The notes below the pieces were generated by a model, which saw only the letters and a program-made list of their open reading frames with translations, was not told where the DNA came from and made no database searches. Both the position numbers and the translations under genes were made by a program. Below are positions 1-64,000 of a stretch of DNA of 64,000 nt, piece by piece. The DNA is from Parietichytrium sp. I65-24A (lineage: Eukaryota; Sar; Bigyra; Thraustochytrida; Thraustochytriidae): the NCBI GenBank assembly GCA_012862575.1, contig BLSF01000074.1, forward strand, positions 116,306-180,305. Reading direction: 5' to 3'. Numbering within the stretch: the stretch's first letter is position 1; every line of letters starts with the position of its first letter.

Positions 1-708
1 AAATAGAGAGCTCATGGCCAGCGCGAACGCATCGAAAGTCGAGAAGGAGATGCCTTTGTAGAGATGGCGGACATGGGCCGTGGATATATGTATTTGCAAA
101 AAAAAAGATGTCGTGGAGTCTCATCAGAAGAGTGGAGGTGGAGGAGAAAGATGCCATGTGCCGAATCGTCCGATGTGAGGTTATGGAGAGAAGCAAGGAG
201 AGAAAGAAAGAAAGATAGATAGATAGAGAGAAAGAGAAAGAGAGAGTCCTTTCATCTTTGGGTGAACCCACTTGTGTGTGAGTTGCAGGTTTCGTGCGTG
301 GGCCATCGGAGTTTGTGTTCTCATTGCTTTAACATAGGCTCTGCTAAGTAGTCAATCTTCAAAATTTGAAATTTTGGAATTGAGAAACGATTTTAGCAGC
401 GAGGCAGAAACGTGAAAAGAAGATCGCAACGGATTAAAGTAAACTTGGCAGATAGCTCGTTCAAATCGAAAAAGCGGAGAGGCAAGTGGAGCTTGATTTG
501 GCTCACGTCAGAGAACAAAAGAGGATAGTGGGGGTTAAGAGAATGGGTTTCCCTGGACATCAAACGAGACAAATATATATATCTTTGCGACGTGGTACAT
601 TTTGGTTCATCAACGAAAAGGAAGAACGAGGAACAAGATCAGATGGAGATGTGTGTTTCTTGCGGGCACAGATGTGCCAAGCGGAAAGGCAGGCAGCATG
701 GTATGAGT
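1..708. other. Intergenic, no gene supported
   Basis: I see no credible gene. The stretch holds a purine-rich GATA/GAAA low-complexity run at about 200-246 and an otherwise mixed sequence. A 90-codon open frame at 486-758 on the plus strand has no recognisable domain and overlaps the end of the minus-strand gene, so I do not call it. Confidence 0.5.
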
Positions 709-1341
709 TTACAGGGATGGTACATCATGAAGAGGTGAGTGCTCAAGGAACACGCTAACGTAGGACGCGCATTTTTGGCAAGAGCACTGTGAGCAGTGGC
801 TGTCGAGGAGGTAAAAGAGCCATTTGTTGGAAGGCCTCAAAGCATGGAGTGCAGAGATAGACTTGTCGTCGCCTATCAGCAAGGGCACGCGATTGCAGAA
901 TGTTTCGCCTTTTGACGCCAGGCTTGTTGTGCAAAGAAGGCGTATGAAGCCGGGAGCGATGGCTCCGTCAGGCACGCAGTCGCTGGAGCATCCGAAAGCT
1001 CTCAGAAAGAACGCCGCAAACACCCGCACGAGATCGGCGTTGCCTCGGTCCATCTCAATTGTGCAGTCCAGCAGCTTGAGCGCGAACAGCCACTTGCCTT
1101 TGCACCTTTTCAGCTCTTCGACCGGAAAGAAATCGCCCAGCGTCGCCCCAGATTTGCACTCATTCACGGCCGTCACCATCGCCTCTTCGAACTTGGTCGG
1201 AGTCCACTCATTTCTAAGAAAATCTTTTGCGGCAGCTCCTGGACGACCTTCTGCCGCGGCGTTGTTCGTTTTCAGGTTCTCCCTGTTCTCTGCTAACGTG
1301 GCAGCGAGCAGCGCCGCTTGCACCATGCCGAGGCTCGACAT
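709..1341 (-). CDS. Hypothetical protein, 210 aa
   Basis: An open frame from ATG at 1341 to TAA at 709 gives a 210-residue protein that I do not recognise. It is probably soluble: there is no signal peptide or strong membrane span. The phrase KWLF..LLD occurs twice, near residues 83-91 and 172-179, which may mark a weak internal repeat. The C-terminal 30 residues are cysteine-rich (C..C.C..C) and look less protein-like than the rest, so an unrecognised intron near the 3' end is possible. Gene identity rests on length and composition only. Confidence 0.45.
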   Translation of the reverse strand: MSSLGMVQAALLAATLAENRENLKTNNAAAEGRPGAAAKDFLRNEWTPTKFEEAMVTAVNECKSGATLGDFFPVEELKRCKGKWLFALKLLDCTIEMDRGNADLVRVFAAFFLRAFGCSSDCVPDGAIAPGFIRLLCTTSLASKGETFCNRVPLLIGDDKSISALHALRPSNKWLFYLLDSHCSQCSCQKCASYVSVFLEHSPLHDVPSL

Positions 1342-2236
1342 TATCCAACTCGCAGTCCGTTCTCGTCTTCAGCCTTCACCACAGCACCACATCTGACTCC
1401 TCACCGCAAGATCTCTCAATTAACGGAGCAGCCCTCTGCTCTACAAAACCGTACCCTGAAGCCCGTCACACGGTCTGTGGCTGAGCTGAGCGAGCGCCAG
1501 ACACTTGCCTACGTGTGCAGCAGTCCCAATTGTCACCCGCAAATTTCGCGCACACGAACATTATGTATGGCTCGCCTCCATCATGATTCTCCAGTCTTTG
1601 CAAGCCCTAACTTAACGAGTAGCTGCGTACTGACTGTGAGTCCTCATCCTAACCTTGCTTTTTCCCAATCCTAGCATTCCAATCAGCAGGAGTCAAGGTA
1701 GTCAAGGCCACCTGTATGCTTTGACGATTTTGTACACGGAGCGTTCACAATTCTGACTTTCGATACCGATTTTTCGAAATGGGCTTCTGATTTCTCCCTT
1801 CGGGAGCGTAGTGTTCGTCGCAGAAAGCACGTGGGCCGGCTCGGCTGCGCAAGTGTTCTGATAGTGAATTAATTTAATTCACTTTCAGAACGATTGCAAA
1901 TGTTCGACTCTGACACGCAAAAGCACTGGTTGAAACGGCTGCGCCAAGCGATCATTGCTCCTCCTGCTCGCTTGTGCGATTCGCGTCCATTAATTTTTTT
2001 TAATTTTTAGTTTATAAAAGCACAACTAGCGGCTAAATGCCAGGACTTTATCTTCCAACCACGCACGTTCGTCCAAAGGACTCCTAAGGGCCGGGCCGAA
2101 CTCAGCGACGTGGAGGCTACCGTCATGCAAACTATCGGTTCAGTTCAGAAGGGTCGCGACCAAAACTAGCCAAGACCTGCATTCACCAAACAGTTCTCGG
2201 CAAAGACTTCTTGGAGCTGGGCTTAGCGCGGCACCT
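1342..2236. other. Intergenic region with palindrome
   Basis: This is the gap between two minus-strand genes. It contains a near-perfect 37-bp palindrome (1855-1891, listed separately) and a T/A-rich block at about 1990-2020. Short open frames here show no domain signal. Confidence 0.5.
1855..1891. repeat. 37-bp near-perfect palindrome
   Basis: Two 18-base arms (1855-1872 and 1874-1891) are reverse complements with one mismatch, separated by a single T. The core is AGTGAATTA facing TAATTCACT. Function is unknown; it could be a protein-binding operator, a foldback remnant or a replication-generated hairpin. Confidence 0.85.
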
Positions 2237-3430
2237 CTAGAGCTCCTCTCCGCCGAATTCGCTCTCGTTCGCGAGCTCAGGATTTGTTGTATTCTTTTTG
2301 CTCTTTTTCCCCTTCTTGCCTTGCTTTTCCTGATGGAGCTTCCGCAGTGTTTCGACCTCTTTCAAATAGTCCTCAAGCCACGCACGCTTTTCCGCTAAAA
2401 ACCCTTCCTTCTCAGTGCGCGGCCCGAGAACGAAGACATACCTGCCGTGCACGAAAACCCTCAGCCCGGGAAGGCTTTCCTTCACCTCGGTCAGACTTTG
2501 CATGCCGGCATCGGTTTCCAGCAGAAAGAGACTGCATTCGGGCGACACGCGACAACCGTGAAGCACCTCTTCGTCGACTCTTCCCTCCTTCTCCAGCAAC
2601 ATTTTGGCCTCTTGCTCAAGCTTGGCCTGAAGTTCCTCTTTTCTTGATGCGCGTTCTCTCTCGCGTTGCACCATTTCGTCAAATTCCTTGAAAGTGCGGT
2701 CCCAGCACTCTTGACCTTGTTCTTTTGCTTGCTCGGTATCCAGTACGTGCAAGGAGACAAAGTCGTCATTTATTAGAACTCGCATCCCGGGAAAGTTGCG
2801 CTTCACGTTCTTTCCCTCTTTGCCAATGAATTTACTGACGAAACTAGGATCGATGCGGCGACTGCAAAGCACCACTTCGCCTGGCCTTACGAATTGTTTT
2901 GGCAGATTCTTGGTCTCTTGGCCAAGTTTCATCAAGCTTTCTTCCACTTTTGCCTCGCTTTCACTCATGCGTTGCACCATTTCGTCGAACTCCTTGAAAG
3001 CGCGGTCCCAGCATTCCCGACCTTGTTGTTTCGCCTTCTCAGTGTCCGGTACGTGCAAGGATACCAGGTCGTCATCAACTGAGACTCTCATCCCGGGAAA
3101 ATTGCGCTTCACATTCTTCCCCCCCTTTCCGATGAAGTGGCTCACGAATCTCGGATCGATGCGGCGACTGCAGAGCAGCACTTGACTCGGCCCCACGGGC
3201 TTCTTCTTGTACACCGTAATGAGTGCACCAGACCGAGTCATCGGAAGAATCCTTTGATCCGCCAACCGTCTGACCTCTTTGTCGCCCACCCTCCTCTGCG
3301 CTTTCCTCTGTTTCGCATGGTTTGTCATCCGCGGGACCATCGTCTGCACCACAAAGTCATCCTCGTCATTCTCCCATTTCCTCCCGCCCCTGCGGCCCCA
3401 CTTGGCGCTGCCCTCTTCCCAGTCACCCAT
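2237..3430 (-). CDS. Tandem KH-domain RNA-binding protein
   Basis: Probable cytoplasmic or nuclear RNA-binding protein of about 397 aa. The open frame extends to 3508, but I prefer the Met at 3430 because the preceding 26 residues look like untranslated leader. Counting from 3508, two units at about 109-182 and 211-283 each carry a KH-type GxxG loop (IGKGGKNVK and IGKEGKNVK) followed by RNFPGMRV and a helix ending in FKEFDEMVQR. A third, degenerate unit at about 317-385 keeps LPGLRVFVHGRYV but has lost the loop. The N-terminus is Arg/Gly/Trp-rich and the C-terminus is Lys-rich (KGKKSKK). The two good units are also very alike in DNA, suggesting a fairly recent internal duplication. KH assignment is by motif; the RNA target is unknown. 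Confidence 0.75.
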   Translation of the reverse strand: MGDWEEGSAKWGRRGGRKWENDEDDFVVQTMVPRMTNHAKQRKAQRRVGDKEVRRLADQRILPMTRSGALITVYKKKPVGPSQVLLCSRRIDPRFVSHFIGKGGKNVKRNFPGMRVSVDDDLVSLHVPDTEKAKQQGRECWDRAFKEFDEMVQRMSESEAKVEESLMKLGQETKNLPKQFVRPGEVVLCSRRIDPSFVSKFIGKEGKNVKRNFPGMRVLINDDFVSLHVLDTEQAKEQGQECWDRTFKEFDEMVQRERERASRKEELQAKLEQEAKMLLEKEGRVDEEVLHGCRVSPECSLFLLETDAGMQSLTEVKESLPGLRVFVHGRYVFVLGPRTEKEGFLAEKRAWLEDYLKEVETLRKLHQEKQGKKGKKSKKNTTNPELANESEFGGEEL

Positions 3431-5599
3431 ACTTTCTTGATTGTTTCTTCCAAGACGTGGGCCAGTGCGAAAGTGTACTCGCTGTGTGTGTACGCGCACT
3501 GGGTACAACTGAATTCTGTGGTACGCGCGGATCTGTGCTTGTGAGGAAGGAAGACACGTTACTCACTTGCAAGATTATGATATTTTTTCGCACACATTTG
3601 CTGAGAAACCATCTCCACAGAAACTCATTTGGAAGCCTTAGCTTGGAAGAATGCCCAGATACATGCAATAAATTAGGAAAAGCATGAAATGCCGGTGATG
3701 ATTGAATAAAGAATCGCATTTGCAGGTAATTCAAGCGTCAAGTGCTAGCTATTTTCCATTGATGACATGCATTTGCCATTTAATTTACGAAATTACTAAA
3801 AATCTGAACTCTGAATCAGTGCTCTGAATCCTGAAAAATTGAGAGTTTTCAAATTTTAAATGCGCAGAACAACGTGAATCGCATAGCGTTGCTAGCAAAA
3901 AGCGTAGTGATTGGCCCGCGACCGTTTTTATTGCAAATTGCAAAATTCAAGTTGAATTGGACGAAGTGGATGGAATGGTTGGCAACATGTTCATTTCACG
4001 GAGAGCCTCAAATGTTCTGCGATCATTTGGGTGTCGACCATTTGAATTTGCGTCAGGGCAGCCAGCATTTTTCCCATGTTCGCCATCTTCAGACGAGCAA
4101 AAAGTACTTGCCGCCCAGGCCGCAGAGCATCCTGTCACTCCTTCTCCGAACTCGCCGTGATCACCCTCAAGATGACATACACCGACTCGAGGACTATCTC
4201 CCCCTGTTCACCGGCATTTTGCAGGTGATGTCGTGCGACGACGATTTGACGACATGGATGGGAGTGATTAGATTACTGTTCGTTCATGAGAATACATTTT
4301 GCACCATACCTCAGATCCGTTTTGATACTGACCTGCAAATCTTCTTGAAGATCCCGCTTTCATCAGCTTGAAAAGCTAATTCGGGATAACTTCGTTTTAT
4401 CGGTCCAGGGTTCCACGATTCGACCGCATCTCCTGGAAAGCAATGGCAATGGCTGGCGCTGACGAGTCACCCGAGTACGAAAACCTTGGCCACCACATCC
4501 GGAAACTCACCAAGTCCTGGCACCTTGTTTGTACCGGTAAGTCCATCGAACACTGTCATAGCACACAGAAGCACACGATCGACCACAGCACACCGCAGCA
4601 CACAGACCAAATACTTCAAGATAATTTATTGAAACCTTTGGAAGGTTTTCAGTTCTGAATTCTGAATTTTGATCTGAATCCTGCGAAACTTGGCATCAAT
4701 TCGACACGTCATAAAGTTCTCTTCACACTCTTCACACTGTGAACCAGTTTGCAACGATTGAGGAGATGCGCATCTGAATTCCGAATATCACGCACCGATA
4801 GCTGCTTTTCATAAGCACTCGTATCGGGCGCGCAGAAAAACAGTCGCGCTGGATATCGTCGCGCCAGCTCGCAAGTGTTCGGAAACGAGAAGCTAGCTTG
4901 GCTGTCGAAATTCAGGTCAGGTGGTCGCGAGCAAGTTTTCCGCGCCAAAAATGGCGAAAGACACCGGTGCGAATTTCGTTCCTGGCCCTGCTTCGAGAAA
5001 CATCTAGCAAGTCACTAAGACGCCCACTACATCTAGTCGGTCTGAATTTCGAAGTTAGTTGGAACGCGAGCAAGTCGGTCCAGAAATGTTTTCCTGAATC
5101 AATTGAGAGATAACTCTATCGACGAAATTGGGAGAAAACGGAGGGGAATGTTGGATGCACGATGTGAAGGCGAACCATCTTGTCGAGAGGTTGAAAAAGA
5201 ACTTGCTTCATCTCGTCAATCTCGAGCTCATCCCAGATCTTTTATTTTGGGGTTATAAGCTTAGGTCCAAAGAATTAACCAGTCTCGCGGTCGTCATTTA
5301 CCGTTACTCCCATTTTATCAATCGACAATGAACAATCAAGATGAAATTTAATCGTATCGATTCATCGACACTGCGACGCACTCGCAGCGCTCTCTCTCTC
5401 ACTTTCTGTATATAATCTTTTTTTTCTTCCTCTCTGCAAACAGAAGAACGAAGCAGTACTGTACGAAGCAGTCCGCCTGTGAGGCTGATGCTCAAGCCTG
5501 AGGTCGGAGTCGGGACCGGAAACAATTCAGAGTATCGCCTTACCCGCACGATAGTCCTGGCCAAAATCTCGTCCCTGTCCTGCCGTTTTTTTTCTATCT

Positions 5600-5655
5600 T
5601 TTTGCATTTTGCATTTTGCATTTTGCATTTTGCATTTGCATTTTTGCATTTGCAT
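5600..5655. repeat. TTTTGCA tandem repeat
   Basis: About seven imperfect copies of a 7-base TTTTGCA unit, shrinking to 6- and 8-base variants at the 3' end. It is simple-sequence DNA in a gene-poor region. Confidence 0.85.
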
Positions 5656-8600
5656 CGACGCTCTCCTCACACAACCCAACATGAGCTTCCAGGTGCTCCA
5701 ACATGAGAGACTCACTCGCTCTCATTGCAATTACGATAAGTTACGACACTGAGGACACTGAGGAATGGTTTTCAGAATTCAGAAGAACAGTAGTTGCATG
5801 GCGTCCCCCCTACGAAACGCACCTGATAGCCTTACTAGTCGCATCTCCTAGGCCTCTCGCGGCGGCTCTTTTTCTTGCCTGCCCGTTCTCACGGGGTGAG
5901 GTACAGTAGCGTACCTATAGCGACCGTGGTAGTCCAACGGGCGAGTCTGAGACGCAGAGAGCTTCGCTCATATTTTTGCATTCCTAACCTCATTTACTTT
6001 TCTTTTTGTAGTCATTCTGAGAGAGAGGGGGAGAGATGCACTGATAAAATATGAGTCAAGGGATATGAATGAGCGCTTCGGTCTTTCGCTTTTCACAGTC
6101 GATCGATGTACTTTTCGTCAACTAAGAAATGAAAGACACGCGAGCGATTCTTGACACTCCTCTCAGATGTGCTCCAGCTGTCCCAGTCTTCCTTTTACGT
6201 AGGGTAGCTAGGACCCTAGGAGTTGTCGGGTGGGATTTCCTCCCTCCTTCTTATTTCTTCGATCAGCTTTTCGCCGCTTGACAAGCTCTAGCGGAATCAA
6301 TAGACACAGATTAATGAAGGTGACCGTTCTGAACTTCTCTGCGCGAATATTGCGAAGCACAAGAACTGGTAGGCGTCTTTATGACCCCTACAAGAGAGGC
6401 CCTCTTGAAAGACTAGTATATTGTTTAGAAGAAGAAAAAGTGCGACTCTGCATTGACTCTTACCATATCATTACCGAAAAGCGTATCAGATGCGATGGGA
6501 GCCTCTCATCCCGCTTGCGCTGTGTGGAAGCAAGGCGAGCGGGCGGGAGGAGGAAGGATCTCCCAAAAAGTTCTTTTATCGTATACTGTAACGCGCTCCC
6601 ATAAGCCGTGGAAGCTTTCTTAGGGCCGGAACTGTTTTCTGGAGTGAAGTAATAGGCAATCACTTAGTTGAAACGTCGGTTCCCTCCTTCCTCTTGGCGA
6701 GAAGTGTGAGAGCATCTGCGGTGGAGAGGAGTCGAGAGAGAAACACCGTGATCCAACAGATTCAACATGATTCAACTCCGACTTTTTCCTTGATCTTGAC
6801 TTTGCGATGAACTGACCGTGAAGGAGAGGAATTGGAACTATTGGAACCGCAAGCAGCCGGTCCATTGCACCACGGTGTGGCTGGCGAGACGAGATATAGA
6901 CAGATAGATTGCCTCGCCCGAACTCGAAACGATATCCCCGATGGTAGCGTATCGGCCATGCGGACCACTACGACCGGTTGCGGAACCCAAAGCGAGCGAG
7001 GAGGATATGGGATTTGGAAATATTGGAACTTGGGAGCTCTTTGTGAACACTTTTTTTTGTTTGTACAGTGACTCCAGTGACCGTACCACATAAAGGCCGA
7101 GAAGGAGCGATAAGATAGTGAAAGTGCAAGTTGAAAGCCAGGCCGCGCTGTTCTCATTCTCTCTTTTTTCAAGACATTTTCGACCGAACCATCCATCCAT
7201 GCTGTGCTGACAGTGAGACTGACTACAGTCGTCTTCAGCAGCGGCGGTAGTACCAATAGTACCAATACACAGTACTCTCAGCAAGTTACCGCTCTTTTCC
7301 TGCTTGACTGGTCAACGACGGAGATGTGAATTCAGAGCAGAGAGTTGTGGCGAAGCTCTTGGTTCAGTGTTTCCGAGATCAAGCTCTTCTTCCTTCGAAC
7401 GAATTGGTGCTCAAGTTCTGTGATTCTGGATAATTACATCTGAATAGATAATAGATAAATGAATATGGCGACACAAGCACATGCATTTGTCAGAACAGCC
7501 AGCACCTTGTCCATCCCGAGTTTGTTCCAGGCAAGAGCTACTGAATACGCTAGCATAGGTTAGCGCCTGGCAGCGTCATTGCCGCAACGGTGTCAATTCA
7601 CGCTCTCCATCTCGGCGTCTCAACCAAGAACTTTCTCATCTCTCATCTTTCATCTGAGCTGGATTCTTCTTGGGACACAAGTGCAGAGAGAGAGAAGGAC
7701 AGAAAGTCAGGCCGGCGATCATCAGAGTTGCCGCTGTAGCCACGAGCTTCCTCCGTCTTTGATTTCCCTTCAGAGACACTGCGCGCCACTTGTCGCCGTA
7801 AAAGATAAAACTTTTCAGAAATCAGAATAGATAGTGAAGCTGTGTGTACTACTTCCCAAAACTAGTAGATTATAGAGAGTACCGCTGAGAGGCGGCGACT
7901 ATCAGAGGAACCGGTAGCTGCGGTGGTAGCTCCAGAGAGGCTGGGAGAAGGAAGGGCTGTAGTGAGGGCCGAAAAGTGGTTCAGCACTGCTGTGCGAAAA
8001 GGCAAGTTTGCTGAAGTGGATGGAGAAAGAGATGGAACAAAGGGAGAAGCGTGGCAGTAAGCGATGTCTGTACGAAACTGTAGTCGCCATCCTCGCCTCG
8101 TCTTTTTGCCAGCATAGAAATAAATCAGAGTCTCCAAGTTCGGTTTTCGTTCCGAACGCATTCCGACTTTCCAACTCTGTTCTCTTCTCGTTATTTCCCG
8201 TTCCCGTGTCGGGAAAAACAACGAGTCATGTCGCTGTCAAGTTTACGATCGAAATGTTCGCCCAGTCAAATGTTTTCAATTGTAAATTGTAAAAGCATTT
8301 GGAATGCATGGGGGGAAAGTAAAGTGCAAAAATGATCTTTTTCCCAACGCAGTTCAAACGCTAACTGAGGTTATCGAGCCACTAGCTCTGTGGAGTTGCC
8401 ACAGCACGTGACTGACTCTTTTCCCTGCCTCTTATGTAGACCGTTATTATTTCCCATTGGAGACTACATAACACGATAGTCCAATTAGGGTTTGGGTGCG
8501 AAGTGTTTCTGGGATAGCTGGAGGCGTAGCGCCGCTCGTAAGACAGCAACTTCGGAGACAACGCCAAGACAAGGAGCCCAGCGGAAAAGAAAAGGATAGT

Positions 8601-9060
8601 GCTAGCGCGCGCTACCTCGAAACATAGGAGCCCCGGACGACTGGCAAAGTGCAATCCATCTAGCACTCCTACTGAAGACGCCTATCGTCTGCAGTGACTG
8701 AACGCTAGCCAGCTCTTCTCTGCTCCTCCTCCTTCCCTCTCCCGGTCCTCCGTCACACTTCTTTCTCCTCCAGTAACACACTTCTTTCTCCTCCAGTACT
8801 GTACGTCCCTACTACCTGCTTAACGCCCCGGCCTAGTCCCGGGAGAAGGCAGAAACCCTCTACGGGTCTCCATGGCGGCGCCTACGGACCCTGCGCCTAC
8901 CCCTGCTATCACAAACCATAATCCAGGCGTGGGGAAGAGCTGGGGTGAAGTCATGCAAAATTGGTGAAATGGGATGGAAGGTCCTATGCACCAGTAGCTG
9001 AGTGCTATCAGCGGGAATTGCAATGCGAAAGTGCTTGATCGAGTTGCCATAGAAACGAAA

Positions 9061-9118
9061 GGAGACAGAGAGAGAGACAGAGACAAAAACAGAGAAACAG
9101 AAAGAGAAAGAGAGAGCA
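9061..9118 (+). promoter_or_regulatory. GA-rich tract upstream of TIL gene
   Basis: A purine-rich GAGACAGAGAGAG-type tract about 330-380 bases before the ATG at 9442, with purines on the sense strand. Similar tracts precede SDHC, GlnRS, ATG14, STT3 and the myosin, so it is a candidate promoter or 5'-UTR element. Function is inferred from recurrence only. Confidence 0.35.
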
Positions 9119-9441
9119 GAGCTCCAATACTGAGTGAGCAACTGACGGGAAGAAGGACACGGGAGCGCAGCAAACAATTATAACAACAACAACAACGACG
9201 ACGACGACGTCACAGACCGTACTCCATTCGGCACAGTCCCCAAACGCAAAACAGCAACACATCAAAAGCAACACAGCAAGCAGGTCATCAAAGCCTTTGC
9301 TCAGCAAACCCCAAAGACCAAAGAGAAGGACTTTGCGCGAGCTGTGCACAAATATACATACATACATAGCAGCTCGGTTCTGTCGCTGTTTTGCAGAGCA
9401 AGTAGATACAGATACATACACACGTTTTCACTTCATCATCG

Positions 9442-10281
9442 ATGGCCAAGTTTGCGGTGATGCGCGCAGCGGTGCTGGGTGTGTTGGCGGCATCTTGTCG
9501 CGCGGTCTCTCACGGCAGCATGCGCGGGCTGGTGTCCGAGGCCACACAGGTGGTGTGCGACGGGAACATGGTGTTCAACAAGTGCGGGAACCAGTGCCAG
9601 CAGATGTGCGGGCAACCGGCCATGGACGAGGAGTGCAGGTCGCCGTGCGTGCCAATGTGCGAATGCCCCACGGATAAGCCGTGGCTGCATCCGCTGACGA
9701 TGACATGCTTTGCGACCGCCGAGGAGTGCCCTGCGGACGGCACGGTGGTGGAAGTGCCGAGCAACAGCACCCAAGGAAACGAGACCTCCTCGGGCGAAGA
9801 GCAGGATTACATCTACCCGCCTCAGGACGACTATGACATTGCCTGCCCGAACAATCAGTTCTTTTCCAGCTGCCACTCCAGCTGCCCGCTTGTGTGCGGC
9901 CAGCCGACCCCTGCGTTTTGCACCTTGCAATGTGAGCCTCGGTGTGGCTGTGCGAAAGGCTTGTACTTGGACGAAGAGACACAACTTTGCGTCGCGGACT
10001 GCAGCACATTAGAGGTTCCAGACGAAAAGCTTGTCGAAGTCGCAGTGGAGGTGGAAGAGGTCAAGTGCGCGAGCAATCAGATCTTTTCCGAATGCACTTC
10101 GTCGTGCAAGCTCAAGACGTGCGCCAACCCAAAACCAACCTGCTCTTCATCAGAGGAAGCAGCTCAATGTGTGCCTGGCTGCAAGTGCCCAAAGCGCAGG
10201 CCATACTTTGATGAGGTCCAGCAGAAATGCGTCAAGCTTGCCAAGTGCTCTGCGCAGACCTCAAACCTATTCGTGGTTTAA
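9442..10281 (+). CDS. Secreted triple-TIL cysteine-rich protein
   Basis: A 279-aa predicted secreted protein. Residues 1-21 form a signal peptide (short basic start, hydrophobic VLGVLAA core). Three trypsin-inhibitor-like (TIL) modules follow, each with exactly ten cysteines: C39-C96, C135-C187 and C209-C269, all with the typical C.C pair and closing CxxxxxC or CxxxC spacing. An acidic, Ser/Thr-rich linker with two N-glycosylation sequons (NST, NET) joins modules 1 and 2. TIL modules occur in serine-protease inhibitors and in adhesive, mucin-like proteins, so either an inhibitor or an extracellular matrix component is possible. No transmembrane anchor is seen. Start chosen because the signal peptide begins there. 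Confidence 0.85.
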   Translation: MAKFAVMRAAVLGVLAASCRAVSHGSMRGLVSEATQVVCDGNMVFNKCGNQCQQMCGQPAMDEECRSPCVPMCECPTDKPWLHPLTMTCFATAEECPADGTVVEVPSNSTQGNETSSGEEQDYIYPPQDDYDIACPNNQFFSSCHSSCPLVCGQPTPAFCTLQCEPRCGCAKGLYLDEETQLCVADCSTLEVPDEKLVEVAVEVEEVKCASNQIFSECTSSCKLKTCANPKPTCSSSEEAAQCVPGCKCPKRRPYFDEVQQKCVKLAKCSAQTSNLFVV

Positions 10282-10467
10282 GCAATGCTGCCGCGTTGCC
10301 GCCACTCCGAATTCACACTCGCCCCACTTGGCGGGGAGCGAGAAATGGGGGACCGAACACTCTTTGGTCCTCCGCATTTCCTTTTCTTTCATTATTATCT
10401 TTTGCCCTCTGTACAATTGCTTGGCTTAAGTGTTCCATCTTGCATCGTGCGTGTAAATGTAAATATA

Positions 10468-10473
10468 AATAAA
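10468..10473 (+). terminator. Candidate polyadenylation signal (AATAAA)
   Basis: AATAAA about 190 bases after the TIL gene stop, in an A/T-rich run. It is likely the 3'-end signal of that gene, by position only. Confidence 0.45.
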
Positions 10474-11384
10474 GAACCGTACAATTTTTAAGATTACCAT
10501 AACAACTCAGAAATTCTATTCTTGCTTTTGCTTTTTTTGGAACGATTTCAGAAGTTCAGAATTCAACTTGAATGACGAAGAACCAACGCTCAAGGACGGT
10601 CCGGTAAATGGGTAAGGACTTGAGTTTTTTATGGGTCACTTTTAGTCAGGGTTGCGAGGGTTGCGGGTCGAGACAGACTCACGGAACAAAGTGAGCTTCA
10701 CATAAAACCTCCTAGAGCTCTATGCACTGCACACTTACAGATTCCGATAAAGATTTACTAATCCTAAAAGACGGAACGACCACTGCTACAACTTCTTACT
10801 ATTTCACAAATAGCATCTATTCATTTCCATGCCACTATCTAAGGTAATTAGTCTACTTATGAGTAACTATAATTGAATTAGAACAATCTATACCTCCACT
10901 AGTGATCTGTTCACTGTTCTCATTGACAATTACTCAACGCAAACACTGATCACAATCACTATGCCTCATTCACCTCCCCTCCTAGCGCCACTACAATACC
11001 TAGAGCCTACACATTTCCATAGGTATCCTTTCCCTATTCTAGCAACTACTCCAAACAGCACCACTTCTTCGATACCACACCTCTACCCACCCCTACCAAC
11101 CACTATAGCGTCCTATCACGCATCTAACGCATACCCTATCCACTCCTACCAAACAGTGCTGTATTGCTACCAAAACAGTAGACACTAAGGTGCATGCTAT
11201 CCTGTAGCTATACGCCAGTCTATCCTTCCTCCGTAGCGCTGGTAGCGTGGATGGAACAGATATTCTACGTACTCACCCACTACTCACCTATATCACTATC
11301 ATTAGATCGATAGAATAGAGTGAATAGAGTAGCGATGAAAATGTATTATGAAAATGAGACACTCAGAGACAAAGAAAGAGACAC

Positions 11385-11396
11385 TGTACGCGCGCG
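11385..11396 (+). promoter_or_regulatory. TGTACGCGCG motif upstream of SDHC
   Basis: A TGTACGCGCGCG word 95-106 bases before the SDHC ATG and immediately before the GA tract. It belongs to the recurrent GTGTACGCG family found near most gene starts in this window. Confidence 0.4.
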
Positions 11397-11440
11397 AGAG
11401 AGAGAGAGATACACATAGATTGATAGATAGACAGATAAAG

Positions 11441-11477
<37 letters not shown>

Positions 11478-11478
11478 A
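11394..11478 (+). promoter_or_regulatory. GA/CA tract upstream of SDHC
   Basis: Nearly continuous GAGAGA, interrupted by GATAGATA and (AC)n, ending 12 bases before the SDHC start. It probably lies in the 5' UTR or core promoter. Purines are on the sense strand. Confidence 0.4.
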
Positions 11479-11490
11479 AGGTCGGAAGAA

Positions 11491-11991
11491 GTGTCCGTGA
11501 AGATGCTCGCAGTGTCCACTCGCGCGTTCGTGCTCGGCAGCGCAGCCAGGCGCGGCGTCCTCGGCAGCCGCGGTCTGATTGCGCACAATGCGCTGAGCCA
11601 CGTGACTGGATCCACGAGCCTGTCGACGTCCGCGAAGGAGCGCCCGGTGTCGCCGCACGTGACCATCTACTCGTTCCCGCTGGCGGCCATTGCCTCCATC
11701 ACCACGCGCATCACCGGCGGCCTGCTCACCGTGGGCGTGTACGGGATCGGGATCGGCGCGCTGGTGGGCGCGGATATGCCGGCAATGATGGCGTGCTTGG
11801 GGTCCTCCGGAGTGGGCCCGCTGGCCAAGTTTAGCGTCGCGTTTCCGCTGGTTTACCACTACATCGCCGCGGGCAGACACGTGTACTGGGAGAAGAAACC
11901 TGACGGCCTGAACCCAGAGTCGCAGAAGAGCTCGTCCATGGCCATCTACGGCGCGTCCGGCGTGATCAGCCTGGGCCTCATGTTCATCTAA
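11491..11991 (+). CDS. SDHC: Succinate dehydrogenase cytochrome b subunit
   Basis: Membrane-anchor subunit of mitochondrial complex II, which carries heme b and helps form the quinone site. The 166-aa protein starts with a basic, Ser/Ala-rich stretch (about residues 1-48) fitting a mitochondrial presequence. RPVSPHVTIY at 51-60 matches the family's RPxSPHLxIY. S69 and R73 in the following ASITTRITG occupy the quinone-site positions known in bacterial SdhC, and HYIAAGRHVYWE at 123-134 gives the heme-ligand His (H123) and the conserved RH pair. Three hydrophobic helices are visible. Translation could also start at Met5 (11503). No intron seen. SDHC is mitochondrion-encoded in some lineages such as many red algae; here it is nuclear. 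Confidence 0.92.
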   Translation: MSVKMLAVSTRAFVLGSAARRGVLGSRGLIAHNALSHVTGSTSLSTSAKERPVSPHVTIYSFPLAAIASITTRITGGLLTVGVYGIGIGALVGADMPAMMACLGSSGVGPLAKFSVAFPLVYHYIAAGRHVYWEKKPDGLNPESQKSSSMAIYGASGVISLGLMFI

Positions 11992-12623
11992 GCGCTGCGA
12001 GGGCTGCTTTTGGCGGCTTTCTTGAAGGATTTGCTGATGCTGATGCGGATGCGGATGATGTACACGAGGAACGGGGCTTGAGGAACGGGGAGTGCTGAGG
12101 GACGTGCAAGGCAAAGGCACTGCTTGCTCTTTTCGGCTGCTCCTGCTTTCAACCCGGATTGGGGGATCGAGAGAAGATTGGTTTCTTTTATCCTGTTGGC
12201 GGAAAGGAGCACGCGGTTTGCCTAGCATTGTTTCTCAAATTCTTACCCGCAAATGAAGCCGACAACAACACACACATACACGAAAGGAACGCCGCCCCGC
12301 AATTGCCTTTTGGAAATTGAGTGCGAGGTGTTGGGGAGGGAGGGAGGGGGCTTGTCTTCTGCGCAGGCGAGCAGGAGAGGTCGACTTCCATCTTCATTTA
12401 AAAAAAATAATATTATGAAAAAGTTAAAAAAAAATTGTCGGAGTCGATGCTATCGCGTGCTTGTTGTTTCCTTGTTGTTAGCGGGACATTTACGAACCAT
12501 TTGTTTTTCTCACAGTCAATCTTGTTGAGGAGAAAAAAATCAAGAGAAGAGAGAAAAGTGGAATATGAGTCCGACTTGCACGTTTGGCTTGAATCCGTTG
12601 GCAGAAGATTTTGTACGTGCTTT
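11992..12623. other. Intergenic between convergent SDHC and PDI-like genes
   Basis: Holds the 3' ends of two convergent genes. An A/T-rich block at about 12396-12436 (poly-A, AATAATATTATG) could serve 3'-end formation. No gene seen. Confidence 0.5.
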
Positions 12624-14084
12624 CTAGTCGTCGCTCAAGAACGCATCCAGGTCAAAGTCATCATCTTCCTTTGGCGGAGCAGCGTCCTCGCCGTCCCATG
12701 GATCCGTGGGCTCGATTTTGGGCCATCCATTCTCCTCAAACTCGTTGAGGGCCTTGGCGCTCGTCGCGAAGGTCGACAACGCGCTAAGGAGGTTTGAGCG
12801 CATGATGAGACCGAGCTCCTTGTCGCTATGTTTGCGAAGGTAAAGGACGGCTGGGAATCCAAAACCAAGGTTGTATGCCTCCTCCCACGCGGGCTGCGAT
12901 CCTGCCGAGAGCCAACCAAACTTGATGTGTCTCGCCGAGCGCTGCGCGTCCTCGATCTGGGAAATGTATTCCTCACGGCCTGATTTGCCCGAGTCCAGCA
13001 AGTGGGGCAGAAACACAAGGATACATTTCCCTTCTTCGCACAGCTCCTCAAATGCATCCTGAGAAGTCAGTTCTGGAATCTCAATGGTTACCTTTCCTCC
13101 GTGGCGCTCGAATTCGGCCAGACTCCAGCTTGTGATGGCTTCTGCGCTGCGCTCCATTTGGTAATCCTGCACCTTTCGGTCGTCTTTGTTGAGGACTCCG
13201 GGAGGGAAGAATTTGATGGTCGGAAATCCTTGGATTCCAAAGCGCTGGGATAGGCGCTCGTTGGCCGTAGCATCCACTTCCGCAAGCACAACGCCAGAGC
13301 CCTCCAACTGCCTCGCAGCGCTCTCAAACTCCGGCTTTAGGTTCTTGCAGTGTCCGCACCAAGGTGCCACAAACCTGGTATGTTGTGTCAAGAGTATTCA
13401 AACAAGAGGGCATCATTCCCGCCAAACCCAACCCAACCCAACCCGAACCAAACACGACAAATGAAAAAAGTGCTTGTTAGCCACAAGCATCCAAACCAAG
13501 ATAAACACTCTTGTCTGCATTGTCTGCATTGTCTGTATCCAAACTTACGCAACGAGGAACGCTTCATCAGACTTCATCACAGTCTCATCAAAAGAAGCAT
13601 CGTCCAGGCGGACAGGCTCTCCCTTGGGGTGTTTGGCCTTGCTATTCTTCGCCTTTGCTTTGCCCCCGTCCGCAGCGAACTTGGCAGCACGAGCCGACAC
13701 TGCCTGCTGAAGCTCTTTGAACACCTTGTCCACCACGGCGACCACGTCCAGTTTGCTGCTGGCAGTCGCCAATGTTTTCGGCGCCTTGCCAGACTTTTCA
13801 GGTCCGTGAAACTTGAGCCCGCTCTTTCCCGCGCCAGTCTTGCGCTCAGAAGATGTGTCCACGTAGCCAACGCGGATCCCGCTGCCACGCAGCACCTGCG
13901 CGATCTTCTCCAGCTCCGATGCGCGGACCATCTCTGCTCCGTTACCGTACTCCACCACCCAGCTGGGGGCGTCCGCGGCGAGGACCAGGTCGTCCATGTC
14001 CGCATCATGCAGCATGGCCACCAGAGACGGCTCTGACGACGCCAACGCAGCGCAAGCCGCTAGAACGAGGCCCCTCGACCACAT
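12624..14084 (-). CDS. PDIA6/P5-like protein disulfide isomerase, two exons
   Basis: ER-lumen thiol oxidoreductase of about 428 aa. Exon 1 is 14084-13549, exon 2 is 13374-12624, and the 174-base intron (13548-13375) has a GC|GTAAGT donor and CCAG acceptor. Splicing restores AFVAPWCGHC, the thioredoxin active site (CGHC at 185-188). The C-terminal part follows PDIA6: a b-like domain with GFGFPAVLYLR, then a tail with PKIEPTDPWDGED and an acidic end. Two oddities: the first thioredoxin-like domain reads APSWVVEYGNG where the family has a CGHC motif, so it is probably inactive; and the protein ends DAFLSDD with no KDEL-type retention signal. Start chosen at the Met before a signal peptide (WSRGLVLAACAALAS); an upstream in-frame Met at 14159 is less likely. 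Confidence 0.87.
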
Positions 14085-15084
14085 ACTTGCCACTATGCTG
14101 GTTTGGGATATCGTACGCGAAAGTGTCCTCGCACTCTTCTTTGCAGTCCTCGCAGACACTCAATCTTGAAAGAGACGCACACACTCGTCCAAAATAGTAA
14201 AAGATTTGGCATGATTTGGCTGATTTGGCACAAGTGTCAAGTGAACAACTTTTTCGAGCTTCTGGCTACTCGAGTGGGTAATCACACTAGCGAACAACGA
14301 GCTGTGCGCTCGCCCCAACCGTGAAAGAACAAACGAAAGCTTCACCAGCCTCCCCCCCAGCGTTCCGCGTGATTCGCACTTGCATGTCTCCGCCGGGGTC
14401 GAAGGCTGCCAGGCGGGTAAGAGTAGATACGCTTTACCATAGCAATCTTGCGGAGAGCACCGGGGACGGCAGAATAAAGAAGGAGAAAAGACCCAGCATC
14501 CTACGCCAGGGCGGTAAGTGGTAGCGGCCTTCTAGCTGCAGGGGAGAAGTATCGATCTGATTTTCGGGGCAAAAGAGGCGTGGCGCGTGTGGGGATCGTA
14601 CGTAGCACGTAGTAGTTGGAAGTGCAAGAAAGGAGAGGAATCAACAGAGTTGAGGTTGTCGCGAGAGACAGGAGGGCATCTGGCGCGTACATTTACATTG
14701 AAATTTCTATTTACATTGACATTTACATGTGCATGTGCACGTGCATGTGCTGTTAATTTCGTCGTTGGTGGTCTGGGATATCGCCGCAGTTGGGAAAACG
14801 TAGAGTCCATCTATCCTCCGTGGAGACAGGGCAGGAGGGGTTTTGTTTTGAGAATCGAAAGGCATTGCGCGCATGCGTGTGCTGCCAGGGTCGACGTTGG
14901 TGACTTGAGGGTTTGCCACAGAGCGAAGAAAAGAGGAGATTGTAAAAATCTGTATCGACAGGGGTCTCGCTGAGATTTTGCATGACTTACATTTCGAACA
15001 GAATCTCTTCAAGAAGTAGCTCGCCGCTGGAGAGCGGTGTGAGACTGAGACTGACAAAGTGCGCCGGCGCTTGATATCGCAGGC
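14085..15084. other. Divergent promoter region
   Basis: Lies between the divergent PDI-like (-) and coiled-coil (+) genes. Contains GTACGCGA (14113-14120) directly followed by GTGTCCTCG (14123-14131) close to the PDI-like start, and GCGCGTAC (14683-14690) about 400 bases before the coiled-coil gene, followed by repeated TTTACATT/TGCATGTGCA words at 14690-14755. No gene supported. Confidence 0.45.
14113..14131 (-). promoter_or_regulatory. GTACGCG plus GTGTCCTCG motif pair
   Basis: Two recurrent upstream words sit side by side 29-47 bases before the chosen start of the PDI-like gene. The adjacency of both supports a joint promoter role, inferred from recurrence in the window. Confidence 0.35.
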
Positions 15085-16338
15085 ATGGATTTTGGACAGG
15101 CGCCTGGGGGGGAGCCAATGGAGCTTCGCGCCATTCCCGAAGATGACGAACGTGCCAAGGTAATGAACACATATACTGATAATACAAATGTACAAACGCT
15201 GGCGTCGCTAGCAGCTGCAACTGGGAAAGGCCACGATCAAGTTGCTCCCGTTCCTCCGCCCATAGAAGACGGTGGTGCTGATCACAACGACCACAACCAC
15301 AATCATCACCACGACATCCACAACGAAACAGATGAAAGGGCCAAGGCTGCGGATCGAAGAGCCTCTGTGACGAAAAAGTCGTGTTGTTGCGGATGGGATG
15401 TCTGCAAGACCCTCACCCGAAGACTTCTCGAGTTCGGGGACGTGCGCGCTGGCCACGCAAGTTTGCCGAATCTTGAAGTCAAGTACAGCGTGGAAAAGAA
15501 CGCGTTCTTGCGTCGGCGGTGGCTCGAGTGCTTGGGCTTCACCGAGGAATCGAAGAACGTGAAGGAAAACAAGGATGTGCGTCTTTCCAAGGCCCACTTT
15601 CGGCTTGCAGACTTCAATGGAGACAAATTGAGGAGATGGACACCTGGCCGGCATAGCATTAACGAGGCGGATATTTACTCGGCTGGTAAACGCAATGAGA
15701 CCCTTGCAATCCCAAAAGTTACAGAGGACGAGATGAAGCAAGAGCTGGCTCTCATGCGAGATGGCACCTACCGCCCTTCGGTCCCTTCACCAGAGGTCAT
15801 GCGCTGGACCGAGGTAGAGAGAAGGATCACGCAGCTCTTGGAAGAAAATGACAGATTGAGAGCCCAGGTAAACCGCCTAAACACCGAGAAAGAAGAGGCG
15901 GAGCAGAATTCGAGGCGAATGGGCGACACTATGCGGCGAGAAGTCCTTACGCGAGAAAAGAAGCTCAACTCGGCAGAAACAAGAATTAAGGAGCTTCAGA
16001 TCAAGCTGCAGGCGAACAAGCAGATCGTGGTGGATAAACGCGAAATCATGATGAAGGACAAGAAGATTGAGCAGCTTAAGGCGAAGATCAGGGCGATGCA
16101 GGGAAAGTCTCGCGCTCGCAGTGACTATGCTGACGGCGGGGCTTCTGTCGTGGAAGAACCCGGATCAAAACGCGCGAGGGCCAATTCTACACTGGCTGGC
16201 GCAGACCTGGTCACCGGCCTCCTACATCCTCCGCGGTCCCAAGACCAGCTCATGAATACACACCCAGCGATGCTCTACCAAGGTTCCTTGCGCCAAGAGG
16301 ATGGTGACATGAGCAGTCCACATCATGGCAGGGCCTGA
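15085..16338 (+). CDS. Coiled-coil protein of unknown function, 417 aa
   Basis: I do not recognise the family. The N-terminal 90 residues are low-complexity with a His/Asp/Asn run (HNDHNHNHHHD, about 67-78). A short cysteine cluster follows (SCCCGWDVCK, about 97-106), which could bind metal or be lipidated. Residues about 135-230 are mixed and may be folded (FLRRRWLECLGF). From about 240 to 345 there is a strong coiled coil rich in E, K, R and L heptads. The C-terminal 70 residues are polar and probably disordered. No signal peptide or membrane span. A cytoskeletal, scaffold or centrosome-type role is possible but unproven. Confidence 0.7.
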   Translation: MDFGQAPGGEPMELRAIPEDDERAKVMNTYTDNTNVQTLASLAAATGKGHDQVAPVPPPIEDGGADHNDHNHNHHHDIHNETDERAKAADRRASVTKKSCCCGWDVCKTLTRRLLEFGDVRAGHASLPNLEVKYSVEKNAFLRRRWLECLGFTEESKNVKENKDVRLSKAHFRLADFNGDKLRRWTPGRHSINEADIYSAGKRNETLAIPKVTEDEMKQELALMRDGTYRPSVPSPEVMRWTEVERRITQLLEENDRLRAQVNRLNTEKEEAEQNSRRMGDTMRREVLTREKKLNSAETRIKELQIKLQANKQIVVDKREIMMKDKKIEQLKAKIRAMQGKSRARSDYADGGASVVEEPGSKRARANSTLAGADLVTGLLHPPRSQDQLMNTHPAMLYQGSLRQEDGDMSSPHHGRA

Positions 16339-17630
16339 GTTTCGCATTACATACCTACTACCAGGTTCAGCCAGGGCATGAAGGGCCTGAGCTCCAGTAG
16401 CACTCGCTGTGAATGTGACTGCAGTACACACTCCACCACAAGTAAAGTCTGTGATGTGATCCAAGTTAGGGGCGAGGCGATGCCACAGACAAGCCAACCT
16501 GACCTTTGCTCGCCTCCACACTGCCACTGGGTTGTGCTATCGCAACCTTACAGACCTCACAGTCAGAAGCTATGTGCGGCACCCCCTCCGCGTGCAACGC
16601 CGAGCATGCCGCGCGGTCCGGGTCTCTCTCGTGCATACCGGTATAGTGACGAGTGGGAAAGAGGCAGTCCACCTATGACTAACACTACCTCTTGCTGTGA
16701 ATCTCTGAACGTCATTCACATTCAATAAAAATTCGCCGACACTGCGGACAGCAGGCTGCGGCTCTGCCCCACCATGCCAAACGCTCCCAATGCCGGAATT
16801 CGACCTCACGCTGACACACCCACCTTTCAGGTTTGCATTAATTGTATCTTCCTTCATTCCTTCTTTCCAAATCTATTTATCTCTTACTCTGTTGACATTC
16901 GCTTCTTCCTCCATCATTCATTCATTCTTCCTTTCTTCCTTTCTTTCTTTTCTTCGCATCAATCAAATCAACTTGAGAACGCACGTGCATGAACATGAGT
17001 AAACCATTGAACCAATTATTTCACAATCAACCAACGAGGTACAAAGAGAGAGAGAGACAACCGAAACTAGCCACTTACTACATCTTTCCCTAGAAGTGCC
17101 CTTACGGTACGGACCACCAAAGGTGTGCACCTCCGGGGTGGCGAGAGTCCTATTGAATACCGTGGACAACTCTTACCAGGCAAGCGTAAGGGTCCTATTA
17201 CTGCTAGTGTACTGTGGGGGATGGTGTACTGTTACCGGTAAGGGTAGTAGAGGCAGTACTAGTACTAGGCCGTGAGAGCGAGGCACGTGTGGTGAGAGTG
17301 GTAGGCGAGCGGGTAGCAGCGCAGCTAGTATTGGCGTTGTCCTCGAGGACAGTGCGCAGCTGTGGGGAGGTACGCGCAGTACTCTTTCTCTCTCTCTGTG
17401 TGTGTCTTTATTTGTTCATTTGTTTCTGTGTTTGCGTTTGCGTTTGTGCTTGTGTATTTGTATGTGTATGTGTATGTGTTGGTGGCTTGTTTAGTTGGTG
17501 ACTTGTTGAGATCCTTCCCTGTCTGTGAAAGGTCCGCGGACGTGTAAGAGCTGGAATCGTGAAGTTTGGAAGCTTGAAGCTTGAGGCTGGAAGCTTGGAG
17601 CTGGAAGGAGTCGGTTGAGCGTAGAGAGAG
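16339..17630. other. Intergenic, 3' UTR and PLD promoter region
   Basis: Contains a candidate AATAAA (16724-16729) for the preceding gene, pyrimidine-rich TTTCTTCC/CATTCATTC runs (16900-16960), a G-rich block (17210-17260), GTACGCGC (17370-17377) and a CTCTCT/GTGT tract (17385-17410) before the PLD gene. Open frames here are low-complexity. Confidence 0.45.
16724..16729 (+). terminator. Candidate polyadenylation signal (AATAAA)
   Basis: AATAAA about 390 bases downstream of the coiled-coil gene stop; plausible but rather distant. Confidence 0.3.
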
Positions 17631-20600
17631 ATGGCGACGGCAGGGCGGAGGAATGTGCAGCTGCTGGTGGTCGGGCAGGTGGTAACAGTGCGGCTGTTGA
17701 AGTTCCACTCCGAGTCGCAGATCTTTGAGCTCTCGTGCTCGAGGAAGGACGCCGAGAGACAGCTGGAGTGGACTCTGCGCAAGACGCCGACGGAGATGCA
17801 CCGGTTCTCGAAGAAGATTCGCAGGCGGATGGAGAATGTCGTCCACCTGCCGAGGACGTGCTGCTTTTGTTGGTGCTCCAACGTCCCGACGACGGAAGAA
17901 GTGGAGGTGTTTTTGGACTCAGTGTTTGGGCAGTTCACAGGCGGCTGGCTCGCAAACGTGGACCTGGAGCAGGACGCTCTCAACGAAGCGTTTGAAAGAG
18001 TCGAGACCAACCGCGGGGACGACGACCTTACCCCCGAACACAAGGAAACCATGCGCATCTTTGCAATGGACGCGATCCTCTCCGAATTTCTGCAGCTCTC
18101 CGTGGCTTCGCTGAAGAAAGAGCTTCACTACGACGGCAAATTCCCGGAAGGGTACTTGCATAAGGCACCCATCTACTACCACGATGAGCTGTGGTTCATG
18201 AACATTATCGTCATCATGCAGTTCGTTATCGCAGCTGTTGCTGTAGGTTTTTCCTTGTGGTTTTGGACTTTCTGGCCTGCAGTAGGGGCCGCCGTGGCCA
18301 TCATCCTCTTGATGATGTTGCACACTTACCTTGCCCGGCCGAGCGAGCCGGGCCGAACCATCATCATTCCGTGCTGTTTCCTGCCAGGTCTTGGCCAGCT
18401 CACCGTGTTCATCTGGATCGTGTACGACTATTTGATCCGCAAGAACCAAAAGCGATGGTGCATTTTCCGCCCGGGCTACATTGCTTACTTTGAAAGCAAC
18501 TACGACTACGAGCCGAGAGGGGTTTTCATCATCGACAGGAAAAACACGCACATCCGAAGCCCGTGGTGGCACTTTTGCAACCCGTATGTCCTGCAGATCA
18601 AAAACAACGATCAGACGCTCTCCATTCATACGAGAACCACAGAGGAGATGCGCAAGTGGAAGAGAATCATTCGTGACACATGCTCTCTCACGGCTCCTCG
18701 TAGCTTGAGCTTGCCGACGGCATACATTCGTCCGCGGGACATGTTTGGCCAACGACAAAATGTCCCAGCGCAGTGGTATGTAGACGCGAAATTCTTTTAC
18801 CGGGACGCCATGGAGGCGATTCAGAATGCCCAGCACGAGGTGTTCATCACTGGCTGGATGATTTCGGCAGAACTGCTTCTGACTCGAGAAGGGGAGGACC
18901 CCAAGTCCTCCATGCTCGAGACGGTACTTGGGGAAGCAGTCGAGAGAGGCGTGCGGGTTCACGTTTTGGTGTATCGCGACCTGGAGCTGGCGCTGCCCAA
19001 CAACTCACGACATGCCAAAGAGCGCCTCATCGCCAAAGGGGTGCAGATCATTCGGCACGCCGCTGTGAGCCGCGCAGTGGGCTCCACAAACCACATCTTC
19101 TGCCTCGGAGCTGGAGATGTCTTCTGGAGCCATCATGAAAAGCTTGTCGTTGTGGATCAGTCACTTGCATTCGTGGGAGGATTGGATCTTGCCTTCGGAA
19201 GATACGATGACCACAACCATGACCTTTCCGATCAGGGTGGCCAAAAATGGCCCGGTAAGGACTATTATAACGTTCGGGTGAAGGAGTTTGAACACTTGGA
19301 AGACCCGGACACCGACTTGGTAAATCGCGAAAAGGTGGCGCGCATGCCATGGCATGACGTGCACTGCAGTGTTGGTGGTGTAAGTATCGTCTCTCTCATC
19401 TCTGTTGTCGGAGTTTTGATTTTGGTTTTGGTTTTGGCTTTGGTGTGGGGTTTGGGGTTTGGGTTTGGGGCTGTGCTCAAGTTTCGTTTCGCTAACACTT
19501 GGAAACTTCTCCTCTATTCACTTGTTCTGTCTTCTATCGTCGGGAACCGGATGCAGAACGTCGCTAAAGACGTCGCTAAACACTTTATTGCTCGCTGGAA
19601 CCGCGAGTTGCGCCAAGGCATGTCATTTCAGCAGTCTCGAAAGACGGGCTACCGATTCCTTCTCCCCGCCACCTACGAGCAATCCGTGCTGGACTCTTTC
19701 AGCCCGCTCCCGTACGAAGCGCAGGCGTGCAAAGTGCTGCGTTCGATTGGACCGTGGTCGCTATCTCTCGCAATGGAGAATTCCATCAAGAACAAGTACT
19801 TGGAGCTCATCGCAGAAGCGGAGCGGTTCATTTACATCGAAAATCAGTTTTTCAACTCGCCGGATATTGCAGATGCCCTGTCCGATCGCATTTGGCAGGC
19901 TGTGGAAGACGAGGTGGAGTTTAAGGTGATCGTAGTTCTCCCACAGTGGCCAGCGTTCGAGGGCATGCCTTTTGACAACCCGCAGACCAAGATAGTCTTG
20001 CGTTATCAGCACAAGACCATAGACTCCATCATCCGAAGATTGAAGTCGCACCCGAGGATCAATACTCCGGCGGACGTCAGGGAGTACATCGGCTTTTACT
20101 CTCTACGCAAGGCTGAGATGCTGAACGGCAAGCCTGTGTCCGAGCAGGTGTACGTGCACAGCAAGATCATGATCGTCGACGACGAAAAGGTAATCGTCGG
20201 GTCCGCGAACCTCAACCAGCGCAGTCTTCAGGGTGACCGAGATTCAGAGGTGTGCTTGTACTTTCACTCGCCGGAACTCGCCCACGACTTGCGCTGCGCT
20301 CTATACATCGAGCACCTAGGCCTGCACCCAGACCTTTGTTCGGGCTGTCGCATGTGCTCGCTCAATCGGCGCAAGCAAACGTGCAAACTCTACTACTCGA
20401 GCTTGGAGAAAGTGCAGGACCCAATGACGCCTCTTTGGAATTCCGTGGCGGCCAGCAACACAATTATCTTGGAGAAAATGTTCCCCGGCATGCAGCCGCG
20501 TAACGAGTACACGACAATCAAGAAGGCCAAAGCAGGCTTCAAGGACCTACAGGACAATTTACGCAAGTTCGATGTTGATGGTCACGCGGCTGGCAAGGGC

Positions 20601-20819
20601 AAGAAGCCGCACGATATCGAGAACCCTGAAACCCCCGTTCAGGAGGACGGCGAGGAGACGGAAGCAGAGGTTGCGCGGAGGGGCGCGGAGGAGCTCGTGC
20701 AGGAGCTTGAGGGCCAGCTCGTCGAGATGCCTCTCAAGTTTCTGAGAGAGGAGAAAAACCTGCTTCCTACGATCCGTCAGCTCACGACGTACATTCTGCC
20801 AAAGGCAACTTTCGTTTAG
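17631..20819 (+). CDS. Phospholipase D with PX-like, TM and PH regions
   Basis: Hydrolyses phosphatidylcholine to phosphatidic acid at membranes. Order: PX-like region (about 10-130), two hydrophobic spans (about 190-235 and 244-268), a PH domain (about 270-350, starting KRWCIFRPGYIAYFES), then two catalytic HKD motifs, HHEKLVVVD (H502) and VHSKIMIVDD (H843 unspliced), the second followed by GSANLNQRSLQGDRDSE. The open frame is 1062 codons, but 19380-19556 is almost certainly a 177-base phase-0 intron without stops (GT|GTAAGT donor, pyrimidine tract, ATGCAG acceptor). Removing it joins MPWHDVHCSVGG to NVAKDVAKHFIARWN, the usual PLD block, and leaves about 1003 aa. Membrane spans before the PH domain recall the PXTM-PLD class described in Phytophthora. 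Confidence 0.93.
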   Translation: MATAGRRNVQLLVVGQVVTVRLLKFHSESQIFELSCSRKDAERQLEWTLRKTPTEMHRFSKKIRRRMENVVHLPRTCCFCWCSNVPTTEEVEVFLDSVFGQFTGGWLANVDLEQDALNEAFERVETNRGDDDLTPEHKETMRIFAMDAILSEFLQLSVASLKKELHYDGKFPEGYLHKAPIYYHDELWFMNIIVIMQFVIAAVAVGFSLWFWTFWPAVGAAVAIILLMMLHTYLARPSEPGRTIIIPCCFLPGLGQLTVFIWIVYDYLIRKNQKRWCIFRPGYIAYFESNYDYEPRGVFIIDRKNTHIRSPWWHFCNPYVLQIKNNDQTLSIHTRTTEEMRKWKRIIRDTCSLTAPRSLSLPTAYIRPRDMFGQRQNVPAQWYVDAKFFYRDAMEAIQNAQHEVFITGWMISAELLLTREGEDPKSSMLETVLGEAVERGVRVHVLVYRDLELALPNNSRHAKERLIAKGVQIIRHAAVSRAVGSTNHIFCLGAGDVFWSHHEKLVVVDQSLAFVGGLDLAFGRYDDHNHDLSDQGGQKWPGKDYYNVRVKEFEHLEDPDTDLVNREKVARMPWHDVHCSVGGVSIVSLISVVGVLILVLVLALVWGLGFGFGAVLKFRFANTWKLLLYSLVLSSIVGNRMQNVAKDVAKHFIARWNRELRQGMSFQQSRKTGYRFLLPATYEQSVLDSFSPLPYEAQACKVLRSIGPWSLSLAMENSIKNKYLELIAEAERFIYIENQFFNSPDIADALSDRIWQAVEDEVEFKVIVVLPQWPAFEGMPFDNPQTKIVLRYQHKTIDSIIRRLKSHPRINTPADVREYIGFYSLRKAEMLNGKPVSEQVYVHSKIMIVDDEKVIVGSANLNQRSLQGDRDSEVCLYFHSPELAHDLRCALYIEHLGLHPDLCSGCRMCSLNRRKQTCKLYYSSLEKVQDPMTPLWNSVAASNTIILEKMFPGMQPRNEYTTIKKAKAGFKDLQDNLRKFDVDGHAAGKGKKPHDIENPETPVQEDGEETEAEVARRGAEELVQELEGQLVEMPLKFLREEKNLLPTIRQLTTYILPKATFV
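19380..19556 (+). other. Frame-preserving intron inside PLD
   Basis: GTAAGT at 19380, pyrimidine-rich run near 19505-19540 and CAG at 19554-19556. Length is 177, a multiple of three, with no stop in frame, so an ORF caller reads it as 59 hydrophobic residues (LILVLVLALVWGLGFGFG). PLD homologues have no such insert between the MPWHD and RDxAxHFxxRWN blocks. Confidence 0.85.
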
Positions 20820-21046
20820 TTTATAGGTTAGTAGAGGGAAAAAAACAAGAAGCAAGAAGAAAAAAAAATGTGTCACCTGTGTTTATTGACAGTGAGTTTG
20901 GCGAACGCTCTTCTCCTCTTGATTCCAAAGCTTTTGGGAGGGTGGGTGTCCGTAACTTATGAACAGAGATTGTAGTTTATTTACTTTGTCTATTTCTTAG
21001 AGATGTACATTGTGGCTTTTTTTTTGTGTGAGTCTGTCTCTCAGTC

Positions 21047-22831
21047 TCACGTTCCCCCGGCACCGCTGGACAGCCAGTGCAAGATGTCCTCGTCCTTCGA
21101 AGGCTTTGGTGGTTGCGGACGCTCAATGAGGTCCCAGGTGTCTGCGTCCTCGCCGAACTCGTCTTCTGAATCGTCCTCATCAAAGTGAACAAACTCCATC
21201 GAGTTGGAGTGCTCAAAGTCCCTTTCGACTGCCAAAGCAGCCAAAGCAGCCGCAGAAGTGGGACTCAGCCCTGCAGCGCCTTGCAGTCTCTCCTCCAGCA
21301 GTCTCTCCTCATCTGCGAGGTCGTAGTCTGCCTGCGCGGTGGCGGTGTCGATCCTCCTCCTCGTCGCACCCCTCTTTGTCTCGGCGAGGACTTCCACGTC
21401 TGGTGTAGGAATGGACGCTCGCAACGGTCTTCCTGCTGGCACCCTGCCGACGCGCGAGTCCGCCTCCATGAGCGACTGGTGCACCGTATTTCCGAGCGAT
21501 GGCGAGTGGAACAGCTGCCAGAGGCAGTGCAGGAGCGTCCAATCCTTGACGAAGCTGGCCGGGATGCCCTGATAAAAGCACAGCGCCTCCACGTTGCTGC
21601 GCAGCATGCTGATACCCGCCTCCAGCTCGCTCTCCGACCCACCGGTCAGCAAAACAGTGCCGCCGCCACGCGCTCCCGGCGCTCCTCCGGCCACGCCAAC
21701 ACTCCCTTGGCCACTGTGCGAGCCGCCGTGAGAAAAACCGTGATGAGCACCAGAACCAGAACCAGAACCAGAACCAAAACCAGAACCATGGCGTAAACCG
21801 TACAGACCATGAGATCCATGCGATCCATGTGATCCATGAGATCCATGCACAGCGGCACGCTGCTCGCCGTGCGCATCGCCGTGAGAGCCCACATTACCAG
21901 CATTAGCACCAGCAGCACCAGCAGCACCAGCAGCAGCATTAGCATTAGCAGCACCGTCGCATTCGTCTCCACAATCCGCTTGCCACGGTCCAATGGCCGC
22001 GTCGCCGCCCAGAAACTGCATCTTGAACGGCATCGGCAGCGCCAGATAGCTGGACGCAATCATCAGCACTCTCACCACAATGGCCAACGCCGCCGCTCTG
22101 CGATCTGCTGCCAGCGCTTTGAGCTGCTTCAAATCCGACGGCAGGGCCAGTCCCGCTACCGTTTCCGCTGCCGGGTCGATAGGAAAGAGCTCCACCAGCT
22201 GCATGCACAGCTTCTTCCTCTCCATGGCCACTCTCTCCGACAGGTCTTCCAGCTGCATTCCCAGCCCGCTCAGCAGCACGCCGCCCAGTCCCGTGTCGCC
22301 GGCCGCGCACGTGCGCGCGCGTACCACCTGCTCGTACGCGGCGCGTACGCTTTCCATCCTCCTCGCGTACGCCACCCGCCGCGCGTTCAGCGCCGTTCGC
22401 CGCGCGCGCACGTGCGCAGCGAGGACGGCCGCGCGCCGTTCGTCCGCCTCCACGCGCGCCAGGAGAAGGCCGCGCGCCCTCGCGCTGGCCACGCGCTCCA
22501 CCGCCGCCTGCGCCCACACGCAAGTGTCCTCGCCGCGGACACCACGTACGCCACGTACGCCTTCCCCGCTGGTACCGGTTCTCCCGCTGGTCCCGGTTCC
22601 GGTTCCGGTTCTTGTGCCGGTTCCGGTTCCGGTTCTGGCGGTTCCGGTTCCGTCGGGGACGGCGGTTCCGTGGGACGCGGACTGGGACTGGGACGTCTGG
22701 GACGGGTACGCGGCGCGGAACGTTTCGCGGCGTTGCGCGGCGAGGCTGGCGCGTTGCGCGGAGATGTCGGACACCACGCACTTGGCGCAGACGTGTCGGT
22801 CGGTCTTTTGCGAGCACACCGGGCACTCCAT
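21047..22831 (-). CDS. ATG14: ATG14-like subunit of autophagy PI3-kinase complex
   Basis: 594-aa homologue of ATG14/Barkor, which directs the Vps34-Vps15-Beclin complex to autophagosome formation sites. Evidence: N-terminal double CxxC (C3, C6, C15, C18, reading CPVCSQKTDRHVCAKCV) as in human ATG14; an Ala/Arg-rich helical region (about 105-215); then LVELFPIDP, AALAIVVRVLMIASSYLALPMP, a motif with LRSNVEALCFYQG leading into LLHCLWQLFHSPSLG, and a late SMEFVHFDEDDSEDEFGEDADTW, each echoing the ATG14 order. Unusual: a Gly/Thr repeat after the zinc-like motif (about 60-90) and a Gly/Ser/His repeat region (about 285-385), both from repetitive DNA. UVRAG/Vps38 is the alternative, but the cysteine motif and C-terminus favour ATG14. 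Confidence 0.82.
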   Translation of the reverse strand: MECPVCSQKTDRHVCAKCVVSDISAQRASLAAQRRETFRAAYPSQTSQSQSASHGTAVPDGTGTARTGTGTGTRTGTGTGTSGRTGTSGEGVRGVRGVRGEDTCVWAQAAVERVASARARGLLLARVEADERRAAVLAAHVRARRTALNARRVAYARRMESVRAAYEQVVRARTCAAGDTGLGGVLLSGLGMQLEDLSERVAMERKKLCMQLVELFPIDPAAETVAGLALPSDLKQLKALAADRRAAALAIVVRVLMIASSYLALPMPFKMQFLGGDAAIGPWQADCGDECDGAANANAAAGAAGAAGANAGNVGSHGDAHGEQRAAVHGSHGSHGSHGSHGLYGLRHGSGFGSGSGSGSGAHHGFSHGGSHSGQGSVGVAGGAPGARGGGTVLLTGGSESELEAGISMLRSNVEALCFYQGIPASFVKDWTLLHCLWQLFHSPSLGNTVHQSLMEADSRVGRVPAGRPLRASIPTPDVEVLAETKRGATRRRIDTATAQADYDLADEERLLEERLQGAAGLSPTSAAALAALAVERDFEHSNSMEFVHFDEDDSEDEFGEDADTWDLIERPQPPKPSKDEDILHWLSSGAGGT

Positions 22832-23678
22832 CGCGGACGGTGCACGGTTCAGCGCAGGTACGCGCGGGGAGGAGGAAGGGGAACGGCTGTCCCTCTCTTT
22901 CTCTCTCTTTCTCTCTCTCTCTCTCAGAGGCTCTGTCTTCCCTTGCCGCCGGCCACTCCAAACTCTGATGTGTGTGTATATGTGTTGATAGATGTGTGTG
23001 TATGTATGTATGTATGCTCCGTCCCCGCTGCGTACCCTTCCGTTCTCTCTCTCTCTCTCTCTGTCTGTATAATATAATCAATCAATCCCTTATTTTCTGA
23101 CGAGATGCGTTGGGGCTGGACTAGACTCAGAGTCGGCAGTTCCGCGGAACGGTCGCGGAACGTTCCACCCCGCGTCTTCTACTAGCCTTAACTACCAAGC
23201 TACCAGCTAGCGGCGCACGCCCCGCAGTGACTAACCGTGCGCGAGGACGTCCATAAGAGTGGCTACTCGCGCAGTAGCTTTGCCTCGAAGAGTTTTCTCT
23301 TCCCTTCCTAGGATACACTTAGTCATCCACCACGACTCGGAGCTAATCCTCAATACTACTGCAAATTTTAATAGGGTCTAAACGGGAGGGTTAGTGGAGA
23401 TAGTAGATAGTGCTATCGCCGGTGGCTAGTGGCTTCGTAGTCGTTTGTGTAAGTGTTTTGTTCACATGAATGTAAATGTGAATGAGTACCGAGTATATCA
23501 AATGGCAAGTTGCAACTGATAAATGCATGGGAAGAATGGGCTGGCCAGGCACGAGTAGATGCAGAAAGGTACACGCACTGTGAGCAGAACAATTTCCATT
23601 TCCCTTTAAAAAGTCTACAGTTTTTCAAAAGAGAGAGAGAAAGAGCAAACTCGAAAGATGAAGCAAGTTAAACGATTA
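22832..23678. other. ATG14 promoter region and STT3 3' end
   Basis: Upstream of ATG14: GTACGCGCG (22858-22866), a CT tract on the plus strand (22892-22925; GA on the sense strand), TG/TATG repeats (22970-23020) and a second CT tract (23046-23063). The STT3 3' end lies at the right. No gene supported. Confidence 0.45.
22858..22925 (-). promoter_or_regulatory. GTACGCGCG motif and GA tract upstream of ATG14
   Basis: The motif is about 27 bases before the ATG, with a sense-strand GA tract ending about 60 bases before it. The same pairing occurs at SDHC, STT3 and the myosin. Confidence 0.4.
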
Positions 23679-26558
23679 CTAAGGCTTTTCCGGCTGCTTT
23701 GCTTGCTGGCCCTTGTTGCGGTGCTGCATGGCCTCGTGGTACTTGCGCTGGTACTCCTCCGCCTCCTTGTCGCGCTTGCGGTTAAAGTCCTCGAGCTGCT
23801 GGAAGTCCTTGCGCTCTGTGATAAACTTTTGAAACGCTGGGCTGTAGTTGCCGCGGCAGATCCAGTCATCTGAGCAAACAAAACGAAACGAGAAGCATGT
23901 TCGTGAGTACATACAGTATTATATAGCATAGCATAGCAAGACACAACAACAACAAGAACAACAACTTGAAAAAGAAACTTACTTGGAGGCTCGTCGCACA
24001 GCCAGTTCTGAGGGTCGGCGTGCCACTTCTTCGATTCCTCGTCCACCTTCTCCACCTTCCAAATGCGAACCTTGTTGTACTGGGAGTTGAACACATTCGT
24101 AAACCGATTCGAGTCCACGGTCACCCCTGGCTTCTGACCGCCGCTGTGCAGCTTGTACAAGAGAGACTTTGCCATAAATGGCGAAGGCGTGCCCTGACGG
24201 TCCAGGTATCCGAGCTGCGAGCAGAGCGGATCTCCGTCGCAGACAGAGTTGTAAACCGAGTTCGCGATACGTGCAATATGCGGCATCTTCGCGAGGTCGT
24301 CTCCACCGCCACCACTCCAAACAAGAACATAGTCTGCCAGGTGGCGGATCATGCGGTGAGCCTCCTTCTCTTCTGACACCAAACACCTACCCAGGGTTGC
24401 AATGTGCTCATGATTCCACGTGTTACCGTCTGCGATGGTGGTGCGCTTGGCGATTCCGCTGATCTGGTACCCGTAGTCCCACCATGCCATTACGCGAGAG
24501 TCTTCGGGTGTGTTGTCGCGAAGCCAAAAGTACGCCTGGCGATAGTCGTCCACAAGAACCTTCGTTCCGTCGCGGAGCTGCGCGTTGAACATGATCGAAG
24601 GGTTAGACATCGCACGGGCCATGTACTGACAGTAGTTGTGGAATTCGATGGCGCGGGGAACGAGCAGGTAGAGAAAGAGAGCCGACAACGCCATGCGAGG
24701 ATTCGTGTTCCGAGCGTAGGCAACCTTCGCCTGGTCAACAAAGCTGTCAAACTCTGGCCCAAGTGGGCCAGAGTTCTTCGCGGTCTTCTTTGTGTCCTTC
24801 TTGGTCTCCTCTGTGGAAGCTGCCGCGCTGTCTTCGCCCTCCTCTGACGCCTCCGTATTAGACGACCCTCTCAGGCCAGTCGCCAACTGATCGACGCTCC
24901 ACTCGATAATCATCGCAACGGCAACCCCAGAAAGGCAAGAAGAGATTGGCCCGAGCAGGATGATGAGACGGACCATCTTGGCGCTGAAAAAGTATGCAAT
25001 GTACGCGTATAGCTGCAGGAATAGCTTGGAGTCGTGTACACCGAAATACGTGCGAAGCAAACCGAGAGGAGCAAGGTAGCAGGTGTAGTGCAAATACTGG
25101 TAGTATGCATTGGCACTTGCTGGTTGATGCTCTGCCACCGAGTCCACCAGAGGGTTTCCGGTTCTAGTGTGCTGCACGAACAGACCGCGAACGCGTGAGG
25201 ACAGAGGACCAAAGTAGCCGGTTGGGTACAGCGCACCGCCAACGATGGCGGCCCCGATAGCTGCGATTCCGAACGCCTTCACGCGGAGGTTGAAGATTTG
25301 CTCTGGGTCCGTAATTCTCTGCTTGCGACGGTACACATCAACGGCGTACATGACTTGCATGATGCCGAACACGCCAAGAGGGCCAATCTGCTCAAGGGAC
25401 TTGATTGGTGTCAGCCCAACCACTGGAATCTGGATGGCACCAGCGACACCGATTCCGTAGAACAGTGTGTATGCCCAGTAAAGTTTGGTGGTGAAGCGGC
25501 CAATGACGATGAGCACAATAGCGTGAATGCCAATCATGTTGACCACGAACACGTAGCCTCCCCATGCGGCGACCATGTAGACGTACGAAAGACCGGCAAG
25601 AATTCCGAATGGGATGCACGACATATCGTTGCGGAGAGACCTGCACCAAAAGAAGAAGGTCATGCACATTGCAGTCACTGCGATACTCTCATTGTCATAG
25701 CCACCTCCAACAGACCTCATGATATGCGCAGGGATGCACGCCATGATCAAGGTCGCAATTGCTCCGGCTGCGTGCAAAAAAATAGAATCAGTAAGAAATC
25801 TCCGGTGCAGACAGCGACTCTCTATACCAGACGTGCAACTTACCATTTCTTGACGATGAGCATTCCGCGGTTAGCAAGCCAGCAAAGATGGAGGCAGAGA
25901 CACCAAACCAAGCAGGCACGTAGCAGCAGCTTCAGACGATTTCCCAAAGAAAAATAAATAAATACAACCGCAAACAAAAAAAAGAAGGTTCATACTCGAA
26001 ACCGTCAGCTCCTCTGATCTCATGCAAAACAAAGAGGAACCGCAAGACAACTTACATGTCGTTGAGGGACATCGGAATTCCAATGGCCTGAAAAACGTGC
26101 CAGATCGCCACCGAGGTGAGCTGCATGCCCGGATAGATGGTAGTTCCAACCGGTCGTCCAATCGGGTACCAGGACTCGTGGTCGTACCACTTAAAGAACT
26201 TCTCCATGCCATGCTCGTGGAGGTACTCCGTTGCGCGATAGTTGAACCAAGGGTCAAACTCATGAATCACAAGCCCGTACTCGTTGATTGCGTACAAGCG
26301 GATAGTGTAAGCCAGTCGGATGGCCAATCCAAAGCACACGAATCTGAACGCCCACCAGAAGAGAGAGTCCCGAGCCGTGTTATACTCGTCCACCTCCACT
26401 TTGCTGTGCCCTTCCAAATCCGACGCAGTCGCGCCTCCCAGCTGAGCGATACTAGGCGGATGGCTACTCGAACTGGCCGACGTTGACGTTGACGTCGACG
26501 TCGACGTGGGCTTCGACGCCGACGCAGCACCGGCGGCCGCCTGCTTCTTGCGCGACAT
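23679..26558 (-). CDS. STT3: Oligosaccharyltransferase catalytic subunit STT3, four exons
   Basis: Transfers the lipid-linked glycan to Asn in N-x-S/T sequons in the ER membrane. Exons 26558-26056, 25929-25844, 25767-23983 and 23869-23679 give about 854 aa; introns of 126, 76 and 113 bases all have GTAAGT donors. Splicing restores family sequence at each join, e.g. PPNDWICRGNY at the last. Motifs: catalytic HEFDPWFNYRATE (D102), GGYDNES, NPLVDSVAEHQP (SVSE loop with Ala at position 3), and WWDYGYQI (625-632), the sequon-binding signature. Many membrane spans precede a soluble C-terminal domain. The N-terminus has a Ser/Thr run before the first span, and there is an acidic Lys-rich insert (about residues 495-530). 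The C-terminus is charged (QQLEDFNRKRDKEAEEYQRK). Strong call. Confidence 0.95.
24750..24775. repeat. 12-bp perfect inverted repeat in STT3 coding DNA
   Basis: Arms 24750-24761 and 24764-24775 are exact reverse complements around a 2-base centre. They encode NSGPLGPEF in a variable loop of STT3. Probably chance or slippage. Confidence 0.7.
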
Positions 26559-27520
26559 CAGTCAGTCCACGAGATTTTCACGCAGATGCCCTCCGCTGTA
26601 CAACCGATCGATCGAACAACCTAACGCTGGATCTGCCCTCTTCCGACTCCAACTTCCGACTTCCGACTCTCGTTCCGACCTCTCTAAGGGAGACCGCGGC
26701 AGGGAAGTGTACGCGCGGATTTCGTACGCGCTTACCTACCTACCTCTCTCTCTCTCTCTCTCTCTGTCTTTCTCTTTCTGTCTGTGAGTGATTGACTGTG
26801 AGTGAGTGTGATGCAATACATATGATACTTGGATGCAACCGCCCAATTCCTCCTCACTACACGTTTACGGTAGACGTCATTAGCCTTCGGGGAGACTTCC
26901 CCAGATATGGAAAATATCCTCCGCCAGCTGTACTAGAACTGCGGTAGTGTGATATAGCACCGAAGTATCCTTCGATATGGGTGAAGCTAGAGTGGGTAGG
27001 ATGTGGGTAGAAGGTGGTAGATGTGCATATCAGAGACTTATCGGTGGGCGGGTAGGAAGGGGTATGAATAAAGGCCGGTATGAGGCTAGCGCGTTCGTTG
27101 CTATAGCGAGGTGATAGACAGTCGTACGCGTCTGTGCCAGCTCAACGCCCAAAGCTCCTTAAAACATTGTTGGAAAAATGTAATGCCCACAAGCGATGAC
27201 TCATTAAAATCCTACTTACACCTGAAGCAATGCTATTCACAACTATATATCATATACAGTTTCATATGTGTATATTTTCGGATATCGCGTTTTTCGCCAG
27301 CGCCGCTTTGAACAAGTTGGTGGGGGAAAAAATTAAACGAAAAAGTGCGAGGACCCTAAACAATCCATTGAGGTGTCCGCGGGGACACAACAACACGATT
27401 TCCTTCAACCAGGTGCGGAGGAGGAGCGGAAAAGTCAAGTAACCGTAATCGACGGCCAAACAAAACTGTAAAACTGCAAAACAAAGCAAAACAAAGCAAA
27501 ACAAGCAAAACGACAAACGG
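26559..27520. other. Divergent promoter of STT3 and zinc-finger gene
   Basis: STT3 side: GTGTACGCGCGG (26707-26718), GTACGCGC (26724-26731), CT tract (26744-26766, GA on the STT3 sense strand), and a G/T-rich GGGTAGG block (26985-27080). Zinc-finger side: GTACGCG (27124-27130), a GTGTCC...GGACAC inverted repeat (27373-27388) and an AAACAAAGC/AAAACAAGC repeat just before the ATG (27465-27512). No gene seen. Confidence 0.5.
26707..26766 (-). promoter_or_regulatory. Double GTACGCG motif and GA tract upstream of STT3
   Basis: Two GTACGCGC words 149-173 bases before the STT3 ATG, followed further upstream by a TACC repeat and a sense-strand GA tract. One of the clearest examples of the shared upstream layout. 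Confidence 0.45.
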
Positions 27521-28402
27521 ATGAGTGAGTCAGAAAGTGCACAAGATGAAACGATCGGAACGGTGGAAGGCAAAGCGTTGGTGAATGCAATTGAAACGGA
27601 ACTCAAAGATGACGAAGGTCATCTGATCTTGCCGGAGAAACCGCACCATCGACAAGGTCATAGGCAGGAGAACGAGGAGAATGAGTTGCTGGCACAAGAA
27701 GAACAGCAGCAGCAGCAGCAGCAACAACAACAACAGCAGTGCCCAGAGTGCCATAGATTGTTCACAAACCGATATGATCTAAGATCACACATTCAACTCG
27801 CTCATAGAGGGACGATGCTGCAATGCCCTCATTGCAGTAAGGAATATGCGTTTCAAACGCTTCTAAAAAGACACATAGATTCGGTCCACGAGAAGAAGAG
27901 GTACTCCTGCGACGCTTGCCAAAGTGAGTTTTCGGATAAGTCAAGCCTTGCCAAACACAGAAAAACCGCGCACGACGGGCGCAGGTACATGTGCGATCAC
28001 TGCGACAAGACATTCGCGTACAGCAATGGGCTGAGATCTCACGTACAGAGCACTCACGAGGGCAAACGATACAAGTGCCCGCACTGCGAAATTGAAACGA
28101 CCAAAAAATGGAATCTGACCAAACATATTAAACGCTTCCACGCCGGCGAGGCTTCAAAGTCTCAACACAAATTCATTTGCCAGTATTGCCAGAGAGTGTT
28201 CAACCTCAAGGGAAATCTGACCATACACATGAAGGAGCATGAGGACGAGATGCTCTTGGCCCACCAAAGCAAAGCGCATAGAGATGAAGGCAGGCCGCCC
28301 GTCGGCGTGTTCTCCTTCCCGGAGGAATACCCTCTCCTAAACTCATCCGACGATCGCCACCACGTGGCCGCGGAGCATGCGTTCAAGCGCCAGAGGACCT
28401 AG
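27521..28402 (+). CDS. C2H2 zinc-finger protein, six fingers
   Basis: A 293-aa putative DNA-binding regulator. Residues 1-60 are acidic and polar. A polyglutamine run (about 62-73, CAG/CAA codons) leads straight into six C2H2 fingers at about 74-95, 102-123, 130-151, 158-179, 186-207 and 220-240, with linkers such as HEGKRYKC close to the classical TGEKPYKC type. Finger 5 (CPHCEIETTKKWNLTKHIKRFH) lacks the usual aromatic before the helix, as often seen in irregular fingers. The C-terminal 50 residues are polar. No other domain is visible. Likely a nuclear transcription factor; targets cannot be told from sequence. Confidence 0.88.
   Translation: MSESESAQDETIGTVEGKALVNAIETELKDDEGHLILPEKPHHRQGHRQENEENELLAQEEQQQQQQQQQQQQCPECHRLFTNRYDLRSHIQLAHRGTMLQCPHCSKEYAFQTLLKRHIDSVHEKKRYSCDACQSEFSDKSSLAKHRKTAHDGRRYMCDHCDKTFAYSNGLRSHVQSTHEGKRYKCPHCEIETTKKWNLTKHIKRFHAGEASKSQHKFICQYCQRVFNLKGNLTIHMKEHEDEMLLAHQSKAHRDEGRPPVGVFSFPEEYPLLNSSDDRHHVAAEHAFKRQRT
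27706..27739 (+). repeat. CAG/CAA repeat encoding polyglutamine
   Basis: Eleven or so in-frame CAG/CAA codons between the acidic N-terminus and the first zinc finger. The mixed codons suggest a fairly stable repeat. Confidence 0.9.
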
Positions 28403-29325
28403 ACTTTACTTGCAACCAAACGCGAACTTGGTCATGTGTTTGAATACTAAATACGCTATTAGAAAGCACAGCACCTCCATGTCTCCAACAGCTCTTCTTT
28501 CTCATTAACAAACCGAAACCTGTTCACCGGCAAATGCCCGACCCTAACGCTTATACATCGTTGAACAATTTTGACGAGCCATTTTGATTGATTGACCGTT
28601 CGCATTGACTCTGATCGTTTCAACTCACTTTCTCAATTCATGGAAACCAATCTTGATTGACATCTTCAGTTCAACTATAGAGCTATGCAAGTTACGGGCC
28701 AGATAGACATCAGCATAGCGCCAAAAAATCCAAAGAAAAAAATTTAAAACACGATCTTTTCAGTGCCTCGAACTCGGTCCCCCTCTTTTCTCACCGAGGT
28801 CCTACCGGTTCTTAACCTTTACCCATAGCGAGCTCTCACCACACACTCGGGGATCCGCAGAGTGGCCCAAAGCACGCATCGCACCGTCCAAAACGTGTAC
28901 GCGCAGCGTCCCTCGTCGGTTACGCGAGGCGTTTCATAGCCGTTAACGGTGACTGTAGTGCGGGGTCGCGGTCCTTCAAGTCCGCGCGCGGTCGGTGGCA
29001 GCGCTGGATAGGTTTTTGCTCAGGGGGGAAAAAGGATCGGGGGCAAGGACCTGACTGATAGTTGCGAAGGATTTGATACTATCAAGTTGGATATATTGTT
29101 AGATTGTGGAAGATTTCACATTGCATTTGGCCGTGGGCACAGTGGGCACAGTGGGCACAGATTTATTGCTATCCTCGGTTGCAAGAAGGTGGACTGGCGG
29201 CGGGAAGGAAATCCATTTGCGAAATTCGTGGTGTGAATTGCGTACGGGTTTTGGCGCGCTGAAGTGGAGGCGAATTTATGATACAAGAGTTCGAGACCTG
29301 ACCTGAGCTGTAGAATCTCTCAAAG
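28403..29325. other. Intergenic, NUP160 promoter region
   Basis: Contains GTGTACGCGC (28895-28904) about 430 bases before NUP160 and three exact copies of the 9-mer GTGGGCACA (29133-29159). No GA tract. No gene supported; a 66-codon open frame at 29106-29306 spans the repeat and is not called. Confidence 0.45.
29133..29159. repeat. Three tandem copies of GTGGGCACA
   Basis: Exact 9-base unit repeated three times about 170-190 bases before the NUP160 start. It could be a regulatory repeat or simple slippage. Confidence 0.85.
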
Positions 29326-32300
29326 ATGCAGGACGCCTCCAACGAAGAAGGAGCTGAAATGACTGGGCTTCGTGAAGTGCCACTGTTAGCTTTTGACGAT
29401 GTTCGGTGGGAATGGAGATCCATGAATTTACTGGCTTTGAGAAATTCTGGAAATGCGGACATGGACACCGACGAGGGCTCGGCAAGTGACTCGCCGAGCT
29501 TGGATGCTCAGAGCGGACCAGGAAGCCTCGGAGCACAAGCGGGCGAGGACTGTGGCGGATCGCTTGTCTTGAGTGGTCAGCGGCAGATTATCTGGCGTCA
29601 CATTGCACAGCAGCATATGCTTGAGGTTCTAGATCTCTCGCTCGCCGAAGACGCCCATAGTGAAGCCCTGCGCATATTTATTCCAGGCGATGACGTGGTA
29701 GCCAAAAATGGCATAGCCTGGTTTCTGAAGAAAGGCAGAGTGTATCTGTGCGTTGCAATGCAAAAGGGCAAAGCATATTGTGCTAAATTCCACGCAAAGT
29801 GCCCAGAACTACCTCCAAGCAAACCGCTTTGGAAAGCTCCGCTACACAAGGGGATCGTGGAATCGCTTGTTGAGCGGTCATTCACCGGACTCGGCGGGCA
29901 AGTGCGCACCACGTGTTGGTTTCAAGACGCAGGTCAAGTCATTCGCTTGGCTGCGGCACCAATGGACGACAGCGAAAGCCCTTCGTCTTCCGGGGCCTCT
30001 GGTGGTGGCAACGTATCTCAAGAGTCACAAGGCCCTACAATCTCGTGCCTCGCGTTCGTTGACCGGGCGCATCAGGAGTCTGTAGACAGCGAAGAGATTC
30101 AACTCAATGACACATCTTTGGTACAACGGCTGTGGACCGGCCTTCTAAAGCGGTCCTCGAAGCAATCAACTGCAGGTCTGTCGGCGGTTGCCTCTGCTAA
30201 TCAAGTGCTTTTGTTGAAATCTATCCGAAAAGAGGAGGCCACGTATGAGGATACCTTTCTGGCTGCAATTTACGGAGACGGGAAGCTACGATTGTGGTCA
30301 CTGGCGCAACGGTCGTGCCGTTGCGAACTGGATCTGATAAAAATGTACTCCAACGCAATTCAATGCTCGCCGTCTGAACTTGGAGTCTTGGAAAGGGCGT
30401 GGGCCGAAACAATTGTCAGCTTCGACAAGGCGAACCCAGGGTCACAACATCATCACAATAGCAATCGAACGCTCAAATTGGTCGTTGGCGCTCATCTTAG
30501 CTCCGCGAGGCCGATGTTGGTGGGCTTGAGAGGAACACTCACGTCGAATCAAATCAGCCTGGATCACAATTGTGTGCCCCTAATTGCCAATGGTGACAGC
30601 TCTACACAGGGCTATCGCTTAGTGGGCACGTGCCTGGACGGCTCGCTGGTTCGGTCCCTGTGGTGGAAACCGATGAGTGGTCGAAGCACAAAGGTGTTGA
30701 GCCACGACCACACTGGCGAGTTCGGCCAATCTCTCGACGGAGTCGTCTCGCTTTCTATGGACACGGATCGTGCAATGATGCTTGCTCGAGATGCGCAGGC
30801 AGACTCTGACGAAGCCTTTATGCACAGACTCTCTATCCCTGGACGCTATTCCCTATTTGATCTGCAACGCGGACTCGTATCGTGCTTTGGGGAGGAGCAG
30901 GCAGGCAGCAAATTCAAACTTCATGTGGATGTGAACGAGGTCCGAGGGCGAGAGGGCAGCGCGGTTTACCAGCAATGGTCACAAACTTGGAAATCTCTCA
31001 TTCAAACTGCCCAGAGTCTGGTGCAGCGTCACGCCGACAAGATAAACTCCATAGCAGCCTCAAGAAACGGTGTGAATGGGACTCAAGAAGCTCAAGCCCA
31101 CATACTTGCATGGCGCAGACTTATCCAAGACTGTGAGGCGTGCTGGTTACAAGGGCATGCCCCTTTGAGCATTCTTCCAAACGGTATGCACAATGAGCGC
31201 TTCATAGTGATCAGGAGCCAGCGCATCACCGCATTCCGTGCCACCGGACTGGAGGAACTAGACTTTTACTCGCCAAACGGCGCGGACTCCTCTCTCGATC
31301 CACTCGTACAAACCATGCGGAATTGCCAAAAGTGGGTCGAACCGTTGTTAGACCTTCCTTTAAACCTCGCTCGGGCTCCGCTTGCTGAGGATTGCGGCAC
31401 AGTGCTTCAAAATGTAGACAAAGCCATCGAGTCAATTTTGCTCCCTGAGCAACTCAAGAATGCTTTGCGGCCTTTGCTTCAGCTGAAAGAGAAACCGGAA
31501 GAAATTGTTCGGCGGCTCTCAAAATACGTGGACAAGTTGTTCCCCGACCCTAACGATGACATGGATTGTCCACCTGAGCGGACTAGGAAGGCTGAGTGCA
31601 GCTATCGGGTCCATCTTGAAACTCGGGCTTTGGCCCAAAAGGTAGACTCCCGACTTACCATCTGTGCCTCTCTACTCTTCATTTGGAGGGCGTTGCGAAG
31701 CGGGCTGCACGGTAACACGTCGTACTTTCAAGCGTCGGAACGTATTCCTGGCTCTACAACTGTACTTTTATCTGAGAGCCTTGCACACAAGTGTTCACTG
31801 TTGGCTGCGCTAAGCTGGCTTGGAAGCATGTCTCCTATTCAGGTTTCGGATAAGATGACAAAGATTGGGAGCCGGATCCTGAAATACAAAGACCAAAAGG
31901 CAACGGGGGGGATTAGATCGATCCCGTTCGCTCCTGGGAGCTCAACGCTCACACTGGTAGTGGACAACTTCCTTTCGTGTACTGGGTTTCAGGGGTGCAC
32001 CGAACAAATTATTTCGAGCCTTTGCAAGCACGTTGCCACAGTTATTCTTCCGTTTCTAGAGATGGAGCAGCAATTTCACGTCCTGACTCCAATGGCTCAG
32101 GTATGCGCAAGGCTGCCAGTTACAGGCCCTCGCGTTGCCGAACCGCCAAAGCTAGTTTATGAGCACTATAAATACCCAAGGGACCAGGTGCGCTACTGCA
32201 AATTTCTAGAAGCGAGGAGCTGTTTTTGGAACGCTGACGTGTTAACGGATGAGGATACCCAAGATATTGAACGGTGGAATAGACGCGCGTTGTATTTATT

Positions 32301-33855
32301 CCAGTCGGCCACTCCGCTCTGCGAGCCTAACGACTCCGGTCCACTCAGAGACTACTATGTCTTATTGATGGATCTTTTCGAAAAGTCAGGCGCCCGTGAC
32401 ATTGCGCTGACTTGCGCCATGCGTGCCACTCTTCTCTTTGCGAACGGAAGTGAGGAGGAGCAACGCTGTTACCCCGCCAAAATGTTTGAATTTGCGCTCC
32501 GTGTTGGTGACTATAAACAGGCATTCGCGGCCACGCGAATGTTTCCTCGCACCCCGGAAAGGTCTGACCACATTCCGCTCACAAAAGAACTAGTTGGCGA
32601 CCTTGTGACCAGGTTAGAGACGCGCCAGCTATGCGAGCTGCCTTTACACACTTGTGACGAGTTTACCTGGAAGTCAGCCATCATGGAGGCCATTGAATCT
32701 AAGATCGACATGAATGAAGGCCCAGTTGTGGACTTTGGAGAGCCATCTTGCTACCATGTGGCGCACGCCTTTTTCACCCATCACGCGATGTTCAGCGAAG
32801 CGGCTTGGTCGATGTACCGAATGGTCCATCACATTCAACGTTATGTCAATTCACATTGCAGAAAAGTTTGGGGCCTCAAGGACATGAAGGCACTTTTGAG
32901 CGCTTTGCAAACGTGCTATTCCACTCTTCAGCTTGTTGACTCGTCTATGCAGACATTTTATTTTCCAGTCAAGGACCACGTCGCATTTTTCTGGTACGAA
33001 GGAGATGATAGTCATTCGCAGGACGAACACATGCCCGCCGACAAGTTTGTCTCTTCGCATGATGGCCCGGTGAAAGAAGTGTCGGGAGATCATGTCCGGA
33101 AAATGTTCCAGATTGCAAAGTGCGCTGAGCAGCTCATCCGAAAAACAGGGAGAAATCTCACTACAGAGAGGCTCAATCCAGAAGGACTTTTAATTGACCT
33201 TGTCTACCACCGCGAAATTGACTTTGCAATCGCGCTGGTGCACACATTCAACCTGGATGCTTCTTACATGTTTCAATTTCTTGTGGAGCAAGGTATGAGC
33301 GAGCCCCTTACTGGACAGTCGTGGCGCAGTATCCGCGAGTTACTATTTGAACTTGATTGGGTCAGCCACGACCAAGCTCAGGTAAGGACAGAGCTCCAGG
33401 GATACAAGTACCATACCATCGTTTTGGAGACGTTGTTGTGCATGAGTAGTACTGCGGAAATCCCAAGCTGGCTCATTAGTTCGTTCTTGTGCTGGGGTGC
33501 CAACCAGAAGCTGGCCAAGGGGGATCCTTACATCTTTGCAAAACCAAAGCCTGATCAGCCGAACCGTGATCCCGCTCTGCTTTTGAGAACTCTCATCAAG
33601 CACAATCGACATGGCGAAGCCCTGGTGATTGTCGAGTCGCTCTTGCTGCAGATGAGTAAGGCTCTCACAGAGTTGAAGGATACACGAAGGAATCTTGGTC
33701 CCCCAACTCCTTTCGTTCCAATTAAGACTCTCGATGCAATACATTCAAGCTGTCTGAGGGCTCGTCTGGAAGTAGGAAAATTCGAGAGCCTTCTCAAGGA
33801 AATTGCAAGCCAGTTGTTGCAATTTCCCGAGGAGCAATCTGCCAGTTATGCCTAG
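29326..33855 (+). CDS. NUP160: Nucleoporin of the Y complex, Nup160/Nup120 type
   Basis: 1509-aa structural scaffold nucleoporin of the outer-ring (Nup107-160) complex. The first ~500 residues form the expected beta-propeller: IIWRHIAQQHMLEVLDLSL near 85-104, QRLWTGLLKRSS near 266-277, and AAIYGDGKLRLWSLAQRSC near 308-326, which matches the Nup160 signature (LCQDHKLRMWS in human). The rest is alpha-helical, with YYVLLMDLFEKSGARDIAL (about 1010), MFEFALRVGDYKQAFAATRMFP, LCELPLHTCDEFTW and YHVAHAFFTHHAMFSEAAWSMYRM in the family order. Length is close to the animal protein (about 1430). No intron is apparent in 4.5 kb. Converges with the next gene, leaving about 260 bases between stops. Confidence 0.85.
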   Translation: MQDASNEEGAEMTGLREVPLLAFDDVRWEWRSMNLLALRNSGNADMDTDEGSASDSPSLDAQSGPGSLGAQAGEDCGGSLVLSGQRQIIWRHIAQQHMLEVLDLSLAEDAHSEALRIFIPGDDVVAKNGIAWFLKKGRVYLCVAMQKGKAYCAKFHAKCPELPPSKPLWKAPLHKGIVESLVERSFTGLGGQVRTTCWFQDAGQVIRLAAAPMDDSESPSSSGASGGGNVSQESQGPTISCLAFVDRAHQESVDSEEIQLNDTSLVQRLWTGLLKRSSKQSTAGLSAVASANQVLLLKSIRKEEATYEDTFLAAIYGDGKLRLWSLAQRSCRCELDLIKMYSNAIQCSPSELGVLERAWAETIVSFDKANPGSQHHHNSNRTLKLVVGAHLSSARPMLVGLRGTLTSNQISLDHNCVPLIANGDSSTQGYRLVGTCLDGSLVRSLWWKPMSGRSTKVLSHDHTGEFGQSLDGVVSLSMDTDRAMMLARDAQADSDEAFMHRLSIPGRYSLFDLQRGLVSCFGEEQAGSKFKLHVDVNEVRGREGSAVYQQWSQTWKSLIQTAQSLVQRHADKINSIAASRNGVNGTQEAQAHILAWRRLIQDCEACWLQGHAPLSILPNGMHNERFIVIRSQRITAFRATGLEELDFYSPNGADSSLDPLVQTMRNCQKWVEPLLDLPLNLARAPLAEDCGTVLQNVDKAIESILLPEQLKNALRPLLQLKEKPEEIVRRLSKYVDKLFPDPNDDMDCPPERTRKAECSYRVHLETRALAQKVDSRLTICASLLFIWRALRSGLHGNTSYFQASERIPGSTTVLLSESLAHKCSLLAALSWLGSMSPIQVSDKMTKIGSRILKYKDQKATGGIRSIPFAPGSSTLTLVVDNFLSCTGFQGCTEQIISSLCKHVATVILPFLEMEQQFHVLTPMAQVCARLPVTGPRVAEPPKLVYEHYKYPRDQVRYCKFLEARSCFWNADVLTDEDTQDIERWNRRALYLFQSATPLCEPNDSGPLRDYYVLLMDLFEKSGARDIALTCAMRATLLFANGSEEEQRCYPAKMFEFALRVGDYKQAFAATRMFPRTPERSDHIPLTKELVGDLVTRLETRQLCELPLHTCDEFTWKSAIMEAIESKIDMNEGPVVDFGEPSCYHVAHAFFTHHAMFSEAAWSMYRMVHHIQRYVNSHCRKVWGLKDMKALLSALQTCYSTLQLVDSSMQTFYFPVKDHVAFFWYEGDDSHSQDEHMPADKFVSSHDGPVKEVSGDHVRKMFQIAKCAEQLIRKTGRNLTTERLNPEGLLIDLVYHREIDFAIALVHTFNLDASYMFQFLVEQGMSEPLTGQSWRSIRELLFELDWVSHDQAQVRTELQGYKYHTIVLETLLCMSSTAEIPSWLISSFLCWGANQKLAKGDPYIFAKPKPDQPNRDPALLLRTLIKHNRHGEALVIVESLLLQMSKALTELKDTRRNLGPPTPFVPIKTLDAIHSSCLRARLEVGKFESLLKEIASQLLQFPEEQSASYA

Positions 33856-33891
33856 TAGAGCTAGTCGTGTTTCCAAACAACGAAATCCAAA

Positions 33892-33897
33892 AATAAA
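33892..33897 (+). terminator. Candidate polyadenylation signal (AATAAA)
   Basis: AATAAA 37 bases after the NUP160 stop; good spacing for a short 3' UTR. Confidence 0.45.
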
Positions 33898-34113
33898 CGA
33901 GCTTGTCAAGCTCTTCTGTGCAAGAACTTTTTATACGCCTCTGCGCTTTCTCATTCGCTGCTTTGTCGTGCTCTTCCATTCGTTCGAGTAGGGGAAACTG
34001 GAACGGTTTTTTGACAATGAATTACATTAAGTGGGTTTTCCTTCTTTTCCTTCACACTTCAATTACTGTACTTGCATTATACTTCTTGCTGACCTCATCC
34101 TGTTTTCAGTATG

Positions 34114-37100
34114 CTAGGAAAGTCGATCAAAAATGTGGTTAATTTGCAGAACCGATTGGACCTCCACCTCCTCGTACTCTTTGAGCTTGCACAGTAATTC
34201 CTGATTGGCGTTCTGTAGATCGAGCATTCTCTTCGTGAGGCTCTTTAGTTTGTCACCTGTCGCAGACACCTTTGGATGATGGTGTTTGTGGATGACTTCT
34301 AAAACGGATCGAAAGACATCGCGGTCTTCATCCTCGGTATTTTGAATATCCGTTTGCTGCTTGCTGAATAGTTCTACAATCCGTTTCAATGCAGAAATAG
34401 CCAGTGTCTCAGAAAAGGCAAATGACCCATCTTTTTTGAGCCGGATCTCACCCTCTAAATTCAGTGCGCTGACATTCTCAATGAGTTTAATTCGAGCCTC
34501 TTCACAGACGTCCGCCAGCTCCAAAATAAGTTTAGCGCTTCTGCAATGCAAAGAGTACTCCGACGCCGCTGCTGCTTGCTCCTTCACAGCCACGCTTCTC
34601 TTTGCTGCGAGTAGCTCGTCTTGATACTTTGGAAGCTCCTCAATGATCTGCGACGCAACATCGATGACACTCTTGCAGGTTCTTATTCCGGCTTGATTCT
34701 TCTCGGAAGCTATTTTTCGCTGTTTCCAAACATTCGCACGGCTCTTGCGAAGCATGCCCGTTAAACCGAGCAGGTACCTTTTCGCAACGAGCGCGGACTT
34801 TTCGAGCTCGCCGATGATACGGGTATTTGTTTCGATTTGAGCCGTGCATTCGCGTTTTCCGTCTCTACTGCTCTGTAGCTTTAATGCGAGGTTCTTTAGA
34901 TTCTCGCTGCTTCCATCAGCGACAACACTTGAGATGGGAAAGCTCTCAGGTGAGCCAAACCTCGAAAATGCAAAGAATCCTGCTCCCCGAGGTCCATACT
35001 CTACATTTGTGCGCTCAAACCTTGAACCATCGAAATTTGACTTTGGTCTGGAATCAAAGTGGTCGGCAAGACACGCTTCTCTTGCAGTTGCATTCACAGG
35101 TGGTATCACAACTTCCCGAAACGTGGACTTGTTGACATTGTCCGTGATTTGGCATGACCACACAGCTGAAGTGGCAGGAACCGGCCAGACAATCGTGACG
35201 GAGACAAAGTCGTCGAGCGTCGACAAAAAGTGCGATACGAGGTCATACAGCGCACATAGCTCCAAGCCGCTTGATGCGAATTGCTTTGAGCCCACAATAA
35301 GTACTGGTCGCAGTGGTTGACAACTCTCGCTACGGACCTGTTCCTGTACTTTAGCGAGGGATTCGCCGATGCGCTGCATCGAAGACAGGCCTGTAAAAGA
35401 AAGTAAATAGCATTGATCAAGACCAATAGTGTGCGGGATGGAGGGGCAATACTGCTCGAATAGATCATCAAGCAACTCTCTCGCTTGGTTCAACAGCATG
35501 CTGCCCCGGCAGCAAGCTTGCCCCTCCCAGCGCAGAGTTACGCTTTCTGTGTCACACAGAAATGAGTTCCAGACCTTTCCCGGAATGCTGCAACTTTTCA
35601 CGTGTAAGTTAAAATAGCTCTGCATCAGCCGACGAAAACTCCAGTTCAACGAGTCTATTGAACCATGGACGAGATACTCGTCCAAGCATGTTTGGACGTC
35701 CTTTATCGGGGCAAAACCTCCAATATGAAGGACTCTTTCTGCGCCATATTGCAAACATTGCGACTCGAGCTCTTTCCAAGCAGAACAGTCGCTGGAAAGA
35801 GCTCCGAAAGCAGTGTTGATTAAGAAAAACCTGGAATCGACCTCTTGTGTAGGAGCGAGTTCGTACTTGACGTTCCAGAAGGGCGAGCCGAGCGTAACGT
35901 GTCCGAGCTGCTCGTCATCGGTCAGCTTTAGGCGGCATGGGCTCTCACTAGAGCAGTAATCTTCCATGTGGTCAAGCAACACGCCTGCCACGGAAGTGCT
36001 GTTCGCGACTATCGTGAAGCCCTGTGCGGTTCCCAAAACTACATAGGACACATCGTCGCGAACTAGCAGCGGTCCGTAAGACACGGGGTCGAGAAGAGGC
36101 TCTAACGAGAGACCAAAAGTGAGGTACTCTTCAATATCCCTCGAATGCAACGAACGTATAGAGTTGAGCTGCCCGATGACCGCAACGACAAAGTTCTCCT
36201 TTTCTGAGCTCTGGAGATGTTTTAGCTGTGTGAGGCCCGGCCCAGTTTCTCGATTCAGATTCAGCTGCAAGATGCCGTACGCCCTGCTCCGTCTTCGAGT
36301 TGCCGAGGTGACGAGACTGAGAGAGGGAGCAATTCTTTCGTCAGAGGTTACCACTATAATATCGCATCGAGCGTACAAAGCGTACATGCGCGACTGCCAG
36401 GTATTTAGCGCAAAAAGAATTTCCTCGCACAACCGCCTCTCTGCGGCAGAACCTAGGTCTTGCGCTCCGAGAAGAACAGGATGGGCACCCAGAACCAAGT
36501 AAAGCGTCTTACCAGTTGCCTTGGGCGACTGCAAAGCTTTGGCGAGCTCAGCTGACAGGTTGTATCCGCTTGTCGCGCGTGGGTTCAATAATAACAACAC
36601 CCGGTGATTCTCACAAAGTATGAAGTGGAATAGATGTCCGACTTGTACAAAATCTTGGTAGAGCAAAAGTCTGCCGCAAGGCATGTACGCTTTGTTCTCT
36701 TCCCCTGCAATCAATCCTTCTTGCGTGCGAGTCTCCTGGAGACTGACGAGCAAAGTGCCTGAGCTGATTTCCCGATGTCCGTGTTGCTCGCTTGAAAGGC
36801 ACAAAATGAGATCTTCCGGAGGGCCATTCTGTATGGTGACTGTGTTTTGTGAAAGCGACGTGGGGCAAAACAGCACGTTCTGTGTGGCAGACCCGGTGCC
36901 GCCACTCGAGGACTCTTCAACTAATGGTACAGAAACAATCTGGGCTGTCGAGCACTGCGCTATGATTGTTTTTTTCCTCTCGGAAAAGTATACGCTGACA
37001 TTCGCATCTCCACCCACGGCGAAGATCAAGCCTGTAGCTCCCAACAGCTCTCCTGCGAAGAGAATTTTTGCGTAGGGGCCGGCCAGAAATTTTAGCGGTA

Positions 37101-37803
37101 GATCCGCGTCTTGAACGGAATTTGTCGTGCCGTGAGTGTCCGAGTCGGGGCTGTCCACCACTTCAGTCTTGAAAATGCCGTCATAGGTCTCGAGAAGGTG
37201 ATCGAGCGCATAAATACAGTCGGTGGCTTTGAAGACTTGGTCGAGATGTGGAGTGCCTTTCACCCACGCAGAGAGGAGTTCCGGGCCGACTCCCTCGTAC
37301 GGATTTTTTACATGTAAAAAAAATTCATTGGCCAAGAGTAAGAGGGCCTCCTCGTTTTGCGGCGGAAAGATGTCCCCGAATCGCGCCGCCGCTCTGGATG
37401 AGAGGTCCAGTAGAGCCATGACTTGCTCCTCCACAAGCCTCCCGCATCTCCCGATGTCGACCAAAGAGAAAATAAGGCTAATTTTATCGTCCCTTTCACC
37501 TCGGCACAGGAGACAAAGCCCGACAATCGCCTCCAAGACATCAATCTCCTGGCGCCCATCGCATTCATCCGCGAACAAATCCGCAATCTCCTGTGCTGCC
37601 ATGTCCGGAACGAGCTGCCGTCGGCCTCCACAGCTTCCGAGCAGCTCTACGAACTCCTCTCTCGGCACCCTATACAGATCCACGCACAGCAGATGAGGGT
37701 TCGTCCACGACGCGAATCTCTCAGCGAGAACGCGCACATCCTCGAGCGGGAAGTACGCCAACCATCGAAGCTTGCCCACTACCTCCCAATGATCTTGGCC
37801 CAT
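34114..37803 (-). CDS. Large unknown protein with EF-hand-like N-terminus
   Basis: A 1229-aa protein I cannot assign. Residues about 50-150 resemble a degenerate EF-hand pair of the calcineurin-B/recoverin type (ADLFADECDGRQEIDVLEAI, then LVDIGRCGRLVEEQVMALL), but neither loop keeps all Ca-binding residues, so calcium binding is uncertain. Residues about 190-900 are mixed alpha/beta with no domain I know, including a hydrophobic TLYLVLGAHPVLLGAQ stretch and YARCDIIVVTSDERI. The last ~250 residues (about 980-1229) are predicted coiled coil, including KLKSLTKRMLDLQNANQELLCKLKEYEE. No signal peptide or membrane span. The long intact frame and conventional composition make it a real gene. Cytoskeletal or ciliary roles are conceivable but unsupported. 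Confidence 0.8.
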   Translation of the reverse strand: MGQDHWEVVGKLRWLAYFPLEDVRVLAERFASWTNPHLLCVDLYRVPREEFVELLGSCGGRRQLVPDMAAQEIADLFADECDGRQEIDVLEAIVGLCLLCRGERDDKISLIFSLVDIGRCGRLVEEQVMALLDLSSRAAARFGDIFPPQNEEALLLLANEFFLHVKNPYEGVGPELLSAWVKGTPHLDQVFKATDCIYALDHLLETYDGIFKTEVVDSPDSDTHGTTNSVQDADLPLKFLAGPYAKILFAGELLGATGLIFAVGGDANVSVYFSERKKTIIAQCSTAQIVSVPLVEESSSGGTGSATQNVLFCPTSLSQNTVTIQNGPPEDLILCLSSEQHGHREISSGTLLVSLQETRTQEGLIAGEENKAYMPCGRLLLYQDFVQVGHLFHFILCENHRVLLLLNPRATSGYNLSAELAKALQSPKATGKTLYLVLGAHPVLLGAQDLGSAAERRLCEEILFALNTWQSRMYALYARCDIIVVTSDERIAPSLSLVTSATRRRSRAYGILQLNLNRETGPGLTQLKHLQSSEKENFVVAVIGQLNSIRSLHSRDIEEYLTFGLSLEPLLDPVSYGPLLVRDDVSYVVLGTAQGFTIVANSTSVAGVLLDHMEDYCSSESPCRLKLTDDEQLGHVTLGSPFWNVKYELAPTQEVDSRFFLINTAFGALSSDCSAWKELESQCLQYGAERVLHIGGFAPIKDVQTCLDEYLVHGSIDSLNWSFRRLMQSYFNLHVKSCSIPGKVWNSFLCDTESVTLRWEGQACCRGSMLLNQARELLDDLFEQYCPSIPHTIGLDQCYLLSFTGLSSMQRIGESLAKVQEQVRSESCQPLRPVLIVGSKQFASSGLELCALYDLVSHFLSTLDDFVSVTIVWPVPATSAVWSCQITDNVNKSTFREVVIPPVNATAREACLADHFDSRPKSNFDGSRFERTNVEYGPRGAGFFAFSRFGSPESFPISSVVADGSSENLKNLALKLQSSRDGKRECTAQIETNTRIIGELEKSALVAKRYLLGLTGMLRKSRANVWKQRKIASEKNQAGIRTCKSVIDVASQIIEELPKYQDELLAAKRSVAVKEQAAAASEYSLHCRSAKLILELADVCEEARIKLIENVSALNLEGEIRLKKDGSFAFSETLAISALKRIVELFSKQQTDIQNTEDEDRDVFRSVLEVIHKHHHPKVSATGDKLKSLTKRMLDLQNANQELLCKLKEYEEVEVQSVLQINHIFDRLS

Positions 37804-38051
37804 GCTCTCCCCATGCTTTGCCCGCGCGCGTTGGCCCCTAGGTCCAGGTCGGGTCAGTTGAAAATGGATCCCCTGACAGCCCGCACTCTCCAGCTGCTTT
37901 CTCTCGCTCCTGCTTGTCTGTCGCCGTCAATTGACCAGCAACCTGTGCATAGAAAGAACACGGCCTCTCCCTTTCCAAACGAAAGTCTAACATGGCCGAT
38001 GAACATCGGAGATAGCGATTATCGAACATTGAAACTTGCATGGATGCATCG

Positions 38052-38082
38052 TGTTGTTGTTATTGTTGTTATTATTATTATA

Positions 38083-38113
<31 letters not shown>

Positions 38114-38168
38114 ATGATGATGATGATGATGATGATAATGTTGTTGTTGTTGTTGTTGTTGTTGTTGT
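38052..38168. repeat. GTT/ATT/GAT trinucleotide microsatellite
   Basis: About 117 bases of mixed GTT, ATT and GAT triplets, about 250 bases upstream of the 1229-aa gene. Likely length-polymorphic. Confidence 0.95.
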
Positions 38169-38796
38169 GGCTCCTTTCCCAGACCCATCCCCTCCGCGGT
38201 AGTTAAGCCTATTCGACTGCTACTTCCGTTTCTGATTGTCCAAGTCCAATTCACGGTCATGTCGTTTTGGGCTCTTGTGCTCATATCCATTGCTGTGCAG
38301 GCACTGTGTAGACTGTGTAGACTTTGAAGGCTTTGTTGCTTTGTACGTGCCATGGACGTTCGTGAGCAGAGAGCTTTGACAAACTTCTTGATTGTGTGAC
38401 ACACTTGCACAGATAGTCTTCACAGATGCAGGAGAAAAAAAAAATTGACATTCATTTACGGAGAAACACATTACTATTGTATATCATAAGCTCCAGCCTA
38501 TCATTCGTTAACGGCCACCCAGCGAACAAAGCGAACAGATCTCTCATGCTATGAACAAAGCGAACCAAACATGTTCCTCCTCCGGTGTGTGCACCCTTCC
38601 ACGAACAAAACGAACCCAGAGAACTCGGTCCGCTAGCGTACACACTTCTTGCGACTACTATTGATATGGCTAGATGGACTCTACGCGTCCTGTCCTTCAA
38701 GTTCTGGCCTTCCAATTGCCCGAACCCCTCACAAGGCGTGCACGGAAGCAGCGGGAAAGGGAAGGAGAATTCGCCGAAGAGAGCGACGAGGCGTGC

Positions 38797-38938
38797 GCGC
38801 GTACACTAGGTTCGTTTGTAACCGCACGAGGGTTAGCGCGGTCCGGGTCCTGTAAGAGTAAAGAGGAGAGAGGAGAGAGGAGAGATCTTTGGTGCAGGAG
38901 GAGTCGACTCGTGTGAGGCGGATAAATAGGTGTCCTCG
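38797..38938 (+). promoter_or_regulatory. Candidate promoter elements of WW gene
   Basis: GCGCGTACAC (38797-38806), a sense-strand GAGAGGAGAGAGG tract (38861-38886) and GTGTCCTCG (38930-38938) lie in order 360-500 bases before the likely start. All three recurrent words are present here. Confidence 0.35.
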
Positions 38939-39223
38939 CTCGGCGAATTGTGGCTGCTGCGGTGTACAAGAGGTTAGCAGAAAGCGTACGGAGGAACGGC
39001 GCGTCGGGGAATCTGGATCGTCGGTGCGCGGAACACAGGTTGTGACTGTGTGTATGTTTGTTGTTTGATTTGCTTTCGATCGTAATTTGCGTTGCTGGTT
39101 TCTGAATTCAGAATTCAAATTTCAGAATTCACGTTTCAATTTCGGAGAGCTGTTTCTGTGAACGCTCTTATTGTGGACTGACAGTGAAAGAGTATTGTCA
39201 TTACCTGGAGCCGAGCAAGTGTA

Positions 39224-39247
39224 TATATATATATATATATATATATA
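39224..39247. repeat. TA dinucleotide repeat
   Basis: Twelve TA units about 50 bases before the WW gene start. It could act as a TATA-like element, or be a neutral microsatellite. Confidence 0.85.
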
Positions 39248-39294
39248 CGTTGCAGCAGCGCCAAGTGGCTCGGACATGCTCGGAAGAGTGGACC

Positions 39295-40437
39295 ATGTCC
39301 GTGGCTGCGAACGCTGAGCGCGAATGGGCGCAGGTGTGGCACCCAAAGTACAAGCAGAGCTTCTATTTCAATCGGCGGACCCAAAAGTCGACTTGGACTT
39401 TACCTTTGGATGCAGACATTTTGATCTATCGGCACGAGCAACATGATCAGGAAGAGGTGGAATCAAAGCAAGTGGCTGTCCCGTCAAGAATTCGGGGCCT
39501 GGGAAAGAATTCTTCTCGCAGGCTTTTGAACGAAAGCAGCTCCCGCAAACAAGAGCTTCTGTCGCAGACCGAGGACGACCCGAATGCGGCGGTAGAGGAT
39601 ACCACGGCAGACTCCATTTGGGAAAAGCACGTCGACAAGGCCACTGGTGTGCCGTACTATTGGAATAGGCGAGAGCGCCGCTCGACATGGACGCCGCCAG
39701 AAATATCCCACTTTCGGAACACGAATAGCAGAGCAGTGCAGCAGCAGAAGAAAGAGCAGCAAGAGCAGCAGCAAGAACAGCAACTACTACCACAAAAGAG
39801 CGCGAGAAAGCCGTCAAAGGCGCAAGTTGTGGAAGTTATGGAAGTTTCCGAGCTGCAACACGTTGCGGCAGGGGCATCAGAACTTAGCAATGGACCGGAA
39901 ACTAGCTTCCACGTAGGTTCTGAGGTTGCCGTACGGCAGCTAAGCTCGAACCCTCTTTTGAACGGGATGAAAGGACAGGTCACACGAGTTGAGCGCGGTT
40001 ACGTGGTGGTTGAGATGGCGGGTAAACCCCTGGCGTTTCTTCCGGAGAATTTGGAGCTCGTATCGTTCAATCCATTTTGCGACGATAAGGTGACCGACTT
40101 TTATGTTGGCAACAGAAAACCGGGCCCACCTGCCAACCCTCTGGCAAATCTCGGTGGTTTGCTAGAGTCGGGCAAGAAGAATCTTCGCAAGGCTCAGTCG
40201 TCACCTGCGCGGCCTCCTACTCCCCAGACATCAGGCATGGTTTCGCCTGCGTTGCTGCAGTCCATCAAGCTTCGCTCGAAGCAAGACTGGCATCAAGTAA
40301 AGTCGCCGAGGCCAATGTCGGACCGAGTTCCTAGTCCGTCGCTTCTAGAAACGCTGCGAAACAATGTATTGTTCAAAACTTCACGCCAAAATCTTCTGCA
40401 AGAATCAGATGATGAGAGTGAATTTGAGTTCAGCTAA
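39295..40437 (+). CDS. Protein with two WW domains and SH3-like module
   Basis: 380-aa adaptor-like protein. I start at the Met at 39295 because the upstream part of the frame (to 39184) crosses the TA repeat (IYIYIYIY) and looks untranslated. Two WW-type modules: about 11-36 (WAQVWHPKYKQSFYFNRRTQ then STWTLP) and 109-135 (WEKHVDKATGVPYYWNRR then STWTPP), both with the first Trp and closing Pro. A Gln/Glu-rich run (150-167) follows. Residues 206-256 resemble an SH3-like barrel (VGSEVAVRQLSSNPLLNGMKGQV). Two C-terminal segments, ALLQSIKLRSKQDWHQV (319-335) and SLLETLRNNVLF, weakly resemble WH2 actin-binding helices. It ends in an acidic patch. A proline-ligand-binding adaptor, perhaps cytoskeletal, is likely; the WH2 idea is weak. 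Confidence 0.8.
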   Translation: MSVAANAEREWAQVWHPKYKQSFYFNRRTQKSTWTLPLDADILIYRHEQHDQEEVESKQVAVPSRIRGLGKNSSRRLLNESSSRKQELLSQTEDDPNAAVEDTTADSIWEKHVDKATGVPYYWNRRERRSTWTPPEISHFRNTNSRAVQQQKKEQQEQQQEQQLLPQKSARKPSKAQVVEVMEVSELQHVAAGASELSNGPETSFHVGSEVAVRQLSSNPLLNGMKGQVTRVERGYVVVEMAGKPLAFLPENLELVSFNPFCDDKVTDFYVGNRKPGPPANPLANLGGLLESGKKNLRKAQSSPARPPTPQTSGMVSPALLQSIKLRSKQDWHQVKSPRPMSDRVPSPSLLETLRNNVLFKTSRQNLLQESDDESEFEFS

Positions 40438-41184
40438 GCTCTGCAGTGTGTACCGGCGAAACAACCCTGCTGAGTATTCCGAATGGATTTTGTGTTGTCC
40501 TTTAATTCCGTCCAAATGCTCTACGACATATAAACAACGCTCTTAATTGCGCGTCTAACATGGCTGACTCGGATGTCTGGTCAATGTGGCTGCCGCAGAT
40601 GGGTGGAACTTCTTTTAGGACAATTTTGTCTTCATTCTTGCCATGCCATGTTCAACTGTGTCGAACGTTGGGGAGGTGATTCGGGTACAAACCCACGAAC
40701 AAAAGTTCAACAATGTCAATCGGAAAATGCTCTTGTACCGGCGCTTGCTATGTCAGGCCTGCGGGTGTGTGTGTGTATGTATGTGTTATTGTGGAGTGGT
40801 GGAGTGGTGGCGTCGTGGAAGTGGCGATGTGATCACTCAGAGTCAGTGTTGTGTTTCAAGTATATATATAAAAGCGGTGATGTAAAAGTTAAAGTTGAAA
40901 ATAATGCCCGAGAGAAAGCTCAATCAAGCATATTGAAAGCAGGCTGACAGTGAATTCACTCTCCAGCCGAACTTCCAGAATTGGGATTCGCGGAGCAACG
41001 AAAACAGGAGGAGCTTATATATTCGATATAATCCTTCTTCTTTCGATGTATTTTGTCATGAATAGATTAAAAAAAGAAAATGGGCGAGCAGTAACTTAAT
41101 TGTGAAAAAAACACAAAAGTTTATGTTGTAGTTGTTTGCAATATGTTCATTTTGAGATTTTGATCCTACACACTTTTTGCAAGC
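40438..41184. other. Intergenic between convergent WW and myosin genes
   Basis: 3' UTRs of two convergent genes. A/T-rich with TATATATAAAA at about 40861-40871 and a poly-A run at 41068-41076. No gene supported. Confidence 0.5.
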
Positions 41185-44100
41185 TCAAGCTGGATCGATC
41201 AATCCCTCAAGTGAATGCTGCGCACCTGGCAAGAGATTCACGAAGAGTTCCGACGAAAGTGTCTGCAAGGTTGTTATAGCGAGCTGGTAGATTTCCAGAC
41301 GCTCTTCGAATGTCAGTGCCAAGTCCTCGGAGAGCATCTTGTCTATATCAGCAGTGTGCTCGATCCGCTTCAAGTTTTCCTTGAGCAACTTGACACGCGT
41401 GCGCATGGACGCGTCAATGGATCTCTCGTCTGGTGGAGTGTAAGGGAAGCCACTCTCTTCGGTGGCATTCTTATGCGTGAGCAGGAGGGCGAGGATGTCC
41501 TGGGCAAAAATGCTAAGGTGGCTGATCTGCGAGTATGAGAGTATGATTTCGTGAACGTTGTCGGAGGGCATGACGTCCGGGTCGGGCGTAAAGCTGAAAA
41601 AGGTGCGCACGGCGGAGTTCTCGAAGACCTTGGAGCGCTCACTCTTCTGTACGAGCTCTTTCAGCCAAGCCGAGACGAGGTCGAGGCGCAGTTCCGCGAG
41701 CTGGCGCTTGCTTTTCCATTCCCCTCGAGGGACATCAGGAGGAAATTCGGGAACGGATGCCTGCTGTTTCTCCGTGAGGTGAAGGCTGGAGGTGCGCAAT
41801 TGCTTGGCGATGTGGGCGAGTTCAGAGTATCCGACACTGGCCGTCCAAGCAAACTTTGACGCGAAGTTGACGAAGACACTCATATTAATGTCGTACTTGT
41901 AGCCGACGGTGAAAGTGATCGGGTCCTTGAATTGGCTGACGGTGGGTGGATACACGGCCAAATGTTTGTTGGCGCCGAGTTTGGTGGTGTGCAGCGGGAC
42001 CGTGTACCAGTCCATGTTGTCATCGCTGTCTGCGATGGCGCTGATCGGTTTTGAGCATCCGGGGCAGTCTCTCTCAGTGCCGACGGTGATACGCGTGATG
42101 GTGAGGCACTCCGCGCATTGTACGGAGATCTTCTTAACCTGCGAGTTGCCAGGCCTGGAGGATTTCTCTAGTGAGCGCTTCATGTTGTGGAAGGTGATCT
42201 TGTCCACATACCCGTCGGCGTAGTGTTTGGTGAGCTCCTTGATGATTTTCGGCATGTTGGTGGCCTTGAGTGCGTTCTGGTTGGCCAGATATGCGTCCGC
42301 TGCGTTCTTGAAGGCGTCCACGAGGCGCTCGTGGTCTTCGGGGTCTGCGAGCTTGAACTGCAGCATGCGTTTTTGCTTGCGCGAGTACACCTCCACAATC
42401 TCGTCGATGGCTTTGTCGTTGATCACGGCTTCCGCGTCCGCCGGGTCCGGCACCACGTTGCCGAGCTCGGGGCCGATTTCCCCGGTTTCGGGGTCGCGTC
42501 CGTAGTACTTGAAGTGCATGCCGTACACCCTGATGATGCAGCGCTGGAACGTCCCGTTACCCTCCTGGGGCCCGGAGAGCCGTTTATTGCTGAGCCTCTT
42601 GCTGTTCCCGCCGCCGCCGCCGAGGAGGCTCGCAAAGCACGCGAAGGGGTTGGCCCCGGCTTTCCTGCCGCGCGAGTTCTGAACCGAGTCGAACAAAGCG
42701 TCGCCAAACTCGATAACCATGGGTTCCTCGCGCTTGGCCATGACCTTGGACACCATGCGCTCATTCGCCCGGCTTCCCGCGTCCCTCTCGTCCCTCTCGT
42801 CCCTCTCGTCGTCATCCTCGTCCTCCCGATCGTCGCCGTCGCCTCTGCTGCTGCTGCTGCTGGCGCGCGACGCGACGCCGGGCTCATCCGGTTCGGCAAA
42901 GCCATCTTCCAGGTCCGCTGTGATGCCGAAGCCGGCGTCATCGTCGTGGCCATCGCGTTCATCGGCATCATCGGCATCATCTGCTGCGTCTTTCTTGAGT
43001 CCATCCTGCTCCTTGGCCAGGCCTTCATCATCGGCGGCAGCTTTCCTGCTCTGCTCCTCGGCCTCAGCCGCGCGGCGCTCGATCTCAATCCGCTGCTGCT
43101 CCTCCTTCTCTGCCCTCTCCCTGGCCAGCTCCTGCATGCGCCCGAGCTCCGCCTTGCGCGAGGCCTCTTCCGCCGCGAGCGCCTCTTCGCGCAGCTGCTC
43201 CTCGCGCCTGCGCTGCTCCTCCGCGCGCTCCTGCGCCAGCCGCGCCTCCTGCCGCAGCTTCTCCGCGCGCAGCTCGTCCAGCTCGCGCTTGGCCGCCAGG
43301 TACTCCCTGCGTCTGCGCAGCGCCGCCTGCAGCTTCTTCGCCTGGTTGTCCTCCAGCTCGCGCCGCCGCGCCCGCTCCAATGCCTGCGCGAACACTCTCA
43401 CCGCCAGCACCTTGGCGCGCACCCTGCCAGCCAGCGCGCCCACGAAGAACAAACGGAACCGTTCGCCGAGCACCTCCGGGTCCTCGGCATTCTCGGCGTC
43501 CTCGGCATCGGGGTCCGCGAGGACATGCTCAACTTGGTCGAGCATGCCCGGCTTGAAGAATGCGCGCGTGTGGCCGATCTTGAAGGCGTCAGAGGGCAGG
43601 GAGAACGCGCGGAAGAGTGCGCGCAGGAACAGACGGTCCTCGCCGCGGCCGAGGGTCTGCCATGCGCGGATGGCGGATGCTGGGAGGCGGGCGGAGTAGA
43701 GATCCACGAGATCCCGGAACGGCAGACGCGTGGGCAGGCCGCCGCGGAGCACCTCCGCGGTCTGCGGGATGCTGAGGTTCTCCAGCTGGACGAGCACGTA
43801 AGCGGGAGAGAACCAAGCCGTGCCCGGCGCACGCTCCATTAGAGCGTTTGGCTTGATGCAACGGATGAAGCTCGCACGAGTGCCGCCGAGAGTCGCCACA
43901 AGTGACTCGATTTGACCGCGGAAGCGCCCGGCCACGGTGCTAATGCGCTTGGGCTTCTTGGACGATGCTGATGGTGATGTTGATGTTGATGCTGATGCTG
44001 GGAAGAGGGCAGGGAGGACGGGGTGCGACGAGGACGACAGGACGGCAGAGATCTCGGCCGGCAGCTGGTCCACGTTCTTCTCGATGAACTTGCCCACGGT

Positions 44101-45897
44101 GTACTTGACCGGGCCGGCGTAGTGCTGCACGGTGAAGCAGAAGCGAGCTTCGCGGGGGTGCGGCGCCGGGAAGAGGTCGTTGTTGCGCAAGAGGCGGTGC
44201 ATGGAACCGAGCATCTTGTCGTCAGATGGCTGCGGCGACACGGTCTCAGAGTCCAGGATGCCAAGCACGCTCGGCGCCGCGCGGTTCGAGGCGCTGCCGC
44301 CCAGCAGCTGCATGGTGGCGCGGTTGTCCGGCGGTGGCATGCGGTCCGACGCGGACACGAGCAGGCCCTCGCTCTCGTACAGCTTGGCCTCCGCTAGGAA
44401 GATCTGCTCGTTGAACGTCTCCTGCAGCGCCTCGTTCGTGTAATTGATCAGCAGCTGCTCAAAGTCGTTCACCACGAACGTCTCGAAGCCGAAGATGTCC
44501 AGCACGCCGATGAACGGCGCCGACTCGATCTCTGCGCTGCTGGCCTCCGAAGCCAGCGACTGGGTGATCTTGCCGACCAGCCAGTCGAACAGCTTGACGT
44601 ACATGGCCTTCACCACCGAGTCCAAGGCGAACTTGGCCGACTCCGAGTCGCGCTTCGCCACGATGCTCTCGCCTGCCGTCACCACCTTGCGCTCGATGAA
44701 CAGCGCGCTCAGCTCCTCTGGCGACATGCCCAGCAGCTCCGCTGCCATCTCCAGAACATCCGTGTTAGCGACCACCGCCTCCTCCGTGTTGCTGTCCTCA
44801 AGCTCATCGAACTTGATGTTACCCAGGTGCAGGATGCCCGCCAGGATCTGGAACACCGCCAGCTGCGACTCGTCGCCCTCCGCATCGATGCCCACCGTGG
44901 ACAGCGCGTGGCACAACGTTCCAAAGTTCTGCACGTCTTGCTTGCTCAGATCCGGCAGCTTGATGCTGCTGCGCCGGCTCTTGTTGCTCTTGCCCATCGT
45001 TGGCGCCGCCGCAGCCTCCTTGGGCCGCATATATTCAAACTCGCCCTGCCTGTCCAAGTACAACTTGGCCTTCAACGCCTTGTCCGCTCCCCGGAGCAGC
45101 TGGTAGAATACATGGTACGTGCGCTCCCCCTCCGAGTGGAACGTCACGCGCGAGCGCTCCAGCAGGTACGTCTCCACGCTGGCGCCGTTGATGGCCAGCT
45201 GCCTGCCCTTCTTCGCCTCAAAGTGCAGCTTCATAAACTTGCCAAACCGCGACGAGTTCGGGTTGCGCTTCGTGGCCGCATTTCCAAACGCCTCCAGAAT
45301 CGGGTTGCTCTCCAGCAGACGCTCGTCGAGGTCTGGGGTGGCGTCCCCGCCGCGCGCCACCAGGTGCTTGAGCACGTACTTTGACGACTCGGTCTTGCCC
45401 GACCCGGACTCGCCACCCACCACGATCGACTGGTTCACCACATCTTCTTTGCGCGAGATGGCGAAACTCAGCTGCTGGAACGCCGTCTCCGCGATCGCAT
45501 AAGGGTGCGGCGTTCTGATGACTTTGGGGTCGCCCACTTCGGGGTCCTCCAGCCGCTTGAGAGGATTCACGGCCACCAGCACGCTGCCGCCGAGAAACGT
45601 GTACGCGTCGTCCGCCAGAGCCCTCTCGCGCAGGTTGTGCAGGATGCCTGGCACGTGAAAGTACTGCAACGCTGTCATGTCCTCCGCCACGCGGCTGTTC
45701 GCGCGGAACACCTGGCAGTCATCGTCCGTCAAGTCCAACTTTTGCGTGGCGCCCGTGCTGTTCACTCGCACTTTGATAATGTTGCTCCGCCTGCCCGTCA
45801 CCGTCGCCAGCACCCAGTGCTTCTGTTCGTTCGGAATCCACACTTCCGACCCGGCCACCACCTTGCCCAACGCCTCCAGTTCCGAAAGCTTCGCCAT
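41185..45897 (-). CDS. Unconventional myosin with PH and PX tail
   Basis: 1570-aa actin motor. The head (about 1-770) has an SH3-like start, P-loop GESGSGKT (162-169), switch I NPNSSRFGK (212-220) and switch II DIFGFETF (about 466-473), followed by NDFEQLLINYTNEALQETFN. The relay/converter part is divergent (VQLENLSIPQTAEVLRGGLPTRLPF). A weak IQ-like KLQAALRRRREYLAAKR leads to a short charged helical region (about 840-960), then a very acidic Asp/Glu/Arg segment. Tail: a PH-like domain (about 1118-1203), a C..C/C..C zinc-like knuckle (CAECLTITRITVGTERDCPGC, about 1250-1275), a PX domain (about 1316-1446, ending VRTFFSF) and a final helical region. This points to a phosphoinositide-binding cargo motor on endosomes. 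Class cannot be fixed without a tree. Confidence 0.9.
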   Translation of the reverse strand: MAKLSELEALGKVVAGSEVWIPNEQKHWVLATVTGRRSNIIKVRVNSTGATQKLDLTDDDCQVFRANSRVAEDMTALQYFHVPGILHNLRERALADDAYTFLGGSVLVAVNPLKRLEDPEVGDPKVIRTPHPYAIAETAFQQLSFAISRKEDVVNQSIVVGGESGSGKTESSKYVLKHLVARGGDATPDLDERLLESNPILEAFGNAATKRNPNSSRFGKFMKLHFEAKKGRQLAINGASVETYLLERSRVTFHSEGERTYHVFYQLLRGADKALKAKLYLDRQGEFEYMRPKEAAAAPTMGKSNKSRRSSIKLPDLSKQDVQNFGTLCHALSTVGIDAEGDESQLAVFQILAGILHLGNIKFDELEDSNTEEAVVANTDVLEMAAELLGMSPEELSALFIERKVVTAGESIVAKRDSESAKFALDSVVKAMYVKLFDWLVGKITQSLASEASSAEIESAPFIGVLDIFGFETFVVNDFEQLLINYTNEALQETFNEQIFLAEAKLYESEGLLVSASDRMPPPDNRATMQLLGGSASNRAAPSVLGILDSETVSPQPSDDKMLGSMHRLLRNNDLFPAPHPREARFCFTVQHYAGPVKYTVGKFIEKNVDQLPAEISAVLSSSSHPVLPALFPASASTSTSPSASSKKPKRISTVAGRFRGQIESLVATLGGTRASFIRCIKPNALMERAPGTAWFSPAYVLVQLENLSIPQTAEVLRGGLPTRLPFRDLVDLYSARLPASAIRAWQTLGRGEDRLFLRALFRAFSLPSDAFKIGHTRAFFKPGMLDQVEHVLADPDAEDAENAEDPEVLGERFRLFFVGALAGRVRAKVLAVRVFAQALERARRRELEDNQAKKLQAALRRRREYLAAKRELDELRAEKLRQEARLAQERAEEQRRREEQLREEALAAEEASRKAELGRMQELARERAEKEEQQRIEIERRAAEAEEQSRKAAADDEGLAKEQDGLKKDAADDADDADERDGHDDDAGFGITADLEDGFAEPDEPGVASRASSSSSRGDGDDREDEDDDERDERDERDAGSRANERMVSKVMAKREEPMVIEFGDALFDSVQNSRGRKAGANPFACFASLLGGGGGNSKRLSNKRLSGPQEGNGTFQRCIIRVYGMHFKYYGRDPETGEIGPELGNVVPDPADAEAVINDKAIDEIVEVYSRKQKRMLQFKLADPEDHERLVDAFKNAADAYLANQNALKATNMPKIIKELTKHYADGYVDKITFHNMKRSLEKSSRPGNSQVKKISVQCAECLTITRITVGTERDCPGCSKPISAIADSDDNMDWYTVPLHTTKLGANKHLAVYPPTVSQFKDPITFTVGYKYDINMSVFVNFASKFAWTASVGYSELAHIAKQLRTSSLHLTEKQQASVPEFPPDVPRGEWKSKRQLAELRLDLVSAWLKELVQKSERSKVFENSAVRTFFSFTPDPDVMPSDNVHEIILSYSQISHLSIFAQDILALLLTHKNATEESGFPYTPPDERSIDASMRTRVKLLKENLKRIEHTADIDKMLSEDLALTFEERLEIYQLAITTLQTLSSELFVNLLPGAQHSLEGLIDPA

Positions 45898-46008
45898 CCT
45901 TTCCCGTTCTGCACGATGTACTCTGTACTATGCACAATTCACAATGCACTATGTACGATGCGGACCACTTTCAACGCGCGGCTGCTGCCAACAACTACCC
46001 GACCAGCC

Positions 46009-46062
46009 CGCGTACACACCTCTATCTCTCTGTCCTCGCGTACACGTGGTCCTCGCGTACAC
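46009..46062 (-). promoter_or_regulatory. Three CGCGTACAC motifs upstream of myosin
   Basis: Three copies within 54 bases, 112-165 bases before the myosin ATG; two share the longer word CCTCGCGTACAC. Read on the sense strand they are GTGTACGCG. This is the densest cluster of the motif in the window. Confidence 0.5.
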
Positions 46063-46377
46063 TCGGATCGCACCCGCGAATATGTACGTATAGGTGTCTG
46101 CTCTTTCTATCTCTCTATCTCTCTAACTCTCTCTCTGTTTCATTGTTTGTTTGTTTGTTGCTTTCCTTTGTTTGCACTTGTCCACACTGTAGCACGAGGG
46201 CTACCTGAGCGTAGCCGGGTGCTACGCGGGCCGTCCTATGTGATGGGTAGAAGGCGCTAACGCACACACCTTTGGAGAAATTTACTGTTAGTGTTGGCGG
46301 TGAGTAGCGTGGTGGTAAGGGTGGTTAGAGGAGGGGTAGTGAGGTGGTAGGGGTCTTGTTTTGGGCATGTGGTATGG

Positions 46378-46400
46378 ATTGATTGATTGATTGATTGATG
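46378..46400. repeat. ATTG tetranucleotide repeat
   Basis: About six (GATT) units. Related (AATC)n or (GAAT)n runs occur at 48061-48083 and 49193-49243 in the same gene-poor interval. Confidence 0.85.
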
Positions 46401-47776
46401 GGTGAGTGTGGTGAGTGATTGTTTTGCTGTGCTCAGCCAGAACATGGAAAGATTGTTTGATTTGATTTGGTTTAGTTCGCTTGTTTGGGTTTGTCTGCCC
46501 GTGTGGTCGTTGTTGATGATGTTTGATGTTTCGGTTCTTTGCAGTCAATCGTCAAACCAGTTGAAGCTCTTTGAAGAGAATGAGCATGAATGAGCTCAAG
46601 AAATCGTCTTTAGGAAGGAGGGTGCTTGGGACGTGGCTATGTGCGGATCGGGAGAGCGTCTTGCGAGCAGTTCGAAAAGTTGCGAATTCTGTATAACAGC
46701 TGCAGTGAACAAGTCATTCCATGCATCTCCATCATCGGCCAAGTTATCCCGCAAGATAAAGCTCTAACTTTCGATTCGCCAAAAGAAGCCTGAAACTCAT
46801 CATCAAGCAAAAAGGAACAAAGTCTTTCGTACTAGTACAGGACAACTTTCGCTTCACATTGAGTTTGATACAAAGAAGCAAAAGCATGGAAGGAAGCCAA
46901 ATAAATCTACGCTGGTCGATCTCAGCTCTTTTCCTTCCCAATCAAATAATTAATCAATCCACCGCCCACTCGAATAGCCCGCGGCCACCGCATACTCTAG
47001 CAGTGAGGGCGTGAGCGGGCGTGTGCACACACCCCTGCCCACCTTACCGCCATCGGTAGATGTGCACTACGAGCGCGGGGCGCAAGTCTGCACGGGCAAA
47101 GAGGGGGAAGGAAGGAAGGAAGAAAAGATGGAAAAGAGGGAAAAGAGGGAAACGAAGGAGGGAGGGAGGGAGGAAAGAAACAAACAAGCAAACAATGAAC
47201 GTAAAGAAAGTGAAGAAAGAATGAATATTTTGCTTTGTTTGAATTGGAAAGCCAGCTTTGAAGCTTATGTCATTACACATATGCTTGTCCCCTCGCTGGA
47301 CTCGCTGGGATCCAAATATTGGACGGTGAACTGTGAACTGCGAATGCTGAGAAGGGTGGAATCCGTGGCGGCGATCGGTCGATGTCAATGAATGTCAAGT
47401 GCCCGATGATCTCCAGAGTTTAGAAAGTTTGGGATAGTTTGAGCGTCTTTGTCCCGTACCATTCGTCCGACAAAGACTGGAAGGACCTCAATTGTCAAAA
47501 TCGAAATGGAGATTCCCTCGCGGACAATGGTGACGTGGGCGAGCGACCCGGACAGGCGAGACTAGCTGCCAACACTTTCGAGAGCTGAGAGATACTTTTT
47601 GTACTCGGGTGGGCATTTCTCGACTCTCGACTCTCGACTCCATGCCTGAACAGCCATGGGATGAAGGCGACTGCTGCCTCAGCCTTTGCTGGCAAGTCTC
47701 CAGATGAATTCTCCACTCGTTGCGACGTGACGTTCGTGGAGCGCTGCAAAATGGCGAAGAATCACACAAAGTGAGA

Positions 47777-48013
47777 ATGAACAGAGATCACATCAGTGGT
47801 ACTGACAGTGACAACTCTTTCGACTCTAGCGCTCCCAAGGTGAACGATGAACGCGCGCGAGAAAAAGATCTCAAGGACAAAATGAACACCAAGGACGTCC
47901 AGGCGAATATGGACATGCCGCGAGAATTTGACCCCAGACACACTGTGCCAGCAGGTTTTCGCGCCGTGAATTCAGGCAATCCAGCAGCTAAGTTAATCCA
48001 GCTCTTGACTTGA
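47777..48013 (+). CDS. Small hypothetical protein, 78 aa
   Basis: A short open frame from Met at 47777 (an earlier in-frame Met lies at 47720). The peptide is hydrophilic, with many Asp, Lys and Arg and no membrane span or known domain (it contains MPREFDPRHTVPAGF). Composition looks more coding-like than the surrounding DNA, but it has no other support. It could equally be chance or an exon of an unrecognised gene. Confidence 0.25.
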   Translation: MNRDHISGTDSDNSFDSSAPKVNDERAREKDLKDKMNTKDVQANMDMPREFDPRHTVPAGFRAVNSGNPAAKLIQLLT

Positions 48014-49192
48014 AAGTTGGGCTTTCCTTTTCCCGCTCTCTTTGAACAAGATATAACAAGATAATCAATCAATCAATCAATCACATTTTGAAGATCGATC
48101 GATCGGCCAACAAAAATAGCTTGCTCCAAGCCCAAGTAAGATCGCAAATAATTAATCCGATGAGAGGGATCGGAGACTGACTGACTGACTCTGAACAATG
48201 GCACACGCCATCCGTCCAGCGATCTGCAAGACTGAATCCTTCTGGTCCGGTGGCACCCGCACTTCCTTTCGTCCTCGAATGCTGCTCCCATCGCATCGCC
48301 TCCGCGAGGGATTTCAGATTACCAGTCCTGGTGGCACCCGCGCTGTCGTTACTGACTGAGGTGCACACCGAGACCCGCTCTCTCTATTCTCTCTATCTCC
48401 CGTGCTCTCTCTCCAATTGCGCGAGAGAGTCTACTCATCTAAGCGAACTGCAACTGCGAACAAGATACTTCTAACAAGATGACAAGAATGACAAGAGGAA
48501 CAAGATCGCGAGTCGTTGTTGACTGTGAGTCGACGGGACGTAACGCTCGTGGACACGTGCTTGTCGAGAGTGTGCGTTGCGTTATGTTGTAGCCTGAGCG
48601 AGAGGTTGTGGTGTTGTTGTCGTGTCCAGGGAGCCTCGACCAGTTGGTCCTGAAGGCTTCAATGAATTCTGTTTTGTTGTTTGATTTATTTTTTTAATTA
48701 TTAACAAGTGATTGTGATTGATTGAATGATTGGAAGTTGATTGATTGTTGAATTTGATTGATTTTGTTCAATGAAAGAACATTCACAACATGCAACTGAC
48801 TTCACAGATCTTCGCAGTCAATAAATTTTTGAGAAAGATTTAATGTCTACTAGAGAAAGATTTGATTTTATGTTACCACTGAGGCTAATTGGACAGCTAG
48901 ATTTATTGTTGACCAAGTCTTCTGGAAACCATATCTCGCACACTAGAGTTTTTGATACCTTTGGGTGTACTATATACACAATCTCACACTCCAGTAGTAA
49001 TCAATCAAGCAAATATATCCTATCTATAACGCTAATCACATCATTACCGAACAAAGAACTCCTCATGATCAACAATCTAATCGCGAACTGCTCCCTTGCT
49101 CCTCAGCCGGGGACTATCACACGCTTAGTCGCCGCTAGCGGGGAGCCATTCGTCCATACATCGTGGCGCAATGGACGAGTATAAGTATAAGT

Positions 49193-49243
49193 GAATGAAT
49201 GAATGAATGAATCAACTATGAAAATGAATGAATGAATGAATGC
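49193..49243. repeat. GAAT tetranucleotide repeat
   Basis: Two runs of (GAAT)n separated by about 16 bases, 340-390 bases before GlnRS. Simple sequence with no inferred function. Confidence 0.85.
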
Positions 49244-49293
49244 TGGTCGCGCAAAGGCGTTGGTAGTATCCTCACTGTTTTGCGACGCAGCAA

Positions 49294-49348
49294 GTGTCCT
49301 CGAAGAAGGCACACACACATACACACACAGAGAGAGAGAGAGAGAGAC
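49294..49348 (+). promoter_or_regulatory. GTGTCCTCG and GA tract upstream of GlnRS
   Basis: GTGTCCTCG is 278-286 bases and the sense-strand GA tract 232-251 bases before the GlnRS ATG at 49580. No GTACGCG word is seen here. Confidence 0.35.
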
Positions 49349-49579
49349 TCCAAAAGCAGTTAGTTGTTGCAGAGCAATTCTTGCGGAGAGAGAGAGAGTG
49401 GGTATTCATACTTTGGTAGATACGCAACTCAAGAAGTAAGTTTGGAGCCATGCCGTCTGACGGCGCGAGCTGGGATGGTATTACGGGAACATGCGCGTGT
49501 TTGCGTTTAATAGCGCTGTGTTGATTGCGAGAAATGTCGCTAACTCTCGCTGTGTATGCCGCTTCGATGTTGGATCAGA

Positions 49580-51706
49580 ATGGCGGACGACGCAGAATTG
49601 CTTGCAAAGTATGCGGCTCTCTTTCCTGAGAAGAAGCCCGAGACGGACGAGGAAAAGCTGGCCGTTCAAGAGATGATTGTCAAGCGCAAGGCTCTGCTCA
49701 AGGCCGAGGCTGCTGCCAGAGGCTATGAGAGCGACAAGGCCCTTGGAAAAGAGCTTGACAAGGCCATTAAGAAGATGGCCAAGAAGGAAGCGAAGCTTGC
49801 AGCTCCGCCACCACCGCCTCCTGGCGCGGCCCAGAGCGAACAGAGTGCCGACGCCGACCAGGGCGACGATGAGGAGGATGCGGACAAGTCTGGCATGAAT
49901 TTGGACGAGCAGATGCGCAAGATCTTGGGTCAGCCTAAGGACAACTTGGGCGAGGGCGCATACTTTGTCAACAAGCCTGAGGTACTGCAGAAGCATTTGG
50001 AGGCAACTGGAGGAGCCTGGCAGTTGCGCTTTCCGCCGGAGCCGAACGGATGGCTGCACATCGGCCACGCTAAGGCCATGAGCGTCAACTTTGGTATTGC
50101 AAAGGCCAACGGCGGAAACTGCTACATGCGCTTCGACGACACCAACCCAGAAGCGGAAAAGCAAGAATACATTGACGGCATTCTCGACAATCTCGCCTGG
50201 CTCGGCCACCAGCCCTTCAAAGTGACCTACACGTCAGACTACTTTACGGAACTCTACGAGCTGGCGAAGGAGCTTATCCGCAGAGGTAAGGCATACGTCT
50301 GCCTTCTCACGAAGACGCAAGTCAAGGCCCAGCGCGACGCCCTCAAGGAGTACCACGGCAAGTCGGCCCAGGGCGAGGAAATCGAGTTTCCTACCGAAGC
50401 CGTTCACGACCCTGGTCGCGAGCGCTCCCCTGAGGAGAATCTTAAACTGTTCGAGATGATGAAGAATGGCCGCTTCGAGGAGAACGAAGCCACTCTGCGC
50501 ATGAAGGGAGACTTTCACTCTAAGAATCCAAATATGTGGGACCACATGGCTTACCGCATCATGTTTAAAGAGCACCCACACGCCGGGGACAAGTGGTGCA
50601 TTTACCCCACCTATGACTACTCGCACTGTCTTGTGGACTCCTTGGAGAACATTACCCACTCGCTGTGCACGCTCGAATTCCAAACGCGCCAGGCTCCCGA
50701 CTCTTCGTATCATTGGCTTCTCGACGCGCTGGACATGTACCACCCAAAAACTTGGGAGTCCTCCCGGTGCTCTCTGTCCTGCAACGTCATGTCCAAGCGT
50801 AGGCTCCAGCGTTTGGTGAAAGGTGGCTATGTTTCTGGATGGGACGACCCTCGCCTCCTCACCCTCGCCGGCCTCAGAAGGAGGGGGTACACTCCCACCG
50901 CAATTAACGCGTTCTGCCGCCGCATTGGTATTGCCAGAACCTCCAACGAGGTCTGCGTCCGCATGAGCGTTCTCGAGGCTTGCGTCCGTGGCGAGCTCGA
51001 CCACGACGCTCCCCGCAGGCTCGCTGTCATCGACCCAATCAAGGTGGTGATCACAAACTTCTCCGAGGCTGGCGCGCCCAGCACTGTCACCGTTCCAAAT
51101 CATCCTGCCAAGGGCCGCGAGGACATGGGATCGCGAGAGGTTCCGTTCACCGAGGTGGTGTACATTCCTCGTGAAAAGTTCCGCCTCGACATGATTAAAG
51201 GGTACAAGGGCATCTGCCCGGACAGCCCAAAGAATCTCGCAGCTCGCCTGTTGAACGCCACCACGATAGTCTATTCGAGCCATTCCTGCGATGAGTCGGG
51301 GAACGTCACGGAAGTTCGTGTCAAGATCGACAATGACGTCCCAACCAAGGGTCTCAACGTGATCACCTGGGTTCCTGGCAACGCCGTCGCCGCCAAGGTC
51401 AGGATCTACGACAGGCTGTTCACCAACTGTGAGGTGAATGGCGTAGAGTTTCACGCCGAGAGAGCGGCCAAGGAGAAAGGTCTTGGAGGTGAGGACGGCT
51501 TCTTGCAGCTCCTCAACCCCGACTCGCTCCACGAGCAGGAGATCTATCTGGAGCCTTCTGTCATGGAAGAAACTACCATCGACCAGCGGTGGCAATTTAT
51601 TACCATCGGGTACTTTTGCATCGACAGGGTGGATTTTACCCCAGAGAACCCTATCTTCAATCTCGTCGTGTCCCTGAAGGAGAACAAGTCCAAGACGCAA
51701 GCCTGA
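49580..51706 (+). CDS. QARS: Glutaminyl-tRNA synthetase
   Basis: Charges tRNA-Gln with glutamine in the cytosol; class I synthetase. 708 aa from Met at 49580 (an in-frame ATG eight codons earlier is unlikely because MADDAELL starts a typical polar N-terminus). The HIGH signature is in PPEPNGWLHIGHAKAM (about 160), and the KMSKS counterpart is NVMSKRRLQRLV (about 403). DDTNPEAEKQEYIDGI and WDDPRLLTLAGLRRRGYTPTAINAF are GlnRS-type rather than GluRS-type. The N-terminal 130 residues are charged with a proline run and an acidic stretch, shorter than the animal appended domain. The C-terminal anticodon-binding beta-barrels are present (FHAERAAKEKGLGGEDGF). No intron. Confidence 0.97.
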   Translation: MADDAELLAKYAALFPEKKPETDEEKLAVQEMIVKRKALLKAEAAARGYESDKALGKELDKAIKKMAKKEAKLAAPPPPPPGAAQSEQSADADQGDDEEDADKSGMNLDEQMRKILGQPKDNLGEGAYFVNKPEVLQKHLEATGGAWQLRFPPEPNGWLHIGHAKAMSVNFGIAKANGGNCYMRFDDTNPEAEKQEYIDGILDNLAWLGHQPFKVTYTSDYFTELYELAKELIRRGKAYVCLLTKTQVKAQRDALKEYHGKSAQGEEIEFPTEAVHDPGRERSPEENLKLFEMMKNGRFEENEATLRMKGDFHSKNPNMWDHMAYRIMFKEHPHAGDKWCIYPTYDYSHCLVDSLENITHSLCTLEFQTRQAPDSSYHWLLDALDMYHPKTWESSRCSLSCNVMSKRRLQRLVKGGYVSGWDDPRLLTLAGLRRRGYTPTAINAFCRRIGIARTSNEVCVRMSVLEACVRGELDHDAPRRLAVIDPIKVVITNFSEAGAPSTVTVPNHPAKGREDMGSREVPFTEVVYIPREKFRLDMIKGYKGICPDSPKNLAARLLNATTIVYSSHSCDESGNVTEVRVKIDNDVPTKGLNVITWVPGNAVAAKVRIYDRLFTNCEVNGVEFHAERAAKEKGLGGEDGFLQLLNPDSLHEQEIYLEPSVMEETTIDQRWQFITIGYFCIDRVDFTPENPIFNLVVSLKENKSKTQA

Positions 51707-53019
51707 GTGACGGACAGTGTTGTTGTCTCCGCCGAAACTGCCGCCGTTCTTAAAATAAGATAAGACAAGATTAACGCAACAGTCTCGTTGTCATCACAAT
51801 CACAATGCTCTTGCAAATGTCCAATTATTCCCTCTAAATCACCATTCTAACAACGGAGTTTGGGTCCGCCATTTCTCCCACTTGTGTTCAAGCTTTGCCA
51901 TACTTTCAACGGTTTCAAGCAGAAACGAAAACAAGAAGAAGCGCCATTGCCTCTTTCTCCGCTCTTCTCGCCAAACCATTGCAGAGTCCGCTTATCCCCA
52001 ATGAGAATACCACTCTCTGCAATGGAATTTGCGTCCGTGGATTTTCATTTTCCAATCGCTTCCGAGTTCTGCCAAACTCCATTACCCAAAACCGACAATC
52101 TCCAATGCAAAGCTGGACTTGGCAAGAGATTTCCACTCATAATTTCCACAGACCATTGGTCGGTCATGTGCAACGAAAATGCGACTTTCCAACCCAGCTA
52201 AGACACACTCACTGCCGCCTAACCCTTCCTTCTCTTTATACTGGCGGCTACCTATCCCGGTACAACCCACTACTACCACAACCTTACCTACTACTGTAGA
52301 GGAGAACCGAGGATTAACGTCTCAGTGTGAAAATCGAACTCGGGCGGTACTGGAACGAAGAAGGGAAAAAAAAGCGGTGTACAAACGACGCGCAAACGAC
52401 TCGCGCGGACACTAGCAATTAGCTAGGCGCGGCGCTGAGTGTCGCACGGCGGATAGATAGGGAAGAAAGAAAGAAAGAACGCGTCTTAGTAAGATCCGTC
52501 TGCGAAGAGATAGTCTCATTGGGAAGTAACGTTTTGGTGGAGCGAGTGTACTCGGGCAGCGCGGACACGGAGGTGGGAAACTGGGAGAGAAATCTAGGTG
52601 TGAAATACGTTTGGCCTTGGGCGAGGATAGCCAGTTGGTGCATGGAACGTCTTGGTCTGTGAGACAGTGTGGCGAAGTTCGTATACGATTGTATGGACCG
52701 GAACTGTAATCGACTTGCAACGCTCGCACGGAAATAGCTTTTCGAAGTTTGGATTTACAGGTCTCGTACAAGCAAGAAATAGCGAAGGTTTGAAAATATT
52801 ATATATATGTGTGCATATATTTGCATGAGTTGCCGCAGGTATTGACGACTTTCGGATTGGGTAAATTGGGCAAATTGGGCAAATTGTGGGCCTCGGATTT
52901 GTGGAAGTTTTTAGTTGGTCGAGATTCATAAGCTGCTCGAAGCTGGCGGATCGTTTGTGGAGTGTTACTCGATTAGTTGACGTTGCTCCGCGCCGCGGCT
53001 CGAAGGCGGTGGAGCCTCA
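51707..53019. other. Intergenic and long 5' region of PI4K gene
   Basis: Contains a C/A-rich sense-strand block (52245-52305, CTACC words), GCGCGGACAC (52403-52412 and 52561-52568, the reverse of GTGTCCGCGC), a GAAAGAAAGAAAG tract (52463-52480), an A/T run ATATTATATATATG (52797-52811) and three copies of TTGGGCAAA-type words (52860-52890). No gene supported. Confidence 0.45.
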
Positions 53020-55599
53020 ATGGCCGGCTATGTGCTGCGATGTATGACATGCCGCTGTTTCAGCGGCAAAGTTAGCGGCGAAGATGAGTACCGGGACATT
53101 AGTGGATCTCAAGGCGTTTCACCGAGGGCCAACAAGTGGGATGGGTTCTTGCAAACCATGCGTTTAGCTCGACGAAAGGAGGCAGACGTGGACTCCACCC
53201 GGTATGTGTTCTTGCTCATGCTCAGACTTTACGCGAACCAGTCTGTGCTGCAAGAGCTGGAGGCCCTGTACCAGTATCAACCGGAGAAGTTTATCTTCTT
53301 CGTGCCTCAGTTTGTGTCCTTTGCTTTACACGGGGACCGGGGTGACTCGGTAGCTGTCTTAGAAACCTTTGTACACGATAAGTGCGAGCATTCCTTGCGG
53401 TTTTCGCAGAGAGTGTTTTGGTTCGTTAGGTCTTTTGCCCCCTCTGACACTTCAGCGTCGCTCTTCACTAATATTGAGCCCAAAGCAATGGTCGCTTGCA
53501 AGGAGCTGAAAGAAGAGTCCAGCTTTGTTGCAAGAATTCTTCAAACGGCAACCGAGAGCGCTGATAGTGAAAGCGCATCCATTGAAAACGATTCGTCAGC
53601 GACCGGCGAAACAAACTACGTTGCGGAGAATGGGGGCAACGCTGTCACGTTCGAACTTACAAAGCCCCTTCCTCGATTTGCGGCAGGCCCGCCTCACGTC
53701 CTCGGGACTTCGGACTTTCACTGGGCAATCTCGTTTTTTGACGAACTTACAAACATGGGGATCAGTCTTAAGGACGTTCCAGAGATGGACCGTAACAAGG
53801 TGCTGAGGGCGTCCCTGACGTCCCTTGTCAAGGACTACCTCCCGTCCGACGTCATGTTTCTCCCAGTTGGCGGAATGACAGCGCGCATAGTTGATGTTGT
53901 GACAACAGAGTCTTTTTGTTTTAAAACCAACACCCGAGTGCCCTTTATGATTTGTCTTCAGGTTATCGTCGAGAATGAAGACCCTGGTCCCGAAAGCCAG
54001 GAACCCCATTCCCCGCTGAAGGCGGGCGAAATTGGAGGTAAAATCAAAGACACGCTGGTGGAATGGAGGAGCCAGATTAAAAGGCAATTCTCGACGAACG
54101 GACAGGCCACCTCTGGCGACGAGCGTAAGCTGCAGCACAGCTTCAGTTCCGTCCATGGCGCAGAGCTGGAAATGGTCGAGGCTGAAAGCCCGAGGGCTGA
54201 AAACCCCATGCTGCGCCGGCGAGCAAGCAGTGGTGATTTTCGTCCCATGGGAATCTCAACGAGTAACTCCTCCACGCAAGACCCGCTCGGGCAGTGGACA
54301 CCAAGAATCGTGTCCACAGGTCGCGGTGCAGGGTTCTCGCACTTTCAATTTCACCCCGACTTTGAGTTCGAAAGCGTACGCACCAATGCTAGAAAAAAGG
54401 TCTTGGAGCAGCAACATTCGTCCACCCCGTTCACTGAGATAGACCTTGCGGGCGGGGACCAACCGAAAATTTCAGCAAGAAGTCCTTCGACCGCTCCTGT
54501 TTTTGCGAGTCGGAGAATATCGACCGAGTCACACTTTTCTCAAGAGACGAGCGAGGATGAAATGAGCAGTATAGGCGATGATATGCACGAGATCGATTTA
54601 CGGCTCGTGGACGCCCGCTCACGGAAGATTGCGGCGGCTAGCGCCGATGACGACGAGGAAGCGGAGGATGATCAGGCTCGCGAACAGCAGGAGGCAGAAG
54701 ATCGCGAAAAGGGCGTGATTTTTCGCGAGAAATGGTCCGAGAAGCAGGTCCGCATTGCGAGAGAGAGCAATTTTAGCCATCTCCCGGGCTGGAAACTTGT
54801 GCCAATTATCGTCAAGAGCGGTGATGACCTGCGTCAGGAACAGTTCTGCTCGCAACTAATCAAGCTCTTCCACGCAATTTTTCGCGAAGAAGGCCTGGAC
54901 GTATGGCTCCAGCCTTATGACGTGCTTGCAGTTTCCCCGGACAGTGGAATAATTCAAGCCGTTCCTGACACGATCTCCCTGGACTCTCTGAAAAAGAACG
55001 ACCCGTTTTACGTCAACCTTCGGGACTTTTTCATCCGGTACTTTGGCAAGCCTAAATCCCCTGCGTTTATCAAGGCCCGTGATAACTTTTGTGAGTCACT
55101 GGCAGCTTATTGTATCGTGAGTTACATCTTGCAAATCAAAGACCGCCACAATGGCAACATTCTCCTTACTGCGGAAGGGCATATCTGCCACATCGACTGG
55201 GGCTACTTGCTCAGCTCCGCGGGTCCGGGCAACATGAACTTTGAGCGGGCTCCGTTCAAACTCACCAACGAGTTTGTGCAGGTGATGGGAGGACCAGAAT
55301 CTGCATGTTTCCGTCGATTTCGGCTCTTGTGCTGCCGCGCATACCTCGCAGTCCGCAAAAGACGCGAGCAATTTGTTTTAATGATCGAGATGATGCTGAA
55401 CGGAGACTGTGCAGACCTCCCATGTTTCCAGGCTGGAGGGGCAGAGACCATACGTCAACTGAACGAGCGATTTTGCGTGGACAAATCTCGTTCCGCTTGC
55501 ATCTCATTCGTCAATGATCTCATCGACACGTCAATCGGACACTGGCGCTCGCGTTGGTATGACATTTATCAGCGCTTTGCGGTCGGCATAGCGGTGTAG
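53020..55599 (+). CDS. PI4KB: Phosphatidylinositol 4-kinase, beta type
   Basis: Makes PI4P on Golgi/endosomal membranes. 859 aa. An N-terminal CxxCRC-type cysteine patch (residues 8-13) could be lipidated. A helical (LKU-like) region at about 45-150 contains MLRLYANQSVLQELEALYQYQPEKFIFFVPQFV. A long Ser-rich middle (about 330-560) probably carries phosphosites. The kinase starts near 590: IVKSGDDLRQEQFCSQLIKL, then IKDRHNGNILL (catalytic loop, D708-N713) and HIDWGYLLSSAGPGNMNFERAPFKLT (D726-W727-G728), ending with DGSIGHWRSR-like IDTSIGHWRSRWYD. DFG reads DWG, which is unusual. Order and sequence are PI4K-beta rather than PI3K or PI4K-alpha. No intron visible. Confidence 0.93.
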   Translation: MAGYVLRCMTCRCFSGKVSGEDEYRDISGSQGVSPRANKWDGFLQTMRLARRKEADVDSTRYVFLLMLRLYANQSVLQELEALYQYQPEKFIFFVPQFVSFALHGDRGDSVAVLETFVHDKCEHSLRFSQRVFWFVRSFAPSDTSASLFTNIEPKAMVACKELKEESSFVARILQTATESADSESASIENDSSATGETNYVAENGGNAVTFELTKPLPRFAAGPPHVLGTSDFHWAISFFDELTNMGISLKDVPEMDRNKVLRASLTSLVKDYLPSDVMFLPVGGMTARIVDVVTTESFCFKTNTRVPFMICLQVIVENEDPGPESQEPHSPLKAGEIGGKIKDTLVEWRSQIKRQFSTNGQATSGDERKLQHSFSSVHGAELEMVEAESPRAENPMLRRRASSGDFRPMGISTSNSSTQDPLGQWTPRIVSTGRGAGFSHFQFHPDFEFESVRTNARKKVLEQQHSSTPFTEIDLAGGDQPKISARSPSTAPVFASRRISTESHFSQETSEDEMSSIGDDMHEIDLRLVDARSRKIAAASADDDEEAEDDQAREQQEAEDREKGVIFREKWSEKQVRIARESNFSHLPGWKLVPIIVKSGDDLRQEQFCSQLIKLFHAIFREEGLDVWLQPYDVLAVSPDSGIIQAVPDTISLDSLKKNDPFYVNLRDFFIRYFGKPKSPAFIKARDNFCESLAAYCIVSYILQIKDRHNGNILLTAEGHICHIDWGYLLSSAGPGNMNFERAPFKLTNEFVQVMGGPESACFRRFRLLCCRAYLAVRKRREQFVLMIEMMLNGDCADLPCFQAGGAETIRQLNERFCVDKSRSACISFVNDLIDTSIGHWRSRWYDIYQRFAVGIAV

Positions 55600-55771
55600 T
55601 CAAGTGTGAATGTGTGAACTTTCTGATTGCCTGTTGGTAAGCGTCCTCGATGGCGCTGTTTTCTATTGCTGTGCGATTTGTACAGACTAACGTCCGTTCA
55701 AGAGTAGGGCCGAGAGAGCCGAAAGAAAATAAGACTTCAGGTGGCGTGCGTGTGGTGTCCACTGTCAATCA

Positions 55772-55777
55772 AATAAA
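55772..55777 (+). terminator. Candidate polyadenylation signal (AATAAA)
   Basis: AATAAA about 170 bases after the PI4K stop, in TCAATCAAATAAATG. It lies between convergent genes. Confidence 0.4.
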
Positions 55778-55894
55778 TGTGATTTTCTTTTACGTACAAC
55801 AAAATGCAATTCAAGACCGCTAATAGTGTGTTTCATTGGTACTGACGGAGAGTACAGATAGCTCGTTCATCAAAGCCAATCGGAGCCAATCGAA

Positions 55895-57538
55895 CTACAT
55901 GGGCGAGGCCCCAACTCTTGCGAGCCAGTCTTCATGAACAGACTCGTTCGCAGCGGAGGAGAGCGATTCTACCTCATCGTGTACAAGTTGTTCGAATCGA
56001 GAGAGTTTCTTGGGCTTACTGGCCCGGCTAGATTGCTCACTCAGCTCCCCGTCACTGCTGGCGTCGTCCCCTTCCTCCTCCTCCTCATCATCATCATCCT
56101 CGTCTTCGTCATCGCCGCCTTCTTCCTCTTCGTCGGACTCCACCTCCTCCAAACCACTTTCTTCCTCGTCCGTCACATCCTGAAAGTTGTCATTACCCGC
56201 CGGTGAGGTTTGGCCGCGACGTGCCCTTGGGGCTTCCTCGTCAGCGATATTTTTCATGTCTTCCTCCTCGTCGTCGTCCGAATCTAACAGCGCAAAGTCA
56301 AGAGCAGAAGCAACCCCTTCATCCTTCTCCTGACCGAATGGCTTTTGGGGAATTAAGGGACTTGCACCGCCCGTAGATGGACGGGCGGAAAGAGTTGGGC
56401 TGACTCGCTCAGCTTGCCATTGAGAAAATTTGCCGTCGATGATTTGCGACCGCGGAGAGGGTGAGAACTGCGAGCCGCTTCCCTTCGAGATCACGGAGGA
56501 AGCCATTCCTGGTGAGCGGCCCAGAGTGCCTTGCTCAAAGATGGTTTGCCAGCAAACGTTGGTTGACTCTGGCGTTCGGTTGATGGTGGCGTGCTTTCCC
56601 GTTGACGACGGTGGCAGTGGCGGTTGCTTCTTCAACTTCTTTTGCCCCGACCCGCCTCGAGTGGCCGCAAAACTCGACGCAGCTCTCAAGTCATTCAAGT
56701 CTCGGTTCAATTCCAGCAGCTTGTTCTCTAGCTGTGTAATATAAGTGTCCTTCTTGCGCATTTCGCTCTGCTGGCGCTCGTTCTGCTCTAATAGGTAATG
56801 TACACGTCGAACGGCGCCTAATACTTGCGTGTGTTTGCTTGCCAGGAGCTGCTCGGCTTCCTTGAGTTTCTCTCTTCGGGAAGTCTTCGCAAGAGCCTTT
56901 TGCTTGGAAAGTTTTTCCACTCTGTTTTGCAGCCTCGTGATGTCAAGTTGGGCCTGCTTGAGTCTAGCCTTGGTCGTTTCTAGCTCTGTTGCGTGCGAAG
57001 GCTCTACTTTATACGCTTCGAAAGAAGGTGGTGGCTCACTCAATTTAATTAGTCCGTCCATTTCAGATGTCATTCCTCCAAGACTGTCAAAGACCGACTC
57101 TGCACGGTGCATTTTTAATTTGAACTGTTCACTACTTCTCATTGTTTCCGCTAGTAGCATGCGCAGCTTGTCCAAGCTGCGTTTCTGCTCTTGCATCTTT
57201 CCCAGCGCCAGATCTCTCTGCTCACAAGTCTCCTCCACGAGTTGCTCCTTCACCTTGACCATTTCCATCGCCTCATCCCTCGCTTCCCTTGCCTCTCTCA
57301 GCATTGTTTCCAGCTCTCGTATGCGAGAAGCAGACGAAGCACCTCCGCCGGTCTCAGCAAATAAATTCCGCATGGCACCTTTGCTCACATGAGAAGCAGA
57401 GAGAGCATTTTCCAAACTCAAATTCTCGTCCTCTTCCCCCTTCTGCTCCACTTGCTCCCCGTCCGCGAGCAGCTTTGCCAGCTGTCTTTCCGTGCTGCGT
57501 ATTCTTTGCAGCTGAGCCATTTGAGTCGACCTCCGCAT
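55895..57538 (-). CDS. Acidic coiled-coil protein, 547 aa
   Basis: Not recognised. Residues about 65-150 and 175-285 are strong coiled coils (e.g. IRELETMLREAREARDEAME and a run near KLSKQKALAKTSRREKL). Residues 290-420 are Ser/Pro-rich and probably disordered. An acidic block (about 415-500) has long Glu/Asp runs, followed by a basic-acidic tail ending in SVHEDWLARVGASPM, where the final helix may be a short interaction motif. An alternative start is Met7. No membrane span. Such a layout is common in nuclear or cytoskeletal scaffold proteins; no family is proposed. Converges with the PI4K gene, about 295 bases apart. Confidence 0.75.
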   Translation of the reverse strand: MRRSTQMAQLQRIRSTERQLAKLLADGEQVEQKGEEDENLSLENALSASHVSKGAMRNLFAETGGGASSASRIRELETMLREAREARDEAMEMVKVKEQLVEETCEQRDLALGKMQEQKRSLDKLRMLLAETMRSSEQFKLKMHRAESVFDSLGGMTSEMDGLIKLSEPPPSFEAYKVEPSHATELETTKARLKQAQLDITRLQNRVEKLSKQKALAKTSRREKLKEAEQLLASKHTQVLGAVRRVHYLLEQNERQQSEMRKKDTYITQLENKLLELNRDLNDLRAASSFAATRGGSGQKKLKKQPPLPPSSTGKHATINRTPESTNVCWQTIFEQGTLGRSPGMASSVISKGSGSQFSPSPRSQIIDGKFSQWQAERVSPTLSARPSTGGASPLIPQKPFGQEKDEGVASALDFALLDSDDDEEEDMKNIADEEAPRARRGQTSPAGNDNFQDVTDEEESGLEEVESDEEEEGGDDEDEDDDDEEEEEGDDASSDGELSEQSSRASKPKKLSRFEQLVHDEVESLSSAANESVHEDWLARVGASPM

Positions 57539-59258
57539 GGCCCAAATTCGCTACGCCAAAACGCACTCCAAACCACGCCAGGCCCAGTATAAGCCAACAC
57601 AAATTCAAAGGCCACTTGCAAATCTCTCGCGATCTTCCTGGACAGGACGACGCCAACTTGCCAAGAAAGAGAGCTGACTTTTGAATTAAATGCGACCAAC
57701 TTCTCGAGCTCCCAAGCTAATTTTAACTTAAACCAGAGTCAACCTCGGAGATCCCTCGCCTTTGAGCCTTGCAAACTACCAAAACACCACGCTCCACGCA
57801 CGGCTATTCTCCAAAGTAAAAGAAACCAAGCTCCAAATCTATAATTCTATAGCTAGCCACCAAGATTCTTCAACAAGACAAGACAAGAAAGCTTTCGCTC
57901 CACGCACTCAGTTGTCACTGGTAGTTGCGATCCTCCAACCAAATCCACCGCTGTTCGAAAAGCGCTTCAAAGTTTCGAAGTTTTAAAGTTTCGACGCACT
58001 TTCTCGCAAGAAATTTCCCACTGTCCGCGCACCAGGCACTATGTACTCGCGTACTCCTATGTAAAGTCCGCGCGTACGTTTCACAATGTAGAACTCAGGT
58101 ATCTTTGCTCATGCAGTGTCCCATGCATCAGCATCTGCGGCACAAAATGTCCAACCTACTTGAACATTAATAGCCTCGCTATCACTACTTTAGCAGATTT
58201 GCATAGGGACAAAGTGGAGGCCTAGTGGTTTTATATATTGCTGACGACTAGGACACGAGAATTTTTTGTTTGTAGCGATGGTGGTTATTGTTTATGATAG
58301 AACTCGCTGTTTTGGCCGTTGTGGGACTTTGTTTCTAGGCTAGTAGAATCGTAAGTAGATAGTAATAGTTTTGGTGCATGATAATAGCAATCATTGTGCG
58401 CCTCCAAGATGTGGTAACTCAAATCATCAATCAATGCAATGCAATTTTACATGTTAATCAAACTATGAATGAAGCAGCGAATTGATGAATGAAGCAGTCA
58501 TCAGTTCTGACATCGACATCGCTTTAACTTGAAGATATATTTGGATGCACGAAGCAAGGGTCCCTCCCGATCCATCGGCTGGAATGTCCTTCAAGTGAGA
58601 TGGTTAACTTCATGCGAGTTCGTTTCCGCCCTTCGAATGCCTTTGAGACGGAATTGGTTAGGTCCCGGGACTTTGGGCAAGTCCCTTATCGCGCTTATCG
58701 GGCTTGCAACCGATCCGATGGGCCAAGTTCTCGACCGCCGTCAGAAGGCTTGTACGCGAGATCGGCCGTGGGTAAGTTGCACGCCGTTTCACGCCGCAGC
58801 ATGCTCGACTAGCTAGAGGCGGCGCGAGTAGCAGGAACCAGTTTTGTTGGTCGGTTGACAATGAAGAACGGGTTTTCGTTGTGATAGGTTTTGCCATGTA
58901 GGTCGACGAAAACCTTGCGCTTCGGAACTAGGCTCAATAGATCCCTCAACTTCCCGTCTGGGATCGCATTCTAGATATCGATCTTGGTTTTGACCTCCAT
59001 CCTCTGCCGCCCATCCTCCAGCAATCGTCGAACCTTGGAGCCCAGAGTTCCAGACAAGCCACACGCAACATCATTCGAAGAGACGATGCATAGAAGTTCG
59101 TTTCACGTTTCACGCGAAAAGCAGTCATCGCAATGAAGAGGGCCCACGGTCCATGTGTTGAAACAGAATTATCCAAGAGCCACGAGAGCCCTGCGCAGGG
59201 CAGTGTCAATGTATTAATTGTCTTTTCGTGGAATTTAATCTTGCCATCTGCCCTGAAG

Positions 59259-59675
59259 AACTCATTCGATTCATTCTATTGAAAGTAAAGTATGACACAA
59301 TCAAGAATCAAAGATTTTGCGAAAACATTTGAAACTGCCAATCATCAACACACAAGAAAGACTTTGTCTACAAGCAAGAACGAAAGGGTTTGTTTGCGCA
59401 CTTTGCTCTCATTTCCTGTTCGACATGACATCGACATTGAGACCGACGACTGGATGGATCTTGCAACTCATTCGATTCATTCAAGTAAAGTATGGCACAA
59501 TCGAAGAATAATAAACGGTTCGTGAAAACAACTGAAACAACGAATCATCAACACACAAGAAGGACTTTGTCTACAAGCAAGAACGAAAGGGTTTGTTTGA
59601 GCACTTTGCTCTCATTTCCTGTTCGACATGACATCAACATTGACATCGACATTGACGACGACTGGATGGATCTGT
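59259..59675. repeat. Tandem duplication, unit about 206 bp
   Basis: Two head-to-tail copies: one from 59259 (AACTCATTCGATTCATTC) and one from 59465. They share a run around ACTTTGTCTACAAGCAAGAACG and end GACTGGATGGATCT at 59461 and 59673. They differ by scattered substitutions and a 6-base gain of ATTGAC-type sequence in copy 2. Each copy is open in the same frame over about 50 codons, but with only two similar copies this does not prove coding. Confidence 0.85.
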
Positions 59676-60198
59676 TAGGCAAGCGCCTAACTCTCTCCCA
59701 TACTCTATCCTACCAGCGGTACGATTGCAGACTAGCTACTGCCGACTCCCGGGCGCGGACATCTCTTCTCTAATTTCTCCTTGCCCCCCCTCTCTTCAAC
59801 ACTTCAAAACTTACTCCTACCAGCATGTAGCATCGTAATTAGTATCTGCACGTCCCTACCAGATTCATCGCCTCGCTGCCCTCGAGGAGCGGCAATCCTA
59901 TCATTTGCGGTATATACTACTAACGCTCGGTCGCAACAACAACCGCACATGGGAGACTATACCAAAACAGTAATAAAGTCCTATAGAAGAAGAGAGGAAG
60001 AGTGAGTGCGCTCGCAGAGGAATTGCGCATCGCAAAAACCTGCGACGCGCGGCGTCTCTCACGGGCGGCGCGTAATTCGTGCATCGCAGAAGCAACCTGT
60101 AGTGAGGCGGGCCGCGGGTCGGGGCAAGCCTCTGAGGGAGGGGCGAGCGCATCCGCTCAGTGGACGACAGACTGTAACAGCGGTTGATCCTTTTTGGC

Positions 60199-60220
60199 GG
60201 TGTACGCGCGGTGTACGCGC
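60199..60220 (+). promoter_or_regulatory. Tandem GGTGTACGCGC motifs
   Basis: Two exact, abutting 11-base copies of the recurrent motif, about 85-105 bases before the first plausible ATG (60305) of the following gene and 40 bases before a good donor-like AAG|GTGAGT at 60258. Confidence 0.5.
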
Positions 60221-60304
60221 GGTGAGCACTGCGGGTAACGGAGAGGGGAGCAGAGGCAAGGTGAGTTTGCGCGAGAGCTGAGTGCGGCGCTCGGGAGAGG
60301 AAAT

Positions 60305-61575
60305 ATGGTCGTTAGAGCAACGGAGGAAATGGAAAAAAATGTATCCTTGTGAGAGAAGATGGATGATGGATCATTGAATCCAAATACGGGTCATATATTG
60401 ACGGCGATGGCCGCGGCAGAGTTGGTTCTATCCTATTATCTTTTCCACGAAGACCGACGTGCGGGCAAGAACGTTTGCTGCGAGAGCATCGAATTTACAA
60501 TGATACGGCGATCGGGCTCATCGCGCGAAGATACAAATGTATCTAGCTAGTTGAAAGTGAACTGTCCATGACCTTCCGACGTTGCGGTTTGCGCATTTTG
60601 CTGGATGTAGGCGTGGCGTTTGACCGAGGAGAGATTCCGATGCGATGTGGCGGTAGAGGTCAAATGTTGAAAAACGTGGGTTTTAACGAAAGTGCGTGTG
60701 TTCTGTTTTGGTGCAGGTTTGAGAGCAAAAGCAGGTTTCTGCGCGCTGTCTCACGCTAGGTGAGAGGAGTGTGCAGTGCGAACAAAGCAGGCAAAATTAT
60801 CGCCGACACTGAGGAAGAACGTCCGCGCGGGGTTTCCATTGAAGGGTTAGAAGAGTTCTTGGAGAGCTCCGCAAAGCCCGGATCTGTGGAGGAAAGTAGC
60901 GAGAACATTCGTAATCGCCCTCGCGTGGACTCTGACGATCTTGCAGCAGGAGAGAGTGGGTTCGACAGCAGTGTTGTAGAGCCGTTCGAAATCGATCTGA
61001 GCCAACTTCGGCCAGGTGCGATCCCTACTGTAGACGGTCTCGCCGACTCGTCAGATTCAGCTCGGGGTGCGTGGGTAGCTTCCGCAGGCTATCCATTCAG
61101 CCCGGACCCGGACGACTTCAAACTGTTTCCTCCTTCCCAAGAAGAAAAGATGTTTGCCAGAACTACATCTGGCAGCGGTCCGCGCGAAACGGACTCGCTG
61201 TTGCGGAGTGGGGACAAGTCTCCGTATGCTTCTTACGAGGACAAACACGCAGAGTTTTTGTTCACCAAGAGCGGCGGCGTCATCACCTGGAAGAAGCCTG
61301 AGCCGAACCCATGCTCTGTGTGCTGCACGGTGTTCTCCGCGATTGGCATGGTCTATCTCATTATATTAGGGTCCTACGCCGCCGCAGGTTGGAAGTACTT
61401 TCCGCACATATGGCCCGAGGAGAAGAAGTCCACGGTGGCGTTCAACGCGTACGTCTCCGCGGGAATGTATGGCGTCTGTATGGTGGTCTCCATCTACTAC
61501 TGGAAGAAGCAAGCCAATGAACGGGACAGAGGCTACAGCCAGGGCATCCGCCTGCAGAGCTTGCACGACGATTAG
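60305..61575 (+). CDS. RNase-kappa-like membrane protein, probably spliced
   Basis: Small membrane protein whose C-terminal 100 residues resemble ribonuclease kappa, now known as a V-ATPase-associated subunit: NPCSVCCTVFSAIGMVYLIILGSY, a loop, then AYVSAGMYGVCMVVSIYYWKK, i.e. two spans with the family spacing. The main open frame is 60760-61575 but lacks an early ATG. A workable model is exon 1 60305-60348 (ATGGTCGTTAGA) joined to 60777 through a GTGAGA donor and GTGCAG acceptor, both phase 2; a 5'-UTR intron from 60260 (AAG|GTGAGT) is also possible, with translation from Met at 61144 or so. The long N-terminal region is acidic and disordered with an ETDSLLRS dileucine-like motif, absent from animal RNase kappa. 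Start is uncertain. Confidence 0.55.
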
Positions 61576-61798
61576 CACATGTAACTTTTCTCCAACTCGA
61601 TTTCCACTTTCTTTCCTTCTCTCTTTCTTTCTTGCACCTTTCTTATCCTCACCTTCCGCACATGGCGTTCACTGCATTCACTCCATCCATTCCATTCACA
61701 TTACACATTATACACATTACGTTCATTGACCATCCCATTCCAACATATTCCAACGCTCGAACCCATTCACTCATTCACTCAGTCATTCATACGCTGGC

Positions 61799-63457
61799 AT
61801 GGGTCCGCGGCCGGCGAGCACGCTCTCCATGCGCGCTCACGTGCTGCTGGCGCCGCTCGTGGTGAGCGCCGTGCTGCTGGCCGTCGTGGTGCTCCCTCGC
61901 ATCTCTCTCGTGCTCCCCAAGGACAACAACATCCCTTCCATGTCTCGGCTGGCGCAGGACCTGCCCGAGGCCGCGGCTCTCGCGAACGCCTCCGCGTGGC
62001 TGGCGCGGACACAGGCGCAGGGTGGCGCCAGCTGCGCGAGACCAAGGTCTGCGACTTTAATATGGCGTGGGGCTCGCGCGGACATTGACATGGACATGGA
62101 CATTGACATGGATGTTGGGGATGAGGTTCGGGATGGGGAGGCGTCGATGGGAGGCAGGCTGGAGCTGGTGGGGACAGTGGGCGCGAAGGAGATGGCCGTC
62201 CGGGCGGCGTTTTCGGACCGTGATGCGGGGCCGCACAAGTGGTTCCAGCCTGTGTACCTCGGCGGCGACCCGGGCAACTTTTGCGATAAGGAGCTCTTTC
62301 GATGGCATGCGGAGACTGGCAGGGCGTCGGAGATGGAGGCCGTGTGCGACGTGTTCAGGAAACAAGCGGCTGCTGGAAGGGAGATCGAAGCCATCGGGCT
62401 TGAACAGTCCGTGCCAATGTTTGACTTGGTCAAGTCGGAGAAGCTGATGGTGTACGGAGTGCAAGGCCCGGCCGTTGTGCAGAAAGAAGGCGGGGTGTTT
62501 GATGTGAGTGGTGCACAGGCCCAGGGCGCGGACTGCTGCTACTGCCACAGGCCGCTCCATGTGGCCCGACGTTCGGAGTTGTGCGCGTGTCTAGGCGACT
62601 GCTGGTGCGAGCGAGACAGCATTGATGCGGAACAGGCAGGGAACTGCACGCTGCCACTACATGACGCGGTAATCGTGGCCGGAAGCACGTTTGGCTCCGA
62701 GTACGCGCATGTGTTCAAGGAAGTTTTGCCGCGAGTGGCGTTCCTACTCCCGCTCCTGGAATCCCATGCCGGCCTAAAGCTGCACCTGAAGACCAAGCAT
62801 TCACAGGAACCTTACCCTTACATCCGCGCAGTTCTGGAGATGCTTGGCGTCAGCAGGGAGAAAATCATCTGGGGAGAGTTCGTGGCTCACAAAGTGCTTC
62901 TCCCCGAGACCTCCACATGTGGCGTGACGCCTGACCAATTTTGGCAAACGTGGCATTTGCGGAACTTGTTCTTAAAAGCTGCATACAGGGGCCATCATAT
63001 ACCGACATCTGCCCCGCGCAAGGTGGTTCTACTCAAGCGAACCATTCACAATCGTGTGTACGATGACGAGAAGAACGAGCCGATGTACTTGTTGCTGGAG
63101 GAGATTGTTGCTGATGCTATTGCGAGAGCCAGCGCGCTTGGCGGGCAGAAATTCGAGCTGGTCTTGTTTTCGGACGATAACGAGGAGTGGATGGGATGTT
63201 TTGGTTGCCAAGCGAGGCTCTTCCACGAGGCCGTGGCAGTAGTCGGCGAACACGGGGCTGGCATCTCCAATGTGATGTTTATGAAGCCAGGAGGTTTCGT
63301 CACAGAACTCGCGTGGGTTGGAATGCAGTCCGAGTACTTGATGGAAGCACATGCCTTCGGACTTCGATACCACTTGCTAGATTGTGTGGCCACGTCAAAA
63401 GGCTCCTTTGACGCTGTCGGCCAAGCTCTCTTCTCATTTTTGGCGCAGAAGATCTGA
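61799..63457 (+). CDS. GT61-family glycosyltransferase, type II membrane
   Basis: 552-aa Golgi-type glycosyltransferase of family GT61 (DUF563), which includes beta-1,2-xylosyltransferase and EOGT. A short cytosolic N-terminus and one signal-anchor span (about 14-36, LLAPLVVSAVLLAVVVLPRI) give type II topology. The catalytic region begins near 280 with LPLHDAVIVAGSTFGSEYAHVFKEVLPRVAFLLP, then VVLLKRT (about 405) and the family hallmark VVGEHGAGISNVMFMKPGG (about 481-499). A cysteine-rich insert (about 245-275, CCYCH...CACLGDCWC) looks like an extra disulfide module. An Asp/Met repeat (about 95-104) comes from GACATG repeats. Acceptor cannot be told. Confidence 0.87.
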   Translation: MGPRPASTLSMRAHVLLAPLVVSAVLLAVVVLPRISLVLPKDNNIPSMSRLAQDLPEAAALANASAWLARTQAQGGASCARPRSATLIWRGARADIDMDMDIDMDVGDEVRDGEASMGGRLELVGTVGAKEMAVRAAFSDRDAGPHKWFQPVYLGGDPGNFCDKELFRWHAETGRASEMEAVCDVFRKQAAAGREIEAIGLEQSVPMFDLVKSEKLMVYGVQGPAVVQKEGGVFDVSGAQAQGADCCYCHRPLHVARRSELCACLGDCWCERDSIDAEQAGNCTLPLHDAVIVAGSTFGSEYAHVFKEVLPRVAFLLPLLESHAGLKLHLKTKHSQEPYPYIRAVLEMLGVSREKIIWGEFVAHKVLLPETSTCGVTPDQFWQTWHLRNLFLKAAYRGHHIPTSAPRKVVLLKRTIHNRVYDDEKNEPMYLLLEEIVADAIARASALGGQKFELVLFSDDNEEWMGCFGCQARLFHEAVAVVGEHGAGISNVMFMKPGGFVTELAWVGMQSEYLMEAHAFGLRYHLLDCVATSKGSFDAVGQALFSFLAQKI

Positions 63458-64000
63458 GCAAATACTCTGCTCATTTGTATCGCGTAGTTGAGCCATTCTT
63501 CCTCTCGTTTAGTGGCTAATAGTTTTGGACTGGGTTGTGAAATAGAGACACGTTTTTGAAGCTGAGGCATGAGATTCGATCTCCGCTGTCGGATGCCCAC
63601 GATTTTGTACGACAAAAATTACCCTTTTAAAACCAAAGCGCGCTCTTACTGCGTTCATTCGTTTTCTCCAAAATTGAAAAGGTGCAGGCCATAGGTATCG
63701 AGTTTCACCCTGAAGAGCCAGCGCCGGCACAAGGTCAGCAAGTAATTTTTTGGAGGAGGCAACCGCTTTTAATGACGATGGAGATTTCCTTCCCGCCAAT
63801 GCCATTTCATATCGATGGCTTGCCTCCAAATTGCGTGAAACTCTTCCGGAAGCGGACCAAAACTTTCAAGCTTGAAGACGGCGCAACATGTATACGATAT
63901 GGCTACATGGATGTCTTCCCTGCTAATACGAAAACTGACTTTATGGCAGTGCACAACAATACGCAGCCCTCAGAGAGTCATTATTGATCTTTCCATCCCG
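63458..64000. other. Unassigned window end
   Basis: GT61 3' UTR, then open frames on both strands (plus 63682-63987, minus 63509-63829 and 63769-63954), none with a domain I recognise. The edge may cut a gene; I cannot decide strand or frame. Confidence 0.35.

Follow-up and report, generated by a model that had tools for sequence, protein, structure and literature searches.

A degenerate dyad and its half-sites upstream of predicted genes in a thraustochytrid genome: a candidate promoter-proximal element

The window analysed here is a stretch of 64,000 nucleotides from Parietichytrium sp. I65-24A (contig BLSF01000074.1), in which PLD, C2H2 zinc-finger and myosin genes recognised by Pfam, as well as ATG14-like, NUP160-like and WW-domain genes, carry upstream of or at their predicted starts short sites related to the 9-mer GTGTACGCG and its core GTACGCG (Table 1). 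Exact matching on both strands finds ten copies of GTGTACGCG in the window, while 100 dinucleotide-preserving shuffles average 0.27 and reach at most 2, and the HMM gene model places nine of these in non-coding and one in coding DNA, which bears out the approximate count of nine plus one given in an earlier note on this DNA. GTACGCG occurs 30 times (shuffles: mean 4.3, largest 9), with 20 non-coding and 10 coding copies by the same model. The 19 non-coding positions listed earlier could all be confirmed (19/19), either to within 1 bp or as a core inside the 9-mer; that list is sound in its non-coding core sites, but it omitted the one at 58752 and gave only one of the ten coding ones. Scanning the window for Rfam families and tRNAs gave no matches. 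It should also be mentioned that the window is unusually rich in the 9-mer, at about seven times the genome mean, since it holds ten copies where the genome averages about 1.4 per 64 kb, and its rate is therefore not typical of the genome.

Table 1. Sites of the element in the window, with distances to predicted coding starts
Feature	Position	Strand	Context
Extended half-site GTGTACGCG	3488..3496	+	upstream of minus-strand gene starting near 3419
Near-dyad GTACGCGCGGAT, 1 mismatch	3521..3532	+	
Half-site GTACGCG	11386..11392	+	about 97 bp upstream of coding
GTACGCG core	14113..14119	+	about 33 bp upstream of minus-strand coding start
Half-site	14684..14690	-	divergent region
Full dyad GTCCTCGAGGAC, perfect palindrome	17339..17350	.	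287 bp upstream of PLD gene (Pfam)
Half-site	17370..17376	+	adjoins 17339 dyad
Half-site	22858..22864	+	at predicted start of ATG14-like gene
GTGTACGCGCGGAT, extended half-site and near-dyad (1 mismatch)	26707..26720	+	
Near-dyad GTACGCGCTTAC, 1 mismatch	26724..26735	+	
GTACGCG core	27124..27130	+	
Full dyad GTCCGCGGGGAC	27375..27386	.	114 bp upstream of C2H2 zinc-finger gene (Pfam)
Extended half-site	28895..28903	+	upstream of NUP160-like gene
Extended half-site and near-dyad GTGCGCGCGTAC (1 mismatch)	38793..38806	-	upstream of WW-domain gene
Dyad match	43513..43524	.	inside myosin coding region; sole coding dyad of 18 in sample
Extended half-site	46009..46017	-	96 bp upstream of myosin coding start
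Full dyad GTCCTCGCGTAC, holds 46037 core listed earlier	46032..46043	.	125 bp upstream of myosin gene (Pfam)
Full dyad GTCCTCGCGTAC, holds 46054 core listed earlier	46049..46060	.	142 bp upstream of myosin gene
Full dyad GTACTCGCGTAC, holds 58048 core listed earlier	58043..58054	.	506 bp upstream of gene 55907-57542
Full dyad GTCCGCGCGTAC, holds 58070 core listed earlier	58066..58077	.	529 bp upstream of gene 55907-57542
GTACGCG core, non-coding, absent from earlier list	58752..58758	+	
Extended half-site, first of tandem pair 11 bp apart	60200..60208	+	
Extended half-site, second of tandem pair	60211..60219	+	

The proposal that GTGTACGCG is a promoter element is supported by its position relative to predicted coding starts and by matched controls, but the word turns out to be just one among the spellings of a larger degenerate element, and the case shows that what the eye picks out as a word in a single window can be no more than the visible half of such an element. 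The degenerate half-site is GTMCBCGS, and the sites come in two forms, an extended half-site GTGTMCBCGC and a 12-bp dyad of two-fold symmetry, GTMC-NCGN-GKAC, which can also be given as GTMCNCGNGKAC or more narrowly as GTMC-BCGV-GKAC; the 314 kb to which this pattern was fitted also served for the positional test, and only the counts over the whole genome and the extra loci lie outside this sample. That we are dealing with a sequence family is seen from words lacking GTACGCG, namely GTCCTCGC, GTCCGCGG and GTCCCCGC, found upstream versus downstream of genes 12 v 0, 11 v 0 and 9 v 0 times, and GTCCTCG is likewise enriched upstream (21 against 4.8 expected). GTACGCG alone was rejected as the element, since it is unenriched genome-wide relative to the reversed word (6112 against 6534 copies) while GTCC spellings act alike, and its signal is positional. 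The spacing of the arms is exact, a spacer of 4 between GTMC and GKAC being found in 22 upstream pairs and the other spacers from 0 to 12 in one to ten each. Among the 48 dyads listed for contig C1 the arms read GTAC in 50 and GTCC in 46 of 96 cases, with T 53, G 24, C 18 and A 1 at arm position 4. An EM motif search run without constraints drifted into purine-rich composition and was set aside.

Whole-genome counts cover 42.54 Mb. As for the lineage, the EF-1 alpha encoded in L035 is without the 12-residue insertion typical of opisthokonts, and searches gave neither a chlorophyll-binding family nor any PfaA-type match above its cut-off. The genome scan for GTGTACGCG that the earlier note had suggested returns 938 copies, compared with 393 of the reversed word and 324 of GTACGTGCG, a word of identical dinucleotide content. 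The extended half-site is found 2281 times (489 reversed) and the dyad 1632 times (256 reversed), making the element an exact 12-bp target with some 1600 copies in one genome. Swapping the arm letters with the CpG kept leaves 338 copies (own reverse 330), and the same letters with the arms moved one base further out give only 102 (own reverse 149), so that one extra base per arm provides a built-in negative control. The lack of genome-wide enrichment of the GTACGCG core and the CGCGCG content of the window, higher than that of sampled C1 and C5 stretches, would agree with an origin in chance, base composition, CpG clustering or a dispersed repeat, but this is exceedingly improbable in view of the two controls with a central CpG and of the 83 upstream blocks, which hold 17 dyads against a mean of 0.13 in 300 shuffles, the comparison with shuffled intergenic DNA having been proposed along with the motif. 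Base composition, raised at the same time as the explanation that would undo the proposal, is contradicted by controls matched for composition, CpG content and letter order, and a composition or CpG artefact was rejected on these grounds. A dispersed repeat was likewise rejected, since common flanks sought among 60 dyads and near-dyads were absent apart from overlapping windows.

The positional test used 314 kb of the same genome with 96 starts and 94 gene ends, the starts being derived from a simple HMM and all distances referring to predicted coding starts, not transcription starts. The half-site is present at 45 of 96 starts versus 6 of 94 gene ends, and the GTACGCG core in 23 of 96 upstream versus 2 of 94 downstream segments; the element lies mostly in the 600 bp or so before predicted coding starts and is nearly absent downstream of genes, and about half of the sampled starts are without a half-site. 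A position bias relative to gene starts, as used to define promoter elements, is accordingly present with respect to predicted coding starts only. Half-site density peaks at 3.0-3.75 per kb 50-200 bp upstream of these starts and is 0.27-0.43 per kb beyond 600 bp; a second rise, to 2.0 and 1.35 per kb, is seen at 400-600 bp, and the distance profile is therefore not one clean peak. Half-sites are furthermore neutral to gene direction (63 opposite, 50 same), and an RNA element in the 5' UTR was for this reason judged unlikely.

The sample holds 18 dyads, of which 17 are non-coding and lie without exception in the 600 bp preceding a predicted start, with 15 between divergent genes, two in tandem and none in convergent regions, while the remaining one, in the myosin coding region, is probably due to chance. 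A further six dyads, picked from outside the sample in the order of listing, are all non-coding; four of them precede a predicted start by about 500 bp or less, and around the other two, which both read GTACTCGAGTAC, no coding is recognised for 1 kb. Four copies of the 9-mer are found in the out-of-sample loci L001, L002 and L008, two of them in predicted coding DNA. Gene order in this genome alternates strongly, and together with the 15 of 17 upstream dyads in divergent regions and the two extra dyads away from recognised genes, this might point to a chromatin-boundary, replication-origin or other structural element between divergent genes that does not itself activate transcription. However, the sites peak 50-200 bp from the nearest predicted start and occur in tandem regions too, which makes such a function very unlikely.

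As many as 68 of 97 upstream half-sites have no second arm even at one mismatch, and dimer binding is therefore unnecessary to explain them. These isolated half-sites carry an outer GT extension (G 0.51 at -2, T 0.41 at -1) and favour G at position 4 (0.54), whereas C1 dyads prefer T (53/96 arms), and this, along with the genome-wide enrichment of extended half-sites in their own right (2281 v 489), may suggest two separate factors, with palindromes such as GTACTCGAGTAC read by one and GTGTMCBCGC by another that is monomeric or asymmetric. Both forms nonetheless have the core GTMCBCG in common, and within the sample they occupy the same promoter zone; mixed dyads, for example GTACGCGAGGAC, are also frequent (6 of the 48 listed for C1), and we regard two factors as an unlikely arrangement.

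The genes that bear dyads are mixed and many are housekeeping, comprising PLD, the C2H2 protein, myosin, a v-SNARE, an IF-2B family member, an importin-like protein, the GPI transamidase Gpi16, MRP-L46, an MRS2-like protein, a fatty-acid hydroxylase, Dcc1 and, with a match below its cut-off, an Fz-like protein. Many eukaryotic dyads are regulon sites, and the fact that no more than 14 of 100 sampled genes have a full dyad in the 600 bp upstream would likewise suit a regulon-specific activator (for instance of the cell cycle, copper or stress) in place of a general promoter factor, but the spread of targets from PLD and myosin to Gpi16 and Dcc1 and the half-sites at 45 of 96 starts make this unlikely. 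It is fairly likely, with a probability of roughly 0.65, that in GTGTACGCG we see one of the spellings for half of a putative promoter-proximal protein-binding site that is general rather than regulon-specific, and the most likely user of the element as such a site is a symmetric, probably dimeric, DNA-binding protein. This sequence-specific protein would bind in the regions between genes, probably as a dimer on the dyads, and the half-sites may be bound by the same protein more weakly or with a partner. General regulatory factors elsewhere open chromatin and bring in the transcription machinery, and by analogy the bound protein might help to do both at TATA-poor housekeeping promoters, TATAAA being scarce upstream of genes here.

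Promoter grammar has been described for few eukaryotic lineages. A limited literature search found no description of the element, and the matches listed held nothing relevant on thraustochytrid or labyrinthulomycete promoters. Judging by titles among the matches listed, the exact dyad spellings appear to be oligonucleotides in cell-biology work; matches to extended half-site spellings look unrelated, and the copies of GTACGCG in the passages considered of PMC10183819 are all in primer sequences. The oomycete core promoter elements INR, FPR and DPEP are, like the present element, protist promoter motifs without a TATA box, but as described in passages of PMC3599244 they lie around the transcription start, whereas the element here is direction-neutral and lies 50-600 bp before coding starts; the main text of that paper contains no GTAC, no GTCC and a single CGCG, in a primer. 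Systematic sets of oomycete transcription factors and promoter motifs likewise come from a protist lineage, and the main-text passages considered of the papers concerned (PMC11267843, PMC3597505, PMC3520976) hold no GTAC...CG dyad.

Among known DNA-binding classes, the SBP or GTAC copper-response site shares the letters GTAC with the dyad. Such sites are known from green algae and plants and have an obligatory GTAC core, which the arms of the spaced C1 dyads do not share, being GTCC in 46/96 and GTAC in 50/96; a search for SBP-domain genes gave no match here, nor in the control genomes, and thus ran without a positive control. The CAMTA (CG-1) site is vCGCGb, and T or C at position 4 in 71/96 arms means that there is no CGCG there, GTCCTCG furthermore being enriched upstream as well. 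The E-box of bHLH factors, CANNTG, would place CA..TG at the symmetry centre, and A is found at position 4 in just 1/96 arms.

BANP is the binder of the vertebrate CGCG element. This element, TCTCGCGAGA, belongs to TATA-less CpG-island promoters according to passages of PMC6192621, and the dyad resembles it in being a short palindrome with a central CpG, found near predicted starts and at many housekeeping genes. The CGCG element is, within the same passages, linked to TATA-poor, often bidirectional promoters, and by position the dyad may be comparable, TATAAA being scarce upstream and 15 of 18 dyads lying in divergent regions as defined by predicted coding starts. The dyad differs from the CGCG element so described in its GTMC arms, in a centre of NCGN and not CGCG, and in its lineage; indeed the BANP consensus was rejected, the dyad being GTMCNCGNGKAC with T at position 4 in 53/96 of the C1 arms. 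A tentative and rather doubtful extension is that a general regulatory factor specific to this lineage, from a class of DNA-binding proteins so far unmatched to any known site, reads dyads GTMC-NCGN-GKAC and half-sites GTGTMCBCGC and serves as a mark on about half the promoters of a protist genome that is poor in TATA and has its genes in alternating orientation. DREF and Reb1 are general regulatory factors that serve as comparison, and if the extension is true, such a factor would be the lineage's own counterpart of BANP, DREF or Reb1.

The 9-mer GTGTACGCG, which an earlier note proposed as a promoter element near gene starts, has 10 matches in the window, the final 64 kb of a contig of 180,305 bp (C74), against a shuffle mean of 0.27 (largest 2), and its 7-mer core GTACGCG has 30 against 4.3 (largest 9). 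According to a gene model that had long reading frames as its training set and served for coding and non-coding calls, 9 of the 10 and 20 of the 30 copies are non-coding, in agreement with the note's figure of about nine non-coding copies and one coding copy; its site coordinates are likewise right to within 1 bp. The genome-wide scan that it called for, carried out on 42.5 Mb in 172 contigs, gave 938 copies of GTGTACGCG against 393 of the reversed word, and an account by base composition was checked with a control word of identical dinucleotides, which occurs 324 times. Since the genome mean is about 1.4 copies per 64 kb, the window is atypically rich in the 9-mer. The core alone shows no genome-wide enrichment (6112 copies against 6534 reversed).

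Placement was assessed in a 314-kb sample (200-300 kb of contigs C1 and C5, and everything on C74 from 66306 onward, window included) with 100 genes, whose starts are simple-HMM predictions and not transcripts, so that introns could make some exon starts resemble gene starts. Here 14 of 15 GTGTACGCG copies are non-coding, and upstream blocks hold 12 against a mean of 0.30 in 300 shuffles. Among segments of up to 500 bp, 23 of 96 upstream of genes contain GTACGCG, as do 2 of 94 downstream of them; counted earlier on 264 kb, the core has 0.51 copies per kb where genes diverge, 0.33 where they lie in tandem, 0.06 where they converge and 0.12 inside coding DNA. Varying the word letter by letter showed that other upstream-specific words, GTCCTCG, GTCCGCG, GTCCCCG and GTACTCG, are spellings of one element, the half-site GTMCBCGS. 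Between 50 and 200 bp from starts it reaches 3.0-3.75 sites per kb; the density climbs again at 400-600 bp (2.0 and 1.35 per kb) and is 0.27-0.43 per kb farther out than 600 bp. Its orientation is neutral to gene direction (63 opposite, 50 same), and 96 half-sites were observed against a mean of 12.9 in 300 upstream-block shuffles. Other frequent non-coding words are TACCGGTA in the window and, in the 314-kb sample, CTAGCTAG and GAAGGAAG around genes and TGACTGTG on both sides of them. In the 264-kb sample, which takes in the window, TATAAA is scarce upstream of starts (0-500 bp) but frequent over the 400 bp that follow genes. GA/CT repeats, compared with the sequence beyond gene ends, are several-fold denser over the 400 bp that precede starts.

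Pairs of sites on opposite strands spaced by four bases (22 upstream, against 1-10 for each other spacer within 0-12) exposed a 12-bp dyad, GTMC-NCGN-GKAC. The 314-kb sample contains 18, one coding and 17 non-coding, each of the latter preceding a predicted start by at most 600 bp (median 181 bp), with 15 lying in divergent, 2 in tandem and none in convergent regions; 300 upstream-block shuffles gave a mean of 0.13 against these 17. Defined on 0.7% of the genome and then counted across all of it, the dyad occurs 1632 times, against 256 for the reversed word, 338 with arm letters swapped and CpG kept, and 102 with the same letters and the arms one base farther out. The extended half-site GTGTMCBCGC gave 2281 against 489 reversed and the plain half-site 23,283 against 15,139, and dyad and extended half-site are therefore both real. 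GTGTACGCG is part of the extended half-site form; the upstream placement that the note claimed for it stands with respect to predicted coding starts, but the word is not the full unit.

Dyads and near-dyads in the window
Form	Position	Call	Relation to the earlier note
Full dyad	17339	non-coding	
Full dyad	27375	non-coding	
Full dyad	46032	non-coding	encloses its 46037
Full dyad	46049	non-coding	encloses its 46054
Full dyad	58043	non-coding	encloses its 58048
Full dyad	58066	non-coding	encloses its 58070
Full dyad	43513	coding (single coding dyad of the window)	
Near-dyad, one mismatch	3521		its site
Near-dyad, one mismatch	26709		at its 26707
Near-dyad, one mismatch	26724		its site
Near-dyad, one mismatch	38793		encloses its 38797

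The remaining sites of the note are half-sites or bare core. Between 22318 and 22706 of the window, five GTACGCG copies, one a near-dyad, fall within what is predicted to be coding sequence of the ATG14-like gene.

A dyad lies within 600 bp of 14 of the 100 sampled genes, 12 of which are named by Pfam (PLD, C2H2, myosin, v-SNARE, IF-2B family, importin-like, Gpi16, MRP-L46, MRS2-like, fatty-acid hydroxylase, Dcc1 and, below cut-off, Fz-like), one having no match and one being left out of the scan; to our reading the set is general housekeeping and not a single pathway. A putative symmetric, probably dimeric, general promoter factor would use the dyad and half-site. However, a second arm is missing from 68 of 97 upstream half-sites even when one mismatch is allowed, and lone ones prefer G rather than T as inner base, both of which count against a dimer-only reading.

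The first six dyads on C1 beyond the sampled stretch are all non-coding. In four cases a predicted start follows within about 500 bp, but around the other two no coding was recognised to a distance of 1 kb, which counts against a strict promoter reading; these two share no common flanks. In a locus fetched for its protein family (L036) a dyad precedes the predicted coding start by about 198 bp, and a further locus of the set (L029) is entirely coding and holds three half-sites. Loci L001, L002 and L008 have four GTGTACGCG copies between them, two non-coding and ahead of a start, the other two in predicted coding. These two coding copies and the second rise at 400-600 bp slightly weaken the reading of the element as the site of a putative symmetric, probably dimeric, general promoter factor, which we put at about 0.65, and slightly strengthen the alternative of a chromatin-boundary, replication-origin or other structural element that does not itself activate transcription, which we still consider improbable.

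At C1:309995-315710, two perfect GTACTCGAGTAC palindromes lie about 3.7 kb apart with no recognised coding around them. Gene orientation alternates strongly in C1:200001-300000, where 28 neighbouring pairs, counted only if at least 40 bp apart, comprise 13 divergent, 12 convergent and 3 tandem; across the C1, C5 and C74 stretches the 95 pairs are 35, 34 and 26, respectively. Contig C66 (8562-22499) carries a giant polyketide-synthase-like gene, a single open frame, 5583 codons long, that gives four ketosynthase-region matches against a polyketide/PUFA-synthase model. By its EF-1 alpha signature the organism is not an opisthokont, and the genome search found no chlorophyll-binding family.

A limited literature search found no earlier description of the dyad or half-site element. 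On the dyad sequence SBP and CAMTA sites are ruled out, as is an E-box, with the consensus from passages of the oomycete motif literature. The GTAC...CG dyad was not found in the searched main-text passages of the oomycete motif papers PMC11267843, PMC3597505 and PMC3520976, and oomycete core promoter elements are located around the start site (PMC3599244). Nearest in kind to the dyad is the vertebrate CGCG element (PMC6192621), although the sequences differ.
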